Shown: positions 1 to 64,000 of the stretch, piece after piece
How positions within the stretch are numbered: position 1 is the stretch's first letter
How the letters are laid out: each line of letters begins with the position of its first letter
Assembly: GCA_947172415.1 (NCBI GenBank)
Contig: OX359190.1
Coordinates: 9,114,001-9,178,000, forward strand
DNA: 64,000 nt
Direction: 5' to 3'
DNA from: Chondrosia reniformis
Lineage: Eukaryota; Porifera; Demospongiae; Chondrillida; Chondrillidae
Program-made: the position numbers and the translations under genes
Notes under the pieces: generated by a model
Seen by the model: only the letters and a program-made list of their open reading frames with translations
What the model was told of the DNA's origin: nothing
Databases searched by the model: none

Positions 1-738
1 AGATGAATTGTGAAATGACTGCATCTGCTATATTAGAGACACCAAACAATTTCAAGAAACATTCAAAGATACACTCTTTAATCATTTGCAATCTAGCATT
101 ATTCCCTTTGGATTACCAAATCAATTGATCAATAATATCAAGGCTTTTCTCCAGTGTATATATACATATATGTAATTACAGCTGCTGCTTTCAGGGGGGG
201 GGGCAGAGGGGAAAATTTGTCCCCCCCTGAAAATGACAAATATTAAGGAGTATGTACGTATGTATAATGTACATGAAACACTAAGTCTTCCACAAAATAC
301 TTATAAGTAGGTAAAATATATATAATAGCATACATTTGTAACAGTAATAATTCTAAACCTTGCAATACCTCTAAGAATGCAGGAAAATCAATCTTAGAAT
401 GATTTTTTTCTGGAGAATATGCACCCAAAACCCATATAATAGATGATTCTACACTATATGTGCCAGAATGAACATTGATGCACTAAATGTGTTTGCCCCC
501 CTTCATTTCTATTATATTATCATCATTATGCCCCCTTGCTAAATATAGAAACACTGTATATTCTATAAGATTGCATTGAGCAAGGAGAAAGATGTAACCT
601 CATATCAAGGTCAAAGTGTTAATCTTTCAATAAGTACTGCTAATGCAAAAGGAATCATCATATAAAATCAGTCCTATAATACATATACACATGTCACACA
701 GTCTCCAAAATTTGATCACTTGCATTTGGGTGGTTTAA

Positions 739-977
739 CACACGCAGTATGAAGGTTGTGCAGTATAAAGGTTGTGCAGTATAAAGGTTGTGCAGTATAA
801 AGGGTTGTGCAGTATAAAGGTTGTGCAGTATAAAGGTTGTGCAGTATAAAGGTTGTGCAGTATAAAGGTTGTGCAGTATAAAGGTTGTGCAGTATAAAGG
901 TTGTGCAGTATAAAGGTTGTGCAGTATAAAGGTTGTGCAGTATAAAGGTTGTGCAGTATAAAGGTTGTGCAGTATAA
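739..977. repeat. 16-bp tandem repeat (TTGTGCAGTATAAAGG)
   Basis: About 14 nearly perfect head-to-tail copies of a 16-bp unit. One unit carries an extra G near 801. 16 is not a multiple of 3, so the array gives open frames on the minus strand without being a gene. Confidence 0.95.
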
Positions 978-1650
978 GTTTTCTTTTCATGTATATGTAT
1001 ATCCGCAAATAAGTCCAACAGTTACGGTGCAAAACAATTATAAGTACAAAACATCCTACATTAAGCTTAAAATGATAAAGTTATAGGTATAGCCAAAATA
1101 CAATTACTTCACAAGTTGGAAATAACAGCTATTAAGCATTTACAATACACTAAGAGTTTCCTATTGGCATAAAAGAAACTTGTTTATGCATACAATGTCA
1201 TTTACCAACCAGTATGTACGTATGTATTATGTACTACATTAAGCAGTCATACCTTTTCTTACCTTTGCATGCATGCTATTATTATTATATAATTAAAGGG
1301 AGTTAATTGCACCAAGCCTATGCGAAGGCTACGTATCTAAGTAATCACTGGTTGCCATTTTAAAAAGACTTTGGACCTCAACCATAAATTTGGTCACTTG
1401 GTTGGTCAGGCATAAAAATACTCAAATAAAAAGATTCAAATTCATCAGACTCAACTGTATGTATACCAACAGACAATTATTAAGCAAAGAGTGAACTATA
1501 CCTTTTAAAGTGAGAGAATGCAAATGCAGATTGTACAATCAGAGCCAGTCATATGAAAATATGGCTTGAAAACTAAAAAATGTATATATATACAGTATAT
1601 AGTGCATGATAGGGCTTATTTGCAGCAATTATGATGAGATATGAAGTTCA

Positions 1651-1812
1651 TTGAGCAACAGCAACATATCTTTTGAATAGAACATGGAAAGGTTGGTGTT
1701 TGAATAGGACTTGGTTGGCAACCTTTCCTCACTTTTTTCATAATGCTGATGAAGACCTACGGGTTGAAACATTCTATTCCAAAGATTTAATGTTGCTGTT
1801 GCACAATAAACC
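1651..1812. mobile_element. Foldback MITE with TTGAGCAACAGCAACAT ends
   Basis: The left end reads TTGAGCAACAGCAACAT and the right end ATGTTGCTGTTGCACAA, its near-perfect reverse complement. Inside are a second inverted pair and a core with TGATGAAGACC followed by GGGTTGAAACATT. A solo end sits at about 24849-24865. No transposase is encoded, so it is probably a non-autonomous DNA element. Confidence 0.65.
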
Positions 1813-2145
1813 TCAAATCTCACAGTATATAGTATATGGTAAGAAGGTTGACAGGTTGACAGGTTATACAGTAAGAGTATATATGTAAAGATCTTTTTTA
1901 ATTACCATTTTTTTTACATATACTTAAACTCTAGTAATACCCTAAAATACCAGACTACAGGAAAAAACAATTGGTCCATTGTTCATGATCAAGTAACAGT
2001 AACTTTTCAACTTTTTAATATAATTAAAAACTAACAATTCTATAGGGAGGAAATACATAAAAGTACTTACTAAGCAATAATTACATTACTAAAGAGTCAC
2101 AAAATCTTTTATTCTATTTAAACCTGAATCGGTAATTTAAAAGCA

Positions 2146-2155
2146 AATATAAAGA
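2146..2155 (+). promoter_or_regulatory. TATA box of the Tyr/Arg-rich gene
   Basis: AATATAAAG lies about 45 bp before the ATG at 2195. This spacing fits a TATA box with a short 5' leader. Supported by motif and position only. Confidence 0.5.
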
Positions 2156-2194
2156 GGCTGATCAGTTCCTCTAACGAGCAAAAAGGCACGAACG

Positions 2195-3091
2195 ATGAAG
2201 GCTCTGATTTTTATTTTAGCTCTTCTTGCTATAACTGACTTTTCAACGATCCATGGAGACAAGCTGGGAAAGAGCCTTTTTGAACAGAAAATCCAAAACA
2301 CTCTTAACAAACTAGAGAAATCTCTCAACCTGTTTCAAGATGAGAGAAGAGATAATGATGAAGTGATAGCTGAAGCTGATGAAGACAATGATATTGACAA
2401 TGGGGTTAGTGAAGATGAAAATACTGAAATAGAGGATGATGATGAAAATACTGAGATATCGATAGAGGATGATGATGAAAGTAGTGAATTAGAGGATGAG
2501 GAATTAAGAAACAGAAATAGAGGAAGACAGAGGAAAGAGGAGAATAAGTTGAGGGAAAGAAAGAGACAGCTTGAGAGCAGACTGAGAGAAAAACATGATG
2601 GGAAAAGAAACTTGGAGGAGGGCAATGAGGACCAAAGCAAATCAATTGTACATGCTCAACGTCGATCCTGGTGTTACAGATCCAGCAGATACTATAGCAG
2701 ATACTATAGCAGATATTGGGCTAGATACTACAGTAGACGATATAGCACTTACTACAACAGATACTGGGCTAGATACTACAGTAGACGATATAGCACTTAC
2801 TACAAGAGATACTGGGCTAGATACTACAGTAGACGATATAGCACTTACTACAAGAGATACTGGGCTAGATACTACAGTAGACGCTATAGTAGATACTACA
2901 GCAGATACTGGGCTAGATACTACAGTAGATACTACAGTAGAAGCTATTATAGACGCTCCTCTTACTACAAACGATACTACAACCGATACTATTACAACTA
3001 CTACAGAAGGTATTACACAAGAAAGTATTCCTGTCTTCGCTATATTCGCTGTGCTAGGATTGCCAGCAAACAACACCATGGTAACACGTAA
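2195..3091 (+). CDS. Secreted acidic/Tyr-Arg-rich repeat protein
   Basis: A 298-residue frame with three parts. Residues 1-22 are a signal peptide (MKALIFILALLAI core). Residues about 50-150 are very acidic, then Lys/Arg-rich. Residues about 155-285 are built almost only of Tyr, Arg, Ser and Trp, in 16-residue units of type RYWARYYSRRYSTYYK encoded by a 48-bp DNA repeat. The end has two Cys (SCLRYIRCARI). I do not recognise a family. An acidic part ahead of a strongly basic aromatic domain recalls structural, adhesive or mineral-binding secreted proteins, but that is inference. The stop TAA overlaps a perfect donor (GTAAGT at 3087), and an acceptor lies at 3378 (CATTCCAG). Splicing there would replace the last codon with a short alternative tail. 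A TATA box lies 45 bp upstream. Confidence 0.75.
   Translation: MKALIFILALLAITDFSTIHGDKLGKSLFEQKIQNTLNKLEKSLNLFQDERRDNDEVIAEADEDNDIDNGVSEDENTEIEDDDENTEISIEDDDESSELEDEELRNRNRGRQRKEENKLRERKRQLESRLREKHDGKRNLEEGNEDQSKSIVHAQRRSWCYRSSRYYSRYYSRYWARYYSRRYSTYYNRYWARYYSRRYSTYYKRYWARYYSRRYSTYYKRYWARYYSRRYSRYYSRYWARYYSRYYSRSYYRRSSYYKRYYNRYYYNYYRRYYTRKYSCLRYIRCARIASKQHHGNT
2681..2960 (+). repeat. 48-bp coding minisatellite in the Tyr/Arg gene
   Basis: About four to five copies of a 48-bp unit made of shorter TACTACAGTAGA-type subunits. The unit is a multiple of 3, so the protein frame survives expansion. The other frames also stay open: frame +2 gives Thr/Asp-rich and the minus strand Val/Ser-rich translations. 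Confidence 0.85.
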
Positions 3092-3099
3092 GTATTTCA

Positions 3100-3955
3100 C
3101 TTGACAACGTTCCAAGTTTTGTTCTATTCATATATAAATCTCAGTGGTATACATACTGTACTTCCAAAATCTATATACAATAGTGTGTGATGAACGAAGC
3201 CAGTCAACTTCACATGGTACTAAATTTGCATAGTAGGTAGGATATTAATGTATTGAGTTAACTCCTGCTATTAAAGTAAGCACCGAATCTCTATAGTCAG
3301 ACCCTATAAATACTCCATACTATTAATTACTGTAACAATATCCAAAGCCTTCATTTAACTCTCTAATTTTCATTCCAGACTTACATATACATTCAAGGAG
3401 TGAATCTGGTCCATCTTGGAGTCCAAAAGCAATCAAATAACATAATACAATTATTGCATTCTCAAGTTATCCTGCAACTGGTGTGAAATATGAAGTGAAT
3501 TGAGTATTTAAATTGCACTAGTAATAACACATTAGACAACAGACTGTATGCATGATTTTCTAATAATAGCCTTTCTAATAATAGACTTAGTGTGTTGATT
3601 TGATGAAAGTTGCATCTCACACAAACCATAGACTAACCACTACATGTAGTTGTTAGTCTATGCACAAACAGAAGCTGGGAAGGAAAGAAATTTATTTAAT
3701 CCGAGCATATACACCTTCGTCCTCAGATTTCTGCGCCATCAGTGATGAAACTATAAAATGATACCATGAACCTGGTTCGCTGTATGGGCGTAGGATCGCC
3801 AACCTTCGCAAAGCCAGAGATGATCCGAATACATTCTCCATGAGCAACTAATATGGTATCACGTGATTAGCGGGAAATTCAAGAACACACCAACATAACA
3901 CAAAATAGATGCATGCAGTACTATTTACAAGTGATGGAATAAATCTTCTGTAAAG
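3100..3955. other. Intergenic, no gene seen
   Basis: Between the Tyr/Arg-rich gene and the 3' end of histone H1. It contains the possible alternative last exon of the Tyr/Arg gene from 3379 (short tail to a TGA or TAA). Otherwise I see no exon or RNA gene. Confidence 0.5.
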
Positions 3956-3959
3956 TGGT

Positions 3960-3975
3960 GGCTTTTATAAAAGCC
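3960..3975 (-). terminator. Histone mRNA 3' stem-loop
   Basis: GGCTTTTATAAAAGCC folds into a 6-bp GGCUUU/AAAGCC stem with a four-base UAUA loop, about 42 nt after the H1 stop. Position, stem sequence and the following ACCA match the SLBP-binding hairpin of replication-dependent histone mRNAs. The purine-rich ACAGAAGA about 10 nt further on may pair with U7 snRNA. A poly(A)-independent 3' end is therefore expected. Confidence 0.85.
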
Positions 3976-4016
3976 GTTTGTTAAAAAAGATAGTCACTAC
4001 ATTTTCAGAAATGTGT

Positions 4017-4553
4017 TTATTTCTTTGCAGCCTTTTTCGGGCTCTTTGCCACTTGCTTCTTAGACTTGGGAGCTGCCTTCGCCTTTGGCTTAGCAGCGGC
4101 CTTCTTAGCGGGAGACTTCTTAGGTGCTGCAGGCTTCTTTGGCTTGGCTGTTTTTGTTGTTTTCTTCTCTGCAGCCTTCTTTGGCTTTGTGGTCTTGGGT
4201 TTTGCAACCTTTGGTTTGGCAGATGGTTTTTTGGCTGCAGTTGTTGTCTTCTTGGTGACTACTTTGGTGGTCTTCTCGACTTTGGTAATCTTGAAGCTTC
4301 CTGATGCGCCCATTCCTTTTACTTGGGTGAGCTTGCCAGCAGCAACGGCACGCTTTAGAGCCAGCTTAGTGTGGACTTCACAATTCTCTCCCACCTTGTA
4401 GTTCGCCTTGATGTACTTGATGATGGCTTGTCTGGATGAGCCACTACGTTCGTGAAGTGCGACAATCGCAGCTTTGATCATCTCTTCATACTTGGGATGT
4501 TCGGCTGGTTTTATCACCTTCTTGGCAGCACTCTTCTTGGTAGCGTCAGACAT
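4017..4553 (-). CDS. Linker histone H1
   Basis: Intronless gene of 178 residues starting at the ATG at 4553 (MSDATKK). Residues about 18-90 form the H1/H5 winged-helix globular domain: HPKYEEMIKAAI, then SSRQAIIKYIKANYKVG and the wing with GSFKI. Residues 91-178 are the Lys/Ala/Pro-rich tail with KPKAAK and SPKK-like motifs. It binds linker DNA at the nucleosome dyad and compacts chromatin. The 3' hairpin at 3960-3975 marks it as replication-dependent, so it is probably expressed in S phase. No core histone gene is seen nearby. Long open frames antisense to the tail are by-products of its simple Lys/Ala coding sequence. Confidence 0.97.
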   Translation of the reverse strand: MSDATKKSAAKKVIKPAEHPKYEEMIKAAIVALHERSGSSRQAIIKYIKANYKVGENCEVHTKLALKRAVAAGKLTQVKGMGASGSFKITKVEKTTKVVTKKTTTAAKKPSAKPKVAKPKTTKPKKAAEKKTTKTAKPKKPAAPKKSPAKKAAAKPKAKAAPKSKKQVAKSPKKAAKK

Positions 4554-4629
4554 GATCACAGTTCCGAAAATCGATGAAATATCACAAAGGATTGGTCACT
4601 TTATTCAGATAATACTGAAAAATCAAGCT

Positions 4630-4640
4630 TGTTTATATAC
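4630..4640 (-). promoter_or_regulatory. H1 promoter: TATA box, with a CCAAT motif nearer the gene
   Basis: On the minus strand GTATATAAAC lies about 80 bp before the H1 ATG, and GACCAATCC lies at about 4589-4597 between TATA and ATG. TATA is expected for a replication-dependent histone gene. A CCAAT downstream of TATA is unusual and may be chance. Confidence 0.5.
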
Positions 4641-4649
4641 GTAAGTTAC

Positions 4650-7090
4650 GGACCCTGGTGTAGAAGCATCACGTGAGCCATGGATAACCAACAGGAGAAA
4701 TCAAAATGTCTACGTTTTGTGACAATGTCCTCTATTTGGATCATAATATCTCTTTTAATAAGCGCAAACATTGTTTTTGAATGAAGTAGTACAAAGAGTA
4801 ACATCTGCTAAACATTTGGTCCTATTTTGACTTAACTTCCTCCATTACCTTTTAAGATATGTCATCAAATGTGAGATGTAGTAGTTTCCTAGATTGCGAT
4901 GCCTTGTATTAATGACCTCTTGTGCTAAGTTGTGCTGCGCGATGCATGAACAGTTATATATCATTCGAAAGCGCCTTGATTACTCTTTGCTTCTGTAACC
5001 ATAAATATACTGTAGACGGAAGTTTGGGCTAGTAAGAATCAATTATTTTCAATAAAGTGACACAAACTTGCCTTGTCCATGTAAACATAGGACAAAAGTA
5101 ATTCATGTTTAGAACTATTTTGCGGGAGGAAATTCATACTAGTGAAGCTTAAATAAATTTAATATTGACCAGACTATACTAATCATTGCAAAACTCCACT
5201 AAAAGTTCACTATGTGCTGTGATTTTAGCATGGTTGAATTAATACATGTTTCAGTACAGCGTCTATGGGAAGTGAAAACTCATTGAAAATCATTCTATGA
5301 TGCTTATTTCTGAATTAAACATTGTTAGATATCAAGATAGACTAATGCTACATTAGTGTTCCAAGTTTTAGATGCTGTGTCTCCATAGAGGCCAAGATAG
5401 CTTGTCTAAACTAAGCCTTCCTATTAATACAGAATACTATATTGTCCCTATGGAGTGTGGAAATATGCTTATTCCTTTAAATTCGCCCTACGATTTCTAA
5501 CTTTAAGTCCTTAAATCTTTCACAGATATAGCTTAAAATCTTTCTGAGACGAAATTTGGGATTTTCTTCTGTTAGATTTCATAGAATTTGCGGTCGAAGT
5601 TGACCTCACATTTATACACGAATTAGTATTGCTCCTACGAGTACTAGAGTTTTGCCTCAATTCTCGAGCTTTGAAGATTCAAATGTATCTTCTTGTAACT
5701 TTATAATCATCAAAGACTATAAATCAAGACTTAGAGGATCATTCGTATTATGGCTGATTTTTTAAGCCAAAATTTTTAATTGGATTCTTTAAGATCTAAG
5801 ATGGTGTTTCAAATGATTTGCCAAAAAAGCAAGGAATTTAAATGTAGTTACTGAATTCAAGCTTAGTCATTATCCCAGATAGAATAACATTTACAGGTCT
5901 CACTGGATATTGAAATACATCAAAAACTGTCAACTCAGCATGTGACATAGCTATTTAGATTTACACGAAACACACAAGGTTGTGACTAGTGCACACTGTA
6001 AGTATGATCTACACTGTACCTGTCACTTGAAGAGGAATATATTTGGTTGTAGCTATTTCTTTATGTGCTATACAAATTCTATACATTATATACGATTCAT
6101 ATGTAACCCAAAAGTTTTACAACTAGCGTATCAGTATTTACTAATATAAGCGATAAGCGATAAGCGATGCATAAAGCGATGCATAAATTATAGCATACTG
6201 TACACTATATATATTATACAGGTATAGGACACATATTAATTATGCATGTGTATATATTAAAATGTAAAGATAATAAAAAAATTGCATTGCAAAATATTAA
6301 TCTTACAAAAGTATAAATTGTTATTTAATATTACAATGTACAAAAGCATGTGAAAAACTAAAAAAGATACAAGAAAATTGTTACCATGGCCAGTTATTTA
6401 AAACATTAAAAATTCAACTTCAAGTTGTTCACATTCTGCATTTATATATTTAATTTTGAATCCTATAAAGAGAGTAGGTAAACATATCTGACAGCCAAGT
6501 ATACGTACAGACAGACACACTAATATATGTATGTATGCAGCCATTTTCCAATCCAATTAATAAAATTAATCCATTCATTAGAAAATAAAAGGGTCAGATG
6601 CAATGCACACATACATACAAAGATCAAATTGATTGCAATAAGGAAATCCCTCTAATTATTGATTTCATTTTATCAGCATAAAATATATAGACAAAGATTC
6701 CTAGGATCACTGTGAAGGTAGGAATTCCCAGAAACAGCCGTCTGGCCCAGTGATGAAGAGAAATAGAAGGAGAATCCTCATCCAAAGCTCTCACTAGGTT
6801 TATGTAGTCCCCTATAGGCCTTTACTCTAAAGTAGTTGTAGCATGTAAGAAAAATGTTGCATTGATTATTCATACAGAGTTATTATATACATACAGTTAT
6901 CTATCTCACCTTTAAGGACCATACTTCATCATACTCCACTTTAATGATGCAGTTTCCTCCGAGTATAAAACACATAAACAAATAGGGTGACGGTGTATCT
7001 CTAATACATAACAGCTGTGTTAAAAATACTAGAATCCACTCAATGTCAGTATAGTTTTGGAGAAATATTTACAAACTGCCTATAAAGGCG
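4650..7090. other. AT-rich intergenic DNA, no gene seen
   Basis: About 2.4 kb without a supportable exon. It holds a small cluster of GCGATAAGCGATGCATAAA-like repeats at about 6149-6187 and one copy of the AATTCCCAGAAAC interspersed repeat at about 6697-6830. Enhancer content cannot be judged from one sequence. Confidence 0.5.
6697..6830. mobile_element. Interspersed repeat, AATTCCCAGAAAC family
   Basis: This copy carries GGATCACTG, GGAATTCCCAGAAACAG, CTGTCTGGCCCAGTGATGAA-like sequence and CTCATCCAAAGCTCTCA in order. Other copies or fragments lie near 10736-10800, 12080-12245 (opposite strand), 14440-14720, 15196-15245, 25592-25700, 34018-34062 and 45100-45235. At least eight copies in 64 kb without a coding frame suggest a non-autonomous element (MITE or SINE). 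Confidence 0.7.
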
Positions 7091-7093
7091 TCA

Positions 7094-10000
7094 CTAGGTC
7101 TCTGAGATTATTATAACCTTATATAGGCCAATTCTGTCATTCAGTTCTATATTGACAAATTGATTGTTGGTGAGATCCGGGGTAACCTGTGAAGCAATAC
7201 TGATAACATCAAAAGCATTTCGTTCACTAGCATGGCACTGACAAATGCGCCGCTGCACTAGAGCATGAAGATTTTGCAACACCTACAGGTACGTATATAA
7301 CCAGCACACAATATCCTGCTGTGAGATTACCAACCACATTATTGTATGAGGCATTATAGCAACTATACCATATGCTTTGACCATTATAGCAACTTGATTT
7401 GACCACCAGTCCTCTGCCAGGCAAACATAAATGTTGCATTACTGTTACAATTGCACCATTGTATTTCCCTGACAGAGCAGGTCCAACATTCCCTCTCACA
7501 AAGTAATAAGTTTCTATTCACACTAATTAGTGATGATTTATGTATGTACGTACATGTGCGTATACGTATATAATAGACTAGAAGCTAACAATCAAAGATT
7601 TAAATGTACATTACACTTACTGGCTGGTTCTCATGTCGTCTTAGGACTGACTCCAAAGTTTCTTCCTCCTTGACTTCATAACAGCAAGACACCCACCCAC
7701 AAATGAGACAATGACATTCTGAAGAGTGTTGGTTAACAGGGTTGTGACTGTGATCACACAGATAAACCCTACCTTTTACGGAGCGAGTGGAAGATACAAA
7801 GATGTCCAGTGTACGGCTTTGCTGTGCTGGATCCCTTATCGAAACTAAAAATAAAAACATGTCCACTTATTATGATATGACTGATAAGATAAATACTAAA
7901 TCAGGAAAAACTTAATACTTTAAATTTATATTCTCCCATCAATACTGTTTGGGCCACTATTATACAGTGGATCTCTAATACAAAGACCACCTCAAATATT
8001 ACGAATTTCAATATACGTAAAGTTATTTTACTTTGTGGGTTATCTAAACAATTTCCTACATACATACGTGCCCTCTAGCTACATAGCTAGCTGACTGACC
8101 AGGTACAGAAGTAGCAATCTCCAAGGGCTCCTCTCGGTGACACCTAATTAAGGCTTTGGCATGGTCAGCCGACAGACGGTGGAGGTACCGAGAGTGGAGA
8201 CAGTTAATGGTCAGATGTCTTAATTCTCCCTGTATCCAACTTGGTAACACATGCATTTCCATCTCTGCTATCTGTACATGTCAAGCAAAAGAAGATGTTA
8301 AATAAAAAGAGAGATTTAAGATCTTGCTATAGCATATTGACAGTACTATCTGAGATAAAAAGGCTACAGCCAAATCTGGACTTATTATAATACGTAAATT
8401 TATCAAACTCTATTACATATAAGTTGAATATAGGCTCATTTCTGTACATTTAACAAATAAGGTACTAACTTTTTACTTCCTTACCAAGGTATAAATGTGA
8501 TACGTAGTTATTAGAATATAAAGCCAATTTACATACTAAACCATATAAGGTTCTACAACTAAAAGACAGTCAATTTGAATTTGAAAATGAAATAACTAAC
8601 TCTTCTAAAAGTAGTCTCTTTTCGCTGACCCTCTGCATAAAGATGTCGATTTGGCCGTCTACCTGTGCTCATGTACAATGTGGTAGCCGCAGCCTGCCAC
8701 ACATCTGTAAACATGCCACTGGTTCTCTCCCCATAAATCTAAACCAACACAAACACATACACAATAGAATAATTATACGTATTATACTTATATAGTTACA
8801 TATATAGAGTAATACACTGTAGTATATGTACTGCACCTCTGGCGGGTTATAATGTCGTGTTCCGGGAATAATGTTTTGAAAGGTGACAAATTGTTCACAT
8901 TCAACAGCAAATCCAAAGTCAGTAATCTTTAGTCTTTGTCTAGTTGAATCTAGTAATAGGTTTGCAGCTACAAGGCATAATAAAGTTATAATCAAACCAC
9001 AAGTGTTCTATATCAAAACTTATTATTAGAGGAAAAATAAATAAATAATAAAAAACTGATTTGAATCTACATAGAACAGCTGGTTTCATCAACCAGTACT
9101 CAGCCATTGAGCTACGTACAACTGCTACAACCTAAATATTCAGTCTCTTGGGATTACATACGTAGTTACAAGGTTTTACTGTATAAGTAAACATATGTAC
9201 ATAATTTAGATCAGCTAAATGTGGGTAATAAGATTATGCAATTCACTAGATACTAGTTTTAGAATGGTGCTTACGTTTAATGTCTCTGTGAACATAATTC
9301 TTTCCATGTAAGAAGCTTAATCCTTCAAAAATTTGGTAACTGAAAAATTTGACATCCTCCTGGCTTAAGTGCCCATGTTCATTTATGTGTTCATTTAAAC
9401 AACCTGGAAATGTGAAAGAATCATATAATTAGTTTGAGCAGGGGAGGGGCAGAGTGGTGGCAGGGGAGGGGCAGTGAGAGAGGCAGGGGAGGGGCAGAGT
9501 GGTGGCAGGGGAGGGGCAGAGTGGTGGCAGGGGAGGGGCAGTGAGAGAGGCAGGGGAGGGGCAGAGTGGTGGCAGGGGAGGGGCAGAGTGGTGGCAGGGA
9601 AGGGGCAGAGTGGTGGCAGGGGAGGGGCAGAGTGGTGGCAGGGGAGGGGCAGAGTGGTGGCAGGGGAGGGGCAGAGTGGTGGCAGGGGAGGGGCAGATTG
9701 GTGGCAGGGGAGGGGCAGAGTGGTGGCAGGGGAGGGGCAGAGTGGTGGCAGGGGAGGGGCAGAGTGGTGGCAGGGGAGGGGCAGAGTGGTGGCAGGGGAG
9801 GGGCAGAGTGGTGGCAGGGAAGGGGCAGAGTGGTGGCAGGGGAGGGGCAGAGTGGTGGCAGGGGAGGGGCAGAGTGGTGGCAGGGGAGGGGCAGTGAGAG
9901 AGGCAGGGGAGGGGCAGTGAGAGAGGCAGGGGAGGGGCAGAGTGGTGGCAGGGGAGGGGCAGAGTGGTGGCAGAGGAAGGGGCAGAGTGGTGGCAGGGGA

Positions 10001-12732
10001 GGGGCAGTGAGAGAGGCAGGGGAGGGGCAGTGAGAGAGGCAGGGGAGGGGCAGAGTGGTGGCAGGGGAGGGGCAGAGTGGTGGCAGAGGAAGGGAATGAG
10101 AGGATGACAGGAGTGGATAAGTGGAAAGGATGACTGATGGCAGAGGTGGGCAATGAGGAAGAGGGAGACAAAGTAAGCAGATCAGCCAGAAGAGGCCGCA
10201 CTTACAATCCATAGGTTCCATGAAAAGTTGAATTTTAGGTATTCTGTGATTCAACAGGCTTTGTATCAAATAGTAGTCAATCAAATTATGGGGCACATTA
10301 CAAAGATGACGAGTAAACTTGAGAGCAAAATAGGCCTCGTCCTGATTGGAAGCCATATTTTTATCCTATAACAGATTACATACATATCAAGATAAAATAC
10401 CTACATACGTACATCATTTTCAGGGAAGAACCCTTATATGTGTACATGCATGATAGCAAGGCTTCCCTTAATCCTCTCTAAATAGCGGAAATTTTTACAA
10501 TACTAAGGCAGCCAGAACCATTGTGGTAGTTTAGACAATGACTAGACCACTTTAGTATTTCACTAGTAACCATTAAGCCTCCATGGAATCACTATGGACC
10601 TACGTATTTAGTAGGATAACTCCATATGTACATAAAAGGAATAATCCATTGGATTTCCAGATATCCACACTGTAAAGGTTTCACTTTACATAAGCTACAT
10701 ATTAGGATGCAAAAGGGACTAAGAAGATAAAGAGATTCCCAGGGTCACTGATGAAGGATGGAATTCCCAGAAACGGCTGTCTGGCCCAATGGAGAACAAA
10801 AAGACGAGTATGAAAACTGTGTCCAAATAACTTCATATAAGTCTATTCTATTTGTATCATCAGTAGCCACATATGTACGTATATGCATGCTAACCATATT
10901 AAGAGAATGGTGTTTTAAAATATTCATAAGTCAGTAATGCTTATATTTATTTACTAAGCATACATACGGTTGTACCTCTTTGAGAACTAGATTAAAATTA
11001 GCCTCAATGTCCTGTATCAAATGACAACACCCATAGCCACCTGAACCCAGCATCCTCAATCTCATCCAATCCTGTGACTCTGTATACACCTGTCTGCTCT
11101 CGTGCATCATTTCACCTACCTACACATAGCACACACACATAGCACACACACATAGCACACATACAGAGGAACACATACAGAGGAACACATACACACAGGC
11201 ACACATACACACAGGCACACATACATAGAGGCACACATACACACAGGCACACATACATAGAGGCACACATACACACAGGCACACATACACACAGGCACAC
11301 ATACATAGAGGCACACATACACACAGGCACACATACACACATACATAGAGGCACACATACACACAGGCACACATACATAGAGGCACACATACACACATAC
11401 ATAGAGGCACACATACACACAGGCACACATACACACAGGCACACATACATAGAGGCACACATACATAGAGGCACACATACACACAGGCACACATACATAG
11501 AGGCACACAGGTAAATTACATACAAGTTGTGTATATCTGACATGCTTACGTACTTCACAAAAGAATCTTCTTAAGTCAACGTCTCTTTCGGCAAAATGAT
11601 TGTCACCAGGTTCCAGTGGTTGCGTGATCTACAGAGCAAACATGATATCCATGACACCTACGTAATACATACATTGACTTACAGTAATAAGACTCCCAGG
11701 ATCACTGACAAAGGGGAATAGATATGTATGTCGCTGTAGGTTAAATAACATAATTTGACTTACATTTTTTAGAATTTGCATTTTGCGATCTCGTAGCTCT
11801 TGAATCTTCCTACTTCGCATCTGTTCCTACAATAGAGTAGAACACTAAACGAGTGAACATCTAAAGCTCAGAAAACTACATTCGTATGCTTAATTACTCA
11901 GTGTAATAATCGTCATATAATGGAGCAATTTACATAGTTAAGAACTAACACACAATGAATAGTAACCACAGAGAATTGAACTCCTCTATGAATTAACGTA
12001 CATACTTTACCTGGTCAAAATCAGCATATATACTGGTGAAAATCTAAGATACCATTTTCCTACATGCTATATGCCTATTCTGTAAAAGAGCCTATAGGGG
12101 AGCTAAACCTGAAGAGAGCTTTGGATGAAGATACAGGAGTCTTTTCTTCCTTCTTTCATCTTCTTTTCCACTGGGTCAGACAGCCGTTTCTGGGAATTCC
12201 ACCCTTCATCAGTGATCCTGGGAGTCTTTGTCTTCTTCTTTATCTTTATCTTGATCTTCTGTGAATCCTTCTGGTGTACTTATACTTGTGTCAATGCCAC
12301 TTCATACAAGTGTATGTGCATATGTACATACGTAGTCTACTCTCATTATTATAAAATCAACTAAACTGAACTTTCAACCTTTAAATATGAAATTACAATT
12401 GCATACACACTATACCACCAGCAAACAGTAGCACTGATGCCAAGCTAGAGAATGGTCTTCATTGATGGGACCTTCAGTAATTGTACAATACTCACTCTTA
12501 CAACTGAACAGGCCGGAATATTGCATCCTCTTCCATTGCAGTGGTGGGCATGTAGATTAATCCAATACCGCAACCTTCCACATATCCAACATTTTGGACC
12601 AGAATGACAGCCATTTTTCATGTGGAGAATATGTTCAGTCACAAACATACACAGCGGTTCCCTACATCCTGAGTTACACTCGTTTGTGTGCGGAAGTCTG
12701 TTGGAGGCCAAACTGTCTAGCTCCCGAGGGTC
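7094..12732 (-). CDS. TAZ zinc finger-protein kinase fusion (5' end not found)
   Basis: Twelve exons join in phase (12732-12496, 12043-12011, 11826-11764, 11628-11554, 11119-10976, 10365-10206, 9403-9275, 8967-8837, 8738-8601, 8271-8100, 7844-7621, 7282-7094), giving about 564 residues. Exon 1 holds a TAZ-type finger with three HCCC sites: HTNECNSGCREPLC; then H, C and CWIC; then HAHHCNGRGCNIPAC. A kinase domain follows: Gly loop GSGGYG, Lys in NLVLKE, hinge MEPMD, catalytic HRDIKPANLL, DFG, and NPPE in place of APE. All catalytic residues are present, so it should be active, probably on Ser/Thr given HRDIKPAN. The C-terminal part has paired Cys/His (ECHCLICGW), perhaps a second metal site. 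TAZ fingers are known from CBP/p300, where they bind transactivators. Exon phase is 0 up to 12732, so more coding sequence probably lies above 13694. Confidence 0.85.
9433..10110. repeat. GC-rich 21-bp minisatellite in a kinase intron
   Basis: About 30 copies of GGGCAGAGTGGTGGCAGGGGA with a variant unit containing GTGAGAGAG. It lies in the intron between exons 10365-10206 and 9403-9275. On the sense strand it is pyrimidine-rich and ends about 30 nt before the 3' splice site. Its base composition is unlike the AT-rich surroundings. Confidence 0.95.
11119..11510. repeat. CA-rich tandem repeat at a 3' splice site
   Basis: Interleaved 16-bp units ACACATACACACAGGC and ACACATACATAGAGGC. The array fills the 3' part of the kinase intron 11554-11119 and runs directly into the acceptor (TATGTGTAG). 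Cys/Val-rich frames in all three minus-strand phases are repeat artefacts. Confidence 0.93.
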
Positions 12733-12739
12733 CTACACA

Positions 12740-13694
12740 AGGAAGAGCTCACTTATACATTGACCTGTTTCTCAGGAAGAGCTCACTTATATATTGACCT
12801 GTTTCTCAGGGAGAGCTCACTTATACATTGACCTGTTTCTCAGGGAGAGCTCACTTATACATTGACCTGTTTCTCAGGCAGAGCTCACTTATACATTGAC
12901 CTGTTTCTCAGGCAGAGCTCACTTATACATTGACCTGTTTCTCAGGAAGAGCTCACTTATACATTGACCTGTTTCTCAGGCAGAGCTCACTTATACATTG
13001 ACCTGTTTCTCAGGCAGAGATCACTTAAACATTGACCTGTTTCTCAGGAAGAGCTCACTTATACATTGACCTGTTTCTCAGGAAGAGATCACTTATACAT
13101 TGACCTGTTTCTCAGGCAGAGCTCACTTATACATTGACCTGTTTCTCAGGGAGAGCTCACTTATACATTGACCTGTTTCTCAGGAAGAGCTCACTTATAC
13201 ATTGACCTGTTTCTCAGGAAGAGCTCACTTATACATTGACCTGTTTCTCAGGAAGAGCTCACTTATACATTGACCTGTTTCTCAGGCAGAGCTCACTTAT
13301 ACATTGACCTGTTTCTCAGGCAGAGCTCACTTATACATTGACCTGTTTCTCAGGAAGAGCTCACTTATACATTGACCTGTTTCTCAGGCAGAGCTCACTT
13401 ATACATTGACCTGTTTCTCAGGAAGAGCTCACTTATACATTGACCTGTTTCTCAGGCAGAGCTCACTTATACATTGACCTGTTTCTCAGGAAGAGCTCAC
13501 TTATACATTGACCTGTTTCTCAGGAAGAGCTCACTTATACATTGACCTGTTTCTCAGGGAGAGATCACTTAAACATTGACCTGTTTCTCAGGCAGAGCTC
13601 ACTTATACATTGACCTGTTTCTCAGGCAGAGCTCACTTATACATTGACCTGTTTCTCAGGAAGAGATCACTTATACATTGACCTGTTTCTCAGC
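12740..13694. repeat. 34-bp minisatellite upstream of the TAZ exon
   Basis: About 28 copies of a 34-bp unit (GAGCTCACTTATACATTG plus ACCTGTTTCTCAGGAA) with few variants, mainly GGAA, GGCA or GGGA and one-base changes. The last unit reaches the TAZ exon acceptor at 12733. There are no unique spacers, so it is a minisatellite and not a CRISPR array. Confidence 0.95.
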
Positions 13695-16600
13695 CTATCT
13701 TAGGCATGAACTACAAAACCATATACGTATGCATACGTAGCTAGGAACTATCAGAATTATATTTTGGCTTTTCATTTGTATATAATAAAGGTAGAGGAGG
13801 TTAGCCAAGTACTCTGCTTCTGAGGTAGGTTAATTAAAATAATTGTCATGAATATCATTACAGTTGATCCCTATGAATAAAATTAAGCAATGATATTATT
13901 ATGTACGTATGTACGTACTGCATACCTACGTACTGCATACCTACGTACCTACACATAATGCGTAAGGGCAACCTTGGCATGTATTTGGTATGGTACATCA
14001 GACGCCTAATAAAATACTCGGTCAACAAACTAATCTGTTTCAATCAAAGCCAGGAAATGGGATCAGTTCAAAACAACATGAGATGAGAATCAATCAGCTT
14101 ATTAAATACTTTTGAGAACCTCACAGAATTGCATGCATGAGAACATTGACCTCAAAGGTCAAGTGACTTTGATAAAAGTAGATCCTACAAAGACACATCC
14201 TCCCGCACCACTCACTGACTATGTTTTCTGTTGCAGTGTAAATGAAAGTTGGAGTCACATTGACGGAAATGGGGAATTCTTTAGCACTCGGTGAAGTTCA
14301 TGTCCGGTCGCCATCGACTACAGTTTTAAGGCTCCTTGTCTAGCAATGCACAATATTGATAGTTCTAATTGAATATAGCTACTAAAGAAAACTTAAGCAG
14401 GCGATCATGAGTGCCTTCAAAGGACAAGATGAAGGCTCCCAAGATCACTAATGAAGGGAATTCCAAGCTCAACAAGGAGGAAGAAGAGTGTAAAAAGTCT
14501 CTATTTGTTCAATGCTCTTCAGGCTAATTCCACAACGGCTCTTTTGCTTAAACCAGTCACATGGATTGAGTGTATAAATTCCTGCTATCACATAAATATA
14601 ATAGATTTTAATACTAATAATTACATGGCCCAGTAGAGAAGAAGAGAAGTAGAAGGAGAAAACGCTTGTATCCTCATCCAAAGCTCTCACTAGGTTTAGT
14701 TCCCTATAGGACGTTACTCTAAAATAGATGTAGCATGCTGTTTTAGATTATTCTTGTCCGAGAAATTAGGGTTTCTACACAACCTGACAGTACTTCCCCT
14801 AGTATTGTTTGGGTGATGAATTAAGAACCAGATTGAGGTATTTGAAGGAAGTATACGATTACAAATACCTAATTAGGCCGCATTGTTGTACATATATTGA
14901 TTGTGTAGCTATACAGGAAGTTTTTGGTTATCAATATCTATTTCAAAAGATTTGAATATTTAAAAAAATGCAAAAATTGAAATCTTCACAAAAGTCAAGC
15001 ATTTACGTATTTATGTATACACAGGGACAAAGCTTTGATCTCAAATTCCGAGGTATTCATTTCATAGGTACCTACGTATGTACAGTACATAACCATATAC
15101 TAACTTACAAGTACATTCGTAAGTATAAGTGAATTGCTAAGTGATAAACAGCACTAACATACATACATTCACACATAGGACAAGGAGATACGTAAAGATT
15201 CTCAGGGTCAATGATGAAGGATGGAATTCCCAGAAACAGGTGTCAGTGAAAAAATGGAAGAAAATTGGTATGAAACTGTGTCAACAATGTTTACAAACAA
15301 ATAACAAATGTACATTGTGTCAGTTACATACTACCATAGAAACGTATATACACTCCGTTGCTGGGGCAACCACAGCAAATTATATTCCACAACTGTTGTA
15401 TAACTATAATAAGAGGCACTTTGGCCTCTTATTATAGTTATACAATGCAAAATCTTGCCAAAAACTCAGTAAACACCTATAAGCTTGCGTTATCCCACGA
15501 AAAGCCTGGGGGAGGAGTGTATAACTATTACATAGATAATCAATGCACATGCACACATATTTTATGAAATATGTGTGCATGCAAACATAGGTAGGTATGT
15601 ATATACATCGAGTACATGTACGTTAAGTGATAAAGGATCCATTTAACATTAACACAGGAAGTGCAAACCAAATGGGAAACCACCAACCAAAACAAAAAGG
15701 GAAAGTACCTCTAGCTAGGAAGGGGAACCACCAGCATACGTACATAGGATAGTGAACAAGTACTGAGACAAGGCTATACAAGAATAAGAATGGAACTTTC
15801 ACAATGTGCAGATATTTAATTAAGGATTGTGCAAACATTCAATTGATAAGCAGTTCCTTAGAGTGTCCTATTCTCCATATAGTGTACAGTAAGTGTACCA
15901 TATCCTTTTATGTGATGTGCCAAACCTGATCTGTACCAAGAGGTAGAAAAGAAAGATTTTAAAGCTGAAGAAATGTTAAAAACACCTATCAACTATGATA
16001 AATATATGTATTATACAAATATGTACGTACATTGTAGAATAAAGACAATACTTGTATGGGTTGCTAAGTTTCAAGAGCACAGACATTTCTATATATTTCT
16101 AAGACCAAACAAAACACATTTACATATGCACAAACAATTCCTTAATCTCCTATACAAACTGGTAGCCACTATGATATTATATAAAAATCCAAGAATTAAT
16201 ACATTTAAAGTAAAAACATGATACCTTTAAAGTAAAGCTTTCCATTATTCTTTAAAATTTGTTTCAAAAGTTAGGCTTCTGTATTTACCAAAGTATACCT
16301 AAAGCTCTAAAAAGTGGGCAAAACAGCTGAATGTGGTTCTTTGATGATATTTACCATCTTTGCTGACTAGGAACAGGGAGACACTTAATAGGACTTCAGT
16401 CCCACAGCCAAGATTAAAGTCTGGTCACTTTAATGTAAACATTTCCCAGTAATTATTACAGATGAATATATGTACGTATACACATATACGTACATTATAC
16501 ACCTTATAAATGCAGGGTATGACACAGACTGTGGTGTAGGACGTCTGACAGCAGGTTATAAAGTTTGTCTTGCAGTTTGAGATCATCCTACTGGCGACAA

Positions 16601-17400
16601 GCCCACAGAAGACACGCCCCCAATGGATAATGTACAGAATGTATGGAAGTAAGCTAACTATTGGAGACACAAGTATGCAGAAGTGGAGAATAAGATATCA
16701 TTAATAAAAAAATATTCAACCATATTTATATTTATTAATTTGGGTTTACATAGCCAAAATCTAAAAAGGATGTTACATATACTTCTGATTACGCAATGAG
16801 ATAGTCTCCTTAGTGTATTCTATACGTATATCTGGTGGTATCAGCATATCTATTGGGTAGAATTCCTAAAATTCCAACCAGACTCCTAAGATGTTTACCC
16901 AAGTCAACCTCAATAGATTGTACTAGCTTTCGATTGACTTTAATGAGGAAAGCACTGCAATTTAGGTCAGTCTTTTTCTCTGGTCACACCCAACTTAAAT
17001 ATTTCAATTAAGGCCTGAAAAATGAGATCATAAACACCAAACTATAAGCCATTGTTTTGAGCTTCGACTCCAAATAACTCCTTTCACTATGTAGAATTCA
17101 AAACAACTTGCTAGGCAGTTAACAAACACCTCTCACTGCCTGCATACAACCTCAACAGAACATCACCGAGCTGTGCTCTACACGTACAGGGAAACCCTTG
17201 TGGTTTGACATGCTACATTATTATATGTACGTATGTACAACGCCGCTTGCTTGCAAGCAAATACAATAAGTTCAGGTTCACACTAGCTTCTGACGACTTA
17301 CTATGCTCTTTAGCACAGGAGGCAGATTTATATGGGACGAATTGACGGGCGGTCCCTGAGCCATCCTCTAGCGACAATCTTCGAAAGGTGTAAAAAGTGA
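13695..17400. other. Repeat-rich interval, no firm gene
   Basis: Holds several AATTCCCAGAAAC-family fragments (14440-14720, 15196-15245), a palindromic element (15347-15524) and a hairpin with arms TGCACACATATTT at about 15548-15580. The first exon of the TAZ-kinase may lie here. The frame 16670-16425 (-) could be a membrane-protein exon ending at a donor near 16505, but I could not join it to anything. Confidence 0.4.
15347..15524. mobile_element. Palindromic MITE, copy 1
   Basis: The ends are TATACACTCC and GGAGTGTATA. The centre is a near-perfect hairpin with arms TAACTATAATAAGAGGC and GCCTCTTATTATAGTTA around a CACTTTG-like loop. It matches the element at about 26570-26727. No coding capacity, so it is a non-autonomous foldback element. 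Confidence 0.75.
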
Positions 17401-17411
17401 AATGGTTTGCC

Positions 17412-17835
17412 TTAAAATTGTGTTTCTTCCTCTTCTAGAGCTGCAAGTAACTGCTTTAAGCTCTGCAGCCTTCTTTCCCAAGCCATCTTTTCTGCTCGCA
17501 GGCTAGAGTGGAGAGGAAACCATTATAAGACGCGGCTACACATACACTGGATGATAAGACATTTCCACATCCGCCCCGTCCTCCTTAACCGGAATAGAAG
17601 TATTCATTAGAGCTAGCATTAAATTGTAGAAAGGAAGACAGAGGCGGGAAAACCCTTACTCACCTGATGAGGGGAATAACAAAAAAGCACCTAAAACACC
17701 CATCACAAGGACGTCTTGGGAAATTGAAAAAAGGAAGATATACGGAATGGGTATACGAACTCCGTAAATTAACACAAATTCCGAGCACAAGAATGACCGT
17801 TTTCCTAAAGACATGATTGACATTAATATGTACAT
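17412..17835 (-). CDS. Small membrane protein, two exons, unrecognised
   Basis: Exon 17835-17664 joins 17491-17412 in phase 1 (donor GTGAGT, acceptor GAGCAG). The product is about 83 residues. The first part is hydrophobic with one or two membrane segments (YIFLFSISQDVLVMGVLGAFLLF), after an N-terminal MSLGKRSFLCSEF. The tail is a short amphipathic helix (WERRLQSLKQLLAALEEEE). The start could also be the ATG at 17823 or 17814. It lies about 50 bp after the PGAP4-like stop on the same strand. I do not recognise the family, and the acceptor choice rests on the open tail frame. Confidence 0.45.
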
Positions 17836-17886
17836 GTAGTACAAAAGCCTGTACAAGTGACTAAAAATAAACAATAGAAAAAGGTT

Positions 17887-19092
17887 TTATTTATGGACAG
17901 TTACTGCATCTTTAAAGGGATCCAGAGCTCTATGTCTAAGTGAGGATATTAATCCAATATGGGAGGCCAGGTTCGGTTCAATGTACCAAGTGGTCATCCA
18001 CTTATCATAGGCACACTTTTCAAGCAAAAAATCCAATTTTTCAGATTCATAGGACTTATTTGTGAGACATTTGGAAAAGGTGTTTGCTCCTGGTTTTGTG
18101 AACAACATAACTGGAGTACAGCAACCAGGAGAAGGAACCATGCTATAAAACTGCCAATGAGAACGTCTAACTTCTGTAAAGTACACTCTACCAATGCACT
18201 CAGTAAGGGCAACAAAGTAGATGCCAGCCAGAACAAATATCAAAATCTGAAGCTGAAACTCTTCATCTCTGTTTATAAATAATGTATGAAAGAGAGCAAT
18301 TAGAAATCCGCTGAGAATCCCCACACAAACAGCCTCCACCACACGTGAGAAGCTAGGATAAGTGGTGTATTCTAGAAAGGTCTCCGGGTGATATAGCTTT
18401 ACAGACATCACGTCATCTTGAATTCGAGGCCAAAAATTGACAATCTTTGTCACAGTGTAAAAGAAAGCTTTTTTAGGTAATGCGTCATCCTCAAATACAA
18501 TGTAATAACTTGAATTTACATTTTCCATCAATAATTTTAAGCAGTTTGCATAATCACTCTTTTCCTTTGTGAATATACTAGCACCTTTTTGTCCAGATTT
18601 CAAATGTATAATTTTCACTTTGGAAACAAGTCTTTTCAGTTCCTCGCTCAAGTCATTTTCACCATTTGCATTACAGACAATCACTTTTGACTGAAAGTTA
18701 GATATGCGTTGCTTTGCGTTCCTCAAGGATAACTGAATGCCTTCCAAAACTCTGGTCAAGTAGCTGGGCGAGTAGAACTGTCCATTCACCGAGAGACTCG
18801 CTGATCTCTTAGCTGTGATTATGGCAACTCCAAACGTAACATTTACACTACTTTCCTGTGTTTTAGTCATTTCTTTCTCTTCTGGTAGATCTGCTAGGTT
18901 GTCAAGCGCTTCCTTGGCAAGTCTTTCGTTTTCTTGTACCATCAGTAGCTGTTTCTCTTCAGTTTCCCCATCTCCTCCACCAGTATAGTATTTAGAGTAA
19001 CGCAGATTTCTACATGTAAGTGGGAGGAGTACGACAAAAGTGAGAATATAGAGAAGAACGAAATTCCGAATAATCACCAACTTGGTCGCCAT
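17887..19092 (-). CDS. PGAP4: PGAP4-like GPI-GalNAc transferase (TMEM246)
   Basis: Single-exon gene of 401 residues. An N-terminal signal anchor (FVLLYILTFVVLLPL) comes first. The glycosyltransferase domain follows, with the EDDA acidic motif in YYIVFEDDALP around residue 200. Two close membrane spans (about residues 253-298) are inserted within the domain, then a Cys-containing C-terminal part (SPGCCTPVM; YDKWMTTWYIEPNL). This split by two transmembrane helices is characteristic of PGAP4, the Golgi enzyme that adds the GalNAc side chain to the first mannose of GPI anchors. Length agrees with the family (about 400). Absence of introns in an intron-rich region is notable; an old retrocopy that became the working gene is one explanation, though many animal PGAP4 genes also have one coding exon. 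Confidence 0.85.
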   Translation of the reverse strand: MATKLVIIRNFVLLYILTFVVLLPLTCRNLRYSKYYTGGGDGETEEKQLLMVQENERLAKEALDNLADLPEEKEMTKTQESSVNVTFGVAIITAKRSASLSVNGQFYSPSYLTRVLEGIQLSLRNAKQRISNFQSKVIVCNANGENDLSEELKRLVSKVKIIHLKSGQKGASIFTKEKSDYANCLKLLMENVNSSYYIVFEDDALPKKAFFYTVTKIVNFWPRIQDDVMSVKLYHPETFLEYTTYPSFSRVVEAVCVGILSGFLIALFHTLFINRDEEFQLQILIFVLAGIYFVALTECIGRVYFTEVRRSHWQFYSMVPSPGCCTPVMLFTKPGANTFSKCLTNKSYESEKLDFLLEKCAYDKWMTTWYIEPNLASHIGLISSLRHRALDPFKDAVTVHK

Positions 19093-19099
19093 ATTTCAA

Positions 19100-19650
19100 C
19101 GTCTAGATATTGATCTCCACCCATATCTGTACACATGGTATGGTCACAGTAAATGCATTAACTAGAAATACGTACATCGTAGACATGTAATAATATCCTG
19201 TATAGTCTATATGCATGTATTTTGGTATAATATAACATTTATATAGGTCTAGGAGGGTTGCAATTGTATATGCATGTATTATGTGTTCCGGAATTTACAA
19301 TATTATATGGAACATGTATTATACATTATATATATATTGGAAGAACATAATGACAAGTATAGCTTTTTGTTTTTATGCATAAATTTCCCCTCTTTATTAT
19401 TTAGATTTTCCATAATATACTGCATTGATATCTATACTTGAGCTTTTGTATAGTATAGCTTTTATATAGTATAATATAATATACTTATATGCATTGGAAC
19501 ATAGTTTCATCATAATTATATGTATAATCACAAATTCACTAAACAAAGTCACTTATTGCCAAATGTTTAGCTATCTAACATATACATACAGAGTACAAAA
19601 CAGAGTGTTTAAGGTTTTATTTTAAAACTTCTGAGTGCAGATTCGCCTTG
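19100..19650. other. Intergenic between PGAP4-like gene and gene A
   Basis: Very AT-rich with runs such as TATATAGTATAATATAATATA. It should hold the PGAP4-like promoter and the gene A 3' UTR. No exon seen. Confidence 0.5.
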
Positions 19651-19654
19651 ACAG

Positions 19655-22600
19655 CTAATAATTCTCTTTCTGCCTCAAAGAGGTTGTTTTCTCTTCTATA
19701 ATGCTGGCTTCATTATTTGGAAGCCCTCTAACTGACTGTCTCTCCTTGCTCAATTTCTGGTTAGCAACCTCAAGGTCATCCTAGGAAGGGAGTCAATAAG
19801 GTCCACAAGCAGAGAATAAAATGCAATTAACAGTTATACAAGGGGAATACCAATAGGAAGGAAGGAAGACCTATAATTGGTTATCTTATATTTGAATTTA
19901 ACAGATGAAACCATTTATTTATTCAATACCTGTCTTAATAACTTAGCTACTAAATAACTTAACCAGGTGACCATTGTCTTGATAAGTGACTGTACATGTA
20001 TTAAGTAAATCACAAAATCTATACCTGCAAGTGGCGGATAGTATGCATTGCATCTTCTAACTGGATATTCAGCTCTACAATCTCTGCACTGACATTGGTC
20101 TATTTAAAGAATTAAGTATCCATGTTATATACGTATGTATACAAAATCACTTCAGTGTACTAGTGGTATCCATTTTAAACATAGTGTATTGAAGTACACA
20201 TATAGAGGCTTACTTTGTGGACTGGATTAGTTACATTCTGTGCAGATTTGAGTTCATTTAGCTCAGACTGAAGGCGAAAACGATCTTCCATAACTTTCTG
20301 TAATTCCTTCAGTAAAACCTGATTGCTTCTTTCTGAAGCAATAGCTTCTCCTTTTGCTTTGGCTCTGTATTTTCGTTCCCTTTCAAAAGCTTCTTTATAA
20401 GGTTTTAACTGTAATATCTATAAAAACACATCACTATGGTACAACGTTGATTCTGCTATCAATGATGCAACTACACACTTGAATTTCGTAAGCTTCTTTT
20501 GAATTTTCATTCTCCTTTGTCAAATCTTTTATTTTACTGTTCTTTTCTGTTAAATCTTTTTCTAGAGAAGCAATTTTTTCCTTCAAGAGGTCCAAAGCTT
20601 CTGATTCACTAGCATTCTATACCAAATACATAAGTAAACTTGTTCAATAAAACCGTAAGAAATAATGACACTGCTTAAATAACGAGCAGGTTTGATAATA
20701 ATATAATATACCTGTAATTCCCTTTGCACAGATCTGGACTGTTCCGTGATAACTTCTCTCTGCAGCGATGAGGTATTAACAGTCGAAATAGTTGGCTTTT
20801 CCTGAAGAGATGCACTATCTGAAAGAGATGTCTCCTGTTCAGCTAGTACAAGTGAAGAAAGGATACTTTCTCCATCAGGAGTACTGACTTCTACTTCGGG
20901 ATAGGGCAATGCCACATCCTCTGAAGGCAGAGTAGTAGAGTCATTGTAATCTGAAGTGCATTCCAGTTGCGCTGTTTTGGTCAGTTTTTCATCCTGAGGT
21001 TCACTATTCATAGACAACACATCAGGCTCAGAAGCCACATGAATCTTTGTTGAGCTGATGGGAGAGCCTTCAGGGGGAAATCCTTGAGTTTCTGAATGCC
21101 TTTTAGTCTTTTGTACTTCCTTCAAATGAGGAATTTTGGCCCGTTTACTGTGTTTTTGAAGCTTTAGTTTAGTGGGCGATCGAAAGGGGCAGGGACCACA
21201 ACCTATAAAGAAATAAGGGAAACTTCAAGAGTCAAATTCAACTTTTTGATAGCTACACACCTAATATATACATATGTATACAGTACATAAGAGCCAAAGT
21301 AAGACAGAATGATAGAGTAGAGGTTCATCGCTACGTTGAATATATGGCAGTTATGTAGCATTATGAAACAAGAATTTCAAAACGTTTCGGTCCGTGAACC
21401 TTCATCAGTTGAAAATATACTAGAATATTTCACTAACAGCCAGAAATTGTAATACCTCCTTCATATCAGGTATACACATGTAGTCTCCAAGTTAAAATCT
21501 TCATTTAACAGGTATATACGTAATTACATTACACAGGTATAATTGCGTACATTACAATGAACAGTATACTGTAGTTGCAATATATAGTATTGGCCTAATT
21601 CTATTTGATGTAGCCCCTAATTATTTAAGATTAAAATCTCACTGAAAGTTAATTACCTTTTAGACTGACATTACAATAACCAGAAGGAATCCCAAATTGT
21701 AATCTAAATTGACCTTGCTCTACAGACGCAAGCAAATATATATATATATACATATGGTCAAGCCTATGGTCAGACATTACTTACTGTATTCATCTCGTCT
21801 TGCCATCTGTATATGCAAAGAATAATATGAAAAGTACATACTTTTCTACAGTACATCAGTACATCATTCATGCATACATATATACCTCAACATAATATTC
21901 ATGAACATTAATGCTATATGTATCACTGGTAGATGATTCCATCAGCTCCTCCTATACGAATGTACAAATAACACAAGATTTTAAATAGCAACCAAACCTG
22001 TGTATCCCAGGTCCATTAGCTTAGCTAGCATGAAGAGGTGTGTCCAAGATATAAACCAACCTTAGAAGTCATTTGACACACTAAACCCATGGGGTTTCCC
22101 TTCCTAGCTGCCTCTATAAACTTCTCTGTATCGTCAAAGAGTGAAAACTACATCAAGCAAAAAACAGAATTAAAACACAGCTAACACACTATAAAGCTTA
22201 AGTTACTGAACCTCTTCGTCTAGCTTCAAGCTTTCATAAAAGGCTCCAATTGCAGGTGATTTTGCAAACATTGACAGGTAGGTCACCTAACAAGAGATTA
22301 AAATCTAATATTATCAGATCAACTGGGTGAAGTAAACTAAACAAAGAATCTCACACTTCCATTGCATTTCTTTTCCAAAACTGTCTGTACAAGACATTTA
22401 CATATTTCTGCAAACAACTCACTGTGACACTGTCTGAATACCACTAGCTGCATATGTATACATGAAGTACAATAATCTTTGGTTGCTAAGAATTGCTAAT
22501 TATACAATGTAATCTGGCTTGCCTGATCACTATAGTATAGACAATTATATAATACAGTTCTTACATTCCTAAAGTCCGCAAACATGAGTGCCATCTTCAT

Positions 22601-25600
22601 TATTTCAGTGGCCCACTTGGCATCATCGTCATAGCAAATGTGATAATACATGCAGTGTCTATTACCTGCAGTACGCCGGCACTGGTATAAAAATATAAAT
22701 GCACTTATATAGTAATGTAAATATACAGATTAAAGGAAACACTCACGTTTGCTCCTTCGTTAGGTAGGGAACTGGAAGGGTAGTCCTACAATTAGAAATA
22801 AAGATACACTGAAAAGGGGTCTATGGATGTAAAACAGCTACACAACATTAAAGACATTGGGTCTGCCACATAGTATATACAGATAAAAAAAGACAAGAGT
22901 TCAAACGCTTACTAATATATATGTGCTGTTAGCAAGGGTCCTAAAAATGTCACTTTCAACATGAGGTTGCCAGCTTTTGATGAGCCCATCCTGTTAACAT
23001 ATAAAAATATATACAAATCTCAACATGTCAATCCAACAGTGGAAAATATATACAGATATTACTGTATGTACGTATGTCTACAACTTTAAACTTACAAAAC
23101 TCTGTCTGTTATTTATATTCAATCTTTCAAGCAAGTATCTTGCACAAGCAGGATCATTGAAGTCCATTGACACTTTGATTGGCATAGCATAGACACTATG
23201 AGATGGAGAACCTGTACATTCCAGTTTCTGTAAAAGTAGTTGAATGATCCTCATGTCCCCTCCGATGCAGGCATGTGCTACTACGGACCAGCGACCCTTT
23301 TAAAATTAGAGGAGCTAAAATCAAAATGTGCTACATACTAATCACAAAGTGACTTACTCCAGCAAGAAATTTATAATTGGCTCCCTTCTCCAAAAGAAAT
23401 TGGGTAATATCAAAGTGATTTCCTAAAACTGCCTCAGTCAAGGGAGTTACATGAAACATATTATGAACTATCACCTACGTACATAGAGTTATATATGTAC
23501 ATTAGATTTAGATTCATAGTACAAAATGAAAAGTGAGTTGACATGCACTACTAGATGGTTATTGCTTTTTTGGGTAGAGCAATGATTGCCTAAGGAGAAG
23601 CCACTCTATTCAGTTTAAATCTATAAAATAAGGAACTAGCAAGTGATTGAAAATTCTAGGTTTGAATATCACAAAATATTAGATTAAGAGAATGGACAGT
23701 TGAAAACAGTGAACAAACACACATGGACAAATAGTTAATTGTACATCAAAATACCCTCAAGTTTTCTATGTCAGCTCCTTTGTTAACAAGATATTTGACT
23801 ATATCCAAGTGTCCTGCAGTAACGGCGACGGTCAGAGGTGTGGAAGAATCCTTGGATTTGGCATCTACTTCCGCTCCCGCAGCCTCTATCAGGTACTCCA
23901 CTATAGGCATTTGATTCATTGAGGCAGCAAGGTGGAGGGCAGTAAAAGCCTCCTTAACCATGCAAGATATCAGAAAATAAGGTTATTTGCTATACCCCTT
24001 AAGGAAGTCAAATGATTACAAAATCTAACCTCATTTTTTTCATTTACATTAGCATTGTATTCTTTAATTAAGAGTTTGGTGACATGAAGATTGCCAGAAA
24101 ATGCAGCTATGTGTATGGGTGGCATACGCCCACCAACATCCTGTAAATTGAGGACATTTAGCCAATGAATAATGGAGGTGATAAGAAACCACAAGTGTAA
24201 CATATCATAATATAGGGTAAATAATAACCAGCTATTAGCACTGAACGCAAGAGTGGACTTTCCTACATCTCACCTTAAGTTTTGTAGTGTTTTTCAATAA
24301 AATTCGTATAGGTTCATCACTATATTCACACACAGCACAGGCAACAGACAGTGGAGGGATCTTGGTTTGTGGCTATAATTCATATAAGCATGTATTATTT
24401 ATACACTCCTGAATATCTGTGTATGATGCACCAAAACATGATGTGTTAAGCCTTACTGTGACTGCCCCAGCATCCAGAGAGTAGGTGTGGATTAGGTATG
24501 CTAGAAGTTCACAATTTTGCAAAACTGCTGGAAAGTGCAGGCAACTTCTGCCAAACTACAAATACGTATGTTTAAAAATTACTATTTGAAAGCTGTCAAA
24601 GAGATTTTTTTGAAGTTTATATCCATGTACCGTATCTCTTTGCTGAACAATGTTTTGGTTGTTCTCCAATATCTTCAGCATATAGTCAAAGTACCCATAC
24701 TGGCAAGCAATCAGAAAGGGTGTCATGCCACTCTAAAATATGGATAAGGACAACATTTGTCTATTTACACAAAGCTTTTGCTCAATAAACACAAACAGGT
24801 AGAAATATGAACAGAATACATACAGTATGTACGTCATGTATAAAGGTTATTGAGCAACAGCAACATTAGATAGACATGTCTTACCATTGACATGCATAGG
24901 GTCAGATCGGCTCCAAGTGTTAACAGCTTTTCAAAAGCATCAGATCTGTCAAATCGGACTGCTAATAATACAGGTGTACTGCCATCCTACAGTACACACA
25001 TGCATGCAATAATAAAGTTTTTAATTCAGGCTATTACTGTATTTACAGATTGTACATTTGTGCAAACCTTCATTTGAGCATTAATACTGTAGCCTTGATC
25101 AATGAGAGCAGTGATGGCTGATACATAGCCCTGCTTGGCGGCAGCATGGATTGCCTGCTTTCCATCCTACATACACAACCAAATAATCAACAATTGAAGA
25201 CTAGAGTGAGCATATTTATATTTTTATAACGTATACGTATATAGATTTTAATGCATAATTATTACACGTACACTCTCTCTTTTCACAATGAGCCCCTTAA
25301 ACTCTTCTATTACTGCTAAAATGGCTTCTTCTTTCACTGACGTACTCTCAATCATTTTGACAACTTTAGGATCAGACTAAATGCATATATACAGTTATAT
25401 TGCTAACATACAATTTCATAGAATTTAAAAATTGACTTACATGTGAAGTTACAAAGGTTCCAGATTTAGTTGCATCCTACACACATAAAATAACATTTAG
25501 TAAATGTTACAGGTGGATATTAAACATCTAAACACTAGCAAGGCACACACAGTGATTATATACTCACAAAAGACCAAGATAAAAAGGAAAGATGCCCAGG

Positions 25601-28600
25601 GTCACTAGTGAAGGGTGGAATTTCCAAGAAACATCAGCTGGCTCAGGGGAGAAAGGAAGAAAAGAATCCTATCATCCAAAGCTCTATGGGTTTGCCCTAA
25701 GTCTTTAGTCTAAGAAAATTATGTTTCAGTCTGTTCTCCTTATGCTCCTTTAACCAACATTTTTATAACGTTAACTGTAGTTCATAAGACTCATATTTTT
25801 TCACCATTCAACCTAGATATGAACATTTGTCATCTCTCAAAAGTGGTTTTGGTGAAGTCTCCCTGTACTACTGTTGATTGCTTTATCTTAAATGTGTGTG
25901 CTAATGTGCGTATACTATATGTACGTACAGTATATACGTACATAATCATTCCACATACCACAGCAGCATCAGGAGTGTGCCCTTGAGCTGTGTTCCCTGA
26001 TTCTGATTCAACACTCAAAGATGCTGGCTTTGTTGCCAAGTGACCACTCTGGAATTCACCTTTAGTCTTTGAGCATGCTTCCGCCTACATATGTAGCACA
26101 AGATATAGTTAAAATACGTACATAGATACATATATACCATAGGATGGGTTTTAATTGCGGGGTTAAATAATTGCATTATTTATATACTTCCAGGACCAAT
26201 TGCGAGTTCAATAATTGTGTTTTGTATTCAAATTCAAATTTCAATTCCGATTTGTTCGCTTCTCTGATAACATGAGATGGAAGACTGTTTCTTCTTTTGT
26301 TGGAAGACTGTTGGAAGCAGACAAACGCTTTAATTAGATAACGTAGGAGACTCATTCCCGCTACTTCCGAAGTGTGACGATTACTTTGCGATTCCAAAAA
26401 GTGCAATTGGAATCAAAACTCACAATTCACATTTAATTGCCCATCGCAATTAAAACCCATCCTATGGTATTTTTGATCATTATGCGAAGGGAGTTAATTA
26501 TTATGCTTGGTCTGTGCAAATGATGCGATGATAATAAATGAATAATCACTTTTGATCATTATTACATAATACACTACGTTGCTGGGGCAATCAAAGCAAA
26601 TTATATTCCACAACTGAAGTATAACTATAATAAGAGGCACTTTGGCCTCTTATTATAGTTATATATACAATGCGATATCCCTCCAATAACTCAGTAAACG
26701 CCAAAAAGCCTAGGGGCGGAGTATATAACTATTACTTGATTCTAATAATACTCACAGCTTTACAAGATGAAGTCGAGGATCTTTGAGGTGACTGGTCAGG
26801 ATCTCCCAGGAAATTCATACCTTCTGCGGTTCTTGAGCTGCTAAAGAATGATTTAAATGTTTCAATGATACAATTGACTGGTTTGATTATTGTAAATTTA
26901 CTTTTTTCTTCTCTCGATATGATCTCCTGAAAGATAATCTTGAATGCTCTATTGAATAAGCAATAAATATGAATACATTAATTATTGTATGTGCTGCAAT
27001 TGGGTACATACAAACGTATACTAAAGTGATAACTACTGAGTTTAAATGATAAATGACTTTTACATTTACAAAAATTGTTAATTAAAGACAGATTATTTCC
27101 GGTAGAAAGAGGCATTCATGTTTGCATAATAAAATTATTAGATATATACTTCAAATATTTCACCTCTGAGCTTGACATTTCCGCTTCAAATGCTACATTC
27201 AGGTCTCGAGCAACCCTCTGAGCTATGTGAGGAAGACTAGAGGCACGAAGCATCTCACAGACCAGCTTGAAAGTGCTTGATCCTGGATCTAATCTTGGAA
27301 GTTTCAGTTTGTTTAGGAATGTTTTTACTTGCTCAACCAATTCACCTAAATGAGCTTCCTTCATGCTTACAATTTCATCTGCTGGAAAACCAATTCGATT
27401 AGCAAACTGCTCCCAAACAGGTGGCAAATGTTGCAGTAGGCAAGACCATAGTGGATTGGAGTTATCATGACTGAAATGATACAAACCTAGGCAGGTAAAA
27501 AAGAGTTATGGACTATAATTTTAACACTATAACACACTATTGTACAGAGAGCTTACAAGGATTAGTACTTGTAGAATGAAAGACTCTTTTGCGAAGCTGC
27601 AAGTCTGATTCCAAAATCACATTCAATAGCTCATAAAGGCCAATTTTCTTCCTAATTATAGTTCTTTTTAATAACTGTTTAAGGTCAGCTCTCTTTGCTG
27701 CACTGTTATCTCTGTTGAATAGACTGGCTTGCCGTAATTCTTCAGCTCCAGCTCCCAACTTGTTGGCCAACTCCTCATAGCAACCAAGTGACACACCTTG
27801 TATCAATATGTACTCGTCAAGAAATAGGTAAGTAAGGTTCTCTATGGAAGAGTAAATGAACACAATACTATAACTAACGATACTATATACTAACTAACTA
27901 TACTATATATAATAGCTGTATTTGTTATATGTGGTGGAGATCTTATTGCAATCACAATTTAAAATTTCTCACTAAAAGATCTTACCTCTTTCACTGGTAG
28001 ACAGAACCGGGTCAACAGGAGCACTGTATCCTTGTGAGCGTGTTTTGGAATGCACTGTAACATGCAAAAAAACAATTAATACTAAGAGAGTCAACTTTAT
28101 GTAAATTGTAAAGGTAAAGTATATATACCTCCATCTGTGCAGGTAGCAGAGAACATTGAAGCACTTCTGTGATATTCAAATGTGGCTCCACCACTATGAG
28201 CAATAGGGCTAGTGCTATAGATACCAATTCCAACAGATTCAGGACCTTGTTCAACAGCATAAGTCTTATTACCTTCATTAGTGAGAGCATATGAGATAAA
28301 TAAAAGAGTAGAGATAATAAAATAACATTAACAAAATTTATTTTTCCAAGACAATGTTCGGCTGCCAATTGCACTTATTAATACAACCATTTTACAGTTT
28401 TCCTTCTATTTTGTGAAAACTAATCTTAGTTCTTATTCGTAAACCTAACCACAAATATGAGTGTGTGATGATTTTTCCAAGACAATGAATAATAAAAGCA
28501 TGTCAAATTCATATGCACTTTAAAGCATTGATTGGCTTTAACGTCCTCTATCTTCATATGTACACTTTTAATAGTAGATAGTGTAATGGCTTTCATCAAA

Positions 28601-29495
28601 CTATATGCTTACAAGATTCTGAAACCGAGAAGGTGTCTGAGTCTGTTCCCCTCAAGCTTAGGAAGGCCGCAACTATATAAGCATTATTCATGACAAATTA
28701 ATATACACTCAAAACATAAATATATTGAAGTGAGTTTATATACCGTCCATCAATCTCTTTCCAATGATTTTGTGATTTTGAAGTCCAGGCTTGTTTCCTG
28801 CACGCATTATAGCTCTATATATTACCTTCATCGCACTACACCGGGAGCGTTTAAGAGCTGAACTAATTGGATTATCAAAATCCGAATATATTGTTGCATT
28901 CTCCAAAAGATGTATTTCTAGATCGTTAAACACTTCTCCACTGAGGTCCTGCCCTTTTATTTGAACTACTACTTCTCCTGGCGACAGACCTCTAAAGTCA
29001 TCAGAATGATCAGCACGAAACTTACGCCAAAGTGCTTCAGCATTAACAGTTTCGAAGACTGGGTATATAAGAACAGAAGAGAGACACATTACAATCAAAA
29101 TAGTTACAAAAATGTTATATTATCATTATCTGATGTACAAAGCTTCTCGATCCTTTCTTTACTTTTACAACTTTTGTTATCTAAAACCAGGCTTTCTCCC
29201 TATTATAGTTCAGATACGAACAGAGTTATTTATTCGAGTCAAATTTACGTTTACTATATATTCTTGATCTTTTAAGAGTACTCTAATATTTCATGGTAGA
29301 CTTATAAAGCACTCCAGTTCTGTCATAAACGCATTTAGAGCATGTACGAAACTACCATTACATATGACTAGTTTAGACTATAATATATATATACATCGAT
29401 CAAAACTCATCAGTGGATATGCATGAGTATTAACATTTTTCATCCGGATCATCTAAATAGTCGTCTTCATCTGCTAAATGTTCTAGCAGTGCCAT
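19655..29495 (-). CDS. Gene A: N-M-Death-ankyrin-coiled coil protein
   Basis: Many-exon gene. Exon 1 (29495-29435) encodes MALLEHLADEDDYLDD. Domain N is 29058-28744. Linkers are 28672-28613, 28272-28129 and 28054-27986. Domain M is 27841-27557 (ELANKL, ending RKRVFHSTS). The death domain starts at 27486 (DSNPLW-like start, QFANRIGFPADEI). The exon 26926-26756 is a Ser-rich linker. Ankyrin repeats run from about 25.4 to 23.3 kb (8-9 units, e.g. FTALHLAASMNQMPIVEYL). A region conserved in gene B (23.3-21.7 kb, WATEIMKMALMFADF, MARRDE) is followed by an acidic Ser-rich linker (21.2-20.7 kb) and a coiled coil (20.6-19.66 kb). It looks like a cytoplasmic scaffold: ankyrins to bind a partner, death folds to assemble, coiled coil to oligomerise. 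Role inferred. Two MITEs lie in the intron below 26756. Confidence 0.85.
22571..22617 (-). other. 47-bp stretch identical in genes A and B
   Basis: The sequence starting AAAGTCCGCAAACATGAG is identical to 32742-32788 in gene B. It covers the end of an exon (KWATEIMKMALMFADF) and its splice junction, while flanking introns differ. Local gene conversion or very strong constraint could explain it. Confidence 0.85.
26137..26468. mobile_element. TA-flanked MITE, copy 1 (CCATAGGATGGG ends)
   Basis: The terminal inverted repeats begin CCATAGGATGGGTTTTAA and both sides are flanked by TA, as for Tc1/mariner-type insertion. The interior has a Gln/Ser-codon-like stretch but no transposase. It lies in a gene A intron. 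A second copy in opposite orientation is at 45417-45739. Confidence 0.85.
26570..26727. mobile_element. Palindromic MITE, copy 2
   Basis: Same family as 15347-15524: GTTGCTGGGGCAA near the left end, a central hairpin with arms TAACTATAATAAGAGGC, and a GGGGCGGAGTATATA right end. It sits about 30 bp from the donor of a gene A exon (26756). Confidence 0.75.
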
Positions 29496-29742
29496 AACTT
29501 CGAACTAAATGAAATTTTACTGTAACTGTTGCGCAATTTATATACGGCCAGCTCGATCGATCGAGCTAAAATTATAATTAATATGGCCGATCATTTTCCC
29601 GCTATATTGTATACCTCTCCACAAAGGATAACAGAGCATGCATGCAATAATGCTTATATTAAAGCAAATATAGTTAATTAGTACTTGCAATATTAGTTAT
29701 TCTTAGACTAGGAACAAGTTTGTATCTTATACATTCGTATAC

Positions 29743-32700
29743 TCAATTAGCAGAGGCTCCCTTAAGTGCTTCTAGCTCCGTTTTCTGCTCTTCAACCTTC
29801 TTTTTCAGTTGAGCATTCTCCCTTCTGTCAGCTGTAGCTTTTCTTTCAGATTCAATGCATTTTTGTTTTTCTTTATCCTCGCGCTCTTTGAGAGTCTTAT
29901 ACTCCATATTTACAGTCTCCAAGCGTCTGGTTAGACTCTGGTTTTCACTAGTAAGGTTATCTTTAACCTCAATCAAGTGTCGCTGTTCTTTTTGAAGAGT
30001 AATAACCTCTTCATTCTTCTTTTGAAAACTTTGCTACATATCATTTTAAATTAGTGGACAAAGTTAAAAAAACTGCATAAACATTAATATGAACACAATC
30101 AATCAATCAATATCATAAGGAGCATCTATTCCCAGTCCTAAAGGCTATAGATAAAAAGTCAGTGTTCACTATACTATTAGCTACAACTCACATACAGTTT
30201 ATCTTACATATGAAGACTTGCCTCTAATTCAGCCATCTTATTCTTAGCCATCCTTAACTCCATCCTCATCTCTTCAACTTTTTCATCCTGGTCCTGTAAA
30301 AAAGTTAGTTGTGAAATGAAATGGCATAGTACAGACAGCTAGTAAAGCTAACAGTAAATAATAGTGGAGCTGTTTCATGCTTCAATTTTGTTAGCTCCTG
30401 TTCAATGTGAAAACGATCTTCTGAAACCTTCTGAATCCTCTCCTTGTATTTCTCAATGTGCATTTTTAATTTAGTTTCTTCTGAAACTCTTGACATTTGC
30501 TCTTCTTCAAGTTTTTCATTTGTCACCTTTAGCTATTAAAAATAGAGTTATACCGCTACCGTATATACATTATACAGGATTAAAAGATGGTTGCTTTTGC
30601 ACTGTAAACTTATACCTGCTCATCCTTTGTCTGCACTTGCTGTTCCAACAATTTCTTTTCTTCTTGTAATTGCTATAATAGAAACAATGCATACAAATTA
30701 CAAATACTCTTAAATTAGATTTATTATCATCACGCGTCAAGGTAACCAACATTAATTCTTTCTTGCAAAGTTTGTTCAAGAACCTTTCTCTCTTCAACCT
30801 GTGCATGAAACTGTTGTATTTGAATATCCAATTCTATATTTGGGTCTTGAATGTATATTTAGTATTAAGCAGCACACATGTACGTATATATATAAGTCTT
30901 ACACCAAATTTTAAAAACACTTGTCAAAGTACTAATACAAAACTGCCAAGCACACACCTCTGATTCTACATGTTCTGCTATACCAACAACTGGTTCCTCA
31001 AGAGGGAAGTTCAGTTCTTCAGTCTTTGGCTCTTCCAAGGTTTCCCCTTCTACGGATGGACCAGATTCCCTTTTTTCCCTTTCTACAGATGTACTAGACT
31101 CCCTGTTTTCTCTTTCTAGCATTGATGGTGTGACACTGTAAGCAGGCTCAGGAAAAGGTAACACTGCTTCGTCTGGAGGTGAAGATTGGGTGGGTTCATT
31201 GATATCTGATACACACTCCAAGGTAGGTGTACATTCTTCATTATTAGAGACAGCTGGCTGATCTGTAGATAAAGCTTGACTAGCTTCAGCTAGAGATTCT
31301 CCAGTGCAGATGGATCCGGTGGGCTTATCAGATTGCTTGGACTTTTGTGCAACCTACATATATAATTTATAATTAATGAAACTGTACTTACATACATAAA
31401 TATTATGCAAACTTGGAGGAACTTTAATCTTAATAATTGCAGTAACTTGAAGTTGTCACTATATACTAACTGGTTGCCTTGGTTTGACAGGTCTTTGTCT
31501 ATAAGATTTTCTAGTCTGTCTTGATGAAGATCCAAAGAAAGAATAGCTAGCAGCTAAAGTTTAGATAATGAAAACAGAAGGAAATCCTACTATGTCCATA
31601 ATTATGTATACAGTAGAATCTCATTATAACAAAATCGCTTATAGTGAATGTCTCAGTATAGTGAAGTACTTCGCTAACCCCAGCAAAAGTTGTATACTTA
31701 TATGTACATTCAATATAGTAAATATTCAATATAAAGAACTTAATTTGGTCCCCATTAAGCTTCACTATAATGAGATTCCACTGTATATGTGCAAACCTTA
31801 TTAATGCAAATATAGAAAAATTAAATTGTTTATTTTATTTTCACTTACATTTCACATGGTTGTAACCCGCAGGGACACCGAAGTGGAGTCTGAATTGATT
31901 TGGCTCTACGGAAATAGATGTAAAGAAATAGTATTATATATACATAATATTATATCAAAAATTATGCAGCAATTAGATATTTGAGTCTGCAAATATATTT
32001 ATTGCAGTCCTTCAGCTCCGCTCACTGTGTTCATCTCTTCTGGCCATCTATACACAAAAACAATAAACATATATATATATAATCATTATTACATTCTGAT
32101 ACAATTATTGAACTGTACCTCAGCAAAGTATTCTGGTACATTAGTGCTGTAAATATTAGACTTTGAGTCCATGAGTAGCTCTTCCTATAAACAAGTGATT
32201 AATTATTAACAATTATTCCCATAAAAGTTATCAGTAACTCTGTGAGTACCTTATTCGTCATGTGACACACTGTACCCATGGCACTGGGATTGCCCTGGTG
32301 AGCAACCTCTAGAAAGAGCTCAGGATTTTCAAAAATAGTAAACTATACAGATCATAATTATTATATACGTATGTAACTGTATACAATACTCTTTTGTAGT
32401 ATTACATACTTTATCATCCAAATTCTGAAAGAATGTTGCAGCTTGAGTGGACTCAGCTTGCATTGCCAAACTAGTTTTCTGAAAGTGCAAAGAGAGAAAC
32501 ATTGTTGATACTTAATTACTCAAAACAAGTAAACTGAATTGGTAACCATAAATAGCAAAACCTACACTTCCATTACAACGTCGGTTTAACACTGTAATCA
32601 CAAGACACTTGCAGACTTCAGCAAACAGCTCCATGTAGCACTGTCTGAAGATTGTAAGCTACATACAAATGAAAAAAAAAAACATTTAAATAGGTACATA

Positions 32701-35700
32701 GACCAATCAGTGTATAATACAGTTCATATACGTACATTATAAAAGTCCGCAAACATGAGTGCCATCTTCATTATTTCAGTGGCCCACTGAGGCCCATCGT
32801 CATAGCACACATGATAGTACAGACAGTGTCTACTGCCTGCCACTCGGCGACACTATAATACAGTATAAATATATACATATATGTTACAGCTAGTGAGAAC
32901 ATGTGTGCCTATATTGGACAATTAACTGTTTAAACTATTTAGATTTGTAAATAAATCGGAAATCTAGTACTTCAAATTAATTGTATCTCATATGGTTTAT
33001 TAATTGACTGATTGTATATAATTTATAAGATGCAGTAAAATCGCTTCAAAATAAGGTACTCACTCCATCACCTTCATCATGAAGCTGATCACCAAATGAA
33101 GGATCCTACATTGCATTAAAATCAAAATGATCCATTTCACTAATACACTAATACATTTAATTGTACATCCTAACTCACCATTAGGCCTGTCACATTTCTC
33201 AATGATTCAAGGATGTCAGCTTTGACGCCATTTATTCTCCAAGTTTTAATGAGATCAATCTGTTTTGAATAATCATTGAGCATCAATATTAAAGCTGAGA
33301 CACATTAAAAGCTTAAAATCAGAATTTAAAGCCTTGTACAGTAATTCTGGTAATCCTATATATAGTCAGATCCCTATGGCAATACATTGGTGATTAAAGT
33401 CTGCTTTTCTAGGTTTGATTGATTAGTGATGGCTATAATGTGTTTTACTCTATGTGTGTGAAATATCTACTAACCACTTCAATTTACGTATGTCTATCAA
33501 CATATAATTTTACTTGTATATTATAAGGCCATAAAATCAAAACTTACAATTTGTTTTGCGTTACTGACACCAAGCCTTTGAAGCAGAAGTCTTGCACAAC
33601 CATAGTTATTGAAGTCCAGGCACACCTTGAGAGGTCTGCCATAGATCTCGTGAGCCAGGTCCGTCTCCGAGTAAGTAGTAATGTCTTCCTCCAGCTTGTC
33701 CAGAAGCATAACAATGATTTCCTTATCTCCACCCATACAGGCATGAGCAAGGATAGAGAGTTGACCCTAATTGAAATTGCATGCATAATATGTATGTGTT
33801 TGCATATTTGTAAACCACAAACAAAACATGAACTCACTCCAGAAACAAATTTATAATTTGCTTTCTTTTCTAAAAGGAAGTTTACAATGTCAACATGTCT
33901 TCCAAGGACGGCCTCAGTCAGTGGAGTAAGATGGTACACATCACGTGATAACTCCTGTGTTATGAAATACGTACATCACATGTATAATCTGACTCAACAT
34001 GTTACATTTATGTACTAGGAAACTTAACCTTATGAGAGCTTTGGGTGAGGATACAAGAGTTTTTACGCATATATCACATGTATATATGATAGAAACTAGT
34101 CACCATTATAACCTTACCCTTAGATTCTCAATGTCAGCCTCTTTGCCAACAAGGTACTCCACAATTCTTAGGTTACCAGCTGTGCATGCCATAGTTAGTG
34201 GAGTGGACGAATCAATGGACTTTGCATCAATGTCAGCTCCACACCTTTCAACTAAGAATTTGACAATGTTCAAATGATCCATGGCTGATGCTAAATGGAG
34301 TGCTGTGAATAGCTCCTGCAGATTGAAGAGATCATAGCATATAATAATTATAATTATATTATGTTTAGCATGTCCTAAGCCTCTATCTGTTACATTCATT
34401 TCTGAAATCATTGCTAATCTTATCATGCTACTGTACATTGTCAAGACATCAGGCCCTATGGTTCTAAAGAAAGCATAGTTTTTAGCAATTGACCAAAAAA
34501 AAACAAATAAATTGTACAATAAATGCACCACTTATAGGGAATATACTGCCAAACGACAAATCAACTGAACAATAATTCAAGTACAGACCTGATTCTTTCC
34601 ATCCACATTGAACTGGTACTTTCTAATGAGGTTCTTGATTATACGCATGTGTCCTGACAAGGCGGCAGCATGCAATGGAGGCATTCGACCATCATAATCC
34701 TTCAAATTGGAATAATTATTATAACAGAAATTATCAGCTGTACATTATTAGGAATTGATACAGTCTATCAGAAAACTGGGCAAAAGAGACTGATTATACA
34801 CAAGTACTTAAAAATATAAATATGATAAATATGATACATTTTCATAAAATGAGTAAATCAGCAACAGAAGTAATCCAATTCAATAAGACCATAGTCATTA
34901 ACCTTGGTTCTATCAGAATGATCCCACAATGTCTCAACCGCTTGCTCTTCCCCTATAGCACAGGCTACTGAGAGTGGGGGGACTCCATTTTTCTAAATAT
35001 ATAGACATCATTCCATTCAATAAGTTATTAATCTGAAAATTAAATATTCCTTACCGAGGGTGTTGTAGCATCTACACCACAATCCACTATCAAGTACTGA
35101 AGCAATTCATTATCCCTTAAAACTGCTGGGAAGTGAAGACAGCATCGACCAAACTACGTACAGTATATTTATGCCAAATATATAGCAATGATTCATTGAC
35201 TTTAGTGACATACATACGTAAACCCAGACCAATACTTACCATGTCTCGTTGCTTGGCAATTTCAGGATGTTTTTCAATCATAACATAAATAAAATCAGCA
35301 TAACCTCTTTGACAAGCCATTAGAAATGGTGTCATTCCACCCTCAATTATGAAAAACAGACCATGTTAGGAAGTATACTCAAGCAATTTTGTAAACATGA
35401 TTACTTCTTTCATTTTAAGAGAGAGGTTTGCTCCTGAGGAAATCAGCAGTCTAAAAGCTCTAAATTTGTCTTTTTCAAGAGTCAGGCTAACAGCGGTAGA
35501 ACCATCCTAATTGAGAGGAAGGAATATCAGCACAATTAGAACTAATATCTTCTGTTTTATGACCAGCTATAGCTATAGTCTTACATACTTTCATCTGCGC
35601 ATTTATGTCATTTTGATACGCAAGAAGAGCATTAAGTGCTTTAATACATCCTCTTTCTGCAGCTGCATGGATGGGCTGTTTGCCATCCTGTTAGAGTCAG

Positions 35701-38700
35701 AAGGTTTTGTAGAAGAACAGCTATAAGTACACATGTGCACATAGAACTATTTACTCTTTCTCTCTGAACAACAAGACCATTCAGGTCTTGAATCTCTCTC
35801 ACTATAGCCTCTTCTGATTCTAATTCATCCTCAATCATTGTAACAACTTTTGGATTAGGCTACAGATAGGTAGAGGTAGAGAGTATTAAGTAAAAAGAAT
35901 TCAAGTTCTCACTATCACTTACATGAGATGCTACTACAAAGTTGTCAGACATATCCTCCTCCTAATAGAAAGGAACACAAGCGGTATTAATGGATATATA
36001 CGTATGTAGTATCTATATTTACGTATATACACTTATATGACCCCAAAATGACCCACTTCAGAGGTGTTGACATTTACAGGAAGACTTTGCTGTAACCTTG
36101 CTGATTCAAAGTCCTCATCTCTAGTGAAAGGCTTACTAGCCAATGATGATGTGAGTTGGGTCTATTACAAACATACACATACTATATGTATTAGAATCTG
36201 TGGCAATTCAATACAAAGCTCTCATATTATACCTTTTCAGCTTTAGACTCTTTTTCACTGTCATTAATAGAATCAAAGTCATTGTAGTTTTCCTGTTCCA
36301 TGAAATTACTAGTAGTAGTGCTGCTGTATCAGGAAATCATTTTTCAATTGCACAATTTATTATGAGAAAATCAAAGAACTACACTACTAACCAGTGCACC
36401 TGATCACTAGTAGCTCCTTGGTTGTAATATTTGTAAGCTTCACCCTTAAGATTATAAAATAAGACTCAATCTATAGGCTTATTTTAACATAACATGTAAA
36501 CATACTGAGGATGGCATCTTCACTTTAGTACTGATACCTAGATCTTCTTTAATTGAATCAGCCACATTATGAAGACTTGCTGTGTTCAACATATGTACAA
36601 TCAAACGTACTGTATCAACTTCTGACAGACTAGGGAGCTTTATCTGATGACAAAAGTCCAGCAGTTGCTGATTCAGCTTTGTTTGACTCTGTGTTTTGAT
36701 TTCGCCCACTTCTTTTTCATTAAACCCTAGTCTTTTAGCAAGTTGATCCCAGGAGACCCCCAAATGGTCTGTAAGACTCTTCCATAAAGGACTGTCATGT
36801 TCATAAGACTGGAACACTATCATTTATAGAAAAATGCAAATTAATGTTTTCTAATATCATAATTATCAGACTTTGCATGTGTATGCATTACTTGGATATG
36901 GACTAGATGTATGAAAAGCTATTCTGCAGAGCTTTGGTCCAGATTCCACAATTTTACAAGCTACTTTAAACAAGCTCATTCTCTTTGTGATGATGACATT
37001 TTTAATTAACTTCATTAAAGCAATTTTCTTAACTTCTGGCTTGTCCTTCTCTGACAAGCATATCTTATTGTACTCCGTGTGATTGACTTTAAGCTTGTTA
37101 GCTAATTCTTGAAAATGCTTTAATGGAGTTTTAGGAGTTAAGATGAATTGCTCAAGGAATAAGACAGGTATTTCTTCTATAAACAAAAGAATGTACAGTA
37201 CATGTACAAAGAATACTAAATCAATGATTATTTTTATTTTGAATGCATTAGCATAATTACAAAAAACCTTTCCCACAATTGTACATGCCTTCATTCATTT
37301 CACATTCCTCTGGATGCAAATCATCCTGAGTGGCCTGTGAATGTTCTGTCTTCTCATCAAATACCTGTTTAGAATCTACAAAATATCAAGTTATCATTCT
37401 GAGATGGTGAGTATCAGGTAAATGTATTCTTTTGTTTAGCAAAACCTAGCTTTGCATTTATTAACCTAATCGTCATATATTTATATATGGTACAAACCGA
37501 AACAGTAGATAGTACTAATCTCATATACGTAGGGATACAGAAATATCATGTCACATGTACTAATAGCTTATTAATACAGGACAGGACTACGTATATAATG
37601 GCACAGGTTAAAGAGGTCCACAGCATATACACGTTTGTATATGTACCTGGGACAGATGTCCCTTTTGAAGAAGCTGAAGAAGATGGAAGGTCACTTTGAA
37701 CAGCAATCAAAGGAGGATCATCTTCTTCAGTGTTGTTCAATTCCTTCAAATCTTTATCGTTCTCTATTAGCATTTCTTGATGTTTCAGAGCATTCAAATC
37801 AGGATCTAAATAATTATTGGCCAAAATCAGTATCTAATTAACTCAGATTCCATTTCTCAATTCTTTACACACATGAACATTAACACCCTGACATACGTAA
37901 GTAATTCAAATCAAAATTTGACACAAAATAAATCTCCAACAACAGACATGCTGAAGCTTAACAACGTGCATGACAACTGTATGAAACATAGATGAAGATG
38001 TAAGGATTAAATTGTCCTATTTTTCAAATGATTAAACTGTTTTGAGGATAACATTTTGTAGTGGATCACAAATCCCATGCACAACATACGTAGTACCAAT
38101 TCTCATGAATAATCGATGTGATAATCAATCAAACATCATAAAGAGGGAAAAACACGAAAGAAGCAATTGCTGGGAAGCAGCAATGTATGTCCATATGTAT
38201 AATATTACTTGGCATTGAATGCACTTCCTCTTTTGCCATATCAGCAGGTCCTGGAACAAATCTTGTAGCTTGTGGATCAAATGAATCGTGCAACTTAAAT
38301 GTCTTCTGTTCAAGTTCTTTAGCCACTAGTGACAAAAGAGAAACAGTGGGTAAAAAGACGCTTCAGTGCTTTACATAAGTAAATTTAGATAAATTTTCAA
38401 ACAATTTTAACCAAAAAGTTATTGCTATAGTGCTGATGTTCACTGACATGGCCCTCAATTATAATTTGTGAAGGAGATTCAAACTTTCTGTATATGTACA
38501 TGAAGGTAACAGTCGTAGGTTAAAGTGAAACACATCAAATACATACTTTCCAATATCTTCTCAGCAATTGCTTTGTGTGCTCCACTTCCAGGTTTGTCGA
38601 CTGACCGTACGACAGCTTTGTAGAAAGCTTTCATTGCAGAAGCAGAACGTTTTAGGGCAGACTTCATTGCTTGGTCAAGCCCTTGAATGTTGGATGTATT

Positions 38701-39489
38701 CTCAAAGGAAATCATCTCCTCATTTTGAAATACAATGCATGCTTCATCCAGTGCCCTCAGTTGAATCACAGTAGCTCTAACGTTTAGCTCTGTCAAGACA
38801 AACTGGTTCTTCAGTTTTTTCCACAATTCTAATGGTTTTATCCTTTCTAAAACTATCGATGATAAAGATGTAGATAATAAGAATCAAATATCTACATACG
38901 CGGTTGGATACATGAAAGATATAAGGTAAAGCGAGGTTGTTTGGAACGCGGGGCAACTTGGAACAACTTTTAACTAGACCTAGCTGAACCCAGAGCTAGG
39001 ACTAGGTCTATATATATGTAGCATACTTCAGAAGAACACTTGCTGAGCACTGAACACAAATAGGCTGCACCAACAGGGCTCGTCTTGCTATTAGTAGATA
39101 AAGAAAAGCTTTATTTCAAATTACCCTGTCGTTCCAGATTACGTATCCCAGGCCACCTTATCTCCTATGAAATATAAATGAAATATAATAACTGCCTATA
39201 AATGAAGACACTTTGAAGACCAACATCAGTCACTGAAGAAGACCCCCAGGGTCGAAACGTTTGGCAGAAAGAATAAAAAAAAACTGCGTCTCTAGACGCT
39301 CCCAAAGTCGAAAGATGACCCTTTCCAAAGATTTATCTCCTATGTGATATACAAACTACATCGTCTGAACACCAAATCTGATTTCTTCATCCACCTTTAC
39401 CATTCGAGCACTAAACACAAACAAAATATCAGCATCGTACCTTGCAAGTCCGGGTTTATACTTGGCGCTTCTGGATCAGATTCAGCCAT
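29743..39489 (-). CDS. Gene B: N-M-Death-ankyrin-coiled coil protein
   Basis: Tandem paralogue of gene A with the same layout. Exon 1 (39489-39441) encodes MAESDPEAPSINPDLQ. Domain N is 38846-38547. Linkers include 38325-38210 and 37806-37650. Domain M is 37178-36892 (QELANKL, RIAFHTSS). Death is 36816 to about 36507 (DQLAKRLGF). A Ser-rich linker follows (36.4-36.2 kb). Ankyrin repeats span about 35.8-33.5 kb (FTALHLASAMDHLNIVKFL). The conserved region (33.3-31.9 kb) has WATEIMKMALMFADF and MARRDEHS. Then come an acidic linker (31.3-30.96 kb) and a coiled coil (30.8-29.74 kb, ending EALKGASAN). Just 248 bp separate its stop from the gene A start. The intron before domain M is unresolved: the in-phase donor may be GC rather than GT. 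It carries a pogo-type MITE at 31611-31783. Confidence 0.85.
31611..31783. mobile_element. Pogo/Tigger-type MITE
   Basis: The left end CAGTAGAATCTCATTATA and the right end TATAATGAGATTCCACTG are inverted, flanked by TA on both sides. CAGT..AATCTC..TTATAA ends are typical of pogo/Tigger members of Tc1/mariner. At 173 bp with no frame, it is non-autonomous. It lies in a gene B intron. Confidence 0.85.
39225..39330. repeat. Half copy of the CTAGACGCTCCCAAAGTC element
   Basis: Contains TGAAGAAGACCCCCAGGG, TCGAAACGTTTGG and the end CTCTAGACGCTCCCAAAG...CTTTCCAAAGAT, matching the right half of the full inverted-repeat element at 56636-56785. It lies in intron 1 of gene B. Confidence 0.75.
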
Positions 39490-39854
39490 TTCGACCTACT
39501 CAGTTATTCTTGCTCCACCGTACGTAAGAGTTCCCTAACCGGGCGCTGGCTGGGGAATTTTATAAGAGCAGGGTGAAAGTAATTATAGTAACTCAAAATA
39601 ACGTAATAGAGGGTGGCTACTATATTTAAATATTGTCTAATTTATATACGGATTACAATATATAACTGTTATACATTAAACGTATGTATATTCACATTAT
39701 AATACATATACCCGCATATACTTTATACCCCATGTATATGTATATGTATTAGTCATATTATCGATCTTGATCGTATTCATATAAATACTTATACAATAAC
39801 AACTTAAAACCATGTGTATGTGATTCTAAAGAAAAGAAATTATTTCAATTTTGC

Positions 39855-41723
39855 CTACTTCAGTTGAGCTAGATCATCTTTCACTTCTGAGGCAGCATTT
39901 AGTAAACCTGCCGAATGCAACATGTCTAGAACAAGCTTGATACATTCACATTGCTCCAATTTTGGAAGTTTAACCTCATTAGCAAACTTTAATAACTGCT
40001 CATCTAAAGTCTTTCCTTCTGCAATCTTGTCAATTTCTTTTTTCTTAAATCCTAAAAAGTCTGCAAGGTTTGTCCATTCCCTTCCCAAGTTATCACTTAG
40101 ACTTTTCCACACCATCGGGTAATCATTAAGAGTACTGTAGACTAAATATAGAAACATATTTAAAATTTAAAAGGAACTAATTCTTGGTTATTGTGTACCT
40201 TTGCATGGACTGGAGGAATGAAATACTCTTCTGTTTAGCTTTGGTTTATTGCATTTAAGAATAATGCTGCATACATTGAGGAGATTTATTTTCTGAGCTA
40301 GTACACCCTCCTTGATCAGCTTGATTACATCTTCTCTGATATCAGTAGCACTAGTACTGGAATGTGCAAGTCTTTGTAATTCACCATTTTTATAATTAAG
40401 CTTGTTAGCAAGTTCCAAAATCCAATTGTCAGCCACTTCATCCAAAAGTACACAATAATCAAGGAACAAGATAACTATAATAATTATACAGAAAATCTAT
40501 ATGAATCTACATATAGATATATATACATAATGAATGTTGCCATGTAGTCCTTCATACGTATGTATACCTTCATTGCATGGAGGCTCCTCAGGACTACTGT
40601 TAGGTGGCTTTGGGTCTCTGAGATCAGAGCACTCTAAGTCTTCTATGTTGTGCAAAATAATCACTGGTTATTACAACTCAAATATACAGATGAAAATGCA
40701 GATGAACAATTTATATACCATTTTTAGGGAATTCTTTTTCAGTCTTTGCAGCAGAATTCACTAAGCTATCATGTCCTGTGATTCAAAGTAATGACTCCTT
40801 AAAATGCCATTTAGTGTATTTAAAGTATATTGTATACTCACCTCCACTACTAGCTTCTTCAGTTGACAATTGCAAGGGTACTGAGGTTAGATTTTCCTTC
40901 TTGCTTTCAGTACCTGTGTCACTTGGAGGTGCTGCCAAGAAAAGTAAAAATAAAAATGAATAAAGAAAAATTCATCCTATCTCTGGCCTACACAAATGCA
41001 CCTTTTGACTTTGGCGGAAGAAGAAGACTACTGGTACCAGTTCTCATCATATCTGAATACAAAGGGATATAGACAATACACATAATATGTTCAGTTTACA
41101 AACTTTAAGACTACAGATATAGTTTTAACCTGAAGGCAAGGAACTTTGTGTCTGAATTCTTCTTTCGTTTGGTACTAGTCCAACAGGACATGATCTCTGC
41201 TGAATGCATTCATCAGCAGAATGTGCCTTGACTGGTTTGGATTTTCGCTTTGGAAGGTTCCCAGCAACTAAAAAATGTATGTAACTTTTGATTTAACTAA
41301 CATTTGCATACATACATATATACTTCAGGTATATACACATATTACATTCATATATAAGTGTGTATATACAAAACATGGACATATATGTGCATACATCATC
41401 TAATTAACCTGCAAGCATTGTATCTGCAATCTCTGAGTGTCTAGTTACCCCAGGTTTACCAATCGAATTAACAAGTGCTCCATGGAGTGCTCTTAGGACT
41501 GATGGTGCCTCACGCCTAAGAGCTGAGCTAATTGCTCTGTCTAGGTCAAAATAATTAGAAACCTTCTCTAATCGGTATCTTTCTTCATCATTGAACACTG
41601 AGTAATCTTCCAAAGCCCTCAACTGGATCAAGAAATGCTCAAAGCAGAGACCTTTTAAAAGATCAGAATGGTCTGCACAAAGCTTATACCACACCTTTCC
41701 TGCATCTTCAATCTGACTAAAAA
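39855..41723 (-). CDS. Gene C: minimal N-M-Death protein (first exon not found)
   Basis: Domain N is 41723-41409 (VWYKLCADHSDLLKGL ... AISSALRREAPSVLRALHGA). Linkers follow (41269-41133 basic and Gln-rich, then 41.06-40.57 kb Ser/Pro/Glu-rich). Domain M is about 40440-40201 (ELANKLNY, NRRVFHSSS). Death is 40147-39855 (WTNLADFLGFKKKEIDKI), and the stop comes directly after it (DDLAQLK). All checked introns are phase 1. No ankyrin, GTPase or coiled coil follows, so it resembles an adaptor or a competitive inhibitor of its larger neighbours; this is inference. The first exon should be short, end in phase 1 and lie between 41.75 and 42.6 kb. Confidence 0.8.
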
Positions 41724-42621
41724 CTGTACACATGCAAAATAAAATAATACATGTAGATATATATACTATATCAAATGGTAGCATCGTAGGAGATCAATGC
41801 AATATATTATATCTTCATATACACATTGAATATAAGCTATTGTGTTCAATGGAAATTGAACAGTGAAATCAACGCAAAGGAACCTAAACTGTAGGGCATA
41901 GTAGAGGGTATATTATGGATTAGATATACTGTATGAGGCACATACGTATTATATACAAAAATACTGTGCATGATAATAGTACAATGCATGTTGGCTTGTG
42001 GAGTTTGTATAATAATATTAGACCTGTCAACTGAATGAAATGATAATACGTGACTAGGGATTAAAGCAGGGATAAAATATGGTAGCTTGCTCTATATTGT
42101 ATAAAGTCAATACGATAAAGAACAAATTATTAATTTAAATTCATCAATCCATTGCTCGATATTTCGGGGTCATGTATTCGACAACTAAACTAAACGCACC
42201 TACATCCTTTCGACAGATGCCCTCAGTGGTCGAGAATCTGCTTAATATGGTCCGTGGCAAAAAAAATTAGTATTAACTAAAGTAATACACGGTACATTGC
42301 TAAAATTAAGGCTAATATTCCATTATATCTAGCTCTAATATCTACTATCATACGTATAATTAGCCGTTTCGATACCAATTATAGCCTTACTTTCCATCAT
42401 TCAATCTGTAATCTCATTTTTGTCTACCATCTTTCTTTATTATTTACATAATCGAATTACGCGTTAATGTTAACAATCTTGTTAAATAGTCTAGCAACTC
42501 AAGTACTGTGGGTCAATTTACATGTACTTCTTTAATGATTTATACATACACAGAAGTTTTCCAACAATGAGGACAAGATATTAGATGTGCACTAAAAAAT
42601 TATTTGGACTAATGTCTAATG

Positions 42622-44341
42622 TCATGTAAATTTAGCAGTTTCAACTTTTCGAGCGGCTTCAATGAGACCAGCTTCACGAAGCATCTTTACAACCAGCTCA
42701 TGACACTTGTCATCCTCCAGATTAGGTAGATTGACTTTCTCCCGAAAGAGACATAACTGACTTGGCAGATCTGTTTGGTGTTGAACTCTTATTGAATCTA
42801 TTTCCTCATCTGTAAATCCAAGAAATTTTGCTAACTCACTCCACTTACAACCCAAATGGGCGGCAACTGACTTCCATATTGATTCATAGTCTTTGAAGGT
42901 TATAAATGCTATATAAAGGTATACACATACATGTAAACAGGAAATAGCAAGCAAATGTATTATACTTAACACTTATTTCCCTCAAATTATATATATAACA
43001 CTGTCAAGTTGCATTCCAGTGTTAGCATAGAGACATACTTGGTACAGGATTATCAGCTGTTAAACAGAATAGTCTTCTGCGCAATTCAATCCTACACTTT
43101 AACACTGTAGAATAAAGCTCAAAGTGACCCATCTTCTGCTGCTCCATGGCTTTCTTAATGATTTTCTTTACTTTCTTCAACTTCTCAGAATTAGATATAT
43201 TGCTATATTGAATACACTGGATTTTGTTAACAGTTGTTGTATCTTTAAAGTCAAGCTTGCAAGCAAACTCAATAAGCCACTGCAAAGACGATCCAGCTGG
43301 TAGAACAAAAGTATCCAATATATGCAATGCAAGCTGAGCTGCATAAAAAGGGTTTAACATGGATGTGATTTCAACAGTTACTATAAATTGTGTGTCTCAA
43401 CAACTGAACAAACCTATATATATATATATATACGAATATCATTGCAGTATGTATGCAGCAGCTGATAGCTCAAATATACATGGTGCTGGAACTAAAGGAA
43501 AACTTATGTTATGTATGTATTTATATACCCCTCCTTTTTTGGCTGCTGGACACTCTATACTTATGTTTTGACATAATATTGTCTCAGGTAGATAACTAGT
43601 TCCCTCATTTCAAAAATACAACCTTAATTCATTTGTGCATGGATTTTGCTATCAATGTATACTTTCTGTCATCTCCTCTTCATCTGAAGAATGTTCATCT
43701 TCATTGTTATCTCCAAGAGAAAGCGATTCAGTATTATCTTCTAGTCCTAAGATCATAAAACACTTTCACATACAATTAAGGCAATGAAATAAAAACTAAA
43801 ACACATAATTATGATAAATGTAAATATGTATCAATGCAAACTGAACATATATGTGCTCACACTGCATAAAGTTCAGAAAGTGTTTAGGGGAATTACAGAT
43901 GCAACCAAATATTGATTTTTCTTCTTACCTTGTAAACATCCTGGAGAAGGCAAACAGGATGACCTGCATAAACCACAGAATGTAACACAAAATAGACATG
44001 AATCTTGCACCCAAAGGTAATAACAAACAATGTCTGTGTTAATTAAATTAGTCTACAAAAACATACATGTTAGCCAAACTTACTTGCAACAGTTGATCTA
44101 CTCAGATTATTAGGTACGGGACTAGAGCTTCCTATTACAAGCACTGGAACTAAATTTTCACAAAACAGATATTAAAATCGGAATTTCAAAAGGCATACAT
44201 TAATGCTGACATACATACCAGGTTCAGATAGCTGTCTCACTATTTCTTTACTCATTGGAAGTGTCTCCTTGCTATCAGAATGGGACTTGACAAATTGTTT
44301 GTATTTTGGCTCTGATTTTGGTACAGGTTTTCTGAAACTGC
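42622..44341 (-). CDS. Gene E: M-Death protein without domain N
   Basis: Exons joined in phase 1: 44341 to about 44222 (FRKPVPKSEPKYKQF), about 44155-44090, about 43963-43930, about 43748-43655 (acidic, EDEHSSDEEEMTE), domain M about 43345-43040 (WLIEFACKLDF, RRRLFCLTAD), and death about 42909-42622 (SELAKFLGFTDEEIDSI, ending ETAKFT). The first exon must end in phase 2 and was not found. Only about 340 bp separate it from the gene D stop at 44683, and no domain N exon is visible there. The FH-T/S-S motif has diverged (FCLTAD). It is probably a truncated family member acting as an adaptor, or a decaying copy; intact splice phases argue against decay. Confidence 0.7.
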
Positions 44342-44682
44342 AAGCAACTATGTATACATTGATAACATACATGTATTCAGCATGCACATGGTATCAATAT
44401 CCTATAGAAAATAATCTGATCATTAATTGTGGCTATAATTCTCCGAACCTGGGGATATCCCCAAATCCGATAATAATATAATATTATCATTTGTATATGG
44501 TAATGGCCAGGAATTCTATTAATATGTGTTCCAATTTTTCCAAAAGAATTAAACTGAAAAATATGCATGCCTCTAATAACAAAAATACATTGAAATGATT
44601 GTGTGAATACGTACATATATAATAGTAAGAATGAGTGCACCCTGTTCTAATATCAAATTTGTGCTACAAAATTCAGAGACAA

Positions 44683-47600
44683 TCAATGATTCAGAAATAT
44701 CTCCAATTCTTCTACAACCAATCTACAGTTATTTTCCTCCTTTAGAGCTTCAAGGAGTACTCTCCAAGTGTTCTCTCCACTTGATTTAGCTTGTTTCCAA
44801 AGGACAAGCATTCCAAAACACTTTTCTATTTCACTTTTCAAAGTGGTATTTCTTCTTATTCCATCTAAATACTCATTTTCCAGACCCAAAAGGTTTCCAA
44901 TTGACTGCCATTGAGTGGGACATCTGTTGGCTATGTAAGTTTGCAGATCGTTATCTGAGGGAACAGTATCTATAAATAGATGGGAAATGATGTCAACAGC
45001 TACTTGATTATAAAATTAAAAATTGGAATAGGATCAGTTTGGTAATGCATGCATATATAGAAGGACTCACAGAAGATCAAGAAGAAGACAAGATCAAGAA
45101 GAAAATAAAGATTCCAAGGGTCACTGATGAAGGGTGGAATTCCCAGAAACAGCTGTCTGGCCCAGTAAAGAAGAAGAAAAGTAAAGGGAGAAACCTCTTG
45201 TATCCTCACCCGAAGCTCTCATAGGTTTAGGCTTGACTCCATAGATGTACATGCAGCATGTAGTGTATTGATTATTGATATACGTACATATATACGTACC
45301 TAGACGGGACTCAGGTTCACTGTTTAATGCTATGCTGGAACCACTGATTGAACTCAACCTTCCACTAATGAATTGACCCTTGTGGGTTGATTCTGTAATC
45401 AAAAGAGTAGCATATACCATAGGATGGGTTTTAATTGCGATGGGCAATTAAATGCGAATTGCGAGTTTTGATTCCAATCGCACTTTTTGGAATCGCAAAG
45501 TAATCGTTGTACTTCGGAAGTGGTGGGAATGAGTCTCCTACGTTATCTAAAGTGTTTATCTGCTTCCAACAGTCTTCCAACAACAGAAGAAACAGTCTTC
45601 TATCTCGTGTTATCGAAGAACTGAACAAATCGGAATTGAAGTTCGAATTTGAATAAAAAACGCAATTGTTGAACTCGCAATTGGTCCTGGAAATAAATAA
45701 CACAATTATTTAATCCCACAATTAAAACCCATCCTATGGTACAATTAATGGAATATTGAAAGAGCCAAAAATATTGTAATTAACACACAATTAAGGGAGT
45801 AATTGCACTGAGCCATGCAAAGGCTATAAAATCACTGGAACGTATTATACCAAACCAGCCAAGTGACCGCAGTCTAATCTTGGCTGGGGGACCAAAGTCC
45901 TATTCAATTGGTACTGGTTGATTAGACACTGGTGTAATATGTTCCAGTGATTAGCATGCAGTTGCATAAAGCAATCTATCTACCTACCTAGAGGGGTTTG
46001 GGGTTTGTTGCTGAATGAACTGTCAGATAATTGCTGACTTGAGCTGTTGACTAAACTTGACCTTCCACCTTGGTCGATTGCAATTGACTCTGTATTAAAG
46101 AAATACAATCGTAGAAGTACAAATATACGTGTATTCTATAATGTTAGAACAATCATTATTAGAGTCTTTTTTAATTTTAATCAAATTTAAATTTAATGTA
46201 CCCTCTTTCAAACATATGGCTAAACTAATAATTAGCTACCAGTTCCAGATTAAATAAACATATTATACCACAAAATTATTTAATGCAAGTAGCTACTGAG
46301 GTTGATTGTATCATTGTGCACCTGCATTAGTAAAAATTTTGCTTCCATGTCAGAAGTATTTCTACATTAAACAGAAACTAGATCATACACATGTACGTAC
46401 GTACATACCTTCTTTGATGTTGCAATTTATTTTTAATTCAGGATTAATTCCTTTTAAAGATAGTGTAATTCGGGTATATTTGGTGAGCATTTCTTTTGGG
46501 TAGTTATAAAGCACCGAGCACTCCATTAGAGGAGGATAATCCCTGTCTTTTAGCTCTTCTTTTAGAGTCCTAACTGACTTTTTGCTCAAATCTAATCTTT
46601 TCATGTCCAACTAGAAATAGAGATATGCATTATGACATATGGTCTGCAGAATGTCTGCATAAGAATGTGTACTGAATATATACATATATACTGTACAATA
46701 TAAGGTGATATATTATACATTTATCATACATTCTTAGGTAATAATAAATATAGTAGAACATACTGCTTCTGCTCCTTCCAATTCAGCTTCCCACCCAGGT
46801 CCTTCTGATTTACTGATTTCTACAGAAACACCAACATTTGGGCATTTCTGAAAGCAATACTTTCTTTTGCGTCCCCTTGTCGAGTCAGTCTCTGGATAAA
46901 GCGTCTTTAGATACTAAAAATACAATTATTACATAACATGAATAGTATACAATGTCCCTGTATATACAAATGGCCAATATGCATACTATGTACCTTAAGC
47001 CAATTAGGGGAATCATATGTAAAAAGTAGCAAAAATCTATCACACTGCTGTTCAGAGATGTTAACTGGTAGAACTTGGTAGGACAAATTGTCATCACTCT
47101 CCTTCTCAAGCACTGTACAGTACAAATATTTCCCATCTGCAATCTTCAGGCTACCCTTTCTGGCATGAGAGAAGTCTTCCCCTTCTTTCAGTAGCGTAAA
47201 CTGGAAATTGCACTTTTGACACATATGAGAAGCTCTCGTAAACCTCAAAATATTGCTCTTCTCACCTCCATACCAGTTTGAGAGGTGAAGTGTCAATTCC
47301 TTTTTTGGCATTTTTCCTAAGAGATTCAGGTACACTGTCACACTGCATATAGTGTACCCTTCAGGAAGTTGCCATGGACCGTGCAGTGCTATGCCATATT
47401 GAATGAAGATTTTTTCTTCAAAAGCCCCTCTGGGTATTTCAAGCCAAGTATCACCGTTGTCCAAAGAGAAATCTCCTCCTTCAGGTTCTACTTGCAGATC
47501 ATGGATTCCAAATGGGAACCAGCATGACTTCAAAAGATCATCTTCTTCAGCTATAGTTATGAAATAGGAAGGAAGCTAATATAAGGCCTACATATAAATT

Positions 47601-50600
47601 TAAATGACACACACACTAATATTATTGTTTATTAAGCATTAAATTAAATATAGAGTATATTCACTGTACCTCTTACTCTGTCATAAATGATTAAGGCTGG
47701 CTTCTGTAAGAGGGAATAAATAATACAAGTATATATATATATAGCCATGGAAGTCCTCTGATTCTTTACTTGTGGTTGTTCTATAACTGTGGAATGTCTG
47801 TCTTCAGTGATTTCTTCTGAGAAAGAATCAATCTCTTTATGTTCTGTTTTCTTTGCTAAAGGTACATTAAGTATATTATAGCATTATATACGTACATATA
47901 GGTATATTAAGCATACATATAGGTAGGTATATTAAGCATATTACAGGTACATTAGGCATACATATAGGTATATTAAGCACATTATAGGTACATTAAGCAT
48001 ATTATAGGTATATTAAGCATATTATAGGTACATTAAGCATATTATGTGAAAAACTACATTAATTCCCTTAGTGTATATGGATGTACATTAATTGCAATGT
48101 TTTGTTCCATATCAAAAGGAATACATACTTGTGCAGACATGAATTCAAAGACAAGTACCATCTTACCTTGTGACACTCCAGGTTGATACTGATTTCTATT
48201 CGAGGAACTGGACAGTGAGGTTACACCTGTGGCTACTGTACCAGATTCTATACAATTATTGTAAAGAATTGTACAAGTAGGAACAATTTGTGGTTAATAC
48301 AGTTGATGTTAAGCTACATCAAATGTCAACAGAATCAGTGGCATTTACATACTTCAAAGATAAAAGGGCCCTATACTATTAATGCTGTATATTATACGTT
48401 TTAGTATTTAGGTACATTTGTAGCCAAAAGATTCTACATATAATACAGATTATCTATTATTTCCTATCGTGTACATAGTGCCATAGATAATAATGTGAAT
48501 GCTATATTCAACATATTCATAGGGTCATAATCATGAATTTACTTAATTTCCATTTCTAATTGGTGCTCCCCATCTAACATTTGTCAAAGCACATTGTACC
48601 ATAAACATACCAAACTGATCTGAATACTTAAAGAAAACCTCTTCTTCAAATTCATATCTCTCAAGCTAAGAGTTGAGAATAACATTAATGTTTAAATTTA
48701 TACGTTTATAAACTCTAAAATACTACACATGTCACCATTGGTTGCATATCTGTTATATATAGTCTTCAAAATGAAGATTATACATAACAGATGAACTGTA
48801 TTAGTAAAGTGGAATACTGAGTTGACCTGAAACAGAGTGTCCAACTCAAAGAGCTTTTCACTGTATAAGTAACTTACATTAACATCATGGTCGGGCTTCT
48901 TCTTCATCCAAACGGACTGGCTTGGAAGAAGACCAGTTTTCTTCTGAGTACTAAGGCATTCAGCTGCCCTCTCATCAAGGAAAAGCATCAAATGATTTCC
49001 CTTAACACAGGATGGCCTTGTACACGGAACACCAATGGCTATCTCAGCCTTTTTTCCCAGGAACTGATCTCCAAAGAGTGTACGGCTGACTGTACAAATC
49101 CTCTCAACCATTTCCTTCTTAATCATAAAACACAGGTTATGTAGGCTAGTAGTTGTCATGGTGACAGGTTGATGAGGAGAAGAGTAATCATGAATCAATA
49201 GCTGGAGCTCAATACGATCCTCTCTCTGAATTAGGTAGATGGTGGATTGAACTTTCTTACTATAAAATCTCACTGTCATGCGATCAGATTTTTCAGGATA
49301 CTTGATCCATGTTTGAAGTGCAATATCCTTGCATTCTGATTTCTGCCTACTTGCCAAATCAACAACTAGCCTGTAAAAGACTCCAGTAGGCAAGCTGTAT
49401 CCTTCAATATCCTTAAATTCAGTATGATATTGAAAGGTGAAGGCCAAATTAGCCACTGATCCACTCTCTGGGAGGGTGCCAGTAAGATTCTTGCTAGGGA
49501 GGACAACGGGAATAAAGTAGCGATCTGATTGATCATCACCAGTAACCTTCGAGGCCAGTCCCACATGTTCCAGAACATTTAGAAGCCATAGTGGTGGAAT
49601 GCTAGGGTGAACTTTAAGCTGACAAAATAGTTTTTCAGAAATTCTTGCAGAAATTTGCCCTGTTTTTCTGAATAGAAACTCTTCATGTTGTATGCTACCA
49701 CTGGAACTGGGAAATTGGATGCTAAAAAGCTTGGAAATCTCTTTGTACAGAAAGGATGCATCTGAGCAAACCCATTGATCTTCAGGTTTAGTGGATTGAG
49801 TGTTAAAGTAGACATAAAACCCGAGGGAATGTAGCAAGCGAAGAAGAGCTTGGAATTGACTATCAGCATTGTCTGCTTGAACATATGAACAGTCAATGCA
49901 AAACTGTTTTAGATCTGAATATTGCCACATCTTTTTCTCAATATTGCGAGTGATTAGCTGTAGACAAAACCATAGCTTTGGAACCTCAATTTTAACACAG
50001 CTTTGTTTGTCAGAAATCCTGCTACGTAGCTCACTGAAAACTTTATTGCTGTGCTCAGTCTCACCTTCAAGCATATTGTCTACTAAAAAGAAAGCATTAC
50101 AGCTTTCATAAAGATTTTCAGGGTTTTCTTTAAATTGATTGTATGGCTTTTGAATATTTGCTTTCTCGGTGATGATGTCAATGTTATGTTGCAGTATTTC
50201 CTGTTTGGATGATGAGCATGCAAGTTTGCTCAAATTAGTTCCAACAAGGAATATTCTGGGTTTTGGATTTTCTCCTCCAAATAGTGCAAAATTACGATTA
50301 TACTTAAATGACATGGTGTGTGCAGCAGTGAGCGATTGCTGCATTACCTCCCAAGATGACTGGAAATTCTCTGTCTCTGGTTTGTCTTCATTTTGGCCAT
50401 CTTGACAGTATGTATTAATATACGGATCAGTCAGTTTGCGTGAGGCATTGAAGACATGTATGAAATTGCATGGGAAATCTATGAGCATGGGCAGTGAATC
50501 TTGAAAAGAGGGCTGTCCTCCAGTATCTAGGAGATAAATGAAAGTAACATTTTTCTCAAGGTCTATATCTTGCTCAGTTTCCCCGCTACCTTCCAGGAAA

Positions 50601-53600
50601 GCCTGACGTGCTTCATGTAATATTGAAAGAGGGTCTTTATGGGGAGTACCAGACGAAGTGGAGTCATTAGATCTAGGATCATTACCAATTAAGGAGTCAT
50701 CATGAGATAAGCTTAAACTGCTAGTAAATCTTGATTTAGGCCTATCTTCAAATAAATCTGTATTTTCTAGTGGCTTGGCTGTTTCTGAGCCATTAACAGA
50801 AGGTTGGAGGCCTGGATATTGCTTTGTTTTAATTTTAGCCTTAGAAATGATGCTCTTCATCACCACATTGTCAGCCTCTTGCCAGATAGTGCCTGAGGTC
50901 GTATATACTTCACTAAAGGACACTGGTACCAGCTCTTCCTGTATGGTAGCCACAGTAGGAGCTTCAAGCATCGAAGTACTCGTTTTAATGATTCGTGGCT
51001 TTCCATTAAGTAAGATATACTTTAATGAGGTTTTACCGACTCGAGGCGATCCAGTAAACATGCAACGAATTATCAGGACTACAATGAAACCTTGCTGTTC
51101 CTTGGCTTCCTGATACCATTGTGGAACCTGAAGATATAAATTAGTAGGGAAATGTGCATAATATTATATCATTTAAAGTACACATAAATATAATTGCAAT
51201 GACATACTGCTGGCTTCTTGGATGAATTCACTGACATATCAAGATCTTTCACTATCACCTCAGCAATATTCCCAAGATTAGCATAATGGAGCATGTGCAC
51301 AAGCAGACGTTTTGCATCATTATTTGATAATTTTGGAAACCTTATCTGCTTGCAAAAGTCAAGCAGTTGCTGATCCAGACTGGATGGATTCCTTGCTCTG
51401 ATTGCCTTCACTTCACTTTCTGTAAATCCCAGTCTAATTGCAAATTGAGCCCAGGATACACCCAAGTGGACTGTAAGACTCTTCCACAAAGGATTGCCAC
51501 ATTCATAAGAAATGAACACTACATAATATTATATTATAAAGAGTAATTGGCAAGTATATACTCAAATCATTCACACACAAAAATTAATAATAATAAACTT
51601 ACTAGGATGTGGATTCGATTTGTGGAAAGCTGTTCTACATAGCTTTGGTCCTGATTCCACTACTTTACAAGTGACTGTAAACAAGCTCATTTCTGTAATG
51701 GCTTCTCTAATTAGTTTCATAATAGAAGCCTTCTTTATTTCTTGCTTGTCTTGTCCTGCTACACAAATCTGTGCCAGATCTTGCTGATTGACTTGAAGTT
51801 TCTTAGCTAATTCTTCATACTCCCTTATTGAAACTTCAGGAGTTAAAATACATTTTTCAATGAAAGAGAAAGCGCTTTCACCTACAGAGAATAATTATCA
51901 AACTGTAACATGTTATATCAACTTTTGACTCAGAAAACACATCAGTTACAAAATAATGTTCTATCACACTGTGAAAAAGTCATCAGGAATTCAGCACTTT
52001 TCCTGTGGGGGTAAATGGGTGTTTTTATTTACTAGGTCACCATGAATCACAAGATGTGGTTCATCTTTTGAGTATCTAAAGACACAAGGGAGATCCCCAG
52101 GGTTGAAATGTCCAACTTCTCAAAAACCAAACTGCCTCTTGAGATGCTCAAAAGACTAAAGATGAATCATCTCAAAGATATATTTGACTAAGTTAGAAGA
52201 ATTCCCCATTATCTAATTGCAGGCAAGCTGCAGCTGGTTAATTGTACATCATCCAGTAATAGACAAACCACAACTGTTACAGTATATTGAAACCAACAAT
52301 CATGAAGGAAGAAGTAATAGGGTTGTGAATCACATCTCTTGGGATACAGTATATGTAACTTTAAGTATACAGTAAGTGTCACAATACTAAACACAGGTCT
52401 AAATATTTCTAAGCTACAACATCATCTCAGGTGGCAATAGGCATTTGTGACTTATTCATATGAAATCCTGCCACACCTACCATTAATCCATTGTGGATCA
52501 GATTCTACTGCTGTAGCAACATCATAGAGACTACAAATATGAAGGATGCTAATAATTAATCCTTTAAGTTTAATCTTGTCTTTAGTTGGAAATCTGATCC
52601 CTTTACGAAACTGGTCAAGTTTGTCATGAAGTAAAGAGCAATTGTGTTCAATTTCCTCTACTTCAGTCTTGGTAAAGCCAAGATACTCAGCAATTATCTT
52701 CCAGCTCGTTCCAAGGTGCCTGGATAACACTTTCCATACAGGATCTTCAACATCAAGAACCTGGAATTCTATAAAAATAGGTTATTATGGTGATTATAGT
52801 ATTACTACAAATATTCTAACAAAACAAAATGCTCAGACCTGTTAAAGTGGAAGAAGAAGTGTGAAATGCTCCTTTGCATAATTCTGGTCCACACTTTAGT
52901 ATAATGTGGAAGATCTCATACAAATCCATTTTACACTCTTCATTCTTCAAGGATTTCTCTATCAGGGCTATTGCAGTGCTCCTCAATGTATCTGGTTCTT
53001 CAATGTACTCAGCATTCTCTAAGGCACTTCTGTAGTCAACTTTGATAAGTTGTGAAGCTATGAGGACCACTTTGCTTACAGGAACAGTGTCAGTGAGAAC
53101 ACAGTGCTTTAGAAATCTAAAAGTGTTCTCACCTGTATATGTACATATACAGCAGAAAGCAATCACTAACCACACCATACACGTATCTAAGCATGTATAT
53201 ATATATTCATGTATTCATGGGTATGTAGAAGGATAATTAAAGGAGACAAAGTTATATAATAACCTTTGCTTGTTTGATTTGGAATACTCTGCTGTGGGGA
53301 TCCGGGTACTACTGTACTCTGCTGTGGGGATCCGGGTACTACTGTACTCTGCTGTGGGGATCCGGGTATTACTGTACTCTGCTGTGGGGATCCAGGTACT
53401 ACTGTACTCTCTTGAAAGAATTTCAGTGCTGATGTGCTTGGCTGAGGGAATCTGGTTCCTGAGGTACTTTGTTGTGGAGCTGTAAGTATTGTGTGTGTCA
53501 ACTTAATCTGTTTTGATTTTCTATCAAATGAGATTTTGGGTAGTGATTTACTGTTCTCTGAAGTTTCAGGTCCTGAAATTGAATTATGTAAGGCACATGA

Positions 53601-54290
53601 AATCAAAAATACTGTTTAATTATAAATAACAAAATTTTCAGAATGCCCATAGATATATATGCAATACACTTACTGAGGGTTGAGCATTGACTTGAAGATG
53701 TTGTAAGAGGAATATCTTTGTCATAAAAACCTTGTATATCTGATGTAGAGTAGGTTTGCTGTACACTTGGCGGGATAGGTACATGGTTAGATTGATGGGC
53801 TCCTGGATTGTGAATTTTAATCTGCTCAGCAACTAAAGAAAAGAGGAACAATTTCCTTAAACGTGTTATTATCACAAGGTGCATTAAAACAGCCATACCA
53901 CAGTTATCATATGTACTACAACACTTGTAACACTTTGGTGTATATGTATTCATATTATAGTATGTATATACTAACTTTTGATTAACTTGTCAGCTATTGC
54001 ATCATGCCTTTCTAAGCCATGTATTTTGGCTGACAATTTAAGTGCTTTGTAAATAGCATTCATAGTGGAAGCAGGCTTTCGCTCAACAGCACTTGATATT
54101 GGTATGCTAAGAGCAATAAGAGACCCTGCAGAGTCTATGGAAGAAATCTCAGAAGCATCAAAGAGCTTATTAAATTCTCCCAGACCTTGTAATTGCATCT
54201 TGAATTTAGTTGAATCTATGGTTTGTAAAACATTTAATTCGTCCAGTCTTTGCCATACTTGTTTGTAGTCAATAGAAGAGCCATAAATAT
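44683..54290 (-). CDS. Gene D: ROCO GTPase with N, M-Death x2, ZU5 and Death
   Basis: Exons in order: domain N 54290-53976; linkers about 53831-53678 and 53574-53271; M1 53132-52839; Death1 52768-52481; M2 51881-51603; Death2 51518-51208; ROC-COR 51127-48878 (one 2.25-kb exon); 48665-48611; 48247-48167; 47855-47770; 47705-47670; ZU5-like 47550-46994; 46913-46764; about 46612-46411; about 46092-45990; about 45393-45302; Death3 about 44970-44683. Phases agree at all junctions checked, so this is one gene of roughly 1,900-2,000 residues plus an unfound first exon. ROC motifs: P-loop GSPRVGKTS and switch II LDTGGQPSF; the guanine site is TNLSK instead of NKxD. ROCO proteins are regulatory GTPases. 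ZU5 next to Death is known from UNC5, PIDD and ankyrins. The product probably links GTP state to death-fold assembly (inferred). Confidence 0.85.
45417..45739. mobile_element. TA-flanked MITE, copy 2 (CCATAGGATGGG ends)
   Basis: Same family as 26137-26468 but inverted relative to it. Terminal repeats CCATAGGATGGGTTTTAA, TA on both sides. It lies in a gene D intron between the Ser-rich linker exons. Confidence 0.85.
45830..45952. mobile_element. Foldback element, AATCACTGGAACRTATTA ends
   Basis: AATCACTGGAACGTATTATACC at the left has its near reverse complement GTGTAATATGTTCCAGTGATT at the right. It sits next to a GGGAGTAATTGCACTGAG sequence also present near 1293. It is in the same gene D intron as the MITE at 45417. 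Confidence 0.7.
47880..48045. repeat. Short tandem repeat (TTAAGCATATTATAGGTACA)
   Basis: About eight imperfect copies of a 20-bp AT-rich unit in a gene D intron, right before the 47855 exon in sense direction. Confidence 0.8.
52040..52185. repeat. Divergent copy of the CTAGACGCTCCC-type element
   Basis: Contains inverted arms (TTTGAGTATCTAAAG against CTCAAAAGACTAAAG) and the core CCCCAGGGTTGAAATGTCC. Same layout as 56636-56785 but strongly diverged. In the gene D intron between Death1 and M2. Confidence 0.5.
53281..53405 (-). repeat. 30-bp coding repeat in gene D linker
   Basis: Four copies of a 30-bp unit encode the 10-residue repeat GSPQQSTVVP. It lies between domain N and the first M-Death pair. 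The unit is a multiple of 3, so expansion keeps the frame. Confidence 0.9.
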
Positions 54291-54299
54291 CTATCAAAT

Positions 54300-55588
54300 A
54301 AAGTAGAGCAGATAGTCAATTTCTAAAAATTGTCTATATTTCATGGAACATAATAACTTTTACAACTAAGCAAATAACAGGGTGAGATTGTGAAACTATA
54401 GATACAATATTGTTATTGTGTCAAAGTAACCACATCTATATACAAATAGAATATGTATGGTCATTTATAGGCTGGATAAAGCCATTTCTTTTTACGGAAA
54501 GAAACCCGGCTTATACGTGTACAACTATTAACGTTTTTAAAGGCTGAAAAGTGCCGATGAACTGCATACGACTTGAGGTGAAAAATGTGGGTATTGCAAG
54601 TACAACACATCACTATATATGTTTCTATAAACACATGGAGTATCTTACCTTTCAACTCTATGAAAACGTTGGCAATACCAGCCTACAATTGTACGATAAA
54701 AGCAAAATTATTATGCCTCCGAATGCTGATATAATAGACTAACTCGAATTCTAATCAATAGGTACATACCATAATATTAATGTTGACACCAGAATCTTAG
54801 AATATATACTCTTATATCTAGAGAATTATCTCAGAGCTGACTTGTCCAACTTTAAATCCATATTTAGATACTATTTGTGGTATATCAATGAATACATTTA
54901 GCTGCGTTCACGCCCATAGATCATACGTAAATGTACGAGGAAACTTAACACATGCAGGTACCATTGCCCTACTTCACTACAGGGTAAACATGTAACATCT
55001 TACGAATCATTTATGTCCACTTCACTTCTCTCTCTCTCCTCTATATACCTATGCTATCGCTCCATCTCCTCTTTATCACTGCAGGCTTCTCCCTCCACAG
55101 TTAAAACCTGAAATTATGTATTACCAAGCAAGCAATTAGTTTCTGAGTCTCTATGCATTTAATGGTGATTTTGATATTTTTAAGAATTTCTATTGAACTT
55201 AACAGGGTTCACCTGTCAATCTTTTTAGCTGCCCATACAAACATGTCTCTGATAGGGGGTTTAACATGAAACTTATATTGGTTAAACTAATGGACTATTA
55301 TGTAGCTATAAGTGTCAAACTGTATAATTTGGTGATCAGAAAGGTAAAGAAACATTGTTTTCCCTCATGTAGGAAGGAGGAGACCTCTGATGAAGAGTTG
55401 GCATTGGTTCATATGGTATGTAAGTAACTAATAAAAAAATACAGCAAAGCAGTCACTTACAATTGTGACAATTGAATTTTATGGATGGTAATGTATAAAT
55501 GTATGCTGTAGTTTGTGAATATAAAGAATTCCACTGCTGTATCTATAGTGATATATACGTATCTCTGAGGTTGTGCATCAGCTGCAGA
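54300..55588. other. Interval between gene D and Vti1, no firm exon
   Basis: Should contain the gene D first exon and promoter and the Vti1 3' UTR. Dinucleotide and AT-rich runs (e.g. TCTCTCTCTC near 55028). I could not place the gene D start. Confidence 0.4.
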
Positions 55589-57988
55589 TCAACTGCCTTC
55601 ATTGGACTGCTTTATCTTGACAGCTGCAAATATCACCAAGGCAATGATGACCAGGATCACCAGTATACCAACTATGAGGAATATCTTGTGTTGCATTATC
55701 CTACATACATACACAGACATCATGAACATGCACTCATGACCACATGAACATACAGTCATGACCACATGAACATGCACTCATGACCACATGAACATACAGT
55801 CATGACCACATGAACATACACTCATGACCACATGTTGTCAGGGTTTGGAAAATATCACAAAGTGGACAACCTATGTAGTTCAAAAGTACGTATGTTTGTG
55901 TTCTATTAAAAATTCCTTGCCTAATCATATTGAAAGGGTGTACTATACCTTTTCTTTATTCTTGTTACTATTCGTCCACTTTTAGTTATATCTTCATTTG
56001 TATCTCTTAACTACACAAATACACAAAACTAGATGAATTATAGGATGTGAGTTAATGTGAGCAGGCTACATCTCTTTAGAGCTTAAAATCAGTTTATAAC
56101 AAAAATATACAATATAATATAGATGAGGACTATTTATGTGTGTAATACAAAACTTGAAATATGAGAAATATTATGTACATTGATTCCAGCCTAAATTGTG
56201 TTTATTAGATAATTAAAATAAGTGGACTGCAGCTGGTATAAAATAAACGTGAATTCATCTCTAAATATATTTCTAAATTTTCCTCATTAAAATAAACATG
56301 GCTGACCCTTCTCTGTGATCGCTGTATCTTCTCCCTGTCTCTCTGCAGGTCATCCATCACTTCCATGCCGATCCGTTCTGACTCTATTGTGATCTTGTGA
56401 CTCTCCTCAATCATATCACCTGTCCTCCTCAGACGATCATTGTTGCCTAGCAACTGTTCCCTCTAATACACATACAGTAAGGAAACCAAAATACATGTAC
56501 TTAGCGAACATAACGAAAACACTTATTACATAAATACATACATATATATGTGTATTACATACTACACAAGATTTAGAACTTATGTACATGTATGCATATA
56601 ATAGAATAAGGATTTCTTCTAACTGTGTTGAACTTATCTTTGGAAAGGTCATCTTTCGACTTTGGGAGCGTCTAGAGATGCAGTTTTTTGATTCTTCTTT
56701 TTCACCAAATGTTTCAACCCTGGGGGCCTTCTTCAGTGAGTCTCTAGACGCTCCCAAAGTCGAAAGATGACCCTTTCCAAAGATGTATGCATATATGCAC
56801 ATATCAACAAAAACAGTGTAGAGAATTAAGCCTTTTGTAATAAGAATACTAGAGACCTTCTGGTAAGTCAATGTTAACTAATTGAAGCTCCTATTCATTT
56901 CCAAAAGTGCATTAAATTAATTATAATTTTGAACTTCTACTTATTTAAAGGGCAAATGTTTCATAGTAATTATGACTAAACAAATGTGCAAGCTTTCCTC
57001 CAAACTGTGTACGTAGAGTCCTTTTAAGAGAAATATCGTTATTTAAGAGCAGCTAGGTTCTCAATCACACATTCCTACATATGTATATGAATTATGCTGC
57101 TGACACCCTCATTGCCATGGTAACCATATACGTACATGCATACAGCTAGTTTACCTGTTCGTTGCTAGCTCTGGATCCTTCCAACCCAAAGAGCTCTTTC
57201 CTGTTTGCCTCATTATCCACCTGCAGCTTCTTATCTTTCTAAAGTACACAGGCAGCATACAAGTGATTACGCAATCAATATTCCAAATATGGACAATGAT
57301 CTGTGTACGATGCTATAAAATGGATGCTCATAAGAAATAGTTTTTTGTATCTCTATTCTTACAAAGTCTCTCTGTAGTCTTGCTAATTCATTCTTGTACG
57401 ATTTCACTCTGGAAGACATCTTGCCCTTCAAAGTTGGATCCATGTCAGTCACTTCCAGTTCCATTTGTTCCAACTAAATTCAGAATGAAATCATAGATTA
57501 TTTGGATGATATCATGATTAACTAGAAACACTTTGTCATATTATGAATAATTAAAGGGTTTAACCACTTACCTGTTCCCTTGCTTCATCAAGGTTGCCCT
57601 CAATTAGTCTAATTTCTGTATTTCTGTCATCTGCAATACACCATCCAATGTATACATTATTAATCATACTTTATGTACGTATGTGGCAATTACAATTACA
57701 TGGCTACCTTATAATTGTGTGTATATAAAAATACTGTCTCAGTCATAATTAGAAGATCTCATTTATAAATATTTCAAAACTGTATCACATAGCTTATAAA
57801 GGAAACGCAAGAAAATAAGAAACTTCTAAACACACAACATTTATTACTCAGCGCATGGGATAGAAAAGAGTTTAACTGGAGAGATCGTACCCACCTCCAG
57901 ATAGTTTGGGGATTTTACCGATCCGACTGGTAACTTCGGCTGTGATCTGCCCGAATTGTTGTTCGCAACTCTCGAATACGGAAGACAT
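55589..57988 (-). CDS. Vti1 family Qb-SNARE
   Basis: Seven exons in phase (57988-57895, 57630-57572, 57473-57363, 57238-57155, 56462-56307, 56010-55949, 55700-55589) give 225 residues, matching the Vti1a length. The N-terminal three-helix domain starts MSSVFESCEQQFGQITAE, close to animal Vti1a. The SNARE helix (about residues 130-190) includes IGMEVMDDLQRDREKIQRS. The position that aligns with the zero layer seems to be Asp (LQRDREK), as in animal Vti1a (LSHDREK). The C-terminal anchor is IFLIVGILVILVIIALVIF followed by a short basic tail. It works in Golgi/endosome membrane fusion. The ATG at 57988 is chosen because it starts the conserved domain. Head to head with eL34, 142 bp apart. Confidence 0.95.
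55725..55835. repeat. 21-22 bp tandem repeat (ACATGAACATGCACTCATGACC)
   Basis: About five alternating units (CATACAGTCATGACC and CATGCACTCATGACC types) in the last Vti1 intron, ending about 30 nt before the 3' splice site of the membrane-anchor exon. Confidence 0.9.
56636..56785. mobile_element. Inverted-repeat MITE, CTTTGGAAAGG ends
   Basis: Arms of about 45 bp: TCTTTGGAAAGGTCATC... at left and ...GATGACCCTTTCCAAAGA at right, nearly perfect. The centre has AATGTTTCAACCCTGGGGG and CCTTCTTCAGTGAGTC, which is the reverse complement of TGAAGAAGG..CCCAGGGTTGAAACATT. A half copy is at 39225-39330 and a diverged one near 52040-52185. It lies in a Vti1 intron. Confidence 0.85.
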
Positions 57989-58130
57989 TTTCTTCTCATT
58001 AGGGAAGTTCCCGTTCTGAATCATATTTATTATGCGTTTATGCGCTTCCGTGACCAATTTTCGTGCGCATGCTCGGCAGCTCATTGGCACTCCTCATTGG
58101 GTCGTAGACCTCGTGGTGGAATTGTAAAAT
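57989..58130. promoter_or_regulatory. Divergent promoter of Vti1 and eL34
   Basis: The two start codons are 142 bp apart in opposite directions. Two ATTGG (inverted CCAAT) motifs lie at about 58083 and 58096 and no TATA box is visible. A shared bidirectional promoter for two housekeeping genes is likely. Confidence 0.6.
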
Positions 58131-59058
58131 ATGGCGGACAAGAGATTGACATACAGGAGACGGCTACCTTATAACACCAAATCGAACAGAACGCGAGTGT
58201 AAGTAATCCGTCAATGGCAAATTTTAGGTTTCGGTGATTCGTCTTGGAGAATATATTTTATTGTTTTGTTGTTAGTTCAAAGACTCCCGGAGGTCGGTTA
58301 GTATATCTGTACCCGAAGAAACCCGCAAAGGCTCCCGCTTGCGGAGAATGCAAGTCAAAGTTAAGAGGAGTGAGGTCTAAATGTAAAAATGACTTGAATC
58401 CGCTTGTTAAGACTACCATCTTTGGTGCTTGTTATACCATATAGGCAGCTCAATTTATGTCTTACATCAGCTTGTTATTAGTTTGTCTCGTTTCCATAGC
58501 TACCGATCCGCAGACCTAAAGCTTTGAGAAGACTGTCAAAGACAAGTAGAAGAATCAACAGGGCTTACGGTGGCCATCTTTGTTCACACTGTCTAAGAGA
58601 TAGGTGAGGTGTGGGAGACTTTACTTCATTGATAGTACATGTACAGTTGAGAGAAATGTTCTGTAATGGATTCTTGTTTAATATGATGCAATCAAGCCAT
58701 ATTATTGCGCAATTACTGCTTTAGAGTATAAGCCTTGGACTGTTTATGTGGACAGTCAAATTACTCAGATAGCCAATGGTATATGAATATGATTGATAGT
58801 TGATGAGTGTGTTGTATTGTTACTTCCTGTAATTTGCTACTTCCTGTAATTTTCTACTGTTCCAGGTAGTGCCTTACAATGTTATCATTATACTTGGGAA
58901 CTAGTTGAGTATATTAATTTCAGCTACATTATTATTCTCTCATCTGAAAGTGTCCTTTCTTGCACTGTAGAATTTTGAGAGCATTTTTGACTGAAGAACA
59001 TAAAATGGTGAAGAAGGCATTCAAACAACAAGAGTTAGCTGCAAAGGCAAAGAAATGA
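58131..59058 (+). CDS. RPL34: 60S ribosomal protein L34 (eL34)
   Basis: Four exons (58131-58198, 58276-58374, 58514-58603, 58971-59058) give 114 residues, against about 117 in human. It starts [19 protein letters not shown], with RLTYRRR.PYNT typical of eL34. The zinc site is [13 protein letters not shown] with [10 protein letters not shown] further on, so all four Cys are present. [18 protein letters not shown] matches the conserved core. The C-terminal helix is basic ([15 protein letters not shown]). Structural component of the large ribosomal subunit. Divergent with Vti1, and USO1 starts 170 bp downstream on the same strand. Confidence 0.97.
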
Positions 59059-59229
59059 CACCTTTTTTGTGAATCTATCTTTTTGTTTATTGTCCATTCA
59101 TCTCAAGTAATTATGAAATTTTGAATTAGTCCGATAATGCAAGTATATTACAAAGAGTGCTTAATGTATGACTATTTTACAGAAAGCGTTACTTAACGTT
59201 ACTTTGCGTGTTCAGTGTGGTCGATCGAA

Positions 59230-62200
59230 ATGACATCTCTTCTGAGGGGCCTGATTGGCGGAGGAGGACAAACAAGCGAGCCAACTGGTGTGGAGACGGT
59301 ATGTGCAGCTTTGTCTGGCCTGACGCGCTTTTAAGTGAAGTCTCGCCAAGAGGAAATTGTAACAATTGCAAAATCCATTCATGAGAGCTTTCTATATAGA
59401 CTATGCTTATCTAAATAAACTGTTATACTAGCCAATTTTAATTAGTCGTGTATTAGTAAAAGCTGGTTCTACTTTTATACAGAAATGCATGCACAAGTTG
59501 TATACAATATGGCACTATGATGATATAACTATGTAGATCAAACAGTCACATTACGTAGGTTAGGTTAATACGTATTTCTTGTGTAATGCTCCCACGTATT
59601 GCCATAGATATACTAACTTACTACACTTATATAGTGGGTTCGTATATCTGTGGTACTACATACTGTGGTACAGTTACAGTTCAGAGACTGGTGACCGGAT
59701 CCACCTGTCCTGGGTTCAGTCCCCAATGCTTGCTACTCTTTTGTACCTTTTCCCTCTAAAATGGTGCTGATTAAACAGTTGTGGTTTGATTATCAATCCA
59801 GGTATTCATACGTACATACTTATAGGATGCACTGATGTGTACATTTGTGTAGGTTGAAAAGCTGTGTGATCGAGTGACCACGGCGAGCTTGCCTGATGAC
59901 AGGAGAGGAGCGCTGAGGGGCCTCAAGGCCATGGCCAGAGTAAGTTGTGTGAGAGAGCATTAACATGCTATGCATATACATATATACATGTTATGTATCT
60001 TTCAATATAGAATTTTAAACTTGAAGTGGGAACTAGGTCTCTGGAAATCCTAATAGATATTATTAAACAGGACCGGTCAGTCAACATTATGCATACCTTA
60101 TTGTAGTATCCGTACCTTATTCTGTTGTTCATACCTTTTCCTAGTGTCCGTACCTTATTCTGTTGTTCATACCTTTTCCTAGTGTTCATACCTTATTCTG
60201 GTGTCCACACCTTATTCTGATATTCATACCTTATTCTGTTGTTCATACCTTATTCTGGTGTCCATACCTTATTCTGGTGTCCATACCTTATTCTGGTGTC
60301 CATACCTTATTCTGTCCCAGGTCTGATCAGGAGCTCTTGGAGTATGCTTTGGAGACCCTTCAGATTCTGTTTGAAGCTTCCTCGCGAGAGAGTGGTCCGG
60401 ATGACCTGGGAGTGCAGTTCTCAGAGATATTCCTCAAATCAGCTGATAACATCAATCTACTCTTAGCATGTCTAGAAGTTAGTCATATCGAAAAGGGAGT
60501 TAATTACACCAAGTCGGTTAAGATTATTTATCACAAAGTTAACCATGTGTATACGTATGTACATACGCATATAGTTGGAGAATGGGTCATGATTGTAACT
60601 ACAGTGTGGAGTTGCTAGAGGTCAGCTGTTTCTATTTCTGTTTTAGGAATTTGAATTTAAGATTAGAATGGCAACTGTTAGGAGTCTGACCTGTCTGTTG
60701 GAAAATAAATGGTACGCCCAAACAAACAAACTAACCTGTACAAACAAACAAACAAACATACGTACTAATGCAACCACCAGTTTATTGCTAACAGGGGTGC
60801 ATAGAGAGGGTGGGCATTCCCCCCCCCCCCCAAAAAAAAACTTTTGGGAACCCCTCAAACTGCTTCGACACCCTCATACCATTGCCCACCCTAAATTTTG
60901 AAAGATTTCATACGTATGTATGCTGCTGGGACAGAGAAAAGTGCCCAAAATTAGCTGGGCTGTATGCAGAATTTGAGGCCAGTTAATATTCCTGTATGTG
61001 TCACAGTGTGTGTTAATGTATTTACTAGTGAGACTGTGCAGACAATGATTCTTGAGAGTCCAATGGGAATCTCTCGACTGATGGATATACTAGCTGACTC
61101 GAGGGAGATCATCAGGAATGATGTACGTATGTATACATTAATGTGTCCTGTATATACTCCCTCCCTCCTCACTATCTCCCTCCCTCCTCACTATCTCCCT
61201 CCCTCCTCACTATCTCCCTCCCTCCTCACTATCTCCCTCCCTCCTCACTATCTCCCTCCCTCCTCACTATCTCCCTCCCTCCTCACTATCTCCCTCCCTC
61301 CTCACTATCTCCCTCCCTCCTCACTATCTCCCTCCCTCCTCACTATCTCCCTCCCTCCTCACTATCTCCCTCCCTCCTCACTATCTCCCTCCCTCCTCAC
61401 TATCTCCCTCCCTCCTCACTATCTCCCTCCCTCCTCACTATCTCCCTCCCTCCTCACTATCTCCCTCCCTCCTCACTATCTCCCTCCCTCCTCACTATCT
61501 CCCTCCCTCCTCACTATCTCCTTAGGGCTTACTGTTGCTGATGCATCTTACTAAAGACAATGCTCAAATTCAGGTTTGTCACCATTTTTCATGTTCTACC
61601 AACTTCATATCACAGAGTATGTACCCGTTATGTGTACTAGGCAATCTTAAGTTTATTTTTTTGTAATTTATTGACATACAGAAAATTGTTGCTTTTGAGA
61701 ATGCATTTGATCGGTTGATATCTATCATTGATAATGAAGGAAACAGTGATGGAGGTATGATACAGTGACTGTATATGAAATATCTCATCCTCTCCCTCTC
61801 CCTTGTCCTCTCCCTCTCTCTGGTCCTCTCCCTCTCCCTTGTCCTCTCCCTCTCCCTCGTCCTCGTCCTTGTCCTTACCCTCTCCCCTCTCTTCCTCTAT
61901 TAGGTATTGTTGTCAAGGACTGTCTGATGATCATGCACACAATGCTCCATGGTAACAACTCCAACCAGGCACTCTTTAGAGAGGCCAGTCTATTGCAAAG
62001 ACTGGTTTCCATTCTGGATTTGGATTTGTCAGGTATGCATAGGTGTTCCCAGTATGGTAACCTTTGACCCCTGATCGACCTCTGATACTCTTTTTCCTTC
62101 TAGAGCAAAACACTGCATGGAAGACAGAGAAAGTGGATAACGTTGTCCTTACTCTGAAAGTATGAATATGTGATGTTCTGTACATGGATTGCTCTAGTTT

Positions 62201-64000
62201 GTGCTTTTGTTTACTTAATTGTGTGTGAAGGTGATTCGGTTGTTGGTTCATCCAAACAATCCGCAACAAAACACGCTAGCTTGTCAGAAGGTGATGCAAC
62301 AATCAGGTGAGAGATATGGACTACCAGTACTGTCAGAGTTCTGTTGATTGATACAGTTGCAACATACCTTTTTGTCTAACTCAGTAATCATGCATATGGT
62401 ACTCATAATACCCAAAGATGCTATGAGTTTATGTTAAACAAAAAATAGACATAAAACTCTTCAATTGCGACAATACCAACCAGTAGGTGATCACATTCTA
62501 ATAGCTGTCAATTGTTGCACCTCCAGGTATTCTGAGTCGTCTCTTCAAGATGACTTTTTCTATGGGAATTCCAACTGAAGTGTTAGAAGAGGTTTGTAAT
62601 ACACTCCCTGTACACTAACTTATATTTAGTAGCTGTTTCCGCACTGTGTAGTGTATTAATACGGTGGCAGAAGGCATACGAGGCAATGTGGACAACCAGG
62701 CCAAGTTTGATCAGCTGAAGACGCCATCCGAGCCACCCAGGTTAGTGCATGACTACTATATGACACCGTTCTTTATTTTGTAACCTATGAATACAATTAT
62801 ACCTCTGTACTGATGAGGTTGTAGTGGTATACCCTTCTTTACTGAACTGCACTCATATTGTCATGTAGTGCCTCTTGAGTGTATGTACAGTTGGTTATGT
62901 TTGTATGTTCCTACAGGTCGGCTTCACTTGCCATGCTGTTATCTATGTTATCAGATAAGCAACCACAAGGATTACGATTGGCTGCTGTGTACTGCTTCCA
63001 GGTCTGTAGATTAAATAAACTTGTACTGTACATGATTTAGTATTTATTTACTTACTTTCATGTTTGTGTTCTATAAATTAACAAACACCATTTTGTGGAC
63101 TTTGGTTCCACCCATTAGCTCATTGTGCTCCTCGGGAGATATGAGTGGGCAGTTGCCTTTCTAATTTATGTATATTTTGGTAATGTAATGGTCTTCCTAT
63201 ATGTGGTAGTGTTATCTTCACAAGAATCCGGAACTGCAAGCCAAAGTCATTGAGACTCTGCTTCCCTCAACTGAGGAAGGTGTGTTGCATGTGGTATCAC
63301 ATGACTGTCATCTGACATCCCTCTGATCATTTGACTACCATTTTTTCAGTGCCAGACATAACTGCCGGACAGATCCTCTGTACTGGCTTGTTTGGGTAAG
63401 TTCCTGCAATTACCACACTTCACATGACCTTTGCATAACCATCACATGACTATCACATGACATTCACATGATCATGGTGTTGTATGCTTGTAGTAATGAT
63501 CCCATGGGACACTGGTGCAGTGCAGTGGCACTGGCCAAATGCCTAAATGGAGATCTACAGAAGGAGCTTCTTAGAGTTCAACTCTCAATGAAAGGTACGT
63601 ACATAAGCCATGTCATACAGTCATGGTAGTGTATGTAGTATTATTGGGGTAGGCTGAAAGTGTATAGATGTGTGTGTGTTTGTTGATTGATATTAGACCA
63701 AGGCCAAGTCACCCTGCTACAGCAAATCTCCACCATAATGATAAGAGTAAGTCAACATGATCCACAATTAGACTATACACTATTGTTGTAGAAATACATA
63801 ATTCTTCAGAAATAATAATTAAACTCCAAAATATACATACGTACATACGTACATATATACTCCCCTGATTATCACTTTAAAGTTTTTTTTCCATTGATAC
63901 TACACCTGTCTTATGCAGCCTCAATTGGATTTGGTCAGTCGCTTGGGACTGCTCATTCTAGTCATCACTTGGTTACAGAACTGTCACTTGGCTGTCTCAC
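59230..64000 (+). CDS. USO1: General vesicular transport factor p115/USO1 (N-terminal part)
   Basis: Nineteen exons are visible: 59230-59298, 59853-59939, 60011-60075, 60321-60477, 60647-60711, 61029-61122, 61526-61573, 61682-61754, 61904-62032, 62104-62159, 62231-62306, 62527-62591, 62652-62740, 62917-63001, 63210-63279, 63350-63395, 63494-63594, 63697-63746, 63919-64000. They give about 502 residues, about half the usual 960, and run off the window. The visible part is the armadillo-like globular head: start MTSLLRGLIGGGGQ, then VEKLCDRV, ESPMGISRLMDILADSREIIRND, IVAFENAFDRL and NEGNSDGG, all matching animal p115. The coiled-coil tail that binds GM130 and giantin is outside. p115 tethers COPI and COPII vesicles at the Golgi and, like the nearby Vti1, acts in membrane fusion. 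Confidence 0.96.
60100..60320. repeat. 18-20 bp tandem repeat ending at a splice acceptor
   Basis: Units of type TTATTCTGGTGTCCATACC, about 11 imperfect copies, in USO1 intron 3. The last unit becomes TTATTCTGTCCCAG, so the repeat itself supplies the polypyrimidine tract and acceptor for the exon at 60321. Confidence 0.9.
60790..60900. other. C14-A9 homopolymer junction in USO1 intron
   Basis: A run of about 14 C followed by about 9 A, inside a GTGGGCATT...TGCCCACCC inverted context. Similar G/C-rich sequence lies at about 195-235. Possibly a degraded repeat; length errors are likely in such runs. Confidence 0.5.
61153..61522. repeat. 19-bp pyrimidine minisatellite at a splice acceptor
   Basis: About 19 copies of CTCCCTCCCTCCTCACTAT. 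The last copy changes to CTATCTCCTTAG and forms the acceptor of the 61526 exon. Leu/Pro/Ser frames here are repeat artefacts within the USO1 intron. Confidence 0.95.
61787..61895. repeat. CTCTCCCTCTCCCTTGTC microsatellite in USO1 intron
   Basis: Imperfect CTCTCC/CTTGTCCT repeat that fills most of the 149-bp intron and leads into the acceptor CTCTATTAG at 61903. Confidence 0.85.

What the first reader, a model, noticed from the sequence alone, without database searches (positions are those of the whole stretch)
19655..54290. Five-gene tandem cluster of death-fold proteins sharing an N-M-Death core
Five adjacent genes on one strand (D, E, C, B, A from high to low coordinate) carry the same M-Death pair, four of them with an additional N-terminal domain N. 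They differ only in what follows: ankyrin repeats plus coiled coil (A, B), nothing (C, E), or a ROC-COR GTPase, ZU5-like and further Death (D). A shared assembly core linked to sensor, GTPase hub and bare adaptor forms is what one would expect of a co-encoded signalling system with homotypic death-fold interactions. Sequence shows the architecture; the joint function in cell death or immunity is inference.
Basis: partly seen in the sequence, partly recalled or inferred. Interest (0 to 1): 0.85.

Follow-up and report, generated by a model that had tools for sequence, protein, structure and literature searches.

The report
Sponge cluster of death-fold signalling genes
A sponge chromosome carries a row of duplicated genes that share a block of cell-death-type interaction domains but end in different parts; in this genome the block was found only here and in one distant copy, and a role in immunity or cell death is plausible but untested.

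Summary
The repeated block is real. In about 35 kb of what matches chromosome 2 of the sponge Chondrosia reniformis, the minus strand holds six M-Death exon pairs and four N exons, one pair more than reported. The highest gene, 'D', carries two pairs. I read it as two genes, a bare N-M-Death gene with its own stop and an M-Death-ROC-COR gene; one gene is not excluded. Death is supported by Pfam in 6 of 6 exons. N and M have no death-fold Pfam match; their models are helical bundles whose top PDB neighbours, none individually significant, are CARDs (N) and Death domains (M). M also matches a CARD of this genome better than 20 of 20 shuffled profiles; N does not. N was found only in the cluster, M only there and in a sister ROCO gene on chromosome 11 (single-sequence searches). 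Tandem duplication with different tails is well supported; joint signalling is inference. A constant death-fold head with a variable tail is already described in sponges; this head is not in the papers I found. 'ZU5' is unconfirmed. New variant of a known kind.

The parts
28744..29058 (-). Gene A, N exon (CARD-like by model), phase 1-1
   Evidence: self-blastp, splice sites, AF2 model of this N, Foldseek
27557..27841 (-). Gene A, M exon
27164..27486 (-). Gene A, Death exon
   Evidence: Pfam Death 3.4e-4; phase-0 donor
22565..25376 (-). Gene A, ankyrin-repeat exons and a conserved post-ankyrin stretch shared with B
19655..21202 (-). Gene A, C-terminal low-complexity and coiled-coil exons
   Evidence: gene model of a simple predictor; coiled coil by eye, only weak Pfam matches
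38547..38859 (-). Gene B, N exon (5' splice site ambiguous)
36892..37176 (-). Gene B, M exon (the M modelled by AF2)
36506..36816 (-). Gene B, Death exon
   Evidence: Pfam Death over cut-off in genome search; phase-0 donor
33548..35859 (-). Gene B, ankyrin-repeat exons
29743..31172 (-). Gene B, low-complexity and coiled-coil exons
   Evidence: model; coiled coil by eye; weak Pfam matches only
41409..41723 (-). Gene C, N exon
40199..40474 (-). Gene C, M exon
39855..40141 (-). Gene C, Death exon ending in a stop (bare form)
43039..43338 (-). Gene E, M exon; no N exon found upstream
42622..42908 (-). Gene E, Death exon ending in a stop (bare form)
   Evidence: Pfam Death 34.0 bits
53976..54290 (-). 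Gene D1, N exon
53264..53572 (-). Gene D1, linker exon with four copies of a ten-residue repeat (STVVPGSPQQ-like)
52839..53132 (-). Gene D1, first M exon of 'D'
52452..52768 (-). Gene D1, first Death exon of 'D', with in-frame stop 52452-52454 (alternative phase-1 donor at 52481)
51603..51881 (-). Gene D2, second M exon of 'D'
51208..51528 (-). Gene D2, second Death exon of 'D' (5' edge is the ORF edge)
48881..51127 (-). Gene D2, ROC-COR GTPase region in one long ORF
   Evidence: COR-A 0.0063 under cut-off; 78% identical to chr11 copy; dN/dS 0.43
46994..47550 (-).
44686..44969 (-). Gene D2, C-terminal Death
   Evidence: Pfam Death 4.3e-5

Best explanation
A small, tandemly duplicated family of intracellular death-fold scaffolds and adaptors of one sponge lineage. 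The ancestral head was (CARD-like N) - (cryptic death-fold M) - Death. N and M sit on exons that can be skipped or moved without shifting frame (phase 1 at both ends), and the Death exon either ends in a stop (C, E, D1) or ends in phase 0 and runs on into a tail (ankyrin plus coiled coil in A and B, ROC-COR in D2). Shown: the homology, the exon layout as far as splice consensus allows, the absence of other N copies in the searches made, purifying selection where measured. Inferred: that the heads bind each other; that ankyrin proteins A and B bind partners or ligands and are brought together by the coiled coil; that the GTPase of D2 gates assembly by its nucleotide state; that the bare forms C, D1 and E bridge to effectors, or act as decoys that cap the assembly; and that the output is a cell-death or immune response.
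For: Module homology; Death by Pfam in 6 of 6; M model pLDDT 85.1, first 12 of 50 Foldseek matches are death-fold domains; M profile hits a CARD exon of a ROCO array at E 1.6e-4, below 20 of 20 shuffled profiles (best 0.012); N model pLDDT 83.5, three best matches CARDs; N only in the cluster, M in the cluster plus chr11; a chr11 gene with M-Death-ROC-COR, 78% identical in ROC-COR, shows the unit works as a module on another chromosome; dN/dS under 1 for M, Death and ROC-COR in each pair that was computed.
Against: No Foldseek match is significant (best E 0.4 for N, 1.0 for M). N against CARD by sequence is within the shuffled range (E 0.11; 1 of 20 shuffles as low or lower) and hhalign gives 0.6 and 3.8%. 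Pfam finds no death-fold family for N (0 of 4) or M (0 of 6; seven unrelated families, each for one member, best RNA methyltransferase 2.1e-4). No caspase, kinase or other effector was identified in the cluster, though not every exon was scanned. No expression or binding evidence. Gene trees are weak (no branch starred).
Confidence: 0.5

Rival explanations
1. Ordinary tandem paralogues without joint function: the genes lie together only because they arose by local duplication, and each now works in its own complex.
For: Tandem duplication alone explains adjacency and common strand. The heads have diverged to 24-56% identity, tails differ, and the chr11 copy works, if at all, unlinked. This genome has at least 142 Death and 25 CARD exon matches as possible partners.
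Against: N was found nowhere else, so partners for a homotypic N-N contact would have to be in the cluster. No other direct evidence either way.
Confidence: 0.35
2. 'D' is a single gene: N-M-Death-M-Death-ROC-COR-(ZU5-like)-Death, with an internal repeat of the M-Death pair.
For: The D1 Death exon has a good phase-1 donor at 52481 that fits the phase-1 acceptor of the second M at 51881. No plausible first coding exon with ATG was found for D2 in the 570 bases between them. The simple predictor runs through when given the whole stretch, though via a doubtful 35-base exon.
Against: An in-frame stop lies where bare C and E stop; the phase-0 donor typical of continuing Death exons is missing; an AATAAA lies at 52029; the chr11 paralogue has no N in the 30 kb fetched and starts at M as far as seen.
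Confidence: 0.3
3. The bare forms are inhibitors: head-only proteins that cap or sequester the assemblies of A, B and D2, as ICEBERG does for caspase-1 CARD (recalled).
For: Three head-only forms, one of which (E) also lacks N. In charge, M is positive in 5 of 6 and Death negative in 5 of 6 genes, with D1 the exception for M and D2 for Death, which would let forms differ in binding.
Against: Nothing distinguishes an adaptor from a decoy in sequence; charge is a weak hint.
Confidence: 0.2

Closest known systems
Sponge (Amphimedon) expansion of Death-like plus TRADD-N proteins with variable C-termini (Kaur et al. 2021, PMC8195603; passages and section 10 read)
   Same: A constant N-terminal unit of 1-3 Death-like domains, a variable C-terminus, ankyrin repeats among the commonest tails, lineage-specific
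   Different: That unit ends in a TRADD-N domain, an alpha+beta sandwich; N and M here are modelled as all helix, and Pfam found no TRADD-N in the conceptual ankyrin part of A. The stretch between Death and ankyrin was not modelled.
DAPK1 (ankyrin, ROC, COR, Death; kinase) (recalled, and abstracts)
   Same: Ankyrin, ROC-COR and Death occur together in one signalling family
   Different: Here ankyrin and ROC-COR lie in different genes, Death precedes ROC in D2, and no kinase was found in the pieces scanned
FADD and CRADD/RAIDD adaptors (DED-Death, CARD-Death) (recalled)
   Same: Two or three death-fold domains and little else, as in C, D1 and E; the Death profile matches FADD and PIDD structures by sequence
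   Different: Three modules, of which two have no Pfam family; no partner known
ROCO arrays of the same genome
   Same: ROC-COR, with CARD-like and Death exons; D2 belongs to this family
   Different: The sampled array gene has CARD-like, CARD and Death behind ROC-COR, D2 has M-Death in front; D2 is 42-48% identical to family members other than chr11
Sponge NLR expansions (Dysidea avara, PMC12909245; passages read)
   Same: Large sponge repertoires of Death- and CARD-bearing proteins
   Different: NLRs are defined there by NACHT plus LRR; the GTPase here is ROC-like

Membership tests
Death domain (PF00531), module Death | Profile match | tested here: met
   6 of 6 members match at E<=10, best 9.8e-9; A is 21.1 bits, under the 22.6 cut-off; B and E over it. 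Values for the other three were not shown.
CARD (PF00619), module N | Profile match | tested here: not met
   0 families for 4 of 4 members at E<=10; N profile vs a CARD exon E 0.11, within shuffled range
CARD, module N | Six-helix death fold of the CARD type | tested here: inconclusive
   Model pLDDT 83.5; 9 of 49 Foldseek matches are CARDs, the first three among them; all E >= 0.4
Death-fold superfamily, module M | Six-helix death fold | tested here: inconclusive
   Six helices, pLDDT 85.1; 22 of 50 Foldseek matches are death-fold domains (21 Death, 1 CARD), the first 12 among them, all E >= 1.0; sequence match to a CARD exon 1.6e-4 vs best of 20 shuffles 0.012; hhalign 37% to Death, 40% to CARD
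ROCO (gene D2) | Roc GTPase directly followed by COR | tested here: inconclusive
   COR-A 0.0063, under cut-off; Roc only in relatives (chr11 0.041, array gene 0.0024), also under cut-off. P-loop GSPRVGKTS and DTGGQ seen in the sequence, motif meaning recalled
ZU5 | Profile match | tested here: not met
   No Pfam family for whole or trimmed exon, no PDB sequence match for the trimmed exon
TRADD-N class of Kaur et al. | Alpha+beta TRADD-N domain behind the Death-like unit | tested here: not met
   For N and M only: all-helical models. The stretch between Death and ankyrin in A and B was not modelled
NLR | NACHT NTPase | tested here: not met
   The long GTPase ORF of D2 gave COR-A and no NACHT; other exons were scanned only in part

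The most novel reading that the evidence does not exclude
A lineage-private signalling module: N and M define a closed set of heads that recognise each other and not the other Death and CARD domains of the genome, with ankyrin sensors, a GTPase hub and bare adaptors or decoys made from the same head in one cluster; a sponge counterpart of an inflammasome assembled from its own death-fold subtype.
Probability: 0.2. Interest if true: 0.75.

Novelty: new variant of a known kind. Interest (0 to 1): 0.45.

Why it matters
If the heads bind each other selectively, this is a compact natural set for asking how new death-fold interaction specificities arise after duplication, in an animal group close to the origin of the system. 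It also places a cluster with two uncatalogued modules next to a very large, so far (in the searches made) undescribed set of ROC-COR genes with CARD and Death domains in the same sponge.

Tried and rejected
Pfam on N and M: no death-fold family; the M matches (RNA methyltransferase 2.1e-4 and six weaker, each in one of six members) were set aside as chance because no two members share one. PDB sequence profiles of N and M: nothing usable; N's weak best matches are unrelated enzymes at E about 2, M's best is a designed helical protein at 0.0093. N against the three chr11 CARD-like exons by hhalign: 0.6%. The chr8 M-like place (E 7.16): a coiled coil by Pfam, dropped. The chr13 Death at E 0.02 was not followed. 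ZU5: not confirmed. The chr11 exon 407016-407321 looked like a C-terminal Death to me but has no Pfam family at E<=1, and two of three chr11 CARD-like exons have none either; the third has CARD at 7.9e-4, under cut-off. Gene models: a home-made predictor with generic splice matrices trained on about 3200 codons of this locus gave small doubtful exons (for example it splits the N exons), so only exons backed by paralogy are listed as parts; its score for D1 alone was in the cut part of the output, so one-gene and two-gene models of D were not compared by score. YN00 failed for two Death pairs. Trees of M, Death and both: no starred branch. Single-sequence genome searches miss some copies: the M_B query missed E and the M_A query missed D1, so a distant N or M elsewhere may have been missed. 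Papers searched: no paper listed describes this cluster or a ROCO expansion in sponges; most were seen as listings only.

Full report
WHERE. The window is G000:C2:9114001-9178000 of a 117.38-Mb genome in 15 contigs. The contig lengths seen (C1 10.41, C2 10.29, C8 8.13, C10 7.66, C11 7.63, C13 6.90 Mb) fit the chromosomes of Chondrosia reniformis, assembly odChoReni1.1, in the genome note PMC12181767 (passages); the species is inferred from that fit.

WHAT IS THERE. Stop-to-stop ORFs of at least 40 residues, compared with each other, fall into three repeated modules on the minus strand. N: 28739-29119, 38482-38883, 41407-41793, 53974-54315. M: 27540-27893, 36869-37294, 40191-40496, 43025-43396, 51574-51894, 52819-53214. 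Death: 27119-27505, 36482-36823, 39858-40166, 42625-42972, 51172-51528, 52455-52781. So there are six M-Death pairs and four N. Ankyrin exons of A (22.0-25.4 kb) and B (32.2-35.9 kb) correspond exon by exon; the stretch behind the ankyrin repeats has no match outside A and B, while other ankyrin matches in the genome are 27-46% identical (150 of 530 candidates scored).

WHAT THE MODULES ARE. Death: Pfam PF00531 in 6 of 6 members, best 9.8e-9, A itself under the cut-off; the profile finds ankyrin, RIPK1, PIDD and FADD Death domains in PDB sequences. N: no Pfam family at E<=10 in 4 of 4. An AlphaFold2 model from the four window sequences is all helix, pLDDT 83.5, pTM 0.72. Of 49 Foldseek matches 9 are CARDs, with CARD8, BinCARD and NLRC4 first, 2 more are other death folds, and 38 are unrelated; the best E is 0.4, so this is a lead and not proof. 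M: no death-fold Pfam family in 6 of 6, seven unrelated ones in one member each. Its model from six window sequences has six helices, pLDDT 85.1, pTM 0.75; the first 12 of 50 matches are death-fold domains (11 Death domains and ICEBERG CARD), 22 of 50 in all, best E 1.0. An M profile (six plus the chr11 copy) hits one ORF beyond the M exons with E 1.6e-4 among 1329 ORFs, a CARD exon (Pfam CARD 2.1e-5) of a ROCO array gene; 20 column-shuffled profiles gave 0.012 at best. N against the same exon gives 0.11, and 1 of 20 shuffles did as well, so N gains nothing from it. I take M as death fold with fair confidence, subtype open, and N as a probable CARD relative on its model alone.

GENE LAYOUT. 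With generic splice consensus, a phase-1 acceptor and a phase-1 donor are available for each of the 4 N and 6 M exons, though for several these are not the best-scoring sites (N of B at its 5' end, M of E at its 5' end). Behind Death, A, B, D2 and the chr11 copy have a phase-0 donor, C and E a stop. The first Death of D has no such donor; it runs into a stop at 52452-52454, has an AATAAA at 52029, but also has a fair phase-1 donor at 52481 that would fit the second M. I therefore prefer six genes, A, B, C, E, D1 and D2, without excluding one long D. A weakness of the two-gene reading is that no convincing first exon with an ATG was found for D2.

DISTRIBUTION IN THE GENOME. N: two single-sequence searches, each with 4 matches at E<=10, all in the cluster. 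M: query B found 5 of the 6 cluster copies, chr11 and a chr8 place at E 7.16 that is a coiled coil; query A found 5 of 6 and chr11; together all six and chr11. Each query missed one known copy, so more distant ones may be missed. Death of this group: seven such copies and one weak chr13 place. By contrast Pfam Death has 142 matches (150 of 220 candidates scored) and CARD 25.

THE CHR11 SISTER. At C11:408194-411410 lies M-Death-ROC-COR, 78% identical to D2 in ROC-COR but about 56% in M-Death. No N was found in the 30 kb fetched. Silent divergence is patchy: 0.05-0.4 in most of ROC-COR, 1.7 in the linker, 0.7 in M, 0.5 in Death (NG86), as local gene conversion would give. DNA similarity ends with ROC-COR; nothing downstream of it matches. 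dN/dS is 0.43 for ROC-COR, 0.34-0.59 for M and 0.27-0.62 for Death over three pairs each (NG86): coding constraint, moderate.

ORDER OF EVENTS. The tree of M+Death is weak: D2 with chr11 92/92, B and A with them 79/87, C, E and D1 opposite. A and B share the ankyrin tail, yet the M-Death of B is 53-54% identical to D2 and chr11 and 34% to A. Either A evolved fast (its branch is long) or heads and tails have been exchanged.

MECHANISM. Most likely these are cytosolic scaffolds and adaptors that meet through their heads. The ankyrin proteins would bind partners, the ROC-COR protein would gate assembly by its nucleotide, the bare forms would bridge or cap. None of this was tested; M is basic in 5 of 6 and Death acidic in 5 of 6, a weak hint of head-to-head contacts.

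WHAT IS KNOWN. In Amphimedon 357 proteins with TRADD-N are mostly built as 1-3 Death-like domains, TRADD-N and a variable tail, ankyrin being among the commonest (PMC8195603, section 10). Dysidea avara has 128 DEATH, 39 CARD and 230 NACHT genes (PMC12909245, passages). Sea anemones have Roc/COR proteins with Death and TIR (PMC5094078, passages). The theme is therefore known; the N-M-Death head and its cluster were not found in the papers searched.

VERDICT. Real, tandemly duplicated, and more modular than reported, but adjacency is not a system. New variant of a known kind; interest 0.45.

Noticed in passing
G000:C2 0.6-2.9 Mb and elsewhere: 60 ROC-COR ORFs (60 of 211 candidates scored, so a lower bound), 52 on C2 including D2, 48 of them between 0.6 and 2.9 Mb; the one array gene sampled (L040) has ROC-COR, CARD-like, CARD and Death exons with a Kelch ORF beside it. 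An NLR-scale ROCO repertoire; may be more interesting than the cluster.
   Followed up: partly
46994-47550 and about 40 places in the genome: The 'ZU5-like' exon belongs to a family with 43 matches at E<=1 (40 at 1e-6 or better, itself included), six on chr3 at 53-56% identity, and no Pfam family.
   Followed up: partly
L030 (C11:413426-416065): Three CARD-like exons upstream of the chr11 ROCO gene on the same strand; only the farthest has a Pfam CARD match (7.9e-4, under cut-off). Whether they belong to the same gene is unknown.
   Followed up: partly
48881-51127 against C11:408272-410455: Patchy silent divergence between D2 and its chr11 sister (0.05 to 1.7 by segment) suggests gene conversion between chromosomes.
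   Followed up: partly
53264-53572: Linker exon of D1 with four copies of a ten-residue repeat.
   Followed up: no
2162-3091 (+): ORF with a likely signal peptide (by eye), an acidic stretch and a tail of Tyr/Arg-rich repeats (YYSRYWARYYSRRYS); only a weak YL1 match in the acidic part.
   Followed up: no
17890-19095 (-): Single-exon 402-residue ORF with membrane stretches, weak MGAT4 match (0.0083); looks like a PGAP4-type glycosyltransferase (recalled).
   Followed up: partly
4020-4595 (-); 60145-60618 (+): Linker histone (2.5e-29) and an exon that reads like USO1/p115 (recalled; no Pfam match): housekeeping neighbours.
   Followed up: partly
9.4-10.2 kb, 11.1-11.5 kb, 61.1-61.5 kb: Tandem-repeat tracts that open long spurious ORFs on both strands.
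   Followed up: no
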